From the NCBI GenBank assembly GCA_015065645.1, contig SVPW01000015.1:1-47280 (forward strand): a DNA stretch of 47,280 bases, written 5' to 3'. Source of the stretch: Oscillospiraceae bacterium (GTDB lineage Bacteria; Bacillota; Clostridia; Oscillospirales; Acutalibacteraceae). Within the stretch, counting starts at the first letter, position 1. Each line of letters begins with the position of its first letter. Of this stretch, positions 1 to 47,280 are shown one piece after another. A model generated the notes under the pieces. It searched no databases, was not told the origin of the DNA, and saw only the letters and a program-made list of their open reading frames with translations. Position numbers and translations under genes: made by a program.

Positions 1-17
1 GCTTGTAGCCGCATTTT

Positions 18-223
18 TGTTTTTTCAGCGACAGGTGCGGTGAAAAAACACATCATAAGCGAAAATCCGCTTATAATGCGGATTTTCAAGGGCACAGGGG
101 TGGTATTGGCGGGGAGCGAGTGCAGTCAAAAAATTTTTAATTTTTTGCGAACGGAATCCCCGTCCAAGAGAGTGGAGACTTTGTCGACACTCTCAACGGC
201 AGAACAAAAATTGTTCTGCCGTT
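18..223. repeat. Noncoding edge region with five closely packed inverted repeats
   Basis: No convincing gene lies in 1-277. The stretch holds perfect or near-perfect inverted repeats: 18-27 with 41-50 (10 bp), 61-70 with 78-87 (10 bp), 108-115 with 157-164 (8 bp with one G-U type pair) enclosing 127-135 with 139-147 (9 bp), 168-174 with 188-194 (7 bp), and 195-207 with 211-223 (13 bp). The last could slow transcription leaving the esterase gene that ends at 278, but on the minus strand it is not followed by a T-run, so it is not a classic terminator. The density of stems suggests a structured RNA or a small MITE-like element. What lies left of position 1 is unknown. Confidence 0.5.
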
Positions 224-277
224 AAATATTACCGTAAACTCTTGGATTACAAGAATTTAGTCAGGAGGTAATCGTTT

Positions 278-3200
278 TTAGGATGCTGCAAGCTTCTTCA
301 TACGAACGAGATCCTTAACATTTACTGTAGTCTGGGTATCGTTCTTCTGAGCAGCTGAAAGGCTCATACCTTCAAGCTTTTCAATTCCCAAAATGTGCTT
401 TCTTATCATAACAATATCTGCCGCACCGCAACTTCCGTCACCGTCAAGGTCGCCACGAACCAAAGCATAAACGGTTGTTGTACCGCTTACTGCGTAACAA
501 CCTGTTCCTATTACGGCATTTGCCGAAAGAACTGTGGTTCCACGGTAAACTACTGCATTTGCAGGAAGACCGTTTGCTGCAAGGAATGCACTAACCTTGG
601 TATTTTCTGCAGTTTCAGCTGTATAGCTTTCGGATGGAGCTTCGGTACCCAAACGAATATCATCAAGATAAACAGTACCTGTCTCACCAACTACAAAGTC
701 AAAATCAAGGTAGGAATTAAAGGAGTTTGCAGGATTGGAAACCGCACCGCCGGTTGAGGTTTTAAGTGTACCCATATTAAATACATAGGTAGCAAAATCG
801 CTCTTAGCGGGAACGGTAACGCTGATTGCACCGTCTAAGGTTGTTGCATAGTTATTACCAACCTTGAGCTGTAAAGTTTTAGCGGTGCTATCGGGGTTCT
901 TAACCTTTACGGTAAGGTACTTGTATGTACCAAGTCTGTAAACCATTGTTGCATGCTTGAGTATCGGGCCTGCACCGTTATTTGCAACTGTTGTTGTAAG
1001 CTTGAGTGAAGAATTACCCTGTGCCTTAACAGCAGTATCAAACGAAATTGCAGCGCCTGTTTTAAGCACTTCCCAGGTAGCGGCAAAATCAGCTGTGTTA
1101 CCGCTTCTGGTATCAACCCAAACGGTTGCATAATCGGCATTCATCCAATCGTTATCACCGATATGAGTAGAAGCAACCTTATCTGTACGGAAAGGTACTA
1201 CCGGCATACCGTAGGAGTTTACAAGGTTTGCGTTCATATTGAATGAGCTGAAGCCATATGCTGCGGCAACAGGTGCGCTTACCATTGGTGAGTAAACCTC
1301 AATAGTATCCGCAGAGATTATTTTTGCATAAGCATTTACAAATACACGGTCAGCGCCCGCAATGGTAAAGCCATCAAGAACGGTATTGGTATTTCTCAAA
1401 GAAAGACCTGTTCCAACCTGATCCAAGGTAACATAAATCTTGTTGCCAACAACCTTCATGCTCTTATAAACAGCGGCATTATAACCTGCTGCGCCAACAC
1501 CGCAGAAGCGGCTGAGTATTGCATTTGCAAAACGCTCGGCCACAGGCTCTTTAGAGCTTGGGTGGATAGGATCAAAGTCACGATCGGGGGGATTTTTATA
1601 GGTAAGAGGAATATCATAGGTGGTTATCTGAACCATTGATTCAGGATGAGCCGCCCATACATTTGACATAGACTCTGCAAGATTTGCAAGTACGGTGTCA
1701 TAATCCTTCTGAGAGGTTCTTACTGTGCTGTAGTTATAAGGAGTGATATGTGCATAAAGGAAAGGCATTTCACCCTTTTCAAAGCCGAAAAGCGGTGCCC
1801 AATCTTCAGCAAGAGTTTTAAGAGCTTCCTCATAGAATACATTTTCACCGTTATCAAGAGCATACTTAACATTGCTTTCACCCTGATACCACATAACACC
1901 TGCAATGTTCATACCTGCAAGAGGAGCAAGCTTGGTATTATAAAGAGCTGTCATAAGATTCCAGTTTCCGGGAACCTTTAAGGTGGTTTCGGTCTTGTAA
2001 GCATTTCTGCCCTTTAATGTATTATAAACGGTATCATTATTATCAATGCTTTCTCTTGAAAGCCATGCTTCGATTACAGATGCACCCTTAGCGGCATTGA
2101 TAAAGCCAACGGGAACATTAAGCTCTTCACGAAGCTTGAGTGCGGTATAATAGCCTATTGCCGAAACATACTTAACATTTGCGGCAACGCTGCCGTTTGT
2201 CCAATAAGCACCCTCAATATCATAAGCAGGTGTTACGGGCAATGTGCTTTCCTTACCACCGGGAATGGTAGGTTCAACGAATACACGCACATATTTATCA
2301 AGCGGAATAAGGCTCCAATCATAACCGGGAATGGTTTGACCGAGGAAAAATTCCATATTGGACTGACCTGCGGTTACCCACAGTTCACCGATCATAATAT
2401 CGGCAATTTCTTTAGCAAGCTCACCGTCAACGGTTACCTTAATGGAGTAAACATCATAGCTACCCTTACGAGCTGCAAGTTTTACTTCCCAATCGCCGTT
2501 TACATCGGCTTTAGCGAATGCAGATTCAACAAGTGTGCCTGCCTTGTAAAGGTCTACCTTTACATCACTTCCTGCTCCTACTTGACCCCAGATGTTCATG
2601 GTCTTATTCTGCTGGAACATCATACCATCAGTAAACAATGTGGGCAGGGGTGAATTTTCGGCAACATCGGTAATATAAACATCCTGAACCTTAATGCGGT
2701 AGGTATCGGTATTACCGGGTTTTATATACAAACGCAGATAATTAATGCTTGAAAGGCTGAGTCCGTTATCAAAATTAGCTTCGGAAAGCTTTAAACGAAT
2801 ACTGGTCCAGCCTGAACGAAGACCCAATTTATCAACAGTCCAGCTTGCTTCCTGAACATCAGAGCCGCCTGAAGAGGTAAGCTCTAACTGACCGTCTGCA
2901 ACAAGATTGCTTATATCATCGGGATTGGTCTGGTTTTCAACATAAACCTTTAAGGTGAGCCAAAGGGAATCCTTGGTTTTTGCAGAAAGGTCATGGTTGA
3001 AAGAATTGTTTTCGTATACAAAGTTGTTTCCGCTTATGGTCTTATCAACGGTAGTTGTAAGAATAGGCCAGCCTGCATCGGTATCGGGAGCAGCAGTTAC
3101 AGCCTTTGCTCCAAGATAGATGTTATCAAAGCCTACAACACCCTCACCGATTTCGGTATTAAGAGAACTACCCTCAATAGTTACAAAGCTGAAGCGTGTG

Positions 3201-4327
3201 AAGTTTGTTTTATCAAAATTAATGCTATTGGTGCAGTCATCAAAGTTAACTGCCATTTTATACCAACCGGGTTTGCCGTCTATAGGAGTGGAAATTATCT
3301 TATCCAAAGCAAACAGCATACGAGCGCCGGTATCATCATCGGTATTAAAGAGTTTTACATAGATTGTGCTTCCGTAAGACTCCTGCATAGACTCCCAAAG
3401 GCCTACAGGGCCGAAGTACATATCCCATTTAAGGCTCTTATATGCGCTTATATCGGTAGCTGCATCAAGCTTAAAGTAGCTCTGACGGAATGCACCGTAA
3501 TTTACATGGCGATAGGTGTATTTTTCAGATAAGGAACCCCAACCTAAAGAATCATCACCAATTTTGAAGCCGTTACCGCCTGTGTGAACAAAGCCTGTTG
3601 TGCCGTTCTCTGCGGTATCGCAATCGGAAAGAAGAAGATCCTCAGAAGCGGGCTCGTCATCGTCACCGCCTGCAGGGGGAGTTTCGGGGTCGGTGGTGGT
3701 TGTGGTACGAACAGCCTTAATGTTATCAAGACGCATAAAGCCATCATTTATGGTGGTATCTACTGCACCATCTGTGGTAGAGAAATAAAATCCGGAAAGC
3801 GATGTTGCGTCAAAGGTGCCAACCTCTGTATTAAATGTATCGATAGTAGCGGTAAAATGTACCCAATTTGAGTCTGTTGCACTCACTTCTGTTTTAAGTG
3901 TTGAGAAACGGTATACACGGTAACCGCCATTCGAAGATATAAGCTTAAGATAAAGAGAATTATCGGTCTTTACATACTTATTAACTATCTGCTCCCACAT
4001 TGTACCCTCGGCACCGTTTGCCTTCTGGGTATAGAACATCATATCCCACTCAACGGTGGTATAATCGGAAATATCAAGAGCTGTGGGAAGAGTGTATGTA
4101 CAGTTGCGGAATGCGCCGTAGTTTGTCTGGCGATGAAGTGCCGTAGTGGTTCCGTAACCGTTTTCATTGATACTAACGGGTGTGCCGCCAGTAACCGTCC
4201 AACCATCAGTGGTTTCGCAATCGGTAATAACCAAGGTTTCGGCAGTATCTTCTGCAAAAGAGGGTATTACCATGCATGAAAACAGCATAGCAAATACCAA
4301 AAAATATGCTAAAATGCGTTTTTTCAT
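278..4327 (-). CDS. Secreted multidomain SASA-type acetylesterase with C-terminal dockerin
   Basis: This is a 1349-residue extracellular protein. The start is the ATG at 4327, nine bases after AGAGGAG; an upstream in-frame ATG at 4369 lacks a site and lies inside a hairpin. Order: signal peptide (about 1-26), two copies of the locus-wide DC-x-GW module (about 28-212, 229-415), a related 'WPI' beta module (about 417-560), the SASA esterase domain (about 564-1060), another beta module (about 1060-1235), a short linker domain and a dockerin-like tail (about 1288-1349). The esterase has the Ser motif GQSNMEF near 655, WYQGESN near 813 and DPIHP near 919, matching the Ser/Asp-His centre of SGNH sialate O-acetylesterases; that family removes O-acetyl groups from sugars. 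The first dockerin repeat (GDLDGDG) looks able to bind calcium; the second has lost most acidic ligands. It is the last gene of the operon that starts at 10094. Confidence 0.88.
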   Translation of the reverse strand: MKKRILAYFLVFAMLFSCMVIPSFAEDTAETLVITDCETTDGWTVTGGTPVSINENGYGTTTALHRQTNYGAFRNCTYTLPTALDISDYTTVEWDMMFYTQKANGAEGTMWEQIVNKYVKTDNSLYLKLISSNGGYRVYRFSTLKTEVSATDSNWVHFTATIDTFNTEVGTFDATSLSGFYFSTTDGAVDTTINDGFMRLDNIKAVRTTTTTDPETPPAGGDDDEPASEDLLLSDCDTAENGTTGFVHTGGNGFKIGDDSLGWGSLSEKYTYRHVNYGAFRQSYFKLDAATDISAYKSLKWDMYFGPVGLWESMQESYGSTIYVKLFNTDDDTGARMLFALDKIISTPIDGKPGWYKMAVNFDDCTNSINFDKTNFTRFSFVTIEGSSLNTEIGEGVVGFDNIYLGAKAVTAAPDTDAGWPILTTTVDKTISGNNFVYENNSFNHDLSAKTKDSLWLTLKVYVENQTNPDDISNLVADGQLELTSSGGSDVQEASWTVDKLGLRSGWTSIRLKLSEANFDNGLSLSSINYLRLYIKPGNTDTYRIKVQDVYITDVAENSPLPTLFTDGMMFQQNKTMNIWGQVGAGSDVKVDLYKAGTLVESAFAKADVNGDWEVKLAARKGSYDVYSIKVTVDGELAKEIADIMIGELWVTAGQSNMEFFLGQTIPGYDWSLIPLDKYVRVFVEPTIPGGKESTLPVTPAYDIEGAYWTNGSVAANVKYVSAIGYYTALKLREELNVPVGFINAAKGASVIEAWLSRESIDNNDTVYNTLKGRNAYKTETTLKVPGNWNLMTALYNTKLAPLAGMNIAGVMWYQGESNVKYALDNGENVFYEEALKTLAEDWAPLFGFEKGEMPFLYAHITPYNYSTVRTSQKDYDTVLANLAESMSNVWAAHPESMVQITTYDIPLTYKNPPDRDFDPIHPSSKEPVAERFANAILSRFCGVGAAGYNAAVYKSMKVVGNKIYVTLDQVGTGLSLRNTNTVLDGFTIAGADRVFVNAYAKIISADTIEVYSPMVSAPVAAAYGFSSFNMNANLVNSYGMPVVPFRTDKVASTHIGDNDWMNADYATVWVDTRSGNTADFAATWEVLKTGAAISFDTAVKAQGNSSLKLTTTVANNGAGPILKHATMVYRLGTYKYLTVKVKNPDSTAKTLQLKVGNNYATTLDGAISVTVPAKSDFATYVFNMGTLKTSTGGAVSNPANSFNSYLDFDFVVGETGTVYLDDIRLGTEAPSESYTAETAENTKVSAFLAANGLPANAVVYRGTTVLSANAVIGTGCYAVSGTTTVYALVRGDLDGDGSCGAADIVMIRKHILGIEKLEGMSLSAAQKNDTQTTVNVKDLVRMKKLAAS

Positions 4328-4350
4328 TTGAAAAATCTCCTCTTTAGGTG

Positions 4351-4380
4351 ACAAACGGCAGTCTTTCAACTGCCGTTTGT
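4351..4380 (-). repeat. Intergenic stem-loop between the two dockerin genes
   Basis: There is an 11-bp perfect inverted repeat (4351-4361 with 4370-4380, 8-base loop) in the 82-bp gap between the genes at 4410-6362 and 278-4327. On the transcribed minus strand it is followed by CACCTAAAG rather than a T-run, so it should not terminate. A role in mRNA processing or in setting relative amounts of the two proteins is an inference. Confidence 0.6.
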
Positions 4381-4409
4381 ATTGAAAATCAACTTATAGC
4401 AGTAATAAA

Positions 4410-6362
4410 TTACGGCTTAACGGTTTCACTCCAATCAGCGGTAGCTAAAACCTGATATTCAGCTGTTTCATACTCCATACCGAGCATAAGCTTACGCAAG
4501 CAAACTGCGTCATTAGCCTCGATTACGCCATTTAAGTCAAGGTCAGCCTTTTCGGAAACGGTAACATCCTCATCAGCAAGGTAACGCTTGATTCTTACAA
4601 GGTCCTTAGCGTTAACTGCCTTATCGCCGTTAACGTCACCCTCTGCCAAAGGAGCTTCGGGTAAAGCACAGATGTTATCAATTCTCATATTACCGTTAGA
4701 AAGGGTTGTATCCATATAAGCACCGTCTGTTGTCTGGAAAGTAAAGCTTGCAATGGATGTAAAGTCAATGTTTGCATCTTTAAGGTCAACAGATAAGGTG
4801 TACCAACCCTCTTTAGCGGTAGCTTCTACGGTGATATCAGAAAGAGTATAAGCATGGGAAGCACCCTTAGAGTCGGTTATGGTTGCCTTAATGTAATCTG
4901 CATAAGCAGCTGCAACTACATCCCACATATCGGGAGCTGCTGTACCGTTAAGGAAACGAACATTCCAAGCAAGTCTGCTGTGACGGCTGATGTTTACAGG
5001 AGCGTCAAAGGTGTACTTAGCGGGACCGATCTTGCAGTAACCGCCAAATATATTAACTGCACCGCCTACATAACCGTTAACATTATGTGACATATTTGCA
5101 TGAACAGCCTCACCGTAATAGGTCCAACCGGTAAGACCCTCAGCATCTTCTAAAACCATTTCGCCAAGAGCTGCATAGTTGTAACCATTTGGCTGAACAT
5201 TGGAGTTGGTGAAATAAAGATTATCAAACTTGTAGATTGTGTTAGCAAGCTCTGTATTGCCTGCACCGTCTGCCTTGGTATAGATAACGAATGTGGTAAT
5301 CTTGGAAAGATCAAGACCGCTTTCGCTCAGATCAACAGCTACATGCCACCAGCTACCGTCTACCTTTGTGATCTCAAGATCATAAAGTGAATAGGTTGCA
5401 GTGGTAGTGCCATCGCTAACCTCAACACCGATAGTATCGGTATAGCTTTCAATAACAGCGCCAAACTGATCGGTAATAACCTTAACAGCAAGAGCTGTCA
5501 TATCCCACTCAAGTGCGGTGTAGCCTGTTGCATCAACAGGAGCAGCAGCAGTATAGGTGAGCTTACGGAGTATTCCGTATCCGCCTTCAAGAATTAAAGC
5601 GGCGCCTGTTTTACCGGAAGCGCTGTTTCCAAGAGCTGCAGTACCTGCATAGCTCCAACCGGTGGTATCTTCACACTCGGTTAAAACAATGGGGGTCTTA
5701 GCAGGCTCTTCATAGCCTGTTGCCTTAATGTTATCAAAACGGATGAAACCGTCATCAATATTGGTATTTACAGAGCCATCTGTTGTGGAGAAGTAGAAGC
5801 CCGAAAGAGCTGTGGGATCAAAATTGTTTACATCACTGTTGCAATCATCAAGCTTTGCAGTGAAGTGTACCCAAGTGTTATTTGTGCCGCTTACAACGGG
5901 ATTAAGCTTACCAATGCGGTAAATACGATAACCGCCGTTTGAAGAGATAAGCTTGAGATAAAGGTAATTGGTATTAGCATCGGTAGAAGTATAGTTTGCA
6001 ACTATCTGCTCCCACATTGTTCCTTCCATACCCTTTGTAGTTTGAGTATAGAACTGCATATCCCACTCAATATTGGTGTAATTGGAAACATCAAGCGGTG
6101 TGGGAAGATTATAGGTGAGCTGACGGGTTGCACCGTAATTTACCTGACGGTGAAGTGCTGTGTTGGTGCCGTAACCGTTTTCATTAATGGAAACAGGGTT
6201 ACCGCCGGTAACTACCCAACCATCGGTGGTATCACAATCTGTGATAACCAACGGGTCGGTTGCTTCTGCTGCTGATACAAAGCATAAACCGGTAAACATT
6301 GTGCATACCAATGCTGCTACCAACAATGAAGCTAACAATTTTGCAAAAAGTGTCTTTTTCAT
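4410..6362 (-). CDS. Secreted dockerin protein of three DC-x-GW modules, no enzyme domain
   Basis: This 650-residue protein starts at an ATG eight bases after AGGAGG. A signal peptide (about 1-32) is followed by three tandem copies of the locus module (about 38-222, 228-395, 403-572), then a two-repeat type I dockerin-like tail (about 573-625; GDVNGDKAVNAKDLVRIKRY and ADLDLNGVIEANDAV) and a short tail. No catalytic motif is visible, so it is best read as a binding or scaffolding component. The first module closely resembles the first module of the downstream esterase, sharing runs such as LKLISSNGGYR and PVSINENGYG, which suggests recent duplication. The gene sits 18 bp after the beta-helix gene, in the same operon. 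The binding role is inferred from architecture only. Confidence 0.85.
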   Translation of the reverse strand: MKKTLFAKLLASLLVAALVCTMFTGLCFVSAAEATDPLVITDCDTTDGWVVTGGNPVSINENGYGTNTALHRQVNYGATRQLTYNLPTPLDVSNYTNIEWDMQFYTQTTKGMEGTMWEQIVANYTSTDANTNYLYLKLISSNGGYRIYRIGKLNPVVSGTNNTWVHFTAKLDDCNSDVNNFDPTALSGFYFSTTDGSVNTNIDDGFIRFDNIKATGYEEPAKTPIVLTECEDTTGWSYAGTAALGNSASGKTGAALILEGGYGILRKLTYTAAAPVDATGYTALEWDMTALAVKVITDQFGAVIESYTDTIGVEVSDGTTTATYSLYDLEITKVDGSWWHVAVDLSESGLDLSKITTFVIYTKADGAGNTELANTIYKFDNLYFTNSNVQPNGYNYAALGEMVLEDAEGLTGWTYYGEAVHANMSHNVNGYVGGAVNIFGGYCKIGPAKYTFDAPVNISRHSRLAWNVRFLNGTAAPDMWDVVAAAYADYIKATITDSKGASHAYTLSDITVEATAKEGWYTLSVDLKDANIDFTSIASFTFQTTDGAYMDTTLSNGNMRIDNICALPEAPLAEGDVNGDKAVNAKDLVRIKRYLADEDVTVSEKADLDLNGVIEANDAVCLRKLMLGMEYETAEYQVLATADWSETVKP

Positions 6363-6380
6363 AAAGATTTCCTCCTCTTA

Positions 6381-9300
6381 TTATATCCACCATGACTGCG
6401 CCTGGGAAATATAACCGTTTGAATTTGAATAGGGTATATTTCCTGCGCCGTCCGGCGGTAAATTAGACAAAGTTTGTTTTAAAAGGTCGGCAACAAGCCG
6501 CACCTTTGCAGAATTTCCTACAACAAAGGAAACCTGTTTTATGGGAAGCATTGCACTGCTCATATAAAGCGTGCCGTCGTTTACTTCGGCAATATTTTTT
6601 GTATTTTCAAGGTTATGATAGAAAATCTGGCTTACAATAAGGTTTCCGCCGTTCATTTTAATAGCAGAGTTAAGCGGTTGCGCCCAAGCGGTTGTGTTAA
6701 AGAGTGCCAGCGTACCGCCAACATCCTTTTCCATAACGACATGGTGCATATCGCTTGTGGCATTCATTGAAACAAGCTCAGAATTTATCATAACAACACA
6801 GTCAAGACGGCGTGCCACAACGGCGTTTTTACAGCCATCCGAGCCGTGACCTATGAAAATTCCGTTTGTGCCCTTACCACCTTCACTTGTAAAGACCAAA
6901 AGGTCCTTTGCCGCATAGCCGAAGGTGCCGAGCACATGTTCACTTGCGTTATCGCCGAAAATCATAGCCTCTAAAGTGAGATTAACTGCGTTATTAAGCG
7001 CATCGGAACCTGTGGTATCAAGCATTGAAAGTGTTGCACGCTTCCAATAGTGCGGATTAAACTGTACATTTTCCACCCAGCCGTTACCACTGTTATTACC
7101 AACATAAATACCACGCCTAAGCGGTGAACCGCTTACATAATTTATGTAGTGCCCTTTTGAGGGATAGGTGGCAAAATCAAGCGCATTGTAAGAATTAATA
7201 AAAACGCTGTTTATTGCCCAACAATTTTCACCCAATGACCGCACGGTATAGGAATAAGGAATAAAATCGGTAAAGGATTGCTCAGGATAATAGAAGCTTA
7301 TACCGTTTATTCCGGAGTTTGCCTCCAAAGAAATAAATGCCTTTGCATTTTCGTTATATTTACCGTAGGTTGTGCAAATAACCGAACCTGCAACCACCGA
7401 ATGGGTTGGAACATCATATATTCCACGAAGCTCTACCCCACTTGGAACGGTTAAAGGCTCATTCACATAATACTCACCCTTAGGCACATAAACCGTACCG
7501 CCTGTTTTTCCCGCCTGAAGTAAAGCGGCTTTAAATGCGGCGGTGCTGTCATATCCGGACAAAGCACCGTAATCGGTTACATCATAAACATATTTAGATG
7601 AAGCTTTTGGAACCGAACGGCGATATGTATGAGAATATGTGCTTTTAGGCAGATTAAGCGGAGTATTATCTATTTTGATATAATCCTGCCTACCGGAAGT
7701 TCTGTAAATATCGGGCATACCTTTAAATGTACATCCCAGAACCGAAACAGAACCTGCCGTAGCCTGTGCACGAATATGCTTTTGGGTCTGCGTAAAATCA
7801 CATTGCTGTAAGCTTACATTTCCGTAGTTTATTTCAACTGCGTACTCTGCAACATCCGTACAGGCAAAGCTACTGTTTGTTAAAGAAAGCTTACCGTTGT
7901 TTTTAGAATTCATAACAATCGGTATTTTAACAGAATTTAAAAATTCAAGATTGGTTATCTCAAACGAAGCAAGATAATCATTTGAAAAAACTATTCCGTT
8001 ATCGCAGTTACTGATTTTAACATCGGTAAGTGCGTAACCTATGGCATTGGTATAAACAACATCTATTGCCGTTTGGCAATTGGTTATATCAACACCAAAC
8101 ATCTGGCCGTTACTTCCTCTTACACGGTAGTTATCATCAACATCAATATAGCTTTCAAGCGCTATACCTCTTTTAACACCGTTTATTTGAAGGTCATAAA
8201 CATACTGCCAATCCGAACGCTGTATATAAAGGCCTGTTGTGTTATTCTTCATATACTGCGAAAGGGTTTGACGGTTTTGGCTACTTACCTCAAACAATGC
8301 ATTATCAAGCAGGTAATCGGGGCTTATATGTACCCCTTCCAATCTTCCTATATCGGTAACATTATTTATCTTTATACCGGTGTTAAGAGAAGAAATATAT
8401 ACATCCTTTACATAATGCAATTCACTCCAGGCGGTTGCGGCATCAAAGCCCACGCTTCCGCCAAGAATAGTAACATTGCGAACGGTATAGCTATCACTTC
8501 CAATAGCAGGAAGCTCAGCAATAGTTGCGCTGTAGGTGGCGGTAGAACCGTTTGCCGTTTCGGGATAGATAACGGTAATATTGCGGAAACCGCCGCCGCA
8601 TTTCAGGCTTACAAAGGGGCTCGTATCAGAAGTGATATCACCTGTATACACGGCAATGATACTTCCGCAACTTGCAGGCTCTGCCGTTTCAGGTGAAACC
8701 CATTCGCCCCTTAAAGTAACGCCCCCCGGAACGGTGATTGGCTTGTTACAGCGATACACACCCTCCGGTAGATAAACAACCCCTCCGCCACGAGCCTTTG
8801 CGGCATTCATAGCGCTTTGTATATGAGGCGAACAATCCCTTGACAGGTCATTTACAGGTGCACCGAAATCTCGCACAACATCGTATATTGCTATACACAG
8901 TCCGCTGCCGTCATCATATTTTAAATCAACGGCATACGGCTCACCCGCATTATGGCTCTTTTCACCTGAAGGAATATCCGAAACCTCTATAACAGGGGTA
9001 TCATCTTCAATAAAATTAATGTTTTCCAGCATACCTATTGCCTCTTTTGCGGCAGCAGCAGATAATATTTCTTCAATTGATACAACATATCCGCCGCAAT
9101 AGTCATCATCGGAATAATAAATTTGCGTTTCCCCATTTGCACAGGTGCAGATAATATATGCACGAACCGCAATTTCGGTATTTTTATCAAACCCGCTTGT
9201 ATATTCCGATAAAAGCAATGTAAACAATAAAATATCATCATTCTCCGCAGAAGTATAAAGCTTTCCCGAAGAATAATTGGTATATTTACGGCTGCTTCCG

Positions 9301-10094
9301 AATACCAAAGGGGTATTGGCAAAATCGGAAGCTTTGCCAATCAAAAATCCGGTTTCAACCATAAAATAATCATTTTTAAGCTGATTATATTCGGCTTTTG
9401 GAACCGATGCTAAAAACCTGATTTCATCCTTGCTGTTTTTCTGTGCACCAATTATCTGCGGCTTTAACGCAGGCGAAACGGTTGCAACAAAGGTATCCAC
9501 CCGCCACAAAGCATTAGGCAAATCCTCACAAAAGGCAATCTTTTCAAGCACAGAAACAGAAATTGAAGTGATGCTTTTTAAATTCACACCAACCGAATCA
9601 CTTAACTTCACCACCGCATGATACCATGCGTTTTGTGAAACGGTAAGATTTATTTGGGATAGCGGGAACTTATACTGTTTACCCGCCGAATCACCGATAA
9701 TAAAACAAGCAGTATCAGAATATGAGCTTAAAACACGAGGCAATATATCCTCACCCGAAGCATTCACGCAGCGCATATCCCATTCAATATTGGTATAACT
9801 GCTCACATCCACCGAGGACATATTATAGGAAATGCGCCTCATAACACCGTAACCGCCGCTTATTTGCAATGCAGTACCTTCCGTTCCCGAAACGCTGTAA
9901 TCAATAACGCTGTTTCCGCCGTATGTCCAACCATTGGTGCAATCGGATAACACAAGCCTTTCCTGAGTGGCTTTGGTTACACCAAACGGCAACACGGTTA
10001 TTAACAGCACAGCCGATAACACCAATGATGCAAGCCTTACCAACACGGATTGGCGAAGTGAAAAAATCTGTTTTATTTTTGTATTAAAATTCAT
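6381..10094 (-). CDS. Secreted right-handed beta-helix (pectate-lyase-3-like) protein with N-terminal DC-x-GW module
   Basis: This 1237-residue protein is first in the left operon. It has a positively charged N-terminus and hydrophobic signal segment (about 15-43), one DC-x-GW module (about 46-195), a beta-rich stretch (about 200-350) and then two beta-helix entry motifs of the pectate-lyase-3 type: AIYDVVRDFGAPVNDLSRD with VVYLPEGVY, and VYDVTDYGALSGYDSTAAF with VYVPKGEYYV. Known relatives are polysaccharide lyases, GH28-like hydrolases or phage-type depolymerases, so the chemistry cannot be assigned. From about residue 360 onward it is a clear paralogue of the lipoprotein at 36101-38902, down to the shared Trp-Trp near the C-terminus. 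The ribosome binding site is weak (GAGAATGAT), but the consensus promoter at 10118-10146 supports this start. Confidence 0.85.
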   Translation of the reverse strand: MNFNTKIKQIFSLRQSVLVRLASLVLSAVLLITVLPFGVTKATQERLVLSDCTNGWTYGGNSVIDYSVSGTEGTALQISGGYGVMRRISYNMSSVDVSSYTNIEWDMRCVNASGEDILPRVLSSYSDTACFIIGDSAGKQYKFPLSQINLTVSQNAWYHAVVKLSDSVGVNLKSITSISVSVLEKIAFCEDLPNALWRVDTFVATVSPALKPQIIGAQKNSKDEIRFLASVPKAEYNQLKNDYFMVETGFLIGKASDFANTPLVFGSSRKYTNYSSGKLYTSAENDDILLFTLLLSEYTSGFDKNTEIAVRAYIICTCANGETQIYYSDDDYCGGYVVSIEEILSAAAAKEAIGMLENINFIEDDTPVIEVSDIPSGEKSHNAGEPYAVDLKYDDGSGLCIAIYDVVRDFGAPVNDLSRDCSPHIQSAMNAAKARGGGVVYLPEGVYRCNKPITVPGGVTLRGEWVSPETAEPASCGSIIAVYTGDITSDTSPFVSLKCGGGFRNITVIYPETANGSTATYSATIAELPAIGSDSYTVRNVTILGGSVGFDAATAWSELHYVKDVYISSLNTGIKINNVTDIGRLEGVHISPDYLLDNALFEVSSQNRQTLSQYMKNNTTGLYIQRSDWQYVYDLQINGVKRGIALESYIDVDDNYRVRGSNGQMFGVDITNCQTAIDVVYTNAIGYALTDVKISNCDNGIVFSNDYLASFEITNLEFLNSVKIPIVMNSKNNGKLSLTNSSFACTDVAEYAVEINYGNVSLQQCDFTQTQKHIRAQATAGSVSVLGCTFKGMPDIYRTSGRQDYIKIDNTPLNLPKSTYSHTYRRSVPKASSKYVYDVTDYGALSGYDSTAAFKAALLQAGKTGGTVYVPKGEYYVNEPLTVPSGVELRGIYDVPTHSVVAGSVICTTYGKYNENAKAFISLEANSGINGISFYYPEQSFTDFIPYSYTVRSLGENCWAINSVFINSYNALDFATYPSKGHYINYVSGSPLRRGIYVGNNSGNGWVENVQFNPHYWKRATLSMLDTTGSDALNNAVNLTLEAMIFGDNASEHVLGTFGYAAKDLLVFTSEGGKGTNGIFIGHGSDGCKNAVVARRLDCVVMINSELVSMNATSDMHHVVMEKDVGGTLALFNTTAWAQPLNSAIKMNGGNLIVSQIFYHNLENTKNIAEVNDGTLYMSSAMLPIKQVSFVVGNSAKVRLVADLLKQTLSNLPPDGAGNIPYSNSNGYISQAQSWWI

Positions 10095-10117
10095 ATCATT
10101 CTCTATTCTCTTGTGTT

Positions 10118-10146
10118 ATTATATCACACATATTTATATATTTCAA
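10118..10146 (-). promoter_or_regulatory. Sigma-A promoter of the beta-helix/dockerin operon
   Basis: On the minus strand, TTGAAA (10141-10146) and TATAAT (10118-10123) are 17 bp apart, about 24 bases upstream of the beta-helix start at 10094. No GC-rich terminator separates it from the upstream gene ending at 10211, so read-through from the long operon is also possible. Confidence 0.75.
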
Positions 10147-10202
10147 GCAAAATATAACAAAAAAGTTAAAATTTTTAATTTTTTTTATAATATTTACCCT
10201 AT

Positions 10203-10215
10203 AATTTGTATTATT
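10203..10215. promoter_or_regulatory. Putative operator (AATTTGTATTATT)
   Basis: This is an exact copy of the motif found at the locus promoters. Here it overlaps the stop codon of the GH42-like gene and lies about 57 bp upstream of the -35 box of the left operon. That position is unlike the other copies, which lie at or just downstream of +1. It may act at a distance or be fortuitous. Confidence 0.4.
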
Positions 10216-12283
10216 TCTTGCTTAAAAAGACATATTTATGTGGACCAAGTACACCATTATTAAAGCCCTCCGCAGCATAAGCCTTAACGTAATTTGTATC
10301 AATTTCATAATCGTAAGGTGTATGGTTAATAACAAGAAGACCGTTTTCAAATTCAATACGCTCTATTCCACGAACGCTTTTTTCTGCAAGACCAAGCTCC
10401 TCAATAACCCATTTTTCCACAGGTGTGCGGCGAATCATCGTAAGCGGATATTGCGCCTGTCTGCCATAGGCAACAGGAACCGGTTTTTGCACCTTTTCGC
10501 AATAGCAACGGCCAAAATCAATTCCGCTTACATATACTCTTCCCTTACCAACCTGTTTAACACCGATAGCCGTAAGTCCATCAGAGCAATACGAAGCAAT
10601 ATTTTCAACATCCTCAAAGCTCATAAATTTGCAACAGAATTCTGTAACCTCTTCCTCAAAAACAAAGGAATCGGATTTATGCTCCAAGGCATTTATGCCG
10701 AAAATGTGATGCAAGCCGCACCCTGCCCCTGCGATTACCGTACCACCGCCGTTAGCATAATTCACAAGCGCCTTTTCCAAGGAGGCATCGCTCAGATGCG
10801 AATACCATGGGTCACACGGAAGAACTACAAGCGAATACTGAGAAAGGGCTGCTTCACTCACCTGAGAACGGTCAAGAATATCGGCATTTATTCCAAGGTC
10901 AGCAAGCTGCTGATAATGACCCAAAAGGTCATTTCGGCTATGCCTGTAAAGTTCATCATTAAGACGGCGATTTTCCATTGTAAATGAGGCATAAGGGAAA
11001 ATTATTGCCGCTTTTTTGGAATTAATCCTTTTACCGGAAATTTCCCTTACCTTGGCAAACCAATCAAGCGCCTTTTTAACCGAAAGCTTACGGTTTTTAT
11101 CCCATTTACCAAAGTTTCCGCCATCATCAAGACCGCTATAGCCATAGAAGAACATATCGGTAGCACCTGCGCCAAAGCAGGAGGCTATTGACTCACCCGG
11201 TGTTACATATCCGTAAATATCGTTATAAAGGTATCTTCCAAGGAACAAGCCTGAAACGGGGTCCTTTCCGTTACAAGCACTTCTCAGAATTGCATTTTCA
11301 AAGGAAACCGCATAGGCATTTGCTTCTCCATAGGCATCAGCAGGAAGAGTATAGAAAGAAGGAGAATCAAGATATTTAGCCAAACGCCATAAATCAAGTC
11401 CTCTTTCACTTATTTCAACCCAATCGGTTAAAAAATACTTCCACTGCGAAAGGCAATCATAAAGGAATATGTTAGGAATCCTTTCACGCACACCCTCACA
11501 AAGCTCTTTATAAAACTCCTCCAAAATATCCTGACGGAAAAGCATATTATCCCTATGCATAATCATACGTTGAGTTTTTTCTGTTTTGCGGTAATCTTCA
11601 GCCGTCATAACAGGCCAAAGCTCCTTCATATCAAGCTCCTCAAATGAGGAAGCATTGATACCATATTCCTCATTCAGCTTTTCCACCGTTTGATATTTTT
11701 CTTTAAGCCAATCGGTATAAACCCTTTTGCCGTCATCATCAAAGGAGGGCATAACTGCAGGGCTGTGATAAAAATAACAGGGGGTTTTTTCTTCACCGTT
11801 TTCATTAACTGCCTTTGCCGCAGCATTTCCTGCCAGCTTTTCATAAAGATTAACATTATGCTCTATCATGGCGGCAGTTTGTGCCTTATCCCAATGGCGG
11901 TAGCCCCTGAAGGGCTTACCGTCACGGTCAATTACAGGATTTAAAATATCGGGCTTGCTGTCACGGATATGGGGATAAAGGTTATCCCCGTTATAGAAAA
12001 GGGTTAAAAAGTTTATACCCATTCCGTTTTTAGCACATTCTTCAACCATAAAGCGTTGCATTGCAACATATTCGGATTCATTACCTGTTTTGAAAAAATC
12101 GGTAAAATCCTCCCAAAGCTTAGAGTCAAGAATTATGGAATTAAAGCCCATTTCTGCAATTTCACGCATACCCTCACTCACAAGCTCACGGCTTGAATGA
12201 TAGGGCTCAAAAAAGTTGCCGAACCAAAGTGAAAAATGAGGTCTAACCTTACCCTCGGTACATTTTTCCTTGCTGTAAAGCAT
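10211..12283 (-). CDS. Cytoplasmic GH42-like (beta-galactosidase-fold) protein
   Basis: This 690-residue protein has no signal peptide. The start follows GAGGTG, which overlaps the stop of the preceding GH38 gene, implying translational coupling. The order resembles GH42: a TIM-barrel region (about 15-400) containing the family-like stretch WLKEKYQTVEKLNEEYGI (about 192-210), then a trimerisation-type Rossmann-like domain (from about 421, AIIFPYASF) and a small C-terminal beta domain. The usual Asn-Glu acid/base motif expected shortly before WLKEKY is not seen (HSPAVMPSF is there instead), and I cannot find the nucleophile Glu. It may be a divergent glycosidase or a GH42-like family with different residues. 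It is the last gene of the long transporter operon. Confidence 0.7.
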   Translation of the reverse strand: MLYSKEKCTEGKVRPHFSLWFGNFFEPYHSSRELVSEGMREIAEMGFNSIILDSKLWEDFTDFFKTGNESEYVAMQRFMVEECAKNGMGINFLTLFYNGDNLYPHIRDSKPDILNPVIDRDGKPFRGYRHWDKAQTAAMIEHNVNLYEKLAGNAAAKAVNENGEEKTPCYFYHSPAVMPSFDDDGKRVYTDWLKEKYQTVEKLNEEYGINASSFEELDMKELWPVMTAEDYRKTEKTQRMIMHRDNMLFRQDILEEFYKELCEGVRERIPNIFLYDCLSQWKYFLTDWVEISERGLDLWRLAKYLDSPSFYTLPADAYGEANAYAVSFENAILRSACNGKDPVSGLFLGRYLYNDIYGYVTPGESIASCFGAGATDMFFYGYSGLDDGGNFGKWDKNRKLSVKKALDWFAKVREISGKRINSKKAAIIFPYASFTMENRRLNDELYRHSRNDLLGHYQQLADLGINADILDRSQVSEAALSQYSLVVLPCDPWYSHLSDASLEKALVNYANGGGTVIAGAGCGLHHIFGINALEHKSDSFVFEEEVTEFCCKFMSFEDVENIASYCSDGLTAIGVKQVGKGRVYVSGIDFGRCYCEKVQKPVPVAYGRQAQYPLTMIRRTPVEKWVIEELGLAEKSVRGIERIEFENGLLVINHTPYDYEIDTNYVKAYAAEGFNNGVLGPHKYVFLSKK

Positions 12284-12293
12284 TTCTTACACC

Positions 12294-14867
12294 TCACTCA
12301 AAAATAAGTGTTTTTATCTCTTTTGGGGCAAATGTAAGCTCAAGTGCCTCACCGCAAAGCGGTATTTTATCACCTATTGCGGTTTCGGTAAGGTCTGCTT
12401 CATAAACGCTGCTGAATCTTTCGGCAACCTTTAAGCTGACCTTAGTTTCTTCTTCGTTAAGATTATAAAGTCTTAAAACAACGGCATTTTTACCGTCTGC
12501 CTTTTTAAAGGCGGTGTTCCAAACGGCTTTATCAGAAACGCAGAACAAGCCGTTTATCAAACTGCCGTCACAAGAAGCTGTATCGGAAATCTGCCATGCC
12601 GACATATCACCCGAAGCAAACTGCAATCCGCTTACGGCAAAGCTGTTAAACTCACTGCTTTCACCGACATAAATTTCATACTCAGCTGTATTTATGCCCT
12701 TGCACTGAGCATCGGGTGTGGGGAAAATGCCCCAATCGCCAAGCTGGTCAACACAACGCAACAAATTAACACACAGTGTATTACTTCCGTCACGAAGTAC
12801 CTCATACTCATAAAGGGCCCTTGTTGCAACAAGCAGAGCGTTTTTATCATCTTTTAGTCCCACAAACGATTGCAAGCGCTGTTCATTGGTATCCCATTTC
12901 CAATTAGGTCTGGTTGCAATTTCACGGCGAACAACATCAAACTGACCGTTTGCATAAACATAATCTGTTTTTATATCATTGCGGAACAATGCACGCAGGC
13001 GATGACATTCGCTTTCATTTTCCATTTTAACTGCAACCTTAATTGCACCGCTTGTACTTGTGAGCGTAACCTCGGTACAGATTTTAAACGGAACAGTAGC
13101 TCCGCTATAAGCCTCCTGATTGCGGTCATAGCTTTTTGGCAATAAAAACTCATGACAAATTTCAAATGTAACAAAATCTTTGCGTGCTTCCTTCAATTTA
13201 ATACTTGCGGCAGCACCCTCACTTGTTACAACATTTGTGCCATTGCCCTTGAAAATATATTCATCACCAATATCTGCGGTATCTTCATAAATATTAAGTC
13301 CCGTAAAGGTTTTGCCGCTTTTCTTATCAAATACGGTAAGGCTACCGTCATTTTCAATATCCAAACGCACAAAATCATTTTCCGCACTGCGTGAAGTGTG
13401 CTTCATAACACTTTCTGCACATTCTTCCCCGTTTCGTGAGTGTGCATAGAAAACGCTGTAACCAAAGGCGGGAACTTCAGATGCCACAAACCTAAATACA
13501 TAACGGTTTACATACTGAACCTTTCTGAAAGCATCATCAGGTAATGTATAGGTAAAGGTATGAGGATAAACGGTTGCTTTTTCACAAACGATATTGCCGT
13601 TTTCATCGGTAAGATAAAGCTCCGGCATACCCAGCTCTTCAGGAACATCAATAACCGCCGTTACAATATCACTTCTGCTGTAAAGCGAATTATTAAATAC
13701 CACAGCGGCAAAATCCGCACCGCTTTTAACCTTTAAGCCTTTTTGCAACCAAGCAACCGCTTCATCGGTAATGGCTTCGGCTGTGTGGATAACATTATCA
13801 AAGCGGGTCATCATCTCACTGTGAACCTCATCCACACTGCATCCGCAGATAGAATCGTGTGCATGATTTTCCATAAGGCGTTTCCATGCAAACTTAAAGA
13901 AATCATAAGGGTATTCCCCGCCGTTTAAAAATGCCTGTGTGCCAAGTGGCTCTGCCATACGCTCAAGAGCATTTTGTGCGGTATGATTTTTTTGTTTTAA
14001 ATATATTCTTGAGCTTGCGGTGGAAATAAGCAGATTAAAGCCTGCTGTATTTTGTCCCGTCATTTCTTCACAGATAACGGGATATTCCTCATTATTTTTA
14101 ACAAGCTCTGCCATATAATCGGGAATATTGCTGTGTATGAACGTTACATCATCCCCTGCGGCTTCATTCATAGCCTTTATGGCCTCACCAAGATTCAACT
14201 GAACCGGCTGGTGGTCACTGCCGTTCATTCCAAGATAGTGATTCATTTTTGAAGCACATCTGAAATTACCAAGCATTTTTTGCACCCTTTGCTCAGCTAA
14301 TTCGGGGTCTGTGGGAAGCTCAGCCGCATTGTTATACCATGGGGTAAAATGCGCTCCGAAAACACGGCTTCCATCAGGCGATTGCCAAATAACCTCTGCC
14401 TTGTTTTCAACTCCTCTTCCAAAAACCACCGAATCAATACCACATTTTTTAAATATCTGCGGCATTTGAGAAATATTACCAAAGCTATCGGGCAAATAAC
14501 CGATTTTAAGCGGCTTAACACCCAAATCCTTTGCTGTTTCAAAGCCCATAAGCATATTTCTCACATTGGCTTCATCGCTAACAAGAAACTCATCCTGCAA
14601 AACATACCAAGGACCCACCTGTATTCTGCCGTCATCAATAAGCTTTTTAAGGCGGTCATACATATACGGCTTAATTTTAAGGTAATCCTCAATTACTATC
14701 ATCTGTCCGTCAAGATGATAGTATTTATACTCAGGATCACTTTCCATTTTCTCTATAAGAGCATCCATCAGCTTTATAAGACGAAAACGGTGCTTTTCAA
14801 AGGGCAAATACCATTCTCTATCCCAATGGGAATGAGGAACGATATGAATAGTTTCTTTCTTGGACAT
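12294..14867 (-). CDS. Alpha-mannosidase, GH38 (MngB-like type)
   Basis: This 857-residue cytoplasmic enzyme has no signal peptide. GH38 enzymes are zinc-dependent retaining alpha-mannosidases. The zinc motif HSHWDREW is at about 12-19, the probable nucleophile Asp is near 127 (PDSFGN), and the second zinc region HAHDSICGC is near 335; the helical middle domain and beta-sandwich C-terminus typical of the family follow. It most resembles the class containing E. coli MngB, but specificity is not shown by sequence. It lies between the second solute-binding protein (14-bp gap) and the GH42-like gene, which suggests trimming of oligosaccharides after import. Confidence 0.9.
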   Translation of the reverse strand: MSKKETIHIVPHSHWDREWYLPFEKHRFRLIKLMDALIEKMESDPEYKYYHLDGQMIVIEDYLKIKPYMYDRLKKLIDDGRIQVGPWYVLQDEFLVSDEANVRNMLMGFETAKDLGVKPLKIGYLPDSFGNISQMPQIFKKCGIDSVVFGRGVENKAEVIWQSPDGSRVFGAHFTPWYNNAAELPTDPELAEQRVQKMLGNFRCASKMNHYLGMNGSDHQPVQLNLGEAIKAMNEAAGDDVTFIHSNIPDYMAELVKNNEEYPVICEEMTGQNTAGFNLLISTASSRIYLKQKNHTAQNALERMAEPLGTQAFLNGGEYPYDFFKFAWKRLMENHAHDSICGCSVDEVHSEMMTRFDNVIHTAEAITDEAVAWLQKGLKVKSGADFAAVVFNNSLYSRSDIVTAVIDVPEELGMPELYLTDENGNIVCEKATVYPHTFTYTLPDDAFRKVQYVNRYVFRFVASEVPAFGYSVFYAHSRNGEECAESVMKHTSRSAENDFVRLDIENDGSLTVFDKKSGKTFTGLNIYEDTADIGDEYIFKGNGTNVVTSEGAAASIKLKEARKDFVTFEICHEFLLPKSYDRNQEAYSGATVPFKICTEVTLTSTSGAIKVAVKMENESECHRLRALFRNDIKTDYVYANGQFDVVRREIATRPNWKWDTNEQRLQSFVGLKDDKNALLVATRALYEYEVLRDGSNTLCVNLLRCVDQLGDWGIFPTPDAQCKGINTAEYEIYVGESSEFNSFAVSGLQFASGDMSAWQISDTASCDGSLINGLFCVSDKAVWNTAFKKADGKNAVVLRLYNLNEEETKVSLKVAERFSSVYEADLTETAIGDKIPLCGEALELTFAPKEIKTLIFE

Positions 14868-14881
14868 ACTTTAAATACCTA

Positions 14882-16306
14882 TTATCTTCCTTGATTAATT
14901 ACTTCGTCAATAAGAGCCTGAACTGCATCCTTACCTGAATTTATAATAGTTGCGGCATCGGCATTGGGGTCACGAGCGATAGGCTTAAATATAGCGGTAA
15001 TGGTTTGAGCCTCAAAGCTCTTATCAATACGGCTGTACATAAATACAGGGTCATAAATTACATTGGGAAGAATGTAATCAGTAAGAACCTTTGCAGACTC
15101 ATCATCGCTGTAATAAAGGGTTGCAATTTCTTCCTGCCATACATCAAGCTCAGAATAAGAGGTTGCGGCAAGTGCTTCCAAAATAATACCTGTAGCCTCA
15201 GGATTATCAATAGAGCTTGGAACGCAAACGATAGGAGTATTATGGTCGATAGCGCTGTAATACTTATCTACATCAGGGCCCATAGGAACAGGAACAAGAC
15301 CGTATTCATCTTCCATTTCACGAAGAGCCTGACCACGGGTTGTAAGGTTCATATAGAATGTAACCTGACCGTTGATAAACATTTCTGTACAGAGTGAGGA
15401 GTCACCGCCACCGTAATAATAAGCACCGGGAGGAGCAAACATACTCTTCAAGGTTGTAAGGGTGGGGATAACATTCTCATCGGTCATAGCATAACGAACA
15501 AAACCGTTATCATCAATATCAAACATATTAAGTCCGTTTGCGAGGTAGAATGCGGTGATACCGCCGTCAAGACCGCCTGTGATTGAATAAATATCATTGC
15601 TTCCGAAAGCAGCATCGCTATCGGTATCCTTCATTGCTTTGTTAAGAAGACGACCAAAGTTTTCCCAATTCCACTTGCCCTCTTTAAGGAGCTTATAGGG
15701 GTCATCAAGACCGAGCTCAGAAATAAGGCGCTTATTGAAATAGATACCAAAACCGTGAGTATAGGGATTTGCAAATGCGGCAGATGCACCGTAACGCTCA
15801 CCCGAAGCCAAGGAAACGGTATCATCATAAATATCTATCCAATGGTCCTTTTTGAAGTTTACATTGGGGAGTGTGGACATATCATAAAGATATTCACCAA
15901 CAGAAAGCTTACCGTATGTGAAAAGGGTAACATCCATAATATCGGCAACCTTTTCACCCGACATTATTCTGGGGTACATTTCATCATAGAAGCTGGTGGG
16001 GTCATAATAATCGTAAGTGATGGTGCAGTTAAACTTTTCTTCAATAGCCTTGTTTCTTGCAAGGATAGCATCGGAAAGCTCAGAAGCACCGGGCTCCATA
16101 TTGGGGCGGTCCTCACTGCCGTAATAGCAAGCTTCGGCAATAATGAAGTTATAGCCGCCAAGGTCCTTATCGGGCATTTTGTTGAGATATTCAAAGGTGG
16201 TTCCCTTTGAACCTTTTCCTGATGATTTCTCATCATCGCCGCAGCCGCAAAGTGCAACTACGAGCAAGCATGCACAAATGATTAAGCTTAAAACTCTTTT
16301 TTTCAT
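14882..16306 (-). CDS. Lipoprotein solute-binding protein of a carbohydrate ABC transporter (system 2)
   Basis: This 474-residue family-1-type solute-binding protein has a lipoprotein signal ending LCGC (Cys22), so it should be tethered to the outer membrane face. The ATG at 16306 follows AGGAGGT by seven bases; the longer frame from 16348 has no site. The body has the two-lobe pattern of sugar-binding proteins (for example LISELGLDDPYKLLKEGKWNWENF in the ligand region). It follows two permease genes in the same operon, an unusual order because the binding protein usually leads. The ligand is unknown, presumably an oligosaccharide released by the surface enzymes. Confidence 0.88.
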   Translation of the reverse strand: MKKRVLSLIICACLLVVALCGCGDDEKSSGKGSKGTTFEYLNKMPDKDLGGYNFIIAEACYYGSEDRPNMEPGASELSDAILARNKAIEEKFNCTITYDYYDPTSFYDEMYPRIMSGEKVADIMDVTLFTYGKLSVGEYLYDMSTLPNVNFKKDHWIDIYDDTVSLASGERYGASAAFANPYTHGFGIYFNKRLISELGLDDPYKLLKEGKWNWENFGRLLNKAMKDTDSDAAFGSNDIYSITGGLDGGITAFYLANGLNMFDIDDNGFVRYAMTDENVIPTLTTLKSMFAPPGAYYYGGGDSSLCTEMFINGQVTFYMNLTTRGQALREMEDEYGLVPVPMGPDVDKYYSAIDHNTPIVCVPSSIDNPEATGIILEALAATSYSELDVWQEEIATLYYSDDESAKVLTDYILPNVIYDPVFMYSRIDKSFEAQTITAIFKPIARDPNADAATIINSGKDAVQALIDEVINQGR

Positions 16307-16361
16307 AAAATTACCTCCTGAATTTATAAATACTCTTTTAAAGAGCAATATACTTATTTAA

Positions 16362-17300
16362 TTATCCAACAATTCCGCTTCGCTCAATACCCTGAATAAG
16401 CTTTCGCTGGAACACAAGATAAAACACAAACAACGGTGCAATTATCATAATTACCGCTGTATTCTGCATAACTGATGACATCATAGTACCTGTTGTAATA
16501 GCTTCTGTAGCTATTCTGGTAACCTTATTAAGAATCATCGGTAAAACTACCATACTGCGGTTGAAAAGTCCCGAATAGAAAGTATCTGTCCATTGCCAAG
16601 CAAAGGAAAGCAGGAAGATTGATACCAGCATAGATTTTGCAAGTGGCATCATTATGCTGAAAAACGCACGAATGGGATTACAGCCGTCAACCCAAGCCGC
16701 CTCATTGAGCTCATGAGGAACACCCTTAAAGAATTGACGCATAACGAATATGTAAAGTCCGTTTTTAAGACCCAAAGCGGTAGCCGAAAGAATGGTTGAA
16801 GGTAAAATAGTTTCAACCAGCTTGATATTTCCTATACCAAAAAGCTCAAACAACCCGAAAATATCAAAATAACGGAATTTCATATACATTGAAAGATAAA
16901 GGGTTTGCGGCGGAATAATTATGGTAAGAACCGCCATAAGGAAAAAGAATGTGCGCCCTTTAAACTTAAACTTTGCAAAGCCGTAACCAACCATACAGCA
17001 GGTAAAGGTTTGCAAAACGGCACAGATTGTAGAAATGAGTGCCGAATTAAAGAATGCCGGCAGATATTCACCATACTCAATAACACGCATAATGTTATCA
17101 AATGTGGGATTAAGCGGAACCATCCAAACGGTTGGGTTTTGAAGATCGGAAAGGCTCATAAACATAGCCGAAATTTTCTGCAAAAAGGGAGAAATGATTA
17201 CATAAGAAAGACCCAAAAGCAGAATAAACCTGAAAAGCACCCAAATTATATTGGAGGCCGAAAACTTTGCAGCAAGTTTTCCTTTATTCATTTTTTTCAC
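16362..17300 (-). CDS. Carbohydrate ABC transporter permease (YtcP/MalG type, system 2)
   Basis: This inner-membrane permease has about 312 residues and six predicted membrane spans. The EAA loop that contacts the ATPase reads ELNEAAWVDGCNP. I chose the GTG at 17300 because AGGGGGTGA lies about five bases upstream; the GTG at 17309 would sit inside that site. The preceding permease stops at 17313, so the two are coupled. No ATPase gene is present in the window; many Bacillota sugar transporters of this class use a shared MsmX-type ATPase encoded elsewhere. Confidence 0.88.
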   Translation of the reverse strand: MKKMNKGKLAAKFSASNIIWVLFRFILLLGLSYVIISPFLQKISAMFMSLSDLQNPTVWMVPLNPTFDNIMRVIEYGEYLPAFFNSALISTICAVLQTFTCCMVGYGFAKFKFKGRTFFFLMAVLTIIIPPQTLYLSMYMKFRYFDIFGLFELFGIGNIKLVETILPSTILSATALGLKNGLYIFVMRQFFKGVPHELNEAAWVDGCNPIRAFFSIMMPLAKSMLVSIFLLSFAWQWTDTFYSGLFNRSMVVLPMILNKVTRIATEAITTGTMMSSVMQNTAVIMIIAPLFVFYLVFQRKLIQGIERSGIVG

Positions 17301-17312
17301 AATCTTCACCCC

Positions 17313-18254
17313 CTAATCTCTTTCCTGATAGAAGGTAAAGCGGTAGCAGATGAAAGCAACAACTCCCAAAATCACCATTACCATACCAAGATACAGCCAA
17401 GCCATTGCAGAGGATGCACTGTAATTCATTTTGTTAAAGGCAACATCATCAATAAGTGCCATAATTGGGTTATCCGAACGGGTAAATCCATCAATAACGG
17501 TATAGATGATATTAACCAGAATAATGGGGCTTAAAAGCGGCACGGTTATCTTCCAGAAGGATTCCCAACCGTTAGCTCCCTCAACACGGGCAGATTCATA
17601 AACCGCAGGCGAAATTCCCTGTAAACCCGAAAGGAAGAGAATTATCTGAACACCCGAATAGTTTACAACGCTGTAAATGTTGTTTACCAAGTTCACAATG
17701 TAATCAACAACCTCTGTTGGGATATACATTTCTTCAAGCATTATTTTAATATTTGAAATATCAAAGCCGCCTGCCGCTGTGGTGGAAGCTCCTGTTTCAA
17801 TACCGGCGGTGCTTCCCATACTTTCAAGCATTGCGTTTGACATATCAGCCTTTAAAACAATACCTGTTGCCATAATTACAGGCAGGAAGAATATTGCACG
17901 GAAAATTCCTCGTGCAGGCATTTTTTGATTTAAGATTACCGCCACAAAAAGGCTGAAAATGATTATTGCGGGGCTTTGAAGAAGCAAATTGCCTATAAGT
18001 GATACGGTATCACGAATAAAGGTTGCGTGGGTGAAAAGAGCATATTTATAGCTTTCCAAGCCCACAAAGTTTAAATCATAACCGCCTGTACCCATTTTTA
18101 TATCATTAAGACTAAACCAAAACGAATCTGCGATTATTGAAATAAATACAAGCACAAAGCCCACAACAAACGGAGAGATAAAAAACCAGCCGTAAAGCCC
18201 GTTTTTGCGCTCAAGTGCGCCTTCAGAAAGCTTTTTCTTTTTCAACTTTTTCAC
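17313..18254 (-). CDS. Carbohydrate ABC transporter permease (LplB/UgpA type, system 2)
   Basis: This permease has 313 residues and starts at GTG 18254, six bases after AGGAGGGG, which overlaps the stop of the upstream DUF5696-like gene. It has six membrane spans and the EAA-type loop VYESARVEGANG. Between spans there is an extra external segment of about 60 residues (near 160-215) rich in Thr, Ala and Gly, longer than in MalF-type relatives; it may contact the binding protein. It pairs with the permease at 16362-17300. Confidence 0.88.
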   Translation of the reverse strand: MKKLKKKKLSEGALERKNGLYGWFFISPFVVGFVLVFISIIADSFWFSLNDIKMGTGGYDLNFVGLESYKYALFTHATFIRDTVSLIGNLLLQSPAIIIFSLFVAVILNQKMPARGIFRAIFFLPVIMATGIVLKADMSNAMLESMGSTAGIETGASTTAAGGFDISNIKIMLEEMYIPTEVVDYIVNLVNNIYSVVNYSGVQIILFLSGLQGISPAVYESARVEGANGWESFWKITVPLLSPIILVNIIYTVIDGFTRSDNPIMALIDDVAFNKMNYSASSAMAWLYLGMVMVILGVVAFICYRFTFYQERD

Positions 18255-18257
18255 GGC

Positions 18258-20849
18258 TTACCCCTCCTTTTGTGTTCTTACAAATCCCGAAGCCGGAACC
18301 AAAACACCATTGGCTTCAAAATCAGTTTCATTGTAATTTACATAAATTGTAACACCCGAAGAATATTCAACGCTTGATACACCGTCTGCAATGTATGTAT
18401 GCTTAACAATATCCTCCGAATTAAGGTCTCCCACAGCTTCATTTACCTGTGTATAGCAATCAATTATCTTTTGTTTCCATGTTTTATAATCAACCGAATA
18501 AAGCTTTGCGTAATCGGTAAGCTTTAATATATCGGAATTGCGGTATGCAAGCTCAAAGTAAAGTCCCGAACCGCCCTCAATAGCCTTTAAAACCTCAGTA
18601 CGGTAATTACCCGAAAGGTTTACCGAAGCGCCCGTATAATTAACCTTACCGTGAAGCACCATTTGAACAAACGGAACAGAATAATCAGCATCTGGATAAC
18701 CGCTTGCACAGTTTGGAAGATCAATAACTCCCGAAACATAATCATAACAATACCTGTTACCGCCATCCACAAGCAATTCATACTTTCCTGATGCGTGTTT
18801 TAATATTTCCTTTGCATAACGCTGTGCCACATCACGGTTTGCACCCTCATCATCATCCTTATCACTGTTAAGGCTGTTACCAAGTGTTGAAAGAGAAAGA
18901 CCTGAGAGTGAAAGCTCACCGTATTCGGCTTCAAAATCATTATAGAAGTTAAGCATTGACTGCGGACGAAGCGCATATTTAAACACATCCTCATTCATCA
19001 GCCCCGAGCTTAATCTCACCTCATTATAGCCTGCATAGGTTTTATCAAGCATACGGCAGGTATCATCTACAGCAGAAAAACCATCAAACCAACCGCTATT
19101 TCCAACATAAGCCAAATCGGCATTCATAAACAAACCTATATTTTTCTTATTGAGCTTTTTATAAAGCTGTGTAAGTCCGTCCTCACCGCCTAAAACGCTC
19201 TGAACAGAAACGCTGTTATCGGGATTGGCGTTAAGTCCGCCGCTATTCCAGCCTATATAACGCAAATCCAAATCCTTAATACCTGCTTTAAGCATTTCAT
19301 CGGCAATTACATAAGCATCATCAAAGGTGGTAAGCGGTTGCTGACTTTCATAAGGAATAAAGAGGAATTCATCACTGTGAAGCACACTTCCGTAAAGGCC
19401 AAGCACCAAATTGAGTCCCTTATCCTTTACCTTGCTGTCAAGCTTCAGGCTTTGCTTATAATACTGCGCCATTTCGGAATAACCCGAACCCTGCTGTAAT
19501 AGTACATATCTTATTTTATATGTTCCTTTATAAGCATTTTTATCAGCCAAATTCCAGAAATACTGTGTGTTTACATCCTTATATTCAAAGCTATCATAAT
19601 CGCAGTATGAAAAGCTCACTCCTGCTCTTGAATATCCGCTTGTACTACCGCCTGAGCTTGCAATAATATCTGCAAGCGACTCTCCCTCATCAATAATCGC
19701 AAGCATTGTTCCGTTTTGAGAAACAATACCGAAAACAGGGAGTGTTGCGGCCATTAGATTTTCATATCCTGCATTATAGTTAAGGGCACGGTCATAACCA
19801 TAAACGGGTATTTTAATATCATTACCCAATTTATTACCGTTCTTATTAAAGCCGATTACCGCACCGCTTCCATCGGGCACCAAAACATAGCCATCGCCAC
19901 TGCAATCGGACGCTGCAAAATATTCCAAAACACCTATTTCAAGCAAAGTGAAATGCTCGGTATCATATTCAATCAAAGATGTTGGCACGCTTACTACAAG
20001 CTCACCATCTTTTAGCTCATACCTTACACTTATTACAAATCTTGGGCTTACGGTTTCTTCCTCAACCGCACCAACCGCCTCAAGGTCTTTATCAAGGTCA
20101 TCAAAGGTATAACCCGCATCAGAAAAATAACCCTCAAGCTCTGCCTTTTCCTTATCGGTTACACTCTTCAGCACATAAATGGGCTCTTTATCCACAACGG
20201 GGTATTTTTCACGAATAAGCTCAAGCTGATTTTCGGGCGTTTCTTCGGGGTCATAAAGCTTATACAAAGCCTTCATTCTTGCCTGACCTCTTTTGGCAAG
20301 TGTTTCAACCACCTTTTCAAAGCTTGCCTTAGGCAAAGCTGTGGGCAAAAGTGTACGCTGTTCGGCACGGCCGATTATCATATTAACCTGAACACCGTTT
20401 TTAAATTTTTTAAGTGTATACTGACCCTTTGCGATACATTCATCAAAGCTGAAAATTTCTGAAACGCTCTGCTTTGCATCCATAAAGCTAAGCCTTATTG
20501 CAGATGCTATTTTCTTCTTATGAGAATCAACCGATTTAACATCCGTTGCAAGATTCCAAGGGGTTGAAAAATACAAGCTATCCCCTGATTTTAAGGCTAT
20601 ATCACCGTTAGCAGGGTCTAAATAAAGTGTATTTTTGCCGTCATTTGCAACCTCACTCATAACCGAAAGACGCTCTTCGGCAGAAGAATATGTATTTATA
20701 GCTGTTGCAAAGCTTTCAACCTTCCATTCGGTAAAATTGATCTTTTCAGAATCTTTATAAGAAAGATCAATCTGTGCCGCAGGAGAAGAACATCCGCAAA
20801 GAAGCACCGCAATCATAATTACAGCACAAAGTATATGCAATTTTTTCAT
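18258..20849 (-). CDS. DUF5696-like lipoprotein
   Basis: This 863-residue exported protein has a lipoprotein signal ending LCGC (Cys20), and its start follows GGAGGTG. I recognise the overall pattern of DUF5696 proteins, which recur inside ABC sugar-transport operons of Clostridia, often beside Yip1 proteins. An N-terminal beta-rich half (to about 480) leads into a region resembling a TIM barrel (about 490-800; YIGWNSGGLN, MNADLAYVG, DGGNRYCYDYV), which may be a glycosidase-like fold. No catalytic residues can be named. Its position between two permease pairs suggests a membrane-surface role in glycan capture or processing. The family name comes from recall, not a search. Confidence 0.7.
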   Translation of the reverse strand: MKKLHILCAVIMIAVLLCGCSSPAAQIDLSYKDSEKINFTEWKVESFATAINTYSSAEERLSVMSEVANDGKNTLYLDPANGDIALKSGDSLYFSTPWNLATDVKSVDSHKKKIASAIRLSFMDAKQSVSEIFSFDECIAKGQYTLKKFKNGVQVNMIIGRAEQRTLLPTALPKASFEKVVETLAKRGQARMKALYKLYDPEETPENQLELIREKYPVVDKEPIYVLKSVTDKEKAELEGYFSDAGYTFDDLDKDLEAVGAVEEETVSPRFVISVRYELKDGELVVSVPTSLIEYDTEHFTLLEIGVLEYFAASDCSGDGYVLVPDGSGAVIGFNKNGNKLGNDIKIPVYGYDRALNYNAGYENLMAATLPVFGIVSQNGTMLAIIDEGESLADIIASSGGSTSGYSRAGVSFSYCDYDSFEYKDVNTQYFWNLADKNAYKGTYKIRYVLLQQGSGYSEMAQYYKQSLKLDSKVKDKGLNLVLGLYGSVLHSDEFLFIPYESQQPLTTFDDAYVIADEMLKAGIKDLDLRYIGWNSGGLNANPDNSVSVQSVLGGEDGLTQLYKKLNKKNIGLFMNADLAYVGNSGWFDGFSAVDDTCRMLDKTYAGYNEVRLSSGLMNEDVFKYALRPQSMLNFYNDFEAEYGELSLSGLSLSTLGNSLNSDKDDDEGANRDVAQRYAKEILKHASGKYELLVDGGNRYCYDYVSGVIDLPNCASGYPDADYSVPFVQMVLHGKVNYTGASVNLSGNYRTEVLKAIEGGSGLYFELAYRNSDILKLTDYAKLYSVDYKTWKQKIIDCYTQVNEAVGDLNSEDIVKHTYIADGVSSVEYSSGVTIYVNYNETDFEANGVLVPASGFVRTQKEG

Positions 20850-20866
20850 CCTACACCACCTCCGAA

Positions 20867-23032
20867 CTATAGTCTGAATGTTATCTCGTTATAAATATTG
20901 CTTACCATAGACGTCATTTGTCCGATAAGATTTACGAACAAAAGCATAAGGAATACGATTATTACCATTCCAACCAATGTCATAACAACGGTTGCAACAT
21001 TTGTACCAAGCTGATAATCGTGGGTTGAAAGAACGGCACAAAATAGCAGGAATCCCGTCCAGATATACCCAATCACAAAGAAGAAATCAACAAACATCAT
21101 CTCATTCTGGGTTACAAAGTTGCTTAAAACCGTGGCAGGAATTGTAAAGAATACTATCGGCAAAAGCGCATAACAGGAAGCCACATAAATATCCTTGAGT
21201 CCTCCCTCACCATACATAAGGCTTGTGAGGCACCAGTTGGAAATGCACCAAATAGCAACCACTCCCAAAAGCACACCAAGGCTTAAAAGCAAATTGGTAT
21301 CGTTTTTAGGCTCACCTGTATATATGTAGCCAAGACCAACTTCCCTGAAAAGCATTGAAACCACTGCAAGCGAAAGTATTGCCGAAGCCGATTTAACACT
21401 GCCTCTTTTTGAACGCTTTAATTCCCAGAAACCGTCAAACGGACGGAAAATAATATGGAAAGCATACATAAACTCCTGCATAAATGAGCGTTTTGCCGTT
21501 TTTGAGTTAGGAGTTTTTGCGTTATACTTTTTAGCAAATTTAAAGAACTTACCAATACCAAAGCAAAGTGCCACTATCACAAGCGGAATAACAAGTATAT
21601 AATCCCCAAGTATCTGACGGCGATGCTCTGAATAAGCTTCGGAATAATTATCAACATCATTAGCAAGCTTGAAGTAATACATTGCCTCCTCATACTTGCC
21701 CTGACGCATTTTTGCAGTACCTATACCTATATTAGCAAGGTCAAAGTTAGAGTTTTCAAGCAGAATCTGCTCATAAACCTCAACCGCCTCCTCATACTTA
21801 CGGTCAGATGAAAGCGAAATTGCCTTATCCACCAAAGCACCATACCCCGTGGGAGCAAAAACGGTTATTTTTCCCGCATTGCAATCAAGGGCAAAAAGGC
21901 GGTTTTGAGCATCATAATCGGCAGCGGTAAGCTGACGGAATGTACCTGTTTGATAACCCGAACCACCAAAAGCATAAAGCAAATTACCGCTGTTATCATA
22001 GGTAAACAACTTTCCTCGTTTTTGGTCTACAAGGGTGTAAACACCGTTTCTTCCTATTGCAACATCCACAATACTTGAAGGGCCGTAAAGGGTATCGGTA
22101 TTGGTGGCGTTACCATCGGTAGAAAGGGAAATTTCAACATCTCCGCCGGGAGGGAAAGCACCGTTTCTTATAAGAACATCCTCACCGCTTGAATTAAGCT
22201 TTTTAATCATTGCATAGCGGTTATCGGTACTTCTTGAAACGATAGACTGAACCACCGCATTAATATCCGAATAGGTTGCGGTTACATACAAAAAGCCCTT
22301 TTCGTCTATATTTATATTATTGTAGTTGGTGGGAACATAGCTTAATGTACGCTTTTTCTGTTCCTTGGTCATAAATTTACGCCAAATCTTATCTATAACC
22401 GAAATTCCAACCTTTTGAGCACCTATAAATGTGGAAAATTTGCCCTCATCATTAAGTGCTACAACACCGTATGTATTACCTGTAGAAACAATATAAATTC
22501 TGCCCGCCTTATCCACCGAAATCTTTGACGGAATATATGAAAAATCATCCGGTAAAAGGGTTGACTGCGGTTTTTCAATAACCTTTATACATTCTCCCTC
22601 ACGGGAAAATACATATATATTTATGCCGGTGGAATCGGCAACATAAAGCTCACCCTTTTCGGTAACATACAGACCTGTTGGTCTTGTGAGCTTATACATA
22701 TTGCCCTCAAATTCAAATTCCGAAATCACCCTTGCGTTTTGAAGTGCGCTGTCAAGCACTACCACACGGGCATTACCGGTATCCGCAACATATACATTTC
22801 CGTTTGAGTCGATACACATATCCTCAGGACTGAGAAATGCCGAAATGCCGAATTTGCTTCCGTCAATCACCATTTGCGGAACATAAGCATGCGGAGATTC
22901 AACCGGTTCGCCATCATAGTTATACACATAGGTTGAATAGGGAATATTATCATAAGCAAAGGCTGTTATGGAAAGCGAAAAAATTAACGCAAGCACAGCA
23001 GCTATTGCCAAAAGTTTTTTAACTGTTTTCAC
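20867..23032 (-). CDS. Exported NHL beta-propeller / TPR / Yip1 membrane protein
   Basis: This 721-residue protein starts at GTG 23032, just after GAGGGAGAA. Order: signal peptide (about 1-26), NHL-type beta-propeller repeats (about 60-400; motifs such as SNGNVYVADTGNARV and KGELYVADSTGINIYV), two TPR-like helical hairpins (about 405-475), one membrane span (about 480-500), a charged segment, and a Yip1-like domain of about five spans (about 520-721). The propeller should lie outside the membrane and the Yip1 part within it. The function is unknown. Its place between transporter system 1 and the DUF5696-like gene suggests a transport-assembly or sensing partner. Confidence 0.8.
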   Translation of the reverse strand: MKTVKKLLAIAAVLALIFSLSITAFAYDNIPYSTYVYNYDGEPVESPHAYVPQMVIDGSKFGISAFLSPEDMCIDSNGNVYVADTGNARVVVLDSALQNARVISEFEFEGNMYKLTRPTGLYVTEKGELYVADSTGINIYVFSREGECIKVIEKPQSTLLPDDFSYIPSKISVDKAGRIYIVSTGNTYGVVALNDEGKFSTFIGAQKVGISVIDKIWRKFMTKEQKKRTLSYVPTNYNNINIDEKGFLYVTATYSDINAVVQSIVSRSTDNRYAMIKKLNSSGEDVLIRNGAFPPGGDVEISLSTDGNATNTDTLYGPSSIVDVAIGRNGVYTLVDQKRGKLFTYDNSGNLLYAFGGSGYQTGTFRQLTAADYDAQNRLFALDCNAGKITVFAPTGYGALVDKAISLSSDRKYEEAVEVYEQILLENSNFDLANIGIGTAKMRQGKYEEAMYYFKLANDVDNYSEAYSEHRRQILGDYILVIPLVIVALCFGIGKFFKFAKKYNAKTPNSKTAKRSFMQEFMYAFHIIFRPFDGFWELKRSKRGSVKSASAILSLAVVSMLFREVGLGYIYTGEPKNDTNLLLSLGVLLGVVAIWCISNWCLTSLMYGEGGLKDIYVASCYALLPIVFFTIPATVLSNFVTQNEMMFVDFFFVIGYIWTGFLLFCAVLSTHDYQLGTNVATVVMTLVGMVIIVFLMLLFVNLIGQMTSMVSNIYNEITFRL

Positions 23033-23089
23033 ACTTCTCCCTCTTTTCTGTACTCTGCAATAATAACAGATTTTCTAAGACCACACAGC

Positions 23090-23956
23090 TTAATCCTTCA
23101 TTCCAGATGTTGCAAGCGTTTCAACTATCTGAGACTGTGTGAAAACGAATAACAAGATAGGAATAACCATCATAAGCACCGTTGCTGCGGCAGATGCTCC
23201 CACACGGGTAACACCGCCCGAAAGAATCTGATGCAAAGCATAGTTAAGCGGTTTAAGATCTTCACGGTAAATATAGCTTGTATCACCCATATTCCAAAGC
23301 CCTTGGAAAGAGAAGATTATAAGAGTAAGCCAAGCAGGGCGCACCATAGGCATTGCAATTTTAAAGAATATTCTGAATTCATTAGCACCGTCAATGCGTG
23401 CCGCTTCCAAAATACCATCCGGTATCATCTGCTCAATAAACTGCTTCATAAGATAAAGTCCCAATGAAGAACCGAAAGCCGGAACCACCAAGGAAGCAAG
23501 CGAATCAATCCAACCAAGCTTTGACATAATTATAAAGTTTGGTATTGCGGTAACGGCAGTATTAAACATAAGGGATAACACTACCATATTGAAAATAATG
23601 TTTCTTCCACGGAACTTAAACTTACAAAGTGCGTAAGCGCACATTGAGGACAGTATAACATGACCGCCCGTTCCCACAACCGATACAAACACCGTATTTC
23701 CTATGTATCTTGAAAAAGGAATATTGGAATCATCCAAAATGCGGAAAAGGTCTTTAAAGTTTTTAAATGTGGGATTGCTTACAAAAAATCTTGGAGGATA
23801 CACCCATAACTCATCAGATGGTTTAAGGGATGTACATATTGCGTAAATCATCGGCAAAGCCATAAATGCGCCGAATGTAAACAAAAACAAACCTATGCAG
23901 AAATCTCCTCCTGCGGAACGGTTTAATCGGCGAGTATGTAATTTGATTTTTTTCAT
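23090..23956 (-). CDS. Carbohydrate ABC transporter permease (MalG type, system 1)
   Basis: This permease has 288 residues and six membrane spans, with EAA loop ILEAARIDGANE. The ATG at 23956 is preceded by AGGTGGG at eight bases; a TTG at 23977 is in frame but lies upstream of that site. The start comes one base after the stop of the partner permease, so translation is coupled. It forms system 1 with the genes at 23958-24851 and 24863-27727. Confidence 0.88.
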   Translation of the reverse strand: MKKIKLHTRRLNRSAGGDFCIGLFLFTFGAFMALPMIYAICTSLKPSDELWVYPPRFFVSNPTFKNFKDLFRILDDSNIPFSRYIGNTVFVSVVGTGGHVILSSMCAYALCKFKFRGRNIIFNMVVLSLMFNTAVTAIPNFIIMSKLGWIDSLASLVVPAFGSSLGLYLMKQFIEQMIPDGILEAARIDGANEFRIFFKIAMPMVRPAWLTLIIFSFQGLWNMGDTSYIYREDLKPLNYALHQILSGGVTRVGASAAATVLMMVIPILLFVFTQSQIVETLATSGMKD

Positions 23957-23957
23957 T

Positions 23958-24851
23958 TTACGAACCCACCTTTGCAATAATCTTTCGTATCACCATATTG
24001 CTTATTACCATTATAACAAACAGTATTGTTGCTATTGCCGAAGCATAGCCAAGCTCATATTTGGTGGTACCATAGTCCTGTAAATGGTTAATGATTGTAT
24101 GTGCGGCATAGTTGGTTGAGGGGAAGCCTGCAAGCTGTGTTACAATAGTTCCCACACCAAATGCTGAGGTTATACTAAGCACCGCACTAAGCAACAACTG
24201 CGGACGCATAAGTGGAAGTGTTATATACCAAAGCTCCTGCCAACGGTTTGTTATACCGTCAATAGCGCCTGCCTCATAATAGGTTTTATCAACACCCTGA
24301 AAACCTGCAATAAAGGTTAAGAAGCTGGTTCCCAAGCTACTCCATAAAGCCACGATTGCAACTATAGGCAAAATATAGCTTTCATCTTTAAGCCATATTG
24401 TGGGGCTTGAGCTCAATCCCATATTCATCAAAAAGCCGTTAAGGTAACCGTAAGCATCACCGCTGAATACAGCCTGCCAAACAAGTGCCATATTACCCGA
24501 AATTGACGGTGCATAGAATATGAGTGTAACCACTGCTCTGCCAAAGGGTTTAAGCTCATTTATAAACCACGCAAACAAAAGGCAAAGCAAATAACCGATA
24601 GGTCCCGTAACAAGTGCCAAAATAAAGGTGTTGCCAATAGATTTTATAAAAATATCATCCTGCAAAAACAGTCTTGTGTAGTTGCCCATTCCCACAAAAT
24701 TAGGGGTTTCAAGCATATTAAAATCGGTAAAGCTGAAGAATACCGAAATAAGCACCGGCAAAACAGTAAATACACAGAAAATACTAAGATATGGCAGAAC
24801 AAAAGCCCACGCAACACCGTTATGCTGGGTAAAATTGCGTCTTTTTCTCAT
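23958..24851 (-). CDS. Carbohydrate ABC transporter permease (MalF/LplB type, system 1)
   Basis: This permease has 297 residues, six membrane spans and the EAA-type loop YYEAGAIDGITN. The ATG at 24851 lies seven bases after AGGAG; that site overlaps the TGA stop of the binding-protein gene. A GTG at 24866 is in frame but would overlap the stop and lacks its own site. It is the system 1 partner of the next permease, again without an ATPase gene. Confidence 0.88.
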   Translation of the reverse strand: MRKRRNFTQHNGVAWAFVLPYLSIFCVFTVLPVLISVFFSFTDFNMLETPNFVGMGNYTRLFLQDDIFIKSIGNTFILALVTGPIGYLLCLLFAWFINELKPFGRAVVTLIFYAPSISGNMALVWQAVFSGDAYGYLNGFLMNMGLSSSPTIWLKDESYILPIVAIVALWSSLGTSFLTFIAGFQGVDKTYYEAGAIDGITNRWQELWYITLPLMRPQLLLSAVLSITSAFGVGTIVTQLAGFPSTNYAAHTIINHLQDYGTTKYELGYASAIATILFVIMVISNMVIRKIIAKVGS

Positions 24852-24862
24852 GCTGTTTCTCC

Positions 24863-27727
24863 TCACTTATCCAATCCAAATTCCTTGCGTTTTCTTTCAA
24901 TTTCCGCATTTATCATCTCAACCTGAGTAAGCAATGCAGAGGTTGGCTCATTTCCTGCGGCATAAACATCGGCAAAAGCAAAGTCAATAGCACGTGCCGT
25001 ATAATAACCGCCGGGGATTTCAGGTGTGCCCTGTAAAGCACCTATCTGACTTTGCAAAGCGTTATACTCCGCATCTGTCCAAGACATACTTGCCATTGCG
25101 TTAAGGTTTGCTGTTGCCTGCTTTGCGGCTGCACCCAAAACGCTTTCAACCTCTATTGCGTAACGGCTTTGAGTTTCATCAGAGGTTACCCAATCAATAA
25201 ACTTCCAAGCCTTTTTATAATCCTTTGCCTTACTCAGTATCATAATACCGCTGCTTGCCGCAGGAGAGGTATTATTAACTGTTCCATCGGGTAAAACAGT
25301 ACCCGGAACGGGGGTCATTTCCCAAAGACCCTTTATTTCCGAAGCAAAAATAGTGAGCTGGTTATACATTGAATACTCAACTATTCCCAAAGGCATTTCG
25401 CCACTGCGGAAACGGTTTGCAAAATCGTAATCAACGGGGAACTTATAAAGGGTAAACAGCTCCGCCATCTTTTCAAAACATTCTATATTAAGGTCCTCAG
25501 ACATTCCGCTTGCGGTGAAGTCCTTATTATAAAGGCTTCCTCCCTGCTGATACAAGAACAGCTCCAAGCCATAAAGGTTCATATTGGATACAACCGATGT
25601 TTTTGCGTTTATGGGATAGCCCACATCAAGATTTTGCTGCTGAAGCTCCCAAACAACCTCATAAAACTCATCCCATGTTTTGGGTGCTTTAAGAGAAAGC
25701 TCCTCAAAAATATCGGTTCGGTAGAACATCATAAGGAAGGTCATGGTTTCGGGAATTGCATAAACACTGTCATTAAATGTAAAGGGGGTCATTGCCGCAG
25801 AATGGAATCTTTGCTTAACAGCCTCAAAGCCCTCCATCTTGCTAAGGTCAACCGCCGCCGAACGAATAGCAAAATCTATTGGTGTGCTGGAAGGAACATT
25901 CATTGCAACATCAGGTCCTGTTCCCGCAAGGGTTGACGGAAGAAGTGCAGCCGCCGCAACAAGCTGAACATTTATCTTTATTCCCGTTTCGGGTGTGAAA
26001 TACTGTTCGGTAAGCTTTTGCATTATCTGGCTTTGCTCACGGCCATTACTCATCCAAACCGTTACAACATTGCCGTTTTTGTAATCCTCTTCGCTAATAT
26101 CGCTTGCAAAGGACTGATAATCCTCAAAGAAGCTGAGGAAAAATCTCTTTATGCTAAACCAAAGGTCAGCAAAGAAGGAAGCCTCCGCATCAGGCACAGC
26201 CTTTTCGGCAGGAACAAAATATATGCGGTCAATATCAAGCGGTTGTGCCATTATTTCCTGAATCCATGTACCAAGTGAGGATAAATTATCCTTATAGGTT
26301 GAAAACAGCTCCGAAATCATTTCAGGGTCTTCTTCTATTTGTTCAAGTATAATAATGAGCTTATTTATTGAATTGGTAAAATCACCGCTTACATCGGTCA
26401 TTTTATTAAGCTTCTTTATAGAAGATTTTAAAGCCTTAGCCTGTGCTTTGAAATCCTCAAGAACTTCAGGAACAAGCTTTTCATATCCATAATCACGGTA
26501 AACATCAGGGGCAGGACCTGTTATCATAAGTATACGGCGATAATCGGCATTAAGGGAATTAAGGGATTGCTGAATACCCTTAATAATTTCCGCCATATCA
26601 CCAAGCACTATTTCCATTTTTACGGTATGTTTTCCCTTTTCAAGGTAAAACAAATACGGCTCATCCCCTGAGCCCAAGGGTTCAACCACCCAAGAGCCGG
26701 TATAATTAAATCTTATTCGTGAAGCTTCCTCGAAAGGACAAACATCATCAATATAAAGCTTTCTTGAAACGAAACCGCCATCATAAGAATCCTGCTTAAA
26801 GCGTGGTGCGATTTTATAGTAACCGCTTTCCCCCACTTCAACCTCCCAGCTTATCCACTGGCCAACCTTACCCCATTTTTCTCCGCTTATCATATTAAGA
26901 CGGGTTTTCACGGGATGCTGAGGATATGTGGAAGCCGAGCTTTTATCCGATGTGGGATAAATTGTAAAGGAGGATTTTTCAAGGCAATTTTCTGCTTCAA
27001 CAATAATTGTTTTTGAGCTCTTGGATTGCTTACCGCAAAGCTCTAAATATTCAGAATAGCCCATAAGCTTGCTTTCGGGAACAAATTTAAGCTCTATAAC
27101 CTCAAGCTTTTCCTTATTTGCAACCAAAGATACAGTATGTGTACCTGCGGTGAGATAAACCGCCAAGGGGGTTGCAATAAAGCCGTTTGCATCATGGAGG
27201 GTATAAAGCATTTGACGAGGTTTTTCAATCTGTTCGGGAGTAACCTCATTGCCACGGGGATTTTCGGTTATTTCTCCATCAACAAACACACGAGAAAACT
27301 CAATAAAACGAGCTTCATCAAAAGGAATATTACCGTCAATCATAAGTGTGCGCTCAATAGCGCCGTTTTTTGAAACGGTGGGGAAATATGTAATATCAAG
27401 CTCATAAAAGCCCTCTTGTGCCACATCAAACTGCCAATGCACACTGCTATCAGACCCGGTATTTACAGAACCGTTTTCGGTTATTGTAACCGTTCCCGAA
27501 TAATCGGAAACATTATTTCCCGCAATAACAATCTCAGCATTTACCGCTTGCTTTTCTCCGATTTTTTCACGATACTGTGCATAATCATCAAGCCCACTGC
27601 CTGCGGTGATTTGAGCAAGCTCACCACTGCCTAAAGTTTCGGCAGAAGCAGGCAAAAACACCACACTTAAAATAACAGCCAAGCAAACTGCACACATTCG
27701 CACAAACAACCGTTTTACCGAATTCAT
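24863..27727 (-). CDS. Large solute-binding protein fused to two N-terminal CBM-like domains (system 1)
   Basis: This 954-residue protein is first in the long operon. The second ATG (27727) is chosen because GGGAGG sits seven bases upstream; the ATG at 27733 would be only one base away. The signal peptide ends PASA-E and has no lipobox, unusual for a Gram-positive binding protein. Two beta-sandwich domains resembling CBM6/35 follow (about 45-230 and 255-400; EAENCLEKSSF and GQWISWEVEV...GYYKI), then a helical segment (about 405-500) and a family-1 sugar-binding domain (about 575-954; GTGPDVAMNVPSS, PKTWDEFYEVVWELQ, AWKFIDWVTSDETQ). Ordinary relatives are 420-560 residues. The extra domains could hold long glycan chains near the transporter; that role is inferred. 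Confidence 0.85.
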   Translation of the reverse strand: MNSVKRLFVRMCAVCLAVILSVVFLPASAETLGSGELAQITAGSGLDDYAQYREKIGEKQAVNAEIVIAGNNVSDYSGTVTITENGSVNTGSDSSVHWQFDVAQEGFYELDITYFPTVSKNGAIERTLMIDGNIPFDEARFIEFSRVFVDGEITENPRGNEVTPEQIEKPRQMLYTLHDANGFIATPLAVYLTAGTHTVSLVANKEKLEVIELKFVPESKLMGYSEYLELCGKQSKSSKTIIVEAENCLEKSSFTIYPTSDKSSASTYPQHPVKTRLNMISGEKWGKVGQWISWEVEVGESGYYKIAPRFKQDSYDGGFVSRKLYIDDVCPFEEASRIRFNYTGSWVVEPLGSGDEPYLFYLEKGKHTVKMEIVLGDMAEIIKGIQQSLNSLNADYRRILMITGPAPDVYRDYGYEKLVPEVLEDFKAQAKALKSSIKKLNKMTDVSGDFTNSINKLIIILEQIEEDPEMISELFSTYKDNLSSLGTWIQEIMAQPLDIDRIYFVPAEKAVPDAEASFFADLWFSIKRFFLSFFEDYQSFASDISEEDYKNGNVVTVWMSNGREQSQIMQKLTEQYFTPETGIKINVQLVAAAALLPSTLAGTGPDVAMNVPSSTPIDFAIRSAAVDLSKMEGFEAVKQRFHSAAMTPFTFNDSVYAIPETMTFLMMFYRTDIFEELSLKAPKTWDEFYEVVWELQQQNLDVGYPINAKTSVVSNMNLYGLELFLYQQGGSLYNKDFTASGMSEDLNIECFEKMAELFTLYKFPVDYDFANRFRSGEMPLGIVEYSMYNQLTIFASEIKGLWEMTPVPGTVLPDGTVNNTSPAASSGIMILSKAKDYKKAWKFIDWVTSDETQSRYAIEVESVLGAAAKQATANLNAMASMSWTDAEYNALQSQIGALQGTPEIPGGYYTARAIDFAFADVYAAGNEPTSALLTQVEMINAEIERKRKEFGLDK

Positions 27728-27741
27728 TGTCATGCCTCCCG

Positions 27742-27757
27742 AATAATTTGTATTATT
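27742..27757. promoter_or_regulatory. Putative operator of the transporter operon
   Basis: AATAATTTGTATTATT is palindromic in its arms (AATAAT and ATTATT around TTGT). It lies about 25-38 bases downstream of the expected +1 of the promoter at 27787-27815, where a bound repressor would block transcription. It contains the shared TTGTATTATT core at 27748-27757. Confidence 0.6.
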
Positions 27758-27786
27758 ATTGGTTTTAAAAATAATTTTTCTTTTTA

Positions 27787-27815
27787 ATTATATCATAACT
27801 TTAAATAATTTGCAA
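27787..27815 (-). promoter_or_regulatory. Sigma-A promoter of the ten-gene transporter operon
   Basis: On the minus strand, TTGCAA (27810-27815) and TATAAT (27787-27792) are separated by 17 bp, about 60 bp upstream of the binding-protein start at 27727. Confidence 0.75.
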
Positions 27816-27861
27816 TATTTACACCGAAAAATTTAATTTTTTTTATTGGATATTTTTAGTT

Positions 27862-27894
27862 AATTGTATTATTTGCTTTAATATTGGTATTATT
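27862..27894. promoter_or_regulatory. Two operator-like motifs between the divergent promoters
   Basis: An exact TTGTATTATT at 27864-27873 and a one-mismatch copy at 27885-27894 lie upstream of both the transporter operon promoter and the regulator promoter. Another nine-of-ten match (27930-27939) overlaps the regulator's own -10 box, which suggests autoregulation. Confidence 0.5.
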
Positions 27895-27909
27895 TATTAA
27901 AAAATTAAT

Positions 27910-27938
27910 TTGACAAATCTCAAAAAAAGTTGTATTAT
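27910..27938 (+). promoter_or_regulatory. Sigma-A promoter of the regulator gene
   Basis: A consensus TTGACA (27910-27915) and TATTAT (27933-27938) are 17 bp apart. The promoter overlaps the 5' end of the longest possible reading frame (a TTG at 27910), so translation of the regulator must start further downstream. Confidence 0.8.
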
Positions 27939-27996
27939 ATTAACTACGATTTATATTACAGAAAGGAAACAGCAGCATCTTCTGCGGTTCAAATTT

Positions 27997-29064
27997 ATGG
28001 CATTTACCGGAAAAAAGCTTTCAATAGTTATCAATTATCTTTCTGATTACATACGCAATAATTCACTTGAAACAGGTGCAAAGCTTCCCACAGAGGGCGA
28101 GCTTATAAAAGCAACAGGTGTAAGCCGTGTAACATTAAGGCGTGCGCTGAGTAATATGCAGGATGAAAAGCAGATTTACAGCGTGCAGGGTTCGGGCTAT
28201 TTTGTTGGAGAAGCCTGCAATTCACTTAAAACCAACATCATTCCGCTTATAATTTCATACGACCACGAAAATTCAAAAATACTCAATATTGTTCATGGCG
28301 CACAGGCTTATCTTGAAAAAAGGCAGTGTCAGCTTGATGTGCATATTTCAAAAAGAAATCCCGAAACCGAAAAGCATATGCTCAATCAGCTTTATGATGA
28401 CGGTTATCGCTGTGCTATAATCTTCCCTGTTTCCAGTGAGGATAATATAGATTTTTATTTTCAGATAATTCAAAAGGGTATGCATTTGGTGTTTATTGAC
28501 CGTCAGCCAAAGGATATCTGCTGCTGCAATCTTGTAAAGAGCGATAATATGACGGGCGGTTACCTTGCAACAAAGCATCTTATTGAGCAGGGGCATAAGC
28601 GCATTGCGGTTTTCGGTCTTGAGCCGCTTGTTCATACAAGTGCTATCTATGAACGCTATTTCGGTTATCGTCAGGCATTAAGGGAATTTGGTATTCCTGA
28701 GCCTGAGCAGAGTTACTATTTTGCTCCCTACCGCAAATCAAATGCCGATATTGACAAGCTGTTTTCCGCCGCAAACAATATAACCGCAGTTTTTGCAATT
28801 AACGACCACGCCGCTGTGGACATTGCAACCCACGCATATAACCGTGGACTTAAAGTGCCCAATGATTTAGCGGTTATTGGCTTTGATAATCTTGATATAA
28901 CCTCTATTTTTACGCCAAATCTTTCCACCATAGACCAACCCTTTACCGAGCTTGGTGAAAACGCCGCCGAAATTGCATACAAGCATATAACCAAAATCTC
29001 AACCGGTTACACACAAAAAATACTACCCATCAAGTTAATCGTCAGAGAATCAACCAAAAGGTAA
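27997..29064 (+). CDS. GntR-type / LacI-fold transcriptional regulator (AraR-like)
   Basis: This regulator has 355 residues. An N-terminal winged helix-turn-helix of the GntR family (about 1-70; GAKLPTEGELIKATGVSRVT with LRRALS) is fused to a LacI/periplasmic-binding-protein sugar-sensing domain (about 80-350; LVFIDRQP, TAVFAINDHAAVDIA, VIGFDNLDITSIF, LSTIDQPFTELGENAAEIAYKHI). AraR-type repressors have this layout and release DNA when a sugar binds. The ATG at 27997 is the first plausible start inside the transcript; its ribosome binding site is poor, so an upstream non-ATG start is possible. The gene lies between the transporter operon and the anchored-enzyme operon, and repeated TTGTATTATT motifs near the locus promoters are its likely targets. 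Confidence 0.88.
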   Translation: MAFTGKKLSIVINYLSDYIRNNSLETGAKLPTEGELIKATGVSRVTLRRALSNMQDEKQIYSVQGSGYFVGEACNSLKTNIIPLIISYDHENSKILNIVHGAQAYLEKRQCQLDVHISKRNPETEKHMLNQLYDDGYRCAIIFPVSSEDNIDFYFQIIQKGMHLVFIDRQPKDICCCNLVKSDNMTGGYLATKHLIEQGHKRIAVFGLEPLVHTSAIYERYFGYRQALREFGIPEPEQSYYFAPYRKSNADIDKLFSAANNITAVFAINDHAAVDIATHAYNRGLKVPNDLAVIGFDNLDITSIFTPNLSTIDQPFTELGENAAEIAYKHITKISTGYTQKILPIKLIVRESTKR

Positions 29065-29081
29065 ACCAAAATAAAAAAAAA

Positions 29082-29115
29082 CTTGCCGAAAAAAATTCGG
29101 CAAGCTTTTTTATTT
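29082..29115. terminator. Bidirectional rho-independent terminator
   Basis: A 9-bp perfect stem (29082-29090 with 29096-29104, loop AAAAA) has a T-run on its right and an A-run on its left. It serves the regulator (+) and the convergent large esterase gene (-). Confidence 0.9.
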
Positions 29116-32100
29116 TATCTCTTTTTCTTCTTTAAAACCAAAATCAAGAAAACAACAGTTGCAATCAATACCACTGCAAGAGCCGCACCCAATACTATAA
29201 TAGTATTAACCAAATCATCGGGATAAGGTGTAAGTGCCGCCGCAAGTAAACCGCCGTTAAGCTTGTTTCCAACATTCTTTCCGGGGGTTGCTCCGCCTGT
29301 AATAGTGATTGTTTGACCACCTGTATTGGTTGAAGCACCCTGTATTCCCTCTTTGGTAACCTTGAGGTTATCAATATTTACCACACAATCAGGAGTTCCC
29401 TCTTCGGCACCGATAAAGTAAATTCTGAAGTAATCGGCAGCGGTCATATCAAGGCCGCCTCTTGCCTGATTTTGAGGCTTTTGAAGGTCAAAGCAGAAGT
29501 GATACCACTTATTGCCCTTATCACCCAAAGCCAAATCCTGTGCAAGCTCAGGACAAGCCACAAGAATTGCCGACTTCATATAACGGTTAGACTCAACATC
29601 GCAAGTGCCGGATGAAGTAAGCTCTACCATAAGACCTGTTGAGGTATTAAGGAAAGAAATATCAGAAAGGAATAAATCAAACTGTAAATAGCGGTAGCCT
29701 GTAAGGTCAACAGCTTCGGAAGGACGGTAAACAAGCTCCTTCAAAATACCGTTTTTAGCAGTAACCGTAACAGAAGCTTCACCCTCAACCTTATTGTTCT
29801 TATCGGGCATAACCTCCTGACCGGGAGAAGTCCAACCAACAGAGCTATCACCGTTGTTAAGTATAATTTCCTTATCTGTTTTGATAATTTCTGATGTTTT
29901 TTCACCCTTTGTAAACTTCATATTATCAAGAAGCATTGTGTAATCTGCAGTACCTTCCTCAGGCATAACGGTATAGAAACGGAAGTAATCAAACGCCTTC
30001 TTATCAAGGCCACCCTTAACCGATGTATGAGGACGGTCAAGATTAAGCTTAAAGTGATACCACTTGCCGCCACCTGTGCCGTTTTCAACATCCTGAGCAA
30101 AAACAGGGCTTGCTTCAAGCATTGAGGACTTGGTATAGCGTGCAGATTCAACATCACATACGCCGGCACTGGTTAACTCAAACATCATACCGCCGCACTT
30201 ATTAAACCAATCAAGGTTTGTGAAGTAAACATCAAATTCCAAATACTGATAATCGGAAATATCAATGGAGCTTGTGGGTACAAATGCAATCTGCTTTAAT
30301 AAAGCACCCTTTGCGGTAACGGTAACAGCAGAATTGCCCTGAGTTTTATTGCCAAAATCAAGGTTTGCTTCAGCTGCAGAAGCGGTCCAGAAAGCAAGAG
30401 ATTCACCATCGGTCATCCACATTGAATTTTTATCAATAACCTTTCCGTAGGAAGGATCATTACCTGCAACAACCTCTTCGCCGCTACCCTCCTTTGTGAA
30501 TTTCATATTATCAAATCTAATATCAAAATCAGCGGTGGTATCGGGAGAACCAATGGTAAAGAAACGGAAATAGTTAAAGCGTTTAGCATTCATTCCGCCA
30601 CGAGCAACAGTTTGCGGAGAATCAAGTATAAGCTTTACATGATACCAGCCGGGTTTATCACTGCCATCCATACCTGCGGCATAGAATTCAGGCAGATTAT
30701 CACGCATATAACCCTTCATATAACGGTTAGATTCATTATCCGAACCGCCCGAAGAGGTCATTTCAAACATCATACTCTCACAGTTTGCAAACCACTCCAT
30801 ATTAGAGAAGTAAACATCAAACTCTAAATAATCATAGGAAGAAATATCAAGCGATACACCCGGAGAGAATACTATCTGCTTCAAAACGCCCTTTGCGGCG
30901 GTTGTTCCAACAGAACCCTTACCCTGTGTTAAATTAGCAGTATCATTTGCAATGGGTGTGCCGGTAGTGCTCCAGCCTGCTGTGGTATCAGCATCGCTCA
31001 ACCACATATTGCCGTTACTGTCAAGGCTTCCCGGAGTGGTATCCTCAACACCTGCAACAATATCATCATTTTCGCTTCCCGGAGCAGGGAGCTTATCAGC
31101 ACGGAAATAAATATTATCAAATAAAACCGCACCCGACTTTGTATCATTTACAACAAAGCGAATTTCCGTAACGGTTTTAAGCACTGTGGTGCTATCTGCC
31201 AAAACCTTACCCTCATCATTTACCAAACGGTTAAGATTAAAGGTATAAGCGGCATAAGCCGAAGTAAGGCTATACTCGGTTGCAAGAGAAGTACCTGTAA
31301 TCACAGAAGCCTTATAAGTTTTTCCTGCGGCAACAAGCTCAAGAGAAAGCGTTTTGCTGTTGCTATCGGAATTCTTTGCATAAACTGTAACACCACTGTA
31401 ATTTTTGTACTGATTTATCATTCCGCCATAGTTAAGTATGGGAGAAACAGAGGCTGTGCCGTTTGTATAAGCAAGCTTAACCGCCGCCGTACCCTCAAGC
31501 TTATCATCCACAAGCGAAACTGCCGCATTATCGCTCACCTTAAAGGCATCCTTAAAGCCTGCCTCAAGTGAAACAACGGCATCCCAAGTGAGAATACTGT
31601 CACAATAACCCCAATCATTAGAAAGGTCATATACCGATTCAATGCTATCTGTACGGTAAGGAACAGCAGGGATTCCTGCGGCATTTCCAAGATTTGCCGC
31701 CATATTAAAGGAGCTCCAAGCATAGGTTGCGGCAACAGGAGCCGATACATGCTCACTCCAAACAGCAACCTGTGTAGCAGAAATAATCTCAGCATTTGCC
31801 TTAACAAATACACGGTCACTTCCTGCTACAGCAAAGCCGTGGAGGGTATTGCCCGAAAGCAGCTTCAAGGAAGCACCTGTGTTTTGGAAATTAAGAATAA
31901 CCTTATTGCCCGAAATTTGATAAGAGCTTACGGTTGGTGCAGTAAATGCATCCTTATCACCGATACTGTAAACACCTGCCAAAACAGCGGTTGCAAAACG
32001 GGAAGCCACTTCACGCTTGCTGTTTGGATGGATAGGATCGGGATTGTTTATTGGGGGATCCTTATATTCCAAAGAAAGGTCATATATCGGAATTTGGATC

Positions 32101-35100
32101 ATATTTGCCTTAGTTTCAGCCGTAACCTTTGAAAGCATTTCAGAGAAGGTTGCCAAAACGGTTGTATAATCCTCAGCACGAATACTTGCATAGTTATAAG
32201 GAGCAAGATGTGCACAAACAAACGGCATATTTCCGTTTTCAAAGCCAAATGCCTTACTATAGGAATCAATAAGACCCGAAAGCGCATGCTCATAGAAGGT
32301 GTTATAACCGTTATCCTCAGCATACTTAATATTGCTTTCACCCTGATACCAGAGCATACCGCTTATCTCAACACCTGCAAACGGAGCAATTTTTGAGTTA
32401 TAAAGGGTTGTGAGATAGGTCCAGTTTGAGCCTGTTCTGCCAAGCTGATCCTCGGTTAAATAGATGTTACGCTCAACCAAAACATCCTTAATAGCCTTAT
32501 CATTTTCAACCACTTCACGGGGCAACCACGATTCTATAACCGAAGCACCCTTTGCGGCATTTATAAATCCAACCGGAACATCAAGCTTTGCCTGAAGCTC
32601 AAGTGACATATAATAAGCTATTGCCGAAATATATTTAACATCAACTGCATTTGAACCATCTGCCCACTTAGCGCCCTCAATATCTGAAGCGCCGCTTGCG
32701 GGAAGTGTTGCACTTGTTCCACCGGGAACCAACGGAATATCAAAGAAACGAACCTTTTCATTAAGCGGAATAAGAGAATAATCATAATCCTTTATGGTTT
32801 GAAGCACAAAGAATTCCATATTAGACTGACCTGCAGCAAGCCACAACTCACCTATAAGTATATCAGAAATGGTTTTCTTTAACTGACCGCCAACATATAT
32901 CTCAATTTTATAGGTATCGTATCCGCCTGCACGGGCTGTAAAGCTAAGGCTGAAAGCGCCGTTCTGAGCAGAAGTTGCAGTTTTGGTTTCAAGCAATGCT
33001 TCTCCCTTATAAAGCTTTGCTTCAACCGCAAGATTTGCCGCAGAAACATTACCGAAAATGTTCATCGGCTTATTTTGCTGGAACATCATTCCATCTGCAA
33101 AATAGCTGTTTACAACCGTTTCTTCCTTGAGGTTTGTTATTGCGACATCCTCAATACGAACATTAAATTCATCCTCGCCCGCCTTAACGCTGTAAAAACG
33201 AAGATAATTTATGCTTGAAAGGTTAAGTCCGTTATCAAAATCAGCATTGGAAAGGAGAAGTCTCAGTTCATTCCAGCCTGATTTAAGACCTAATTTGGGA
33301 ACGGTCCAATTTGCTTCTTGCTTATCGCACTCTCCCGAAGATGTAAGCTCTATTTGACCCTCTTTTGTGAAATCAAGAACATCATCGCTACCATCAGTAT
33401 TCTCAATATAAACCCTCATAGTAAGGTATAAATCAGACTTTTTATATGCAGAAAGGTCATATTCAAACTGATTGAGTATAAAGGAGAAAGTTCCCTGAGT
33501 TTTCTTTTGGAAGCTTCCCTCAATAGGCCATACACCCTGGGTCTCAGGCTTTGAAGGCTCACCCTCACCAAGAACTGCAATAAGATTATCAATTCTGAAT
33601 ATTGCATCCGGCAAGGTTGTATCAAGAGGAGTTGCAGGGAGGGTATAAAAAGCGAAGGACTTAAACTCAGATAAATCCACCTTAGAATCGGAAGGAACCG
33701 AAACTGCCGCATGATACCAACGGTTAGCACCCTCAGTTATAACCATATCCGAAAGGGCAATTTTTTGGGTATTGGTGCCATCACTTATTTCCACACCGAT
33801 ATAATTACCATAGGAATTTTTGATTGCCGACCACATATCAAATGAGGTATCTCCGCTTTTAAAGCACTGGAAATCAAATTCAAAGGTATGATACTTTGAA
33901 AGGTCAATATCAGCAGAATGGGTATAAGTAAGCTTTCTTAATGCACCGTAGCCTGTGTAAACATAAACAGCATTACCGCTTAAACCGTTTGCATTAAGCT
34001 GCATATTTGAAGCATTTCCCGAATAAACCCAACCGTCAACAGTTTCGCAATCGGTAAGGGTTATGGTTTCATCAACAACTATCATATTTTCATCAAAACA
34101 AGCAAGCAGATTATCAAGACGGAAAATAGCAGTATTTACCGTTGTATCAAGTGTTGCTGTTGTGTTGGTATAAATAGAGAATGAGCTGAATTTTGCTAAA
34201 TCAAGTGTTCCGGTGGAGCTTGTGGGGTCAAGCACATTTATTGCAACATGATACCAGCAATTTCCAAGTGCTGTAACCTTCCATTTGTTAAGACCATAGG
34301 TATTAACGGCAGTACCGTCACTCACTTCAATCGCAATCTTATCACCGTAAGCGGCAGTAATTTCACTCCACATATCGTAAGAAGTGTCATTCTGCTTCAT
34401 ACACATCATATCAAACTCAATAACATTGTATTTTGAAAGATCTGCGTTTGCGCTAAAGCTCATTTTGCGAAGTGCGCCATAGCCTGTATAAATCTGAACA
34501 GCCTTATTGGTCATTCCATTGGGGGAGCTTGCCACATTGGAAACATTTCCCGAATAGCCCCAGCCATCCAAAGTTTCACATTCAGAAAGAATAAGGTCCT
34601 TAATTTCTTCAGGCTTTTCTTTACGAACGTTTGCGGCATAGATATTATCTATACGAACATGACCGTTTCTAACAGATGAGCTAAGCTGGCTGTTATCATT
34701 ATTCATGGTAGCAAAATTAAAGGTTGTCATTTTAGTCATATCAAAGCTACCCGTTGTGCTTGATGGGTCATCAAGATTTACAGAAAAATGATACCAAAGC
34801 TTATTGTTGCTATCCTGCTGAACCTCCATTTTAGAAAGGCGGTAGATATTGTAATCTGTAGCAGAAGAGCCTATTTTAAGGCAAACCAGCTCACCGTATA
34901 CAGCCGCAACATCCTCCCACATTCCGGGCTGTGCACCTGTGTGCATCATTATATCCCACTGAATATTCTGATAGCTTGAAATATCTATCGGGGAGGTTGT
35001 GAAGGTTGTATCTCTGAAGCAGCCTTTATCAACATTAACAGCAACCGCTTTACCTGTAAAACCGTTAGGATTTACCGAAAGCGATTGACCTGAGGTTTTG

Positions 35101-35237
35101 GTCCAGCCGGTCAATGATTCACAATCACTAATAAGCAATTTTTCGGGAGTTGAGGTATCTGCCAACGAAGGAATAGCTATTATAACTGCCGATAAAAGTA
35201 TTGCAATCGAACATAAAACAGAAATTATTTTCTTCAT
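29115..35237 (-). CDS. Giant membrane-anchored SASA-type acetylesterase with six DC-x-GW modules
   Basis: This 2040-residue protein starts at an ATG six bases after AGGAGGAG. Order: signal peptide (about 1-26), three DC-x-GW modules (about 28-560), the WPI beta module (about 569-700), a SASA esterase domain (about 709-1230), another beta module (about 1230-1400), three more modules of a second subtype (about 1413, 1607 and 1793 onward), a Gly/Thr-rich linker, and a C-terminal membrane span (about 2007-2034) ending KKKKR. Catalytic motifs are GQSNMEF near 805, WYQGESN near 963 and DPIHP near 1067. It is a paralogue of the dockerin esterase at 278-4327, with the tail swapped for a membrane anchor. 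It should deacetylate glycans at the cell surface; the substrate is unknown. It is the last gene of the right operon. Confidence 0.9.
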   Translation of the reverse strand: MKKIISVLCSIAILLSAVIIAIPSLADTSTPEKLLISDCESLTGWTKTSGQSLSVNPNGFTGKAVAVNVDKGCFRDTTFTTSPIDISSYQNIQWDIMMHTGAQPGMWEDVAAVYGELVCLKIGSSATDYNIYRLSKMEVQQDSNNKLWYHFSVNLDDPSSTTGSFDMTKMTTFNFATMNNDNSQLSSSVRNGHVRIDNIYAANVRKEKPEEIKDLILSECETLDGWGYSGNVSNVASSPNGMTNKAVQIYTGYGALRKMSFSANADLSKYNVIEFDMMCMKQNDTSYDMWSEITAAYGDKIAIEVSDGTAVNTYGLNKWKVTALGNCWYHVAINVLDPTSSTGTLDLAKFSSFSIYTNTTATLDTTVNTAIFRLDNLLACFDENMIVVDETITLTDCETVDGWVYSGNASNMQLNANGLSGNAVYVYTGYGALRKLTYTHSADIDLSKYHTFEFDFQCFKSGDTSFDMWSAIKNSYGNYIGVEISDGTNTQKIALSDMVITEGANRWYHAAVSVPSDSKVDLSEFKSFAFYTLPATPLDTTLPDAIFRIDNLIAVLGEGEPSKPETQGVWPIEGSFQKKTQGTFSFILNQFEYDLSAYKKSDLYLTMRVYIENTDGSDDVLDFTKEGQIELTSSGECDKQEANWTVPKLGLKSGWNELRLLLSNADFDNGLNLSSINYLRFYSVKAGEDEFNVRIEDVAITNLKEETVVNSYFADGMMFQQNKPMNIFGNVSAANLAVEAKLYKGEALLETKTATSAQNGAFSLSFTARAGGYDTYKIEIYVGGQLKKTISDILIGELWLAAGQSNMEFFVLQTIKDYDYSLIPLNEKVRFFDIPLVPGGTSATLPASGASDIEGAKWADGSNAVDVKYISAIAYYMSLELQAKLDVPVGFINAAKGASVIESWLPREVVENDKAIKDVLVERNIYLTEDQLGRTGSNWTYLTTLYNSKIAPFAGVEISGMLWYQGESNIKYAEDNGYNTFYEHALSGLIDSYSKAFGFENGNMPFVCAHLAPYNYASIRAEDYTTVLATFSEMLSKVTAETKANMIQIPIYDLSLEYKDPPINNPDPIHPNSKREVASRFATAVLAGVYSIGDKDAFTAPTVSSYQISGNKVILNFQNTGASLKLLSGNTLHGFAVAGSDRVFVKANAEIISATQVAVWSEHVSAPVAATYAWSSFNMAANLGNAAGIPAVPYRTDSIESVYDLSNDWGYCDSILTWDAVVSLEAGFKDAFKVSDNAAVSLVDDKLEGTAAVKLAYTNGTASVSPILNYGGMINQYKNYSGVTVYAKNSDSNSKTLSLELVAAGKTYKASVITGTSLATEYSLTSAYAAYTFNLNRLVNDEGKVLADSTTVLKTVTEIRFVVNDTKSGAVLFDNIYFRADKLPAPGSENDDIVAGVEDTTPGSLDSNGNMWLSDADTTAGWSTTGTPIANDTANLTQGKGSVGTTAAKGVLKQIVFSPGVSLDISSYDYLEFDVYFSNMEWFANCESMMFEMTSSGGSDNESNRYMKGYMRDNLPEFYAAGMDGSDKPGWYHVKLILDSPQTVARGGMNAKRFNYFRFFTIGSPDTTADFDIRFDNMKFTKEGSGEEVVAGNDPSYGKVIDKNSMWMTDGESLAFWTASAAEANLDFGNKTQGNSAVTVTAKGALLKQIAFVPTSSIDISDYQYLEFDVYFTNLDWFNKCGGMMFELTSAGVCDVESARYTKSSMLEASPVFAQDVENGTGGGKWYHFKLNLDRPHTSVKGGLDKKAFDYFRFYTVMPEEGTADYTMLLDNMKFTKGEKTSEIIKTDKEIILNNGDSSVGWTSPGQEVMPDKNNKVEGEASVTVTAKNGILKELVYRPSEAVDLTGYRYLQFDLFLSDISFLNTSTGLMVELTSSGTCDVESNRYMKSAILVACPELAQDLALGDKGNKWYHFCFDLQKPQNQARGGLDMTAADYFRIYFIGAEEGTPDCVVNIDNLKVTKEGIQGASTNTGGQTITITGGATPGKNVGNKLNGGLLAAALTPYPDDLVNTIIVLGAALAVVLIATVVFLILVLKKKKR

Positions 35238-35251
35238 CAGTTTCTCCTCCT

Positions 35252-36082
35252 TTAAGATTTATTCTTTTTGAGCTTTACTATAAACAGAACAATTACAGCC
35301 ACTAAAAGCACACCTGCAACGCCTACTGCAATATATCCCAAATTAACTATATTCTCAAGCTCTGCACGCAGTTCAAGGTTTTTATCTGTACGCTTAGGCA
35401 CATAAACGGTTGCCTTTTCACTGCTTGTATTTGAAATGCCGCTGCTTTCTTCCTTTTCATCCACCATAGGAACATAATTTTCAGGATTATTGGTAAAGCG
35501 AACATTATCTATACGCATGGTGTAATCGGGAGTGGTGGAAATGGGGTCAACCGAATAAAATCTGAAGAAATTGAATCTTGTTTTATCAAGCTGACCGTTT
35601 GCTGTACCCTGAGGGTCATCAAGAACCAAAACAAAATGCCACCAATTCTGTTTTCCCTCAATAGCACCGTTTTCAAAAAGATGACGCATCACCTTTTTCA
35701 TATATCGGTTAGATTCCTTATCGGTAGTGCCTGAAGAGGTGAGCTCAATCATAACACCGCCGCAATCTGTAAACCAAGTAATATCACTGAAATAAATATC
35801 AAATTCCATATAGGAATACTTTGAAATATCTATTGGTGCGCTTGGAATATAGGCAATCTGGTTAAGCTTACCGTTTATAGCGGTAGCGCCAACAGAGCCC
35901 GAACCCTCAACAAAATTTGCGGCATCCCCCTCAAGAGCATCCATTCCTTGGCTGTTTGCCGACCAATTAAGGGTGGTATCGCAATTTGAAAGAACGATAT
36001 CATCGTCACCTGCTGCATTTGCGGTAAAGCATAAGGAGAATATAAGCATTACAGCAGTAAATATTGTTATAAACCGTTTCAT
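35252..36082 (-). CDS. Small membrane-anchored protein with a single DC-x-GW module
   Basis: This 276-residue protein starts at ATG 36082, eight bases after AGGAGG (the TTG just before it is less likely). A signal peptide (about 1-25) is followed by one module of the second subtype (about 28-205; MIELTSSGTTDKESNRYMK, MRIDNVRF), a Ser/Glu-rich linker and a C-terminal membrane span (about 248-270) with a basic tail. It closely resembles the three C-terminal modules of the adjacent giant esterase, 14 bp downstream. No catalytic motif is seen. It is probably a surface glycan-binding partner; this is inferred from architecture. Confidence 0.82.
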   Translation of the reverse strand: MKRFITIFTAVMLIFSLCFTANAAGDDDIVLSNCDTTLNWSANSQGMDALEGDAANFVEGSGSVGATAINGKLNQIAYIPSAPIDISKYSYMEFDIYFSDITWFTDCGGVMIELTSSGTTDKESNRYMKKVMRHLFENGAIEGKQNWWHFVLVLDDPQGTANGQLDKTRFNFFRFYSVDPISTTPDYTMRIDNVRFTNNPENYVPMVDEKEESSGISNTSSEKATVYVPKRTDKNLELRAELENIVNLGYIAVGVAGVLLVAVIVLFIVKLKKNKS

Positions 36083-36100
36083 CAATAAATCCTCCTATAA

Positions 36101-38902
36101 TTATGACCACCAAGTAGCCGTTTCGGTCACCTTTGCGCCATCATTACGCATTGTAACCTTTGCTCCATCCACCGGTGCCATAAATGCCAACGATTGACGG
36201 CTGATATTTCCTATCAAATGCACGGTAGCGCCGCCAACTGCTCTTACCTGACATGCCTTTGAAGGCATCATTACGGCACAGTAGTAAATTTCACCACCTG
36301 TAGCATTTACCAAGAATGTGGTATCCTCAAGGTTGTAATAGGAAAGCTGATTTACAACAAGTCTACCACCGTTCATCTTAATAGCCTCAGCCTTAGGCTG
36401 AGCCCACATCATTGAGTTATAAAGTGCAACAGTACCTGTTACGCTTTCCTTCATAACGATATGGTGCATATCCTTTTCACCGTTCATTGAAACAAGCTCT
36501 GCATTAATAAATTCAACCACATCAGCCTCTTCAACAACAAGTGCATTACGGCAACCATCAGAACCGTGACCTACAACAGTTCCGTTAAGACCGCCCTTAC
36601 CCTGAGAAACAAGCACCAAAAGATTTTCTCCGCCATAAGCAAAGTTTCCAAGCATATGCTCAGATTTATTATCGCCGAAAATAAATACATCAAGAGTTTC
36701 GTTGATAACATTATTAAGCTCAGCACCGTCACCTGCAGGCTTTTGAGAAAGCACTGCACGCTTCCAATAATGGGGGTTAAACTGACAGTTTTCTACCCAT
36801 CCGTTTGAGCTGTTATTTCCTATAAACATACCCTTTACAAGCGGTGCACCGCTGCAATAGTTTATATAATGACCGTCAGAGGGGTTTGTGGCAAAATCAA
36901 GTGCCTGATAGGAATTTATAAACACGCTGTTTATTGCCCAGCAGTTTTTACCCAAGGAACGCACTGTCCAAGGATAAGGAATAAAATCGGTATAGGACTG
37001 CTCAGGATAATAGAAAGAAATACCGTTAATTCCCGAACCCTCTTCCAAGCTTACAAACGGCTCACCGTTTGCGTTTCCTTTACCAAGTGTGGTGCAAATG
37101 GTTGAACCCTTTGTAACACTGTGGGTAGGAACATTGTAAATACCTCTAAGCTCAACACCTGTGGGGATTACGAGGTTTTGATTAACTATAAACTCACCCT
37201 GCGGCACATACACAATACCGCCTGTTTTCTTTGCTGCGGCAATGGCATCAACAAAAGCCTTTGTGCTATCCTCCCCACTCTTTGCGCCAAAATCCTCAAC
37301 ATTATAAACTGCGTTTGAGGAAGCGGTGGGGATACTGCGGCGATAAACATGAAGTCTGCCGCTTGTAACAGGAAGATTAAGCGGTGTATGATCAATTTTA
37401 ATAAATGCTTCTTTTGTTTTATCGTGCTTAATATCGGCATTGCCTCCAAAGCTACAACCCATAACGGAAACACCGCCGCACTCAGAAGCTATTTGAATAT
37501 GCCTTTTTTCGCCGTCAAATTCACACTGCTGTATGCTCACGCTTCCCTTATACATTGTGAGTGCATAGGAGCCAACCTTTCTGCCAACAAATTTACTGTT
37601 TAAAACGGTTAAAGCACCTGTTCCAAGGCAAACAAACTGTTCCTTTATTTTACCCGAAATGGTAACATTCTGGAACTCACTTGTTTCGGAAAAGCCTGCA
37701 TTCATAAGCACGCCATAGGTACATTTTTCGTCACCTGTAATATTTATTTCACTGAAAACACAGCCGATAGCATTGGTTGCCTGAATATCAATACCAATAT
37801 TACAATTTTTTATATCAATCTTGCAATACTGTGCGTTTGCGGCACGCTTTTCTTTATTGTAAACCTGACGAATAGCGCAATAAAGACCCTCTGCATAGAA
37901 ATCATAGATATATTCCCAGTCAGATCTTTGCATCCAAAGACCAACCGCAAATTGGAACATATAATCCCTTATTATCTGCTTATCCTCTTCCTCAAAGGGA
38001 TAAAGGGTGTTTTGAATGAGATATTCGGGAGAAAGATGTATACCCTCAAGACGACCAATATCGGTAACATTGTCAAGCATAATTGCATTATTGAAGGCGG
38101 TTATGTAAACATTCTTCATATAATGGAGCTCACTCCAATTAAGATTGCCCTGATAACCGTTCCAACAGCCTGCAATAGTGGTATTCATAACGGTGAAGCT
38201 GTCACCGCCTGCTTCCTGAATGGTTGCAGGATATTTTGCCACTTCCGAAGCAGTTTGTTCGGGATAAAGGATGTTTACATTCCTAAGTCCTGCGCCGGCT
38301 TTCATTTTAATAAATGCCGAACCTGTTTCTCTGCCTCTTGTTTTGCTTTTAACAAGAATAACCGTTCCACAGCTTCCCACAGGGGAAACATCAGGGCTCA
38401 CCCACTCACCTCTGAGTGTTACACCTGCAGGAATTTCAAGTGTATTTTCACAAAGATATATACCCTCAGGCATATAAACCACACCGCCGCCTGCACCTGA
38501 AGCCTTTATGAGTGCACGCTGAATTGCGGGGGTTGCATCCTTTGTACCGTCATTGCAAGCACCAAAATCCGCAACAACATCATAAATTGCCACGCACACA
38601 CCCGTTCCGTCATCATATTTAACATCAACGGCATAGGGTTTTCCCGGGGTTCTCTTTCCTGCTTCAACCTTAGTAGGAATAATAACAGGTGTATCATCAT
38701 CAATAAAATTCAATCCCGAAAGAAAGGTGTTTTTATCAATGTTCTCAGGAATATCAACCTTTGTAACATCTTCTGTGGGATACGAAAAGCTGTAATCCAA
38801 ATTGCCGAATTTCACAGCAGTTTTCTTTTCCTCTTTGCATCCCGCAAAAACCGTGATAAGCATTACTGTAACTAAAAGTAATGCCATTAATCTTTTACAC
38901 AT
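36101..38902 (-). CDS. Beta-helix (pectate-lyase-3-like) lipoprotein
   Basis: This 933-residue protein starts at an ATG after GAGGTG. The lipoprotein signal ends FAGC (Cys22), so it should be held at the outer membrane face. Two right-handed beta-helix entry motifs are visible: AIYDVVADFGACNDGTKDAT with VVYMPEGIY, and VYNVEDFGAKSGEDSTKAF with VYVPQGEFIV. The repeated turns between them are typical of polysaccharide lyases, GH28-like hydrolases and related proteins. It aligns over nearly its whole length with the secreted protein at 6381-10094 but lacks that protein's DC-x-GW module. Catalytic residues cannot be assigned. It lies 14 bp after the GH38 gene, within the right operon. Confidence 0.87.
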   Translation of the reverse strand: MCKRLMALLLVTVMLITVFAGCKEEKKTAVKFGNLDYSFSYPTEDVTKVDIPENIDKNTFLSGLNFIDDDTPVIIPTKVEAGKRTPGKPYAVDVKYDDGTGVCVAIYDVVADFGACNDGTKDATPAIQRALIKASGAGGGVVYMPEGIYLCENTLEIPAGVTLRGEWVSPDVSPVGSCGTVILVKSKTRGRETGSAFIKMKAGAGLRNVNILYPEQTASEVAKYPATIQEAGGDSFTVMNTTIAGCWNGYQGNLNWSELHYMKNVYITAFNNAIMLDNVTDIGRLEGIHLSPEYLIQNTLYPFEEEDKQIIRDYMFQFAVGLWMQRSDWEYIYDFYAEGLYCAIRQVYNKEKRAANAQYCKIDIKNCNIGIDIQATNAIGCVFSEINITGDEKCTYGVLMNAGFSETSEFQNVTISGKIKEQFVCLGTGALTVLNSKFVGRKVGSYALTMYKGSVSIQQCEFDGEKRHIQIASECGGVSVMGCSFGGNADIKHDKTKEAFIKIDHTPLNLPVTSGRLHVYRRSIPTASSNAVYNVEDFGAKSGEDSTKAFVDAIAAAKKTGGIVYVPQGEFIVNQNLVIPTGVELRGIYNVPTHSVTKGSTICTTLGKGNANGEPFVSLEEGSGINGISFYYPEQSYTDFIPYPWTVRSLGKNCWAINSVFINSYQALDFATNPSDGHYINYCSGAPLVKGMFIGNNSSNGWVENCQFNPHYWKRAVLSQKPAGDGAELNNVINETLDVFIFGDNKSEHMLGNFAYGGENLLVLVSQGKGGLNGTVVGHGSDGCRNALVVEEADVVEFINAELVSMNGEKDMHHIVMKESVTGTVALYNSMMWAQPKAEAIKMNGGRLVVNQLSYYNLEDTTFLVNATGGEIYYCAVMMPSKACQVRAVGGATVHLIGNISRQSLAFMAPVDGAKVTMRNDGAKVTETATWWS

Positions 38903-38916
38903 CTTTCACACCTCAT

Positions 38917-41868
38917 TTATACTTTATATGAATGTATTTCAAATGGACGGTAATCGGTTGAGCCTTCAACCGCACCCTCGTCTTTTTCACACAGGTCACA
39001 TCTTGTAACAGCCTGCTTTTGCGGCATTATAATATTACATTTTGCCCTGCTTCCTGCGGCTTCATAGGTGCGAACAACAAGCTCATCGCCGTTTTCAGCC
39101 TTTTTAACACCGTCAATAATAACATTTTTGGCATCAACCGCAATATAACTGTGCTGTAATTCACCCTCACCGCTTTCAACGGGCACCATAACAGGCTGGG
39201 TATTGAAAATTGCCGCTTGACGAACGGTGTTTATAAGCGAAGTCCCGTCATCCGAATAAATGCCGTAAGCAAATTCATGCTTGCCAAAATCAAGATTTTT
39301 TGCAGGATAATCGGTACCTCTTAAAGCATTAAGCTCAATTACATTATCCTCCACCGAATAGCCATACTTGCAATCGTTAAGAAGGGCAAATTGCAATCCC
39401 GGAATACCGAGAGACAACCATCTGTGAGCCGCCATTTCAATCTGAGCCATCTGCTGTGGATTATTTCTTCTGGTAGAACGCTTAACAAAACCAAATTGGG
39501 TTTCACAATTCACATAATCGGAATCCACACCGGTATTGAAAGCAATTCTTAGCATTTTATGCTTTTCGTGCCAATCGGCAAAAGCCTTAAATTTAAGCAC
39601 ACGGTCATTATCACCCAAGGAAATCTGAAGCTTAATTTCAGATTTATTATAACGGTAAGTCTGCTCCATAACAGCACCGCAGGGGGTGAGCTTCATTTCA
39701 CTTTCTGCCAAAGCCACCCTTTCAGGTGTTTGATTGCGGTAATCATACTGTAAATTCCACGCATTTTCAAGGTCATCATAAATATAGAGTATATTGGAAT
39801 TTCCAGCCAAAAGCTCCTCTTGCAAATCCTTATTGAAGATGCTTGAGATACTTCCGTCCTCACTGAATTCAACACGCAAATAATCATTTTCAAAGCCCTG
39901 CATTTTTGAAACGCTTTTGTTTCCTTCAAGGTCAATAACCTTGTATCCCATAGGAGGTAAAACGGTATGTATTGTACCGTTTTCGGTTTCAATAACATAA
40001 TCTCTTTCAAAGGAAAGAGTATTGAAAATAGCCACGCCTTTTTTCATTCCGTTAGCCTTAATATCTCCTGCCAAAACCTTTACAGCGTTATCCCTGATAG
40101 CCAAAGCCTGATTATAAAGCTGTTCGTAACGCTCCAAGCTTTCATCATAAACACGCTGAATGGAAGAACCGGGCAGAATATCATGGAACTGATAAAGCAA
40201 AACCTCTTTCCAAATCTGCTCAAGCTCATTTTGCGGATACTCAAAGCCGTAAAGCCTGCTTGCAAAGGAAGCAAAAAACTCTGCATCTCTGAGTGTTTTT
40301 TCCATAAGGCGATTATAAAGCTTATTTCTTGCGGCAGAGGTGTAAACACCCAAATGCCTTTCAAGATACATTTCATCCGAAAATACCGGAAGCTCCTCAC
40401 GGCGTTCATTAAGGCGGGTAAAGAAATCTGCCATTTTACCTTGCTTTATAGGGCAAAGTCCCGGCAAATTCTGCTCACGGCGCAAATATTCAAGGTGTGA
40501 CGGACTTGGTCCTCCGCCACCGTCACCTATACCAAACGGTAAAAGCGCTTCTCCAAACTGACTGTTTGCGGCAAGCTTGCGGCAAACCTTTTTAACCGAT
40601 TTAGCAGTTCCCTCACTCAAATAGTTACCCTCAGGAGGCATATGAACCAAAACCTCACTGCCATCAATACCACGCCAACGGAAGCTTGTATACGGAAAAT
40701 CGTTTATAAGGTTCCACGACATCTTTATGGTTGAAAAATATTCAATTCCCGCTTTGCGGAATATCTGCGGTAAAGCCGCAGAATAGCCGAATGTATCAGG
40801 TGTCCAAACAAAATTAACCGTTTGGCCAAACTCCTTTTTCCAAAAAGCATTTCCGTAAAGAATCTGCCTTACAACCGATTCACCGCTGATAAGGTTAAGG
40901 TCAGGCTCAGCCCAAACAGCACCCAAAAGCTCCCAACGGCCGTCCGCAATGGACTTTTTAACCTTTTCATAAAGCTTTGGATAATCCTGCTTCACCCATT
41001 CATAAAGCTGAGGCGAGCTTGAACCAAAAAGATATTCAGGATAACGGTTCATAAGCTCAAGCGCTGTTGCAAAGGTTCTTGCCCCCTTACGCTTGGTTTC
41101 ACGAACAGGCCAAAGCCACGCAAGGTCAATATGAGCATGACCAAAAGCAGTAAGCCAAACGGCAGGATTTTCCCCACCCTTTAGTGCCAAGCGTGCTTTG
41201 GTTATCTTCAAACATTCGTTAAATTCTTCATTGGTAAAATTGATAAGTAAATTACGGCATTTGCTTAAAATATTAAGTATTTCATAACGCAACGGGTCAT
41301 CCTGAGCAGTGTTTTCCGCCTGAACAAAAAGCACTATCATATCATAGAAAAGGTCCCTTGCCGTATCGTTACATTCCGCTATATAGGCTTCCTTTATTCT
41401 GCCGCCCTCCTGCAAATTTCCCGTAAGGTCATTACAAGCGGCATCCATCCAGAAATCTATCTGCTCATTGCCATCGGCACATTCCTTATACTGAACAATT
41501 CTCTTTCCGGGGTTACCCATTGCACGGTCAAACATTGAATTTACATTGGTAATACCCCTTAAAGGACAGCCGTCATCATCAAAAATCAAACCCTCACCGT
41601 TTATATCAATTACATATACTATCTTTTTACCCTTTGCACTTTCAGGCAATTTTGCGGTAAAATGAAACCAAGCACAATCAAATAATCCGCCCCAGGCTTC
41701 ACCAATTCCCGCAGTTTTATGCTCACCGCTAAACCTTTCTTCAAATTTCAGCGGCTCTTTGGAGGTATACTGCTCCATATCAAGATCAATAATCTTGGTG
41801 TAAACACGGTTTTTTACCCTATTTATACAGTTTCTAAGGTTTTCCAATACATATCTTTCGTTATACAA
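38917..41868 (-). CDS. Alpha-mannosidase, GH38 (long type)
   Basis: This 983-residue cytoplasmic enzyme starts at TTG 41868, seven bases after AGGAG, which reproduces the usual N-terminus of the family (YNERYVLENL). It has no signal peptide. Zinc ligands lie in HAHIDLAWLWP (His244, His246, Asp248), the likely nucleophile Asp358 is in WTPDTFGY, and FHDILPGSS (His near 562) completes the site. This is a different GH38 subclass from the enzyme at 12294-14867, so the locus has two cytoplasmic mannosidases probably acting on different linkages. It leads the right operon, under a consensus promoter with operator-like motifs in its leader. Confidence 0.92.
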   Translation of the reverse strand: MYNERYVLENLRNCINRVKNRVYTKIIDLDMEQYTSKEPLKFEERFSGEHKTAGIGEAWGGLFDCAWFHFTAKLPESAKGKKIVYVIDINGEGLIFDDDGCPLRGITNVNSMFDRAMGNPGKRIVQYKECADGNEQIDFWMDAACNDLTGNLQEGGRIKEAYIAECNDTARDLFYDMIVLFVQAENTAQDDPLRYEILNILSKCRNLLINFTNEEFNECLKITKARLALKGGENPAVWLTAFGHAHIDLAWLWPVRETKRKGARTFATALELMNRYPEYLFGSSSPQLYEWVKQDYPKLYEKVKKSIADGRWELLGAVWAEPDLNLISGESVVRQILYGNAFWKKEFGQTVNFVWTPDTFGYSAALPQIFRKAGIEYFSTIKMSWNLINDFPYTSFRWRGIDGSEVLVHMPPEGNYLSEGTAKSVKKVCRKLAANSQFGEALLPFGIGDGGGGPSPSHLEYLRREQNLPGLCPIKQGKMADFFTRLNERREELPVFSDEMYLERHLGVYTSAARNKLYNRLMEKTLRDAEFFASFASRLYGFEYPQNELEQIWKEVLLYQFHDILPGSSIQRVYDESLERYEQLYNQALAIRDNAVKVLAGDIKANGMKKGVAIFNTLSFERDYVIETENGTIHTVLPPMGYKVIDLEGNKSVSKMQGFENDYLRVEFSEDGSISSIFNKDLQEELLAGNSNILYIYDDLENAWNLQYDYRNQTPERVALAESEMKLTPCGAVMEQTYRYNKSEIKLQISLGDNDRVLKFKAFADWHEKHKMLRIAFNTGVDSDYVNCETQFGFVKRSTRRNNPQQMAQIEMAAHRWLSLGIPGLQFALLNDCKYGYSVEDNVIELNALRGTDYPAKNLDFGKHEFAYGIYSDDGTSLINTVRQAAIFNTQPVMVPVESGEGELQHSYIAVDAKNVIIDGVKKAENGDELVVRTYEAAGSRAKCNIIMPQKQAVTRCDLCEKDEGAVEGSTDYRPFEIHSYKV

Positions 41869-41885
41869 CCCTTTTCTCCTCCGTT

Positions 41886-41907
41886 TTTGTATTATTATTT
41901 GTATTAT
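41886..41907. promoter_or_regulatory. Tandem putative operators in the leader of the GH38 operon
   Basis: TTGTATTATT (41887-41896) is followed directly by a nine-of-ten copy (41899-41908). They lie about 25-47 bases downstream of the expected +1 on the minus strand, just before the ribosome binding site, as in the transporter operon. Confidence 0.6.
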
Positions 41908-41939
41908 GAATAATAAATACTACGCCTTTAGTTACAGCA

Positions 41940-41968
41940 ATTATAGCATATCGGCAATTATATGTCAA
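41940..41968 (-). promoter_or_regulatory. Consensus sigma-A promoter of the right operon
   Basis: On the minus strand, TTGACA (41963-41968) and TATAAT (41940-41945) are exactly 17 bp apart. A perfect consensus fits a strong promoter that needs a repressor to keep it off. Confidence 0.85.
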
Positions 41969-42007
41969 CAATTTCAAAAAATTTTGATTATTATTTTCAA
42001 CTCACTA

Positions 42008-42036
42008 TTGCATTAATTTGAAAATCGTGTTATAAT
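42008..42036 (+). promoter_or_regulatory. Sigma-A promoter of the FAD oxidoreductase gene
   Basis: TTGCAT (42008-42013) and TATAAT (42031-42036) have a 17-bp spacer. The promoter is divergent from the GH38 operon promoter, with about 40 bp between the two -35 boxes. Confidence 0.75.
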
Positions 42037-42043
42037 TATAAAA

Positions 42044-42056
42044 AATTTGTATTATT
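42044..42056. promoter_or_regulatory. Putative operator at +1 of the oxidoreductase gene
   Basis: AATTTGTATTATT begins at the expected transcription start of the promoter at 42008-42036 and ends 14 bases before the start codon. It is identical to the copies at 10203 and 27745. Confidence 0.6.
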
Positions 42057-42069
42057 TGGGTGATTTGGA

Positions 42070-43380
42070 ATGTTTATACAGTACGAAAAAAAGCTGTCTG
42101 TTAAATACGATGTTGATGTTTTTGTTGCGGGAGGTGGCCCTGCAGGTGTTGCGGCTGCATATTCTGCGGCAAAGTGCGGAGCTCGTGTTTTCTTAGCTGA
42201 AACCTATGGTGCATTCGGCGGTGCGGCAGTTCATTCGCTTATTCCCGCCTTTATGCAGTTTGGTGACGGCGTTAATTTCCTTGCAGGCAATGTTGGCACT
42301 TATGTACGCAATTATTTAAGAGAAAAATCCCCTGAGGAGTATAAAAAATACTGCCCTGACAGTATTCCCGTTGAGGTTTTAAAGCTTTGCTATGATGAAA
42401 TGCTGACAAACGCAGGGGTTCAATTTGAATTTTTCTCCTCTGTTTCTGATGTTTTGGCAAAGGATGGCAGTATTGAGTATGCCGTTTGCACCGCTAAAGG
42501 CGAAAGCTATGCCGTAAAGGCAAAGGTTTATATTGACTGCACCGGTGACGGTGATATGGCAGCTCTTTCGGGTGCGGAATTTTCAAAGGGTGATGAAAAC
42601 GGTGATATGATGGCGGCAACCCTTTGTGCTTTATGGAACAACATTGAATGGAAGGATGTTGTTCGTCCTGATAGCCGCCGCCTTGATGATGCCTTTGCCG
42701 ATAAGGTATTTTCAAATGAGGACCGTCATTTACCCGGAATTTGGCCCATAAGCACCACAACGGGCGGTTCAAACGCAGGTCATATTTATGATATTGACGG
42801 CACAACCGCACAATCCCTTACCCGTGGAATGATTGAGGGCAGAAAACAGCTTCTTGAATACCGCAGATATTACAAAGAATATCTTTCAGGCTATGAAAAA
42901 TCCGAACCCATAATTTCCGCCACACAAATAGGTATTCGTGAAACCCGACGCATCACAGGAGACTATGTACTTTGCGTTGATGACTTTTTAAGCCGTGCCG
43001 TATTTGAGGATGAAATCGGCCGTTATGCATATCCTATTGATATTCATTCGGGCAAAAACACCACCGCAGGCTATAATGAATATGCCAAAAAGTTTGCAGA
43101 GCTTCGTTATCAAAAGGGCGAAAGCTATGGTATACCCTACCGTAGCTTGCTTGTTAAAAACCTTGATAACCTGCTCACCGCAGGACGCTGTATTTCGGCA
43201 GACCGTTCAATGCAGGCTTCTGTTCGTGTTATGCCGGGCTGCTTTATAACAGGCCAAGCCGCAGGTACTGCTGCAGCATTAGCCGCAAAACAAAACGGCA
43301 AAACCCGTGATATAAATATAGCCGAGCTTCAAGCAATACTGCGTGAAAACGGCGCTGTGATAAGCGAATATAAAAAGTAG
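42070..43380 (+). CDS. FAD-dependent oxidoreductase
   Basis: This 436-residue cytoplasmic flavoprotein of the FAD-oxidored type (PF12831-like) has the dinucleotide-binding motif GGGPAG (21-26) after the first strand, an Ala-Glu at the end of the second strand binding the ribose, and the C-terminal FAD motif MPGCFITGQAAGTAAALAA. The start follows GGGTGAT. It shares the regulatory region of the mannosidase operon and has the same operator-like motif, so it probably belongs to the same sugar pathway, perhaps oxidising an unusual sugar or a coupled aglycone. The substrate is not predictable from sequence. It is followed by a strong terminator and is probably transcribed alone. Confidence 0.85.
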   Translation: MFIQYEKKLSVKYDVDVFVAGGGPAGVAAAYSAAKCGARVFLAETYGAFGGAAVHSLIPAFMQFGDGVNFLAGNVGTYVRNYLREKSPEEYKKYCPDSIPVEVLKLCYDEMLTNAGVQFEFFSSVSDVLAKDGSIEYAVCTAKGESYAVKAKVYIDCTGDGDMAALSGAEFSKGDENGDMMAATLCALWNNIEWKDVVRPDSRRLDDAFADKVFSNEDRHLPGIWPISTTTGGSNAGHIYDIDGTTAQSLTRGMIEGRKQLLEYRRYYKEYLSGYEKSEPIISATQIGIRETRRITGDYVLCVDDFLSRAVFEDEIGRYAYPIDIHSGKNTTAGYNEYAKKFAELRYQKGESYGIPYRSLLVKNLDNLLTAGRCISADRSMQASVRVMPGCFITGQAAGTAAALAAKQNGKTRDINIAELQAILRENGAVISEYKK

Positions 43381-43398
43381 TAAAAACAAGTAGTAAAA

Positions 43399-43437
43399 AA
43401 CGGCTGTCTCACCCAAAATGAGACAGCCGTTAATTTT
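43399..43437. terminator. Bidirectional rho-independent terminator
   Basis: A 13-bp perfect stem (43399-43411 with 43419-43431) has a 7-base loop, a T-run to the right and an A-run to the left. It ends the oxidoreductase (+) and purC (-) transcripts and marks the right boundary of the glycan locus. Confidence 0.92.
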
Positions 43438-43452
43438 TATCTATTATTGATT

Positions 43453-44136
43453 TTATCTGTTATTGATAAGCTTTGTAAGCTCAACGGGATCAACAATCTT
43501 GCCATCCTTATAAACACGCATATTACCTGAAGCAATTTCATCAATAAGGATAACCTCATCATTGTTATAACCAAACTCAAACTTAATATCCCAAAGGTCA
43601 AGACCGATAGATTTAAGATCATCAGCAACAATCTTTGTAATCTTCAAGGTTTGTTCCTTCATGCTCTTAAACATTTCTTCACTCATAATGCCAAGTGCTG
43701 CAAGACCCTCACTTGTGATAAGCGGATCACCCTTAGCATCATCCTTGAGTGTGCACTCAACATAACCGCCCTCTAAAACGGTACCGTCTGCAATATACTC
43801 ACCGTATCTGCGGATAAAGCTGCCTGTTGCAACCAAACGGCAGATAACCTCAAGTCCTTTACCGAAAACTTTACCCGGAAGAACTTCCATAGTAGCGTTT
43901 TCAACATCAGCACTTACATAGTGAGTCTTAATTCCTGCATTCTTGAGGAGCTCAAAATAGTGAATTGATGTTATAAGATTTGCCTTACCAATTCCCTCTA
44001 TTGTAAGACCTACGCTGTTCTCACCCGGATCAAAAACGCCGTCTTTACCGGTGCAATCATCCTTAAACTTAAGCATTACATTGCCGTTGTCAAGAGAATA
44101 AACATCCTTAGTTTTTCCTTCGTAAACCTTTTTCAT
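43453..44136 (-). CDS. purC: Phosphoribosylaminoimidazole-succinocarboxamide synthase
   Basis: This enzyme has 227 residues, close to the usual 235. PurC joins aspartate to CAIR using ATP in purine biosynthesis in the cytoplasm. The N-terminal ATP-binding start [12 protein letters not shown], the signature [14 protein letters not shown] and the metal/ATP region DIKFEFG with [11 protein letters not shown] are all present. ATG 44136 is eight bases after AGGAG; the frame's upstream GTG lies inside that site. No other pur gene is nearby, so purC is monocistronic here, under its own promoter at 44179-44208. Confidence 0.97.
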
Positions 44137-44178
44137 ATTAAGCACTCCTTTAATTTTGAGTTTTAAAATTACAAAAAA

Positions 44179-44208
44179 ATTATATCATACTTTTTTTGCT
44201 ATTTACAA
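44179..44208 (-). promoter_or_regulatory. Sigma-A promoter of purC
   Basis: On the minus strand, TTGTAA (44203-44208) and TATAAT (44179-44184) have an 18-bp spacer. I see no purine riboswitch or PurR-like box in the short leader. Confidence 0.6.
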
Positions 44209-44286
44209 TATTTTTTTTTGCATTTTCAGCATTTTTTCACATTTTAACAAATACAATAACCGCAGCAACAGATTTTTATTCCATTT

Positions 44287-46203
44287 TCATATTTTTTTCT
44301 TTTTATGAACATTGCGTATGGTTCGTTTTTTCTTTTGCGGTGCCGAATTTGACCCTCTTTTAAAGCCGCTTTCCCCGTTTCCCGACTGCCGGCCTACGTT
44401 TTCCTGCCTTTCCGGAGCAACCAAGCAATTCTTTCCCGTTCCTATCAGGTCATTTCTTCCTGCCGCCTTTAATGCCGAAAGCACTAATTTGCGGTTTTCA
44501 GGACGGTAATATTGCAAAAGTGCCCTTTGCTCTGCCTTTTCCTTGGCAGTTTTGGGAACATAAACGCTTTCCATGGTAAACGGGTCAAGCCCTGTATAAA
44601 ACATACAGGTTGAAACCGTGCCGGGGGTGGGATAAAAATCCTGCACCTGTTCGGGATGAAGCCCCTCTTTTTTAAGAAATAAAGATAACTCAATAGCATC
44701 CTTCATGGTGCTTCCCGGATGTGACGACATAAGGTAAGGCACTAAATACTGCTTTTTGGCGGCGCTTTCGGTAAGCTCATAAAAACGCTTTTTAAAACGC
44801 TCATAAACATTTACGGGCGGTTTGCCCATACGCTTCAAAACAGCCGAAGAGCAATGCTCCGGAGCCACCTTTAGCTGACCGCTTATATGATGTTTAACAA
44901 GCTCTTTGAAAAAGCTTTCATCCTTATCGGCAATAAGATAATCAAAACGGATTCCCGAACGGATAAATATCTTTTTAATTTTAGGTAATGCACGAAGCTT
45001 TCTCAAAAGCTCAAGATAATCGCTATGGTCAACCTCCACCGCAGGGCACATTTCGGGAGCCAAGCATTTTTTATCTGCACAAAGTCCCCTTTTGCTCTGG
45101 GCTTTACAGGAATTTTTACGGAAATTTGCGGTGGGTCCGCCAATATCGTGAATATATCCCTTAAAATCAGGCATTTCGGTTATTTTCTTAACCTCATTTA
45201 TAACCGAATCATGACTTCTGCTTGAAATTGCCCTGCCCTGATGATACGCAAGTGAACAGAAATTACAAGCACCGTAGCATCCTCGATTATGAATTACCGA
45301 AAACTTAACCTCTTCAATACCCGGCACTCCGCCCAAAGCCTTATATGACGGGTGATAATCCCGCATAAATGGCAGTGCATAAACCCTATCCATTTCCTCG
45401 GTAGTCAGCGGCGGCATCGGCGGATTTTGCACAACAATCTCATCACCATGACGCTGAATAACCGTTCTTCCTCTAACAGCATCATGCTCCGATTGCTGAA
45501 TTTTACAGGAAATCGCATACTGCCTTTTTCCCCGTTCATTTGGCTCACTAACAGCCTCAAATGAGGGACACTCCCTTGCAGAAATCACCTCATACTCACT
45601 TGTTTTCACAGCATAGCAGGTTCCAAGTACATCCCTTATCTGCTTTATATCCTCACCGTTTTTCAATCTATCGGCAATTTCAACGATATGCTTTTCACCC
45701 ATACCATACATCAAAATATCGGCGGTGCTGTCAATAAGAATTGATGGGCGAACAGCATCATCCCAATAATCATAATGGGCAAATCGCCTGAGAGAAGCCT
45801 CAAGTCCGCCAATAGCAATTGGCACATCGCCGTATATTTTTCTGATATTTTTACAGTAAACAATAACCGCACGATCAGGTCTTGCCCCCGCTTTTCCACC
45901 TGCGGTATAGGCATCATCCGAACGCCTTTTCTTTGCGGCGGTGTAGTGGGCAACCATTGAATCAATATTGCCGCCATTAACCAAAAAGCCAAGCCTTGGT
46001 TTGCCGAAACGGCTGTAATCGGCATCACAACGAGGTTGCGGCAAAATACAAACACGGTATCCCGCCGCCTCTAAAACACGGGAAATAATAGCTGTTCCAA
46101 ATGACGGATGATCCACATAGGAATCCCCCGTTACCAGCACAAAATCAGGCTCATCCCACCCCAATGATAGCATTTCTTTTTTAGTAATCGGTAAAAACGG
46201 CAT
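44287..46203 (-). CDS. ygiQ: YgiQ-family radical SAM protein
   Basis: This protein has about 638 residues. An N-terminal UPF0313 domain (PFLPITKKEM, TGDSYVDHPSFGTAIISRVL) is followed by a radical SAM core whose cluster motif is C-x3-C-x2-C (GCYGACNFC, about 309-316). Further cysteines in ADKKCLAPEMCPA (about 385) may hold a second metal site, and the tail is basic (KKKRTIRNVHKKKKI). The reaction is unknown for this widespread family. Two in-frame ATGs exist (46218 and 46203); 46203 gives the usual MPFLP N-terminus and has a weak GGTG upstream. It is not related to the glycan locus. Confidence 0.93.
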   Translation of the reverse strand: MPFLPITKKEMLSLGWDEPDFVLVTGDSYVDHPSFGTAIISRVLEAAGYRVCILPQPRCDADYSRFGKPRLGFLVNGGNIDSMVAHYTAAKKRRSDDAYTAGGKAGARPDRAVIVYCKNIRKIYGDVPIAIGGLEASLRRFAHYDYWDDAVRPSILIDSTADILMYGMGEKHIVEIADRLKNGEDIKQIRDVLGTCYAVKTSEYEVISARECPSFEAVSEPNERGKRQYAISCKIQQSEHDAVRGRTVIQRHGDEIVVQNPPMPPLTTEEMDRVYALPFMRDYHPSYKALGGVPGIEEVKFSVIHNRGCYGACNFCSLAYHQGRAISSRSHDSVINEVKKITEMPDFKGYIHDIGGPTANFRKNSCKAQSKRGLCADKKCLAPEMCPAVEVDHSDYLELLRKLRALPKIKKIFIRSGIRFDYLIADKDESFFKELVKHHISGQLKVAPEHCSSAVLKRMGKPPVNVYERFKKRFYELTESAAKKQYLVPYLMSSHPGSTMKDAIELSLFLKKEGLHPEQVQDFYPTPGTVSTCMFYTGLDPFTMESVYVPKTAKEKAEQRALLQYYRPENRKLVLSALKAAGRNDLIGTGKNCLVAPERQENVGRQSGNGESGFKRGSNSAPQKKKRTIRNVHKKKKI

Positions 46204-46233
46204 ATCCACACCACACATTCAGTATAATATATT

Positions 46234-46262
46234 ATGATAACATATTTTTACTTAAAAGACAA
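46234..46262 (-). promoter_or_regulatory. Possible promoter of the YgiQ-family gene
   Basis: On the minus strand, TTGTCT (46257-46262) and TATCAT (46234-46239) are 17 bp apart, about 30 bases before the chosen start. The match is moderate. Confidence 0.4.
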
Positions 46263-46278
46263 TACGGGGTGCATAAAA

Positions 46279-46488
46279 ATGAGCGAAAACTCCAACAACG
46301 AAAATCTTGCAACTAAGCAAAATTATTTTTTTAAAATAATCGTAACCGAAACCTTAGCCGTTATTTTTGTACTTTTAACCGTTTTAACGGTTAAGCTCTT
46401 TTTCAAAAAAGAGTTTTCCGCCCTTAAAGTGTGGTATTGTGATAATCTTTTAAGTGATACAAGTGTAAGCGAAGTATTAGATGCCTAA
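46279..46488 (+). CDS. Small single-span membrane protein upstream of an M50 protease
   Basis: This 69-residue protein starts at ATG 46279, preceded by GGGGTG at seven bases. It has a short cytoplasmic N-terminus, one membrane span (about 19-40) and a roughly 30-residue outer tail containing ALKVWYCDNLLSDTSVSEVL. I recognise no family. It lies 15 bp before the site-2 protease gene, where sporulating Bacillota often carry spoIVFA, the inhibitor partner of SpoIVFB. It lacks the peptidase-like domain of SpoIVFA, so it is at most a reduced analogue; that link is inferred from position and topology. Confidence 0.7.
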   Translation: MSENSNNENLATKQNYFFKIIVTETLAVIFVLLTVLTVKLFFKKEFSALKVWYCDNLLSDTSVSEVLDA

Positions 46489-46503
46489 AGGACTGAACAT
46501 AAA

Positions 46504-47097
46504 ATGAAATTTAAAATTTTCGGCACAAGGATTTACATTTCCTTTTTATTTGCCGCAGTAATTGCGTTTTTACTTGTGATTGACCGCACCGGACTTGTTA
46601 TTCCAACCATTCTTGCTGCAATTATTCACGAAATCGGTCATTTACTTGCAATGTGGGCTTGCGAATGTCAGCCAAAAGATATTCGCCTTATCCCCGCTTC
46701 AATACAAATTGTCAGAGGTTTTTCAAAGGGTGCTTACAGCGAAATTGCCATTGCGCTTTGCGGACCGTGTGCAAATTTAGTGTTTTTTGGCATATTCCTT
46801 TTAATTTTTTCATATTCAAACTCTCAATTTGCCCTCACCTTTTCAGCACTAAATCTGATTTTATGTATTTACAATCTTCTACCTGTAAGCGGACTTGATG
46901 GCGGAACGGTTTTAAGGGAGATAATTGCTAAAAAAACAGACCCTTACAAAGCTGAAAGAACGGTTAAAATAACCGCTTTTATTTTAGGAATTTTAGTACT
47001 TGCCGCCGCATTGGTGCTTTCATACATCGGCAAATTTAACATCACTGCATTTATAATCTCAATTTACCTTATAATAACCTCATTGATTAAAAGATAA
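46504..47097 (+). CDS. M50-family site-2 membrane protease (SpoIVFB-like)
   Basis: This 197-residue intramembrane metalloprotease has the zinc motif HEIGH (42-46) in an early membrane span and the second ligand Asp132 in NLLPVSGLDGG. About five to six spans are visible. SpoIVFB-type enzymes cut membrane-bound precursors such as pro-sigma-K; short M50 proteins without a PDZ domain fit that class. An AAAGGA site lies 11 bases upstream. It is co-directional with the small membrane protein at 46279, and the two probably form an operon. Confidence 0.88.
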   Translation: MKFKIFGTRIYISFLFAAVIAFLLVIDRTGLVIPTILAAIIHEIGHLLAMWACECQPKDIRLIPASIQIVRGFSKGAYSEIAIALCGPCANLVFFGIFLLIFSYSNSQFALTFSALNLILCIYNLLPVSGLDGGTVLREIIAKKTDPYKAERTVKITAFILGILVLAAALVLSYIGKFNITAFIISIYLIITSLIKR

Positions 47098-47100
47098 TAT

Positions 47101-47122
47101 AAAAAAGCCGCCTTAAAGGCGG
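47101..47122 (-). terminator. Rho-independent terminator for minus-strand transcription
   Basis: A GC-rich stem (47108-47112 with 47118-47122) is followed by six T residues when read on the minus strand. It would end transcription coming from the insertion sequence side. The plus strand has no T-run, so it is a poor terminator for the protease gene. Confidence 0.55.
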
Positions 47123-47153
47123 AAATAAAAAAACTAAAAGGCTGTCGCTATTG

Positions 47154-47280
47154 TGGACTGCCCCAATTTGTGCGGACAGTACAAAAACAGACCCTATGGT
47201 AGATAAAATTAAATTTTAAGCAGCATACTGACATCGCTTTTCAAGTGGTGTCAGTTTTGTTTTTAGTTGTATTCTTTGGT
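47154..47280 (-). mobile_element. IS3-family (IS150-like) insertion sequence, right part cut by window edge
   Basis: The end-like sequence TGGACTGCCCCAATTTGTGC (47154-47173, continuing GGACAGT to 47180) resembles IS3-family terminal repeats. It is followed inward by the C-terminal codons of a transposase. The other end, the length and any target duplication lie outside the window. Confidence 0.75.
47216..47280 (-). CDS. IS3-family transposase OrfB, C-terminal fragment
   Basis: Read on the minus strand, the last 21 complete codons encode QRIQLKTKLTPLEKRCQYAA (47219-47278) and then a TAA stop. The IQLKTKLTPLE-x-R pattern is the well-known end of IS150-type transposases, DDE enzymes made by frameshifting between two frames. 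Only the C-terminus lies within the window, so it cannot be said whether the gene is intact. Confidence 0.8.
   Translation of the reverse strand, partial: QRIQLKTKLTPLEKRCQYAA

What the first reader, a model, noticed from the sequence alone, without database searches (positions are those of the whole stretch)
278..41868. The locus encodes its outer enzymes twice: an anchored set and a released/dockerin set
The SASA esterase has a transmembrane-anchored version (29115-35237) and a dockerin version (278-4327). The beta-helix protein has a lipoprotein version (36101-38902) and a secreted version (6381-10094). The module-only protein has an anchored version (35252-36082) and a dockerin version (4410-6362). 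This three-way pairing across two operons suggests duplication of a whole outer-surface cassette followed by a switch of localisation: one set held on the cell, one placed on a scaffold or released.
Basis: partly seen in the sequence, partly recalled or inferred. Interest (0 to 1): 0.85.

Follow-up and report, generated by a model that had tools for sequence, protein, structure and literature searches.

The report
Duplicated surface-enzyme block, two attachment modes

Summary
The gene architecture is real, and two of the three pairs are true paralogues: the twin beta-helix proteins (49.5% over 887 aa) and the SASA esterases (39.7% over 1211 aa; 52% in the core). In each tree the two copies form separate multi-species clades that together stand apart from other homologues. 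Old duplication, not independent acquisition, fits both. The third pair fails: each module-only protein is kin to its own neighbours, not to the other module protein. The GH38 and transporter genes are not duplicates. The order BH-MOD-SASA occurs twice; 6 of 70 genus genomes carry the BH family and 5 of these 6 have both BH copies. A rabbit relative lacks the dockerin/secreted block (and also SASAtm) and is the only one of 8 carriers without detectable cohesins or dockerins. The anchored set keeps its anchors. The other set evolves faster and carries dockerins at differing positions, so there was no single clean switch. The window's genome encodes two membrane-anchored single cohesins and no multi-cohesin scaffold was found, so the dockerin proteins may be re-tethered rather than released. 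This is a new variant of known Gram-positive utilisation loci.

The parts
278..4369 (-). SASA-family carbohydrate esterase, dockerin version: signal peptide, 2 CBM-like modules, SASA core, C-terminal dockerin-like domain (SASAdoc)
   Evidence: Pfam SASA 31.9 bits (cut-off 24.8), Dockerin_1 18.9 bits (cut-off 22.9); paralogue of 29115-35237
4410..6362 (-). module-only protein with C-terminal dockerin: 3 CBM-like modules (MODdoc)
   Evidence: Dockerin_1 38.5 bits; modules kin to SASAdoc m1 and BHsec module
6381..10094 (-). secreted twin beta-helix protein with one N-terminal CBM-like module (BHsec)
   Evidence: Pect-lyase_RHGA_epim 74.2 bits; paralogue of 36101-38902
10118..10146 (-). promoter-like site directly before BHsec (TTGAAA-17-TATAAT, 11 of 12)
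   Evidence: consensus match only; 5 such sites of 9 or more matches in the 501-base region against 2.1 expected
10211..12283 (-). GH42-type beta-galactosidase, no signal peptide seen
12294..14867 (-). GH38 alpha-mannosidase, SpGH38-type, no signal peptide seen (GH38a)
14882..18254 (-). sugar-binding lipoprotein and two ABC permeases (SBPa, PERa1, PERa2)
18258..20849 (-). DUF5696 protein with lipobox-like N-terminus
   Evidence: DUF5696 522.5 bits
20867..23032 (-). NHL-repeat / Yip1 membrane protein
23090..27733 (-). second ABC permease pair and large solute-binding protein (PERb1, PERb2, SBPb)
   Evidence: permeases only about 25% identical to the first pair, SBPs without mutual hit at 1e-3
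27910..29064 (+). GntR-HTH / LacI-type sugar-binding regulator
29115..35237 (-). SASA-family esterase, membrane-anchored version: 3 type-A modules, SASA core, 3 type-B modules, C-terminal TM (SASAtm)
   Evidence: SASA 36.4 bits; TM span; modules
35252..36085 (-). module-only protein, one type-B module plus C-terminal TM (MODtm)
36101..38902 (-). twin beta-helix lipoprotein (BHlip)
   Evidence: Pect-lyase_RHGA_epim 88.1 bits; AF2 model pLDDT 92.1
38917..41868 (-). GH38 alpha-mannosidase, Ams1-type, no signal peptide seen (GH38b); not a duplicate of GH38a
   Evidence: 22.5% to GH38a
42070..43380 (+). FAD-dependent oxidoreductase, conserved divergent neighbour of the anchored half
41886..42055 (.). 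three copies of operator-like motif TTTGTATTAT in the divergent promoter region (others at 10205 and 27747)
   Evidence: 5 of 5 exact copies in the window are intergenic

Best explanation
This is a Gram-positive polysaccharide utilisation locus whose extracellular block beta-helix / module protein / SASA esterase was duplicated in an ancestor of the present carriers. Shown: the BH and SASA pairs are old sister paralogues whose split predates the separation of most carriers compared (UBA5396 undecided); the block order is the same in both copies; the anchored copy keeps lipobox-like and TM anchors. Inferred: BH and SASA were copied in one event. Later the module proteins were rebuilt from modules of their own neighbours, so they no longer match. 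The anchored set works at the membrane next to the two ABC importers. The second set evolves faster; its SASA and module proteins acquired dockerins, at more than one place in the SASA lineage, and would plug onto membrane-held single cohesins, while BHsec is secreted. Breakdown products would then be imported and finished by the cytosolic GH38 and GH42 enzymes. One GntR/LacI-type regulator probably controls both halves through the shared TTTGTATTAT sites.
For: Pair identity. BH tree of 42 rows: lip and sec labels each need one origin, sec clade 100/99, lip clade 100/99 without UBA5396 (84/36 with it), joint clade 100/100 with stem 1.03; joint clade 100/100 also in the 21-row tree. SASA: doc clade and tm side are sisters (99/97 and 98/97; 99/98 and 95/97); next-best SASA outside the own genome in 295 genomes of the order is 37% against 52% for the pair. 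Reciprocal best hits for the 19 locus genes: 19 in G200, 18 in G202, 17 in G206, 16 in G204, 15 in G203, 8 in G201 (G201 and G204 are cut by contig ends). 6 of 70 genomes of the genus carry clade members, 5 of 6 with both BH copies. G203 has no BHsec, MODdoc or SASAdoc after GH42, with other genes there and no contig end, and its BHlip lies inside the lip clade (97/87), so loss rather than a pre-duplication state. Cohesins and dockerins in 7 of 8 carriers, none of either in G203. Membrane-anchored single cohesins. Branch lengths: sec longer than lip against each of 4 genomes with both (G200 .547/.266, G201 .945/.492, G202 .85/.534, G204 1.113/.645, the last on a partial row); SASA doc longer than tm in both comparisons printed (.73/.38, 1.14/.66). 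Motif in intergenic regions.
Against: The module-only proteins do not descend from one another. G203 also lacks SASAtm (no SASA match in its genome), so it does not show loss of one block alone. One duplication event for both families is not shown: the place of UBA5396 (G205) is weak in both trees (BH with lip at 84/36; SASA outside at 87/85; BH outside not rejected, AU p 0.382). The dockerin-bearing SASA of G202 (partial sequence) falls on the tm side of the tree (95/97), and moving it to the doc side is not rejected (AU p 0.064). The faster rate is not special to exported proteins: cytosolic GH38a is also less conserved than GH38b in 5 of 5 genomes (67/71, 54/62, 51/62, 57/66, 56/65%), and plain BLAST identity shows no difference for SASA in G204 (52% over 655 aa against 51% over 1843). 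The window SASAdoc dockerin scores below Pfam's cut-off and the G200 one gives no Pfam match at 0.05. No localisation, docking or enzyme activity was measured. The genomes are draft assemblies; the window is a whole 47,280-base contig, so what followed SASAdoc at its left end is unknown.
Confidence: 0.7

Rival explanations
1. Two separate gene-by-gene duplications (BH and SASA each on its own), later brought into the same order beside a module gene by selection for operon order, rather than one block duplication.
For: The GH38 and module genes beside them are not duplicates. G200 has a lone third BH (L062) and has SASAdoc at the other end of the locus. G206 has a lone third SASA. So single genes do duplicate and move here.
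Against: Same order and strand BH-MOD-SASA in both halves. Pair-to-orthologue distance ratios are of the same order (BH 1.44 against .645+1.113; SASA 1.21 against .66+1.14). G203 lacks the three genes of the second copy together, though also SASAtm.
Confidence: 0.24
2. Independent acquisition: the dockerin/secreted half came in by horizontal transfer from another lineage that already had its own BH-MOD-SASA set.
For: The locus is patchy in the genus (6 of 70), so transfer of the whole locus is likely at some point.
Against: BH and SASA pairs are each other's nearest groups among all sequences compared. No donor with only the secreted set appeared in the genome-contig scan (32 loci) or in 200 genomes of the family; the one carrier with BHsec but no BHlip, G206, has a partly deleted anchored half.
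Confidence: 0.05
3. The dockerin set is a relic: the SASAdoc dockerin is degenerate and the set is decaying, so there is no functional two-location system.
For: The second set evolves faster; SASAdoc dockerin 18.9 bits, below cut-off; G206 SASAdoc is split over two frames; G203 lacks the set.
Against: Full-length ORFs with the SASA motifs GQSNM and DxxHP and the BH motif NPHYW intact in both window copies (role of the SASA motifs recalled). MODdoc dockerin above cut-off in the window, G202 and G204, and in G200 and G206 (33.3 and 35.4 bits). Cohesins present in all 7 carriers that have dockerins.
Confidence: 0.12

Closest known systems
Gram-positive polysaccharide utilisation loci (gpPULs) of Roseburia/Eubacterium rectale (PMC5320581; search listing and start of abstract seen only; the gpPUL definition is recalled)
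   Same: Regulator, ABC importer, cytosolic and exported carbohydrate enzymes in one locus.
   Different: Two importer sets and a duplicated extracellular block whose copies carry different attachment signals.
Cellulosomal / non-cellulosomal paralogues such as the GH48 enzymes of C. thermocellum (Cel48Y non-cellulosomal) and A. cellulolyticus (PMC3413522, passages read)
   Same: One copy with a dockerin, another of the same family without.
   Different: There the second copy carries a cellulose-binding CBM and no dockerin, single genes; here the non-dockerin copies carry membrane anchors and the two sets are adjacent blocks in one locus.
Ruminococcus albus, dozens of dockerins with one or no cohesin protein (PMC4081043, passages read)
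   Same: Many dockerins (26 matches in the window's genome) and very few cohesins (2).
   Different: The R. albus cohesin protein carries its own dockerin and is adaptor-like; here each of the two cohesin proteins has a membrane span.
AlgE-type mannuronan C-5 epimerase / alginate lyase beta-helices (5lw3, 2pyg)
   Different: BH has two beta-helices in tandem; whole-protein Foldseek best match is the GH55 laminarinase 3eqn (TM 0.31-0.36). Substrate unknown.

Membership tests
Duplicated cassette (block duplication of BH-MOD-SASA) | each pair is each other's nearest kin | tested here: inconclusive
   met for BH and SASA, not met for MOD
Duplicated cassette (block duplication of BH-MOD-SASA) | same gene order and strand in both copies | tested here: met
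   relatives (exceptions: SASAdoc relocated in G200; G206 and G203 incomplete)
Duplicated cassette (block duplication of BH-MOD-SASA) | flanking GH38 and transporter genes included in the duplication | tested here: not met
   GH38a SpGH38-type, GH38b Ams1-type; permeases about 25%, SBPs no hit
Cellulosome / cohesin-dockerin system | dockerin on the exported proteins | tested here: met
   MODdoc 38.5 bits against cut-off 22.9; SASAdoc only 18.9; 26 dockerin matches in the genome
Cellulosome / cohesin-dockerin system | cohesin-bearing proteins in the same genome | tested here: met
   2 cohesins above cut-off, in proteins with a membrane span
Cellulosome / cohesin-dockerin system | scaffoldin with several cohesins | tested here: not met
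   only two single-cohesin ORFs found; genome 85.7% complete, so absence is not proven
Cellulosome / cohesin-dockerin system | cohesin-dockerin binding | not testable with these tools
   needs purified proteins
Gram-positive polysaccharide utilisation locus | regulator, sugar ABC importer and carbohydrate-active enzymes together | tested here: met
SASA / carbohydrate esterase | Pfam SASA above gathering score | tested here: met
   31.9 and 36.4 bits against 24.8
AlgE-type C-5 epimerase | epimerase or lyase activity on uronate polymers | not testable with these tools
   fold similarity only

The most novel reading that the evidence does not exclude
A three-gene extracellular block of a Gram-positive utilisation locus was duplicated; one copy stayed membrane-anchored under stronger constraint, while the other was recruited, with dockerins gained at more than one place, to a set of membrane-held single cohesins, so that the dockable copy is kept only where cohesins exist. 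The locus would then be a natural paired experiment on why a cell holds the same enzymes both fixed and dockable.
Probability: 0.43. Interest if true: 0.65.

Novelty: new variant of a known kind. Interest (0 to 1): 0.5.

Why it matters
Dockerin and non-dockerin versions of single enzymes are known, but here whole neighbouring sets of the same enzymes, in one co-inherited locus, differ in attachment mode. That lets the value of fixing an enzyme to the cell, as against docking or releasing it, be asked with natural paralogues under what looks like shared regulation. The match between presence of cohesins and presence of the dockerin set (8 genomes, one contrast) gives a direct prediction for more genomes.

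Tried and rejected
Third pair as paralogues: rejected by the 86-module tree, where MODtm modules lie inside the type-B clade with SASAtm C-terminal modules (100/100), MODdoc m1 lies with first modules of SASA proteins and MODdoc m3 with the BHsec module (95/85).

GH38 and ABC genes as part of the duplication: rejected.

G203 as a single-copy ancestor: not favoured, because its BHlip nests within the lip clade (97/87, 92/88).

UBA5396 (G205) as a pre-duplication state: undecided.

First impression that the SASAdoc genes of G204 and G206 lack a dockerin: corrected; it lies between modules 1 and 2.

A palindromic operator AATACAAATTTGTATT: not above chance in the window (2 matches, 1.15 expected). 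The 12-base form AATTTGTATTAT with up to one mismatch has 5 matches against 1.32 expected, reached by 2 of 100 shuffles. In front of the regulator gene it overlaps a possible -10 element (by eye), so part of the signal may be promoter.

Structure: DUF5696 (threshold 0.1) and GH42 (1e-5) gave no PDB sequence hit. The MODdoc model is weak over the dockerin (mean pLDDT 76); its best Foldseek matches are reelin fragments, then CBM22 and CBM11 chains (TM 0.17-0.23 by query length, up to 0.61 by target length), so the module is only called CBM-like.

Script slip: one search compared loci with a window set that lacked the regulator and the four flank genes; one search repeated this with them for 16 loci.

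Literature: no paper of the held library has DUF5696. The listings for dockerin/cohesin in Ruminococcaceae, paralogue and localisation, Gram-positive loci with duplication, duplicated anchored/dockerin sets and GH38+GH42+dockerin+operon showed, by title and start of abstract, nothing that describes this locus; of the papers, only passages of PMC4081043, PMC3413522 and PMC7157769 were read. Most subscription papers are not in that library.

Full report
WHAT IS THERE. The window is a complete contig of 47,280 bases of a 1.86 Mb, 51-contig, 85.7% complete genome. In order of transcription the locus reads: a divergent FAD oxidoreductase; GH38b, BHlip, MODtm, SASAtm; a divergent GntR/LacI-type regulator; SBPb, PERb2, PERb1, NHL-Yip1, DUF5696, PERa2, PERa1, SBPa, GH38a, GH42; BHsec, MODdoc, SASAdoc. 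The two GH38 and the GH42 proteins show no signal peptide by a hydropathy scan and by eye, so they are probably cytosolic. The exported enzymes present twice are BH and SASA; DUF5696 is exported by the same criterion and single.

PAIRS. BLASTP within the window: BHlip/BHsec 49.5% over 887 aa; SASAtm/SASAdoc 39.7% over 1211 aa (core 52%); MODtm/MODdoc 25-27% over 193-239 aa. MODtm is nearer to SASAtm C-terminal modules (45% over 172 aa), and MODdoc is nearer to the SASAdoc N-terminus (44% over 419 aa). GH38a/GH38b 22.5%, permeases about 25%, the two SBPs no hit. GH38a matches the 3lvt/2wyh type (2e-164) and GH38b the Ams1 type (7vqo, 5e-144). So the duplication concerns BH and SASA, MOD at most in position, and not GH38 or transport.

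TREES. BH, 42 rows including Spirochaetota, Planctomycetota, Calditrichota and family members (of the matches, those spanning under 550 aa were left out, except the partial G204 row, which was put back): the lip group (7 rows) and the sec group (7 rows) each need one origin; sec is 100/99, lip 100/99 without UBA5396 and 84/36 with it. Together with one further UBA5396 row they form a clade with 100/100 support and a stem of 1.03. SASA, 22 rows of which 20 differ (three matches under 200 aa left out) and 19 rows (two repeats and one very long branch taken out): doc clade 99/98 and tm side 95/97, sisters; the UBA5396 copies lie outside (87/85, not firm). In BH, UBA5396 lying outside both is not rejected (p 0.382). 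The G202 dockerin-bearing SASA (partial row) groups on the tm side; the alternative is not rejected (p 0.064). Modules, 86 rows (9 of the 95 detected were under 150 aa and left out): the type-B clade (100/100, stem 1.56) holds the 6 MODtm and 19 SASAtm C-terminal modules. MODdoc m1 pairs with SASAdoc m1 of the same genome in 3 of the 5 genomes that have both (window 99/89, G202 100/93, G206 100/99; in G200 it pairs with SASAdoc m2, in G204 it does not), which suggests copying or conversion within the cassette; by plain identity the window's pair (69.5%) is not above its match to G202 (71.8%). MODdoc m3 is sister to the BHsec module (95/85).

RELATIVES. The genome-contig scan gave 32 loci; 12 of these (L055-L065 and L077), from 7 genomes, belong to the joint clade. 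Handles: G200 sheep omasum, G201 RUG11203, G202 horse faeces, G203 rabbit ('Lapin'), G204 E0_DM bin125, G205 UBA5396, G206 RUG14768. In the genus 7 of 70 genomes matched at 1e-20; one of them (G541) has only remote relatives (25-33%), so 6 of 70 carry the clade, 5 of those 6 with both BH copies (that G510, G534, G528, G540 and G536 are the same genomes as G200, G201, G202, G204 and G206 is inferred from near-equal coordinates). G203 and G205 did not appear among those 70, so they probably lie outside the genus, which was not tested directly. In 200 genomes of the family the best match outside the own genome is 36%. Co-occurrence: both BH in G000, G200, G201, G202 and G204; BHlip only in G203; BHsec only in G206, where GH38b is cut to 243 aa and BHlip and MODtm are missing; G205 has copies of its own. 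Both SASA types in G000, G200, G204 and G206; G202 has SASAtm plus the ambiguous dockerin-bearing copy; G201 has only SASAtm (its BHsec contig ends early); G203 has none. So G203 lacks the whole second block and also SASAtm.

LOCALISATION. The seven BHlip sequences examined (window and 6 orthologues) carry a lipobox-like N-terminus (motif recalled). Of 7 BHsec-clade rows, 6 (window, L061, L063, L064, L077, L147) have a signal-peptide-like N-terminus without a clear lipobox (three of them have LLC but no small residue before the Cys); L062, a third copy in G200, has one. C-terminal TM in SASAtm of the window and 5 of 5 orthologues examined (G200, G201, G202, G204, G206), and in MODtm of the window and 5 of 5 examined, UBA5396 included. 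MODdoc has a C-terminal dockerin in the window, L061, L064, one of two L077 copies and L148; the other L077 copy lacks it. SASAdoc: C-terminal and weak in the window, C-terminal by eye but without a Pfam match in G200, C-terminal in G202, internal between modules 1 and 2 in G204 (37.4 bits) and G206 (21.5 bits, cut-off 22.9). The dockerin was therefore gained, or moved, more than once in that lineage (inference).

DOCKING PARTNERS. The window's genome has 2 cohesins and 26 dockerin matches. One cohesin sits behind an N-terminal membrane span (190 aa), the other ahead of a C-terminal one (533 aa). Seven of 8 carriers have cohesins and dockerins; G203, which lacks the second block, has neither. 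This is one contrast only, and G205 has 3 cohesins with only 2 dockerins, so it is suggestive, not proof.

RATE AND REGULATION. Distances from the window copy to the same genome are larger for BHsec than BHlip in 4 of 4 genomes with both, and for SASAdoc than SASAtm in both printed comparisons. Against a special cause: the cytosolic GH38a is also less conserved than GH38b in 5 of 5 genomes. Exact TTTGTATTAT occurs 5 times in the window, all 5 intergenic although intergenic DNA is 1,839 of 47,280 bases. Intergenic copies lie in both divergent promoter regions of G200, G203 and G206, in one of them in G201 and G204, and in neither in G202; some relatives also have genic copies. In the window BHsec also has a promoter-like site of its own; in G200 and G202 the GH42-BHsec gap is only 21 and 32 bases (coordinates), so this is not conserved.

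CONCLUSION. The claims of a three-way pairing, of a single localisation switch, and of simple release are not supported. On rechecking, the fact that G203 also lacks SASAtm was added and the odds of the best explanation were lowered slightly (0.72 to 0.70).

Noticed in passing
10205, 27747, 41886, 41898, 42046: All 5 exact copies of TTTGTATTAT in the window are intergenic, in the two divergent promoter regions and before BHsec; a likely site of the GntR/LacI-type regulator.
   Followed up: partly
L062:9023-12640: A third beta-helix gene of the secreted clade in G200, away from the locus, has a lipobox-like N-terminus: a localisation change inside the secreted lineage.
   Followed up: partly
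L146 (aa 231-284 of ORF 845-4819), L140 (aa 219-257 of ORF 6210-7250): Dockerin sits between modules 1 and 2 in these SASA orthologues instead of at the C-terminus.
   Followed up: partly
L141:17827-18558: In G206 GH38b is cut to its first 243 aa and BHlip and MODtm are missing, leaving SASAtm: a deletion in the anchored half.
   Followed up: no
4410-4450 and L061, L064, L077, L148: Short similar tail after the MODdoc dockerin (W-S-x-x-V-K-P or similar at the very C-terminus); role unknown.
   Followed up: no
window 4410-6362 and 278-4369: First modules of MODdoc and SASAdoc are most alike within one genome in G202 (86% and 81%), G206 (77%) and G200 (57%), as if homogenised; by identity not so in the window or G204.
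   Followed up: partly
L065:9185-13159 and 7641-9077: UBA5396 SASA and module proteins end in SPDTG/SPATG plus a hydrophobic tail, which looks like sortase anchoring (motif recalled).
   Followed up: no
L168:4403-5233, L140:7262-8098: A small alpha/beta-hydrolase-like gene (by eye) lies after GH42 in G203 and between MODdoc and SASAdoc in G206.
   Followed up: no
18258-23032: DUF5696 lipoprotein and NHL-Yip1 membrane protein are conserved between the two importer sets in 4 of 4 relatives with complete coverage there (G200, G202, G203, G206); no paper in the held library mentions DUF5696.
   Followed up: no
L166:5861-16724: G541 of the same genus has a tandem array of remote beta-helix homologues next to an SBPa-like protein.
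   Followed up: no
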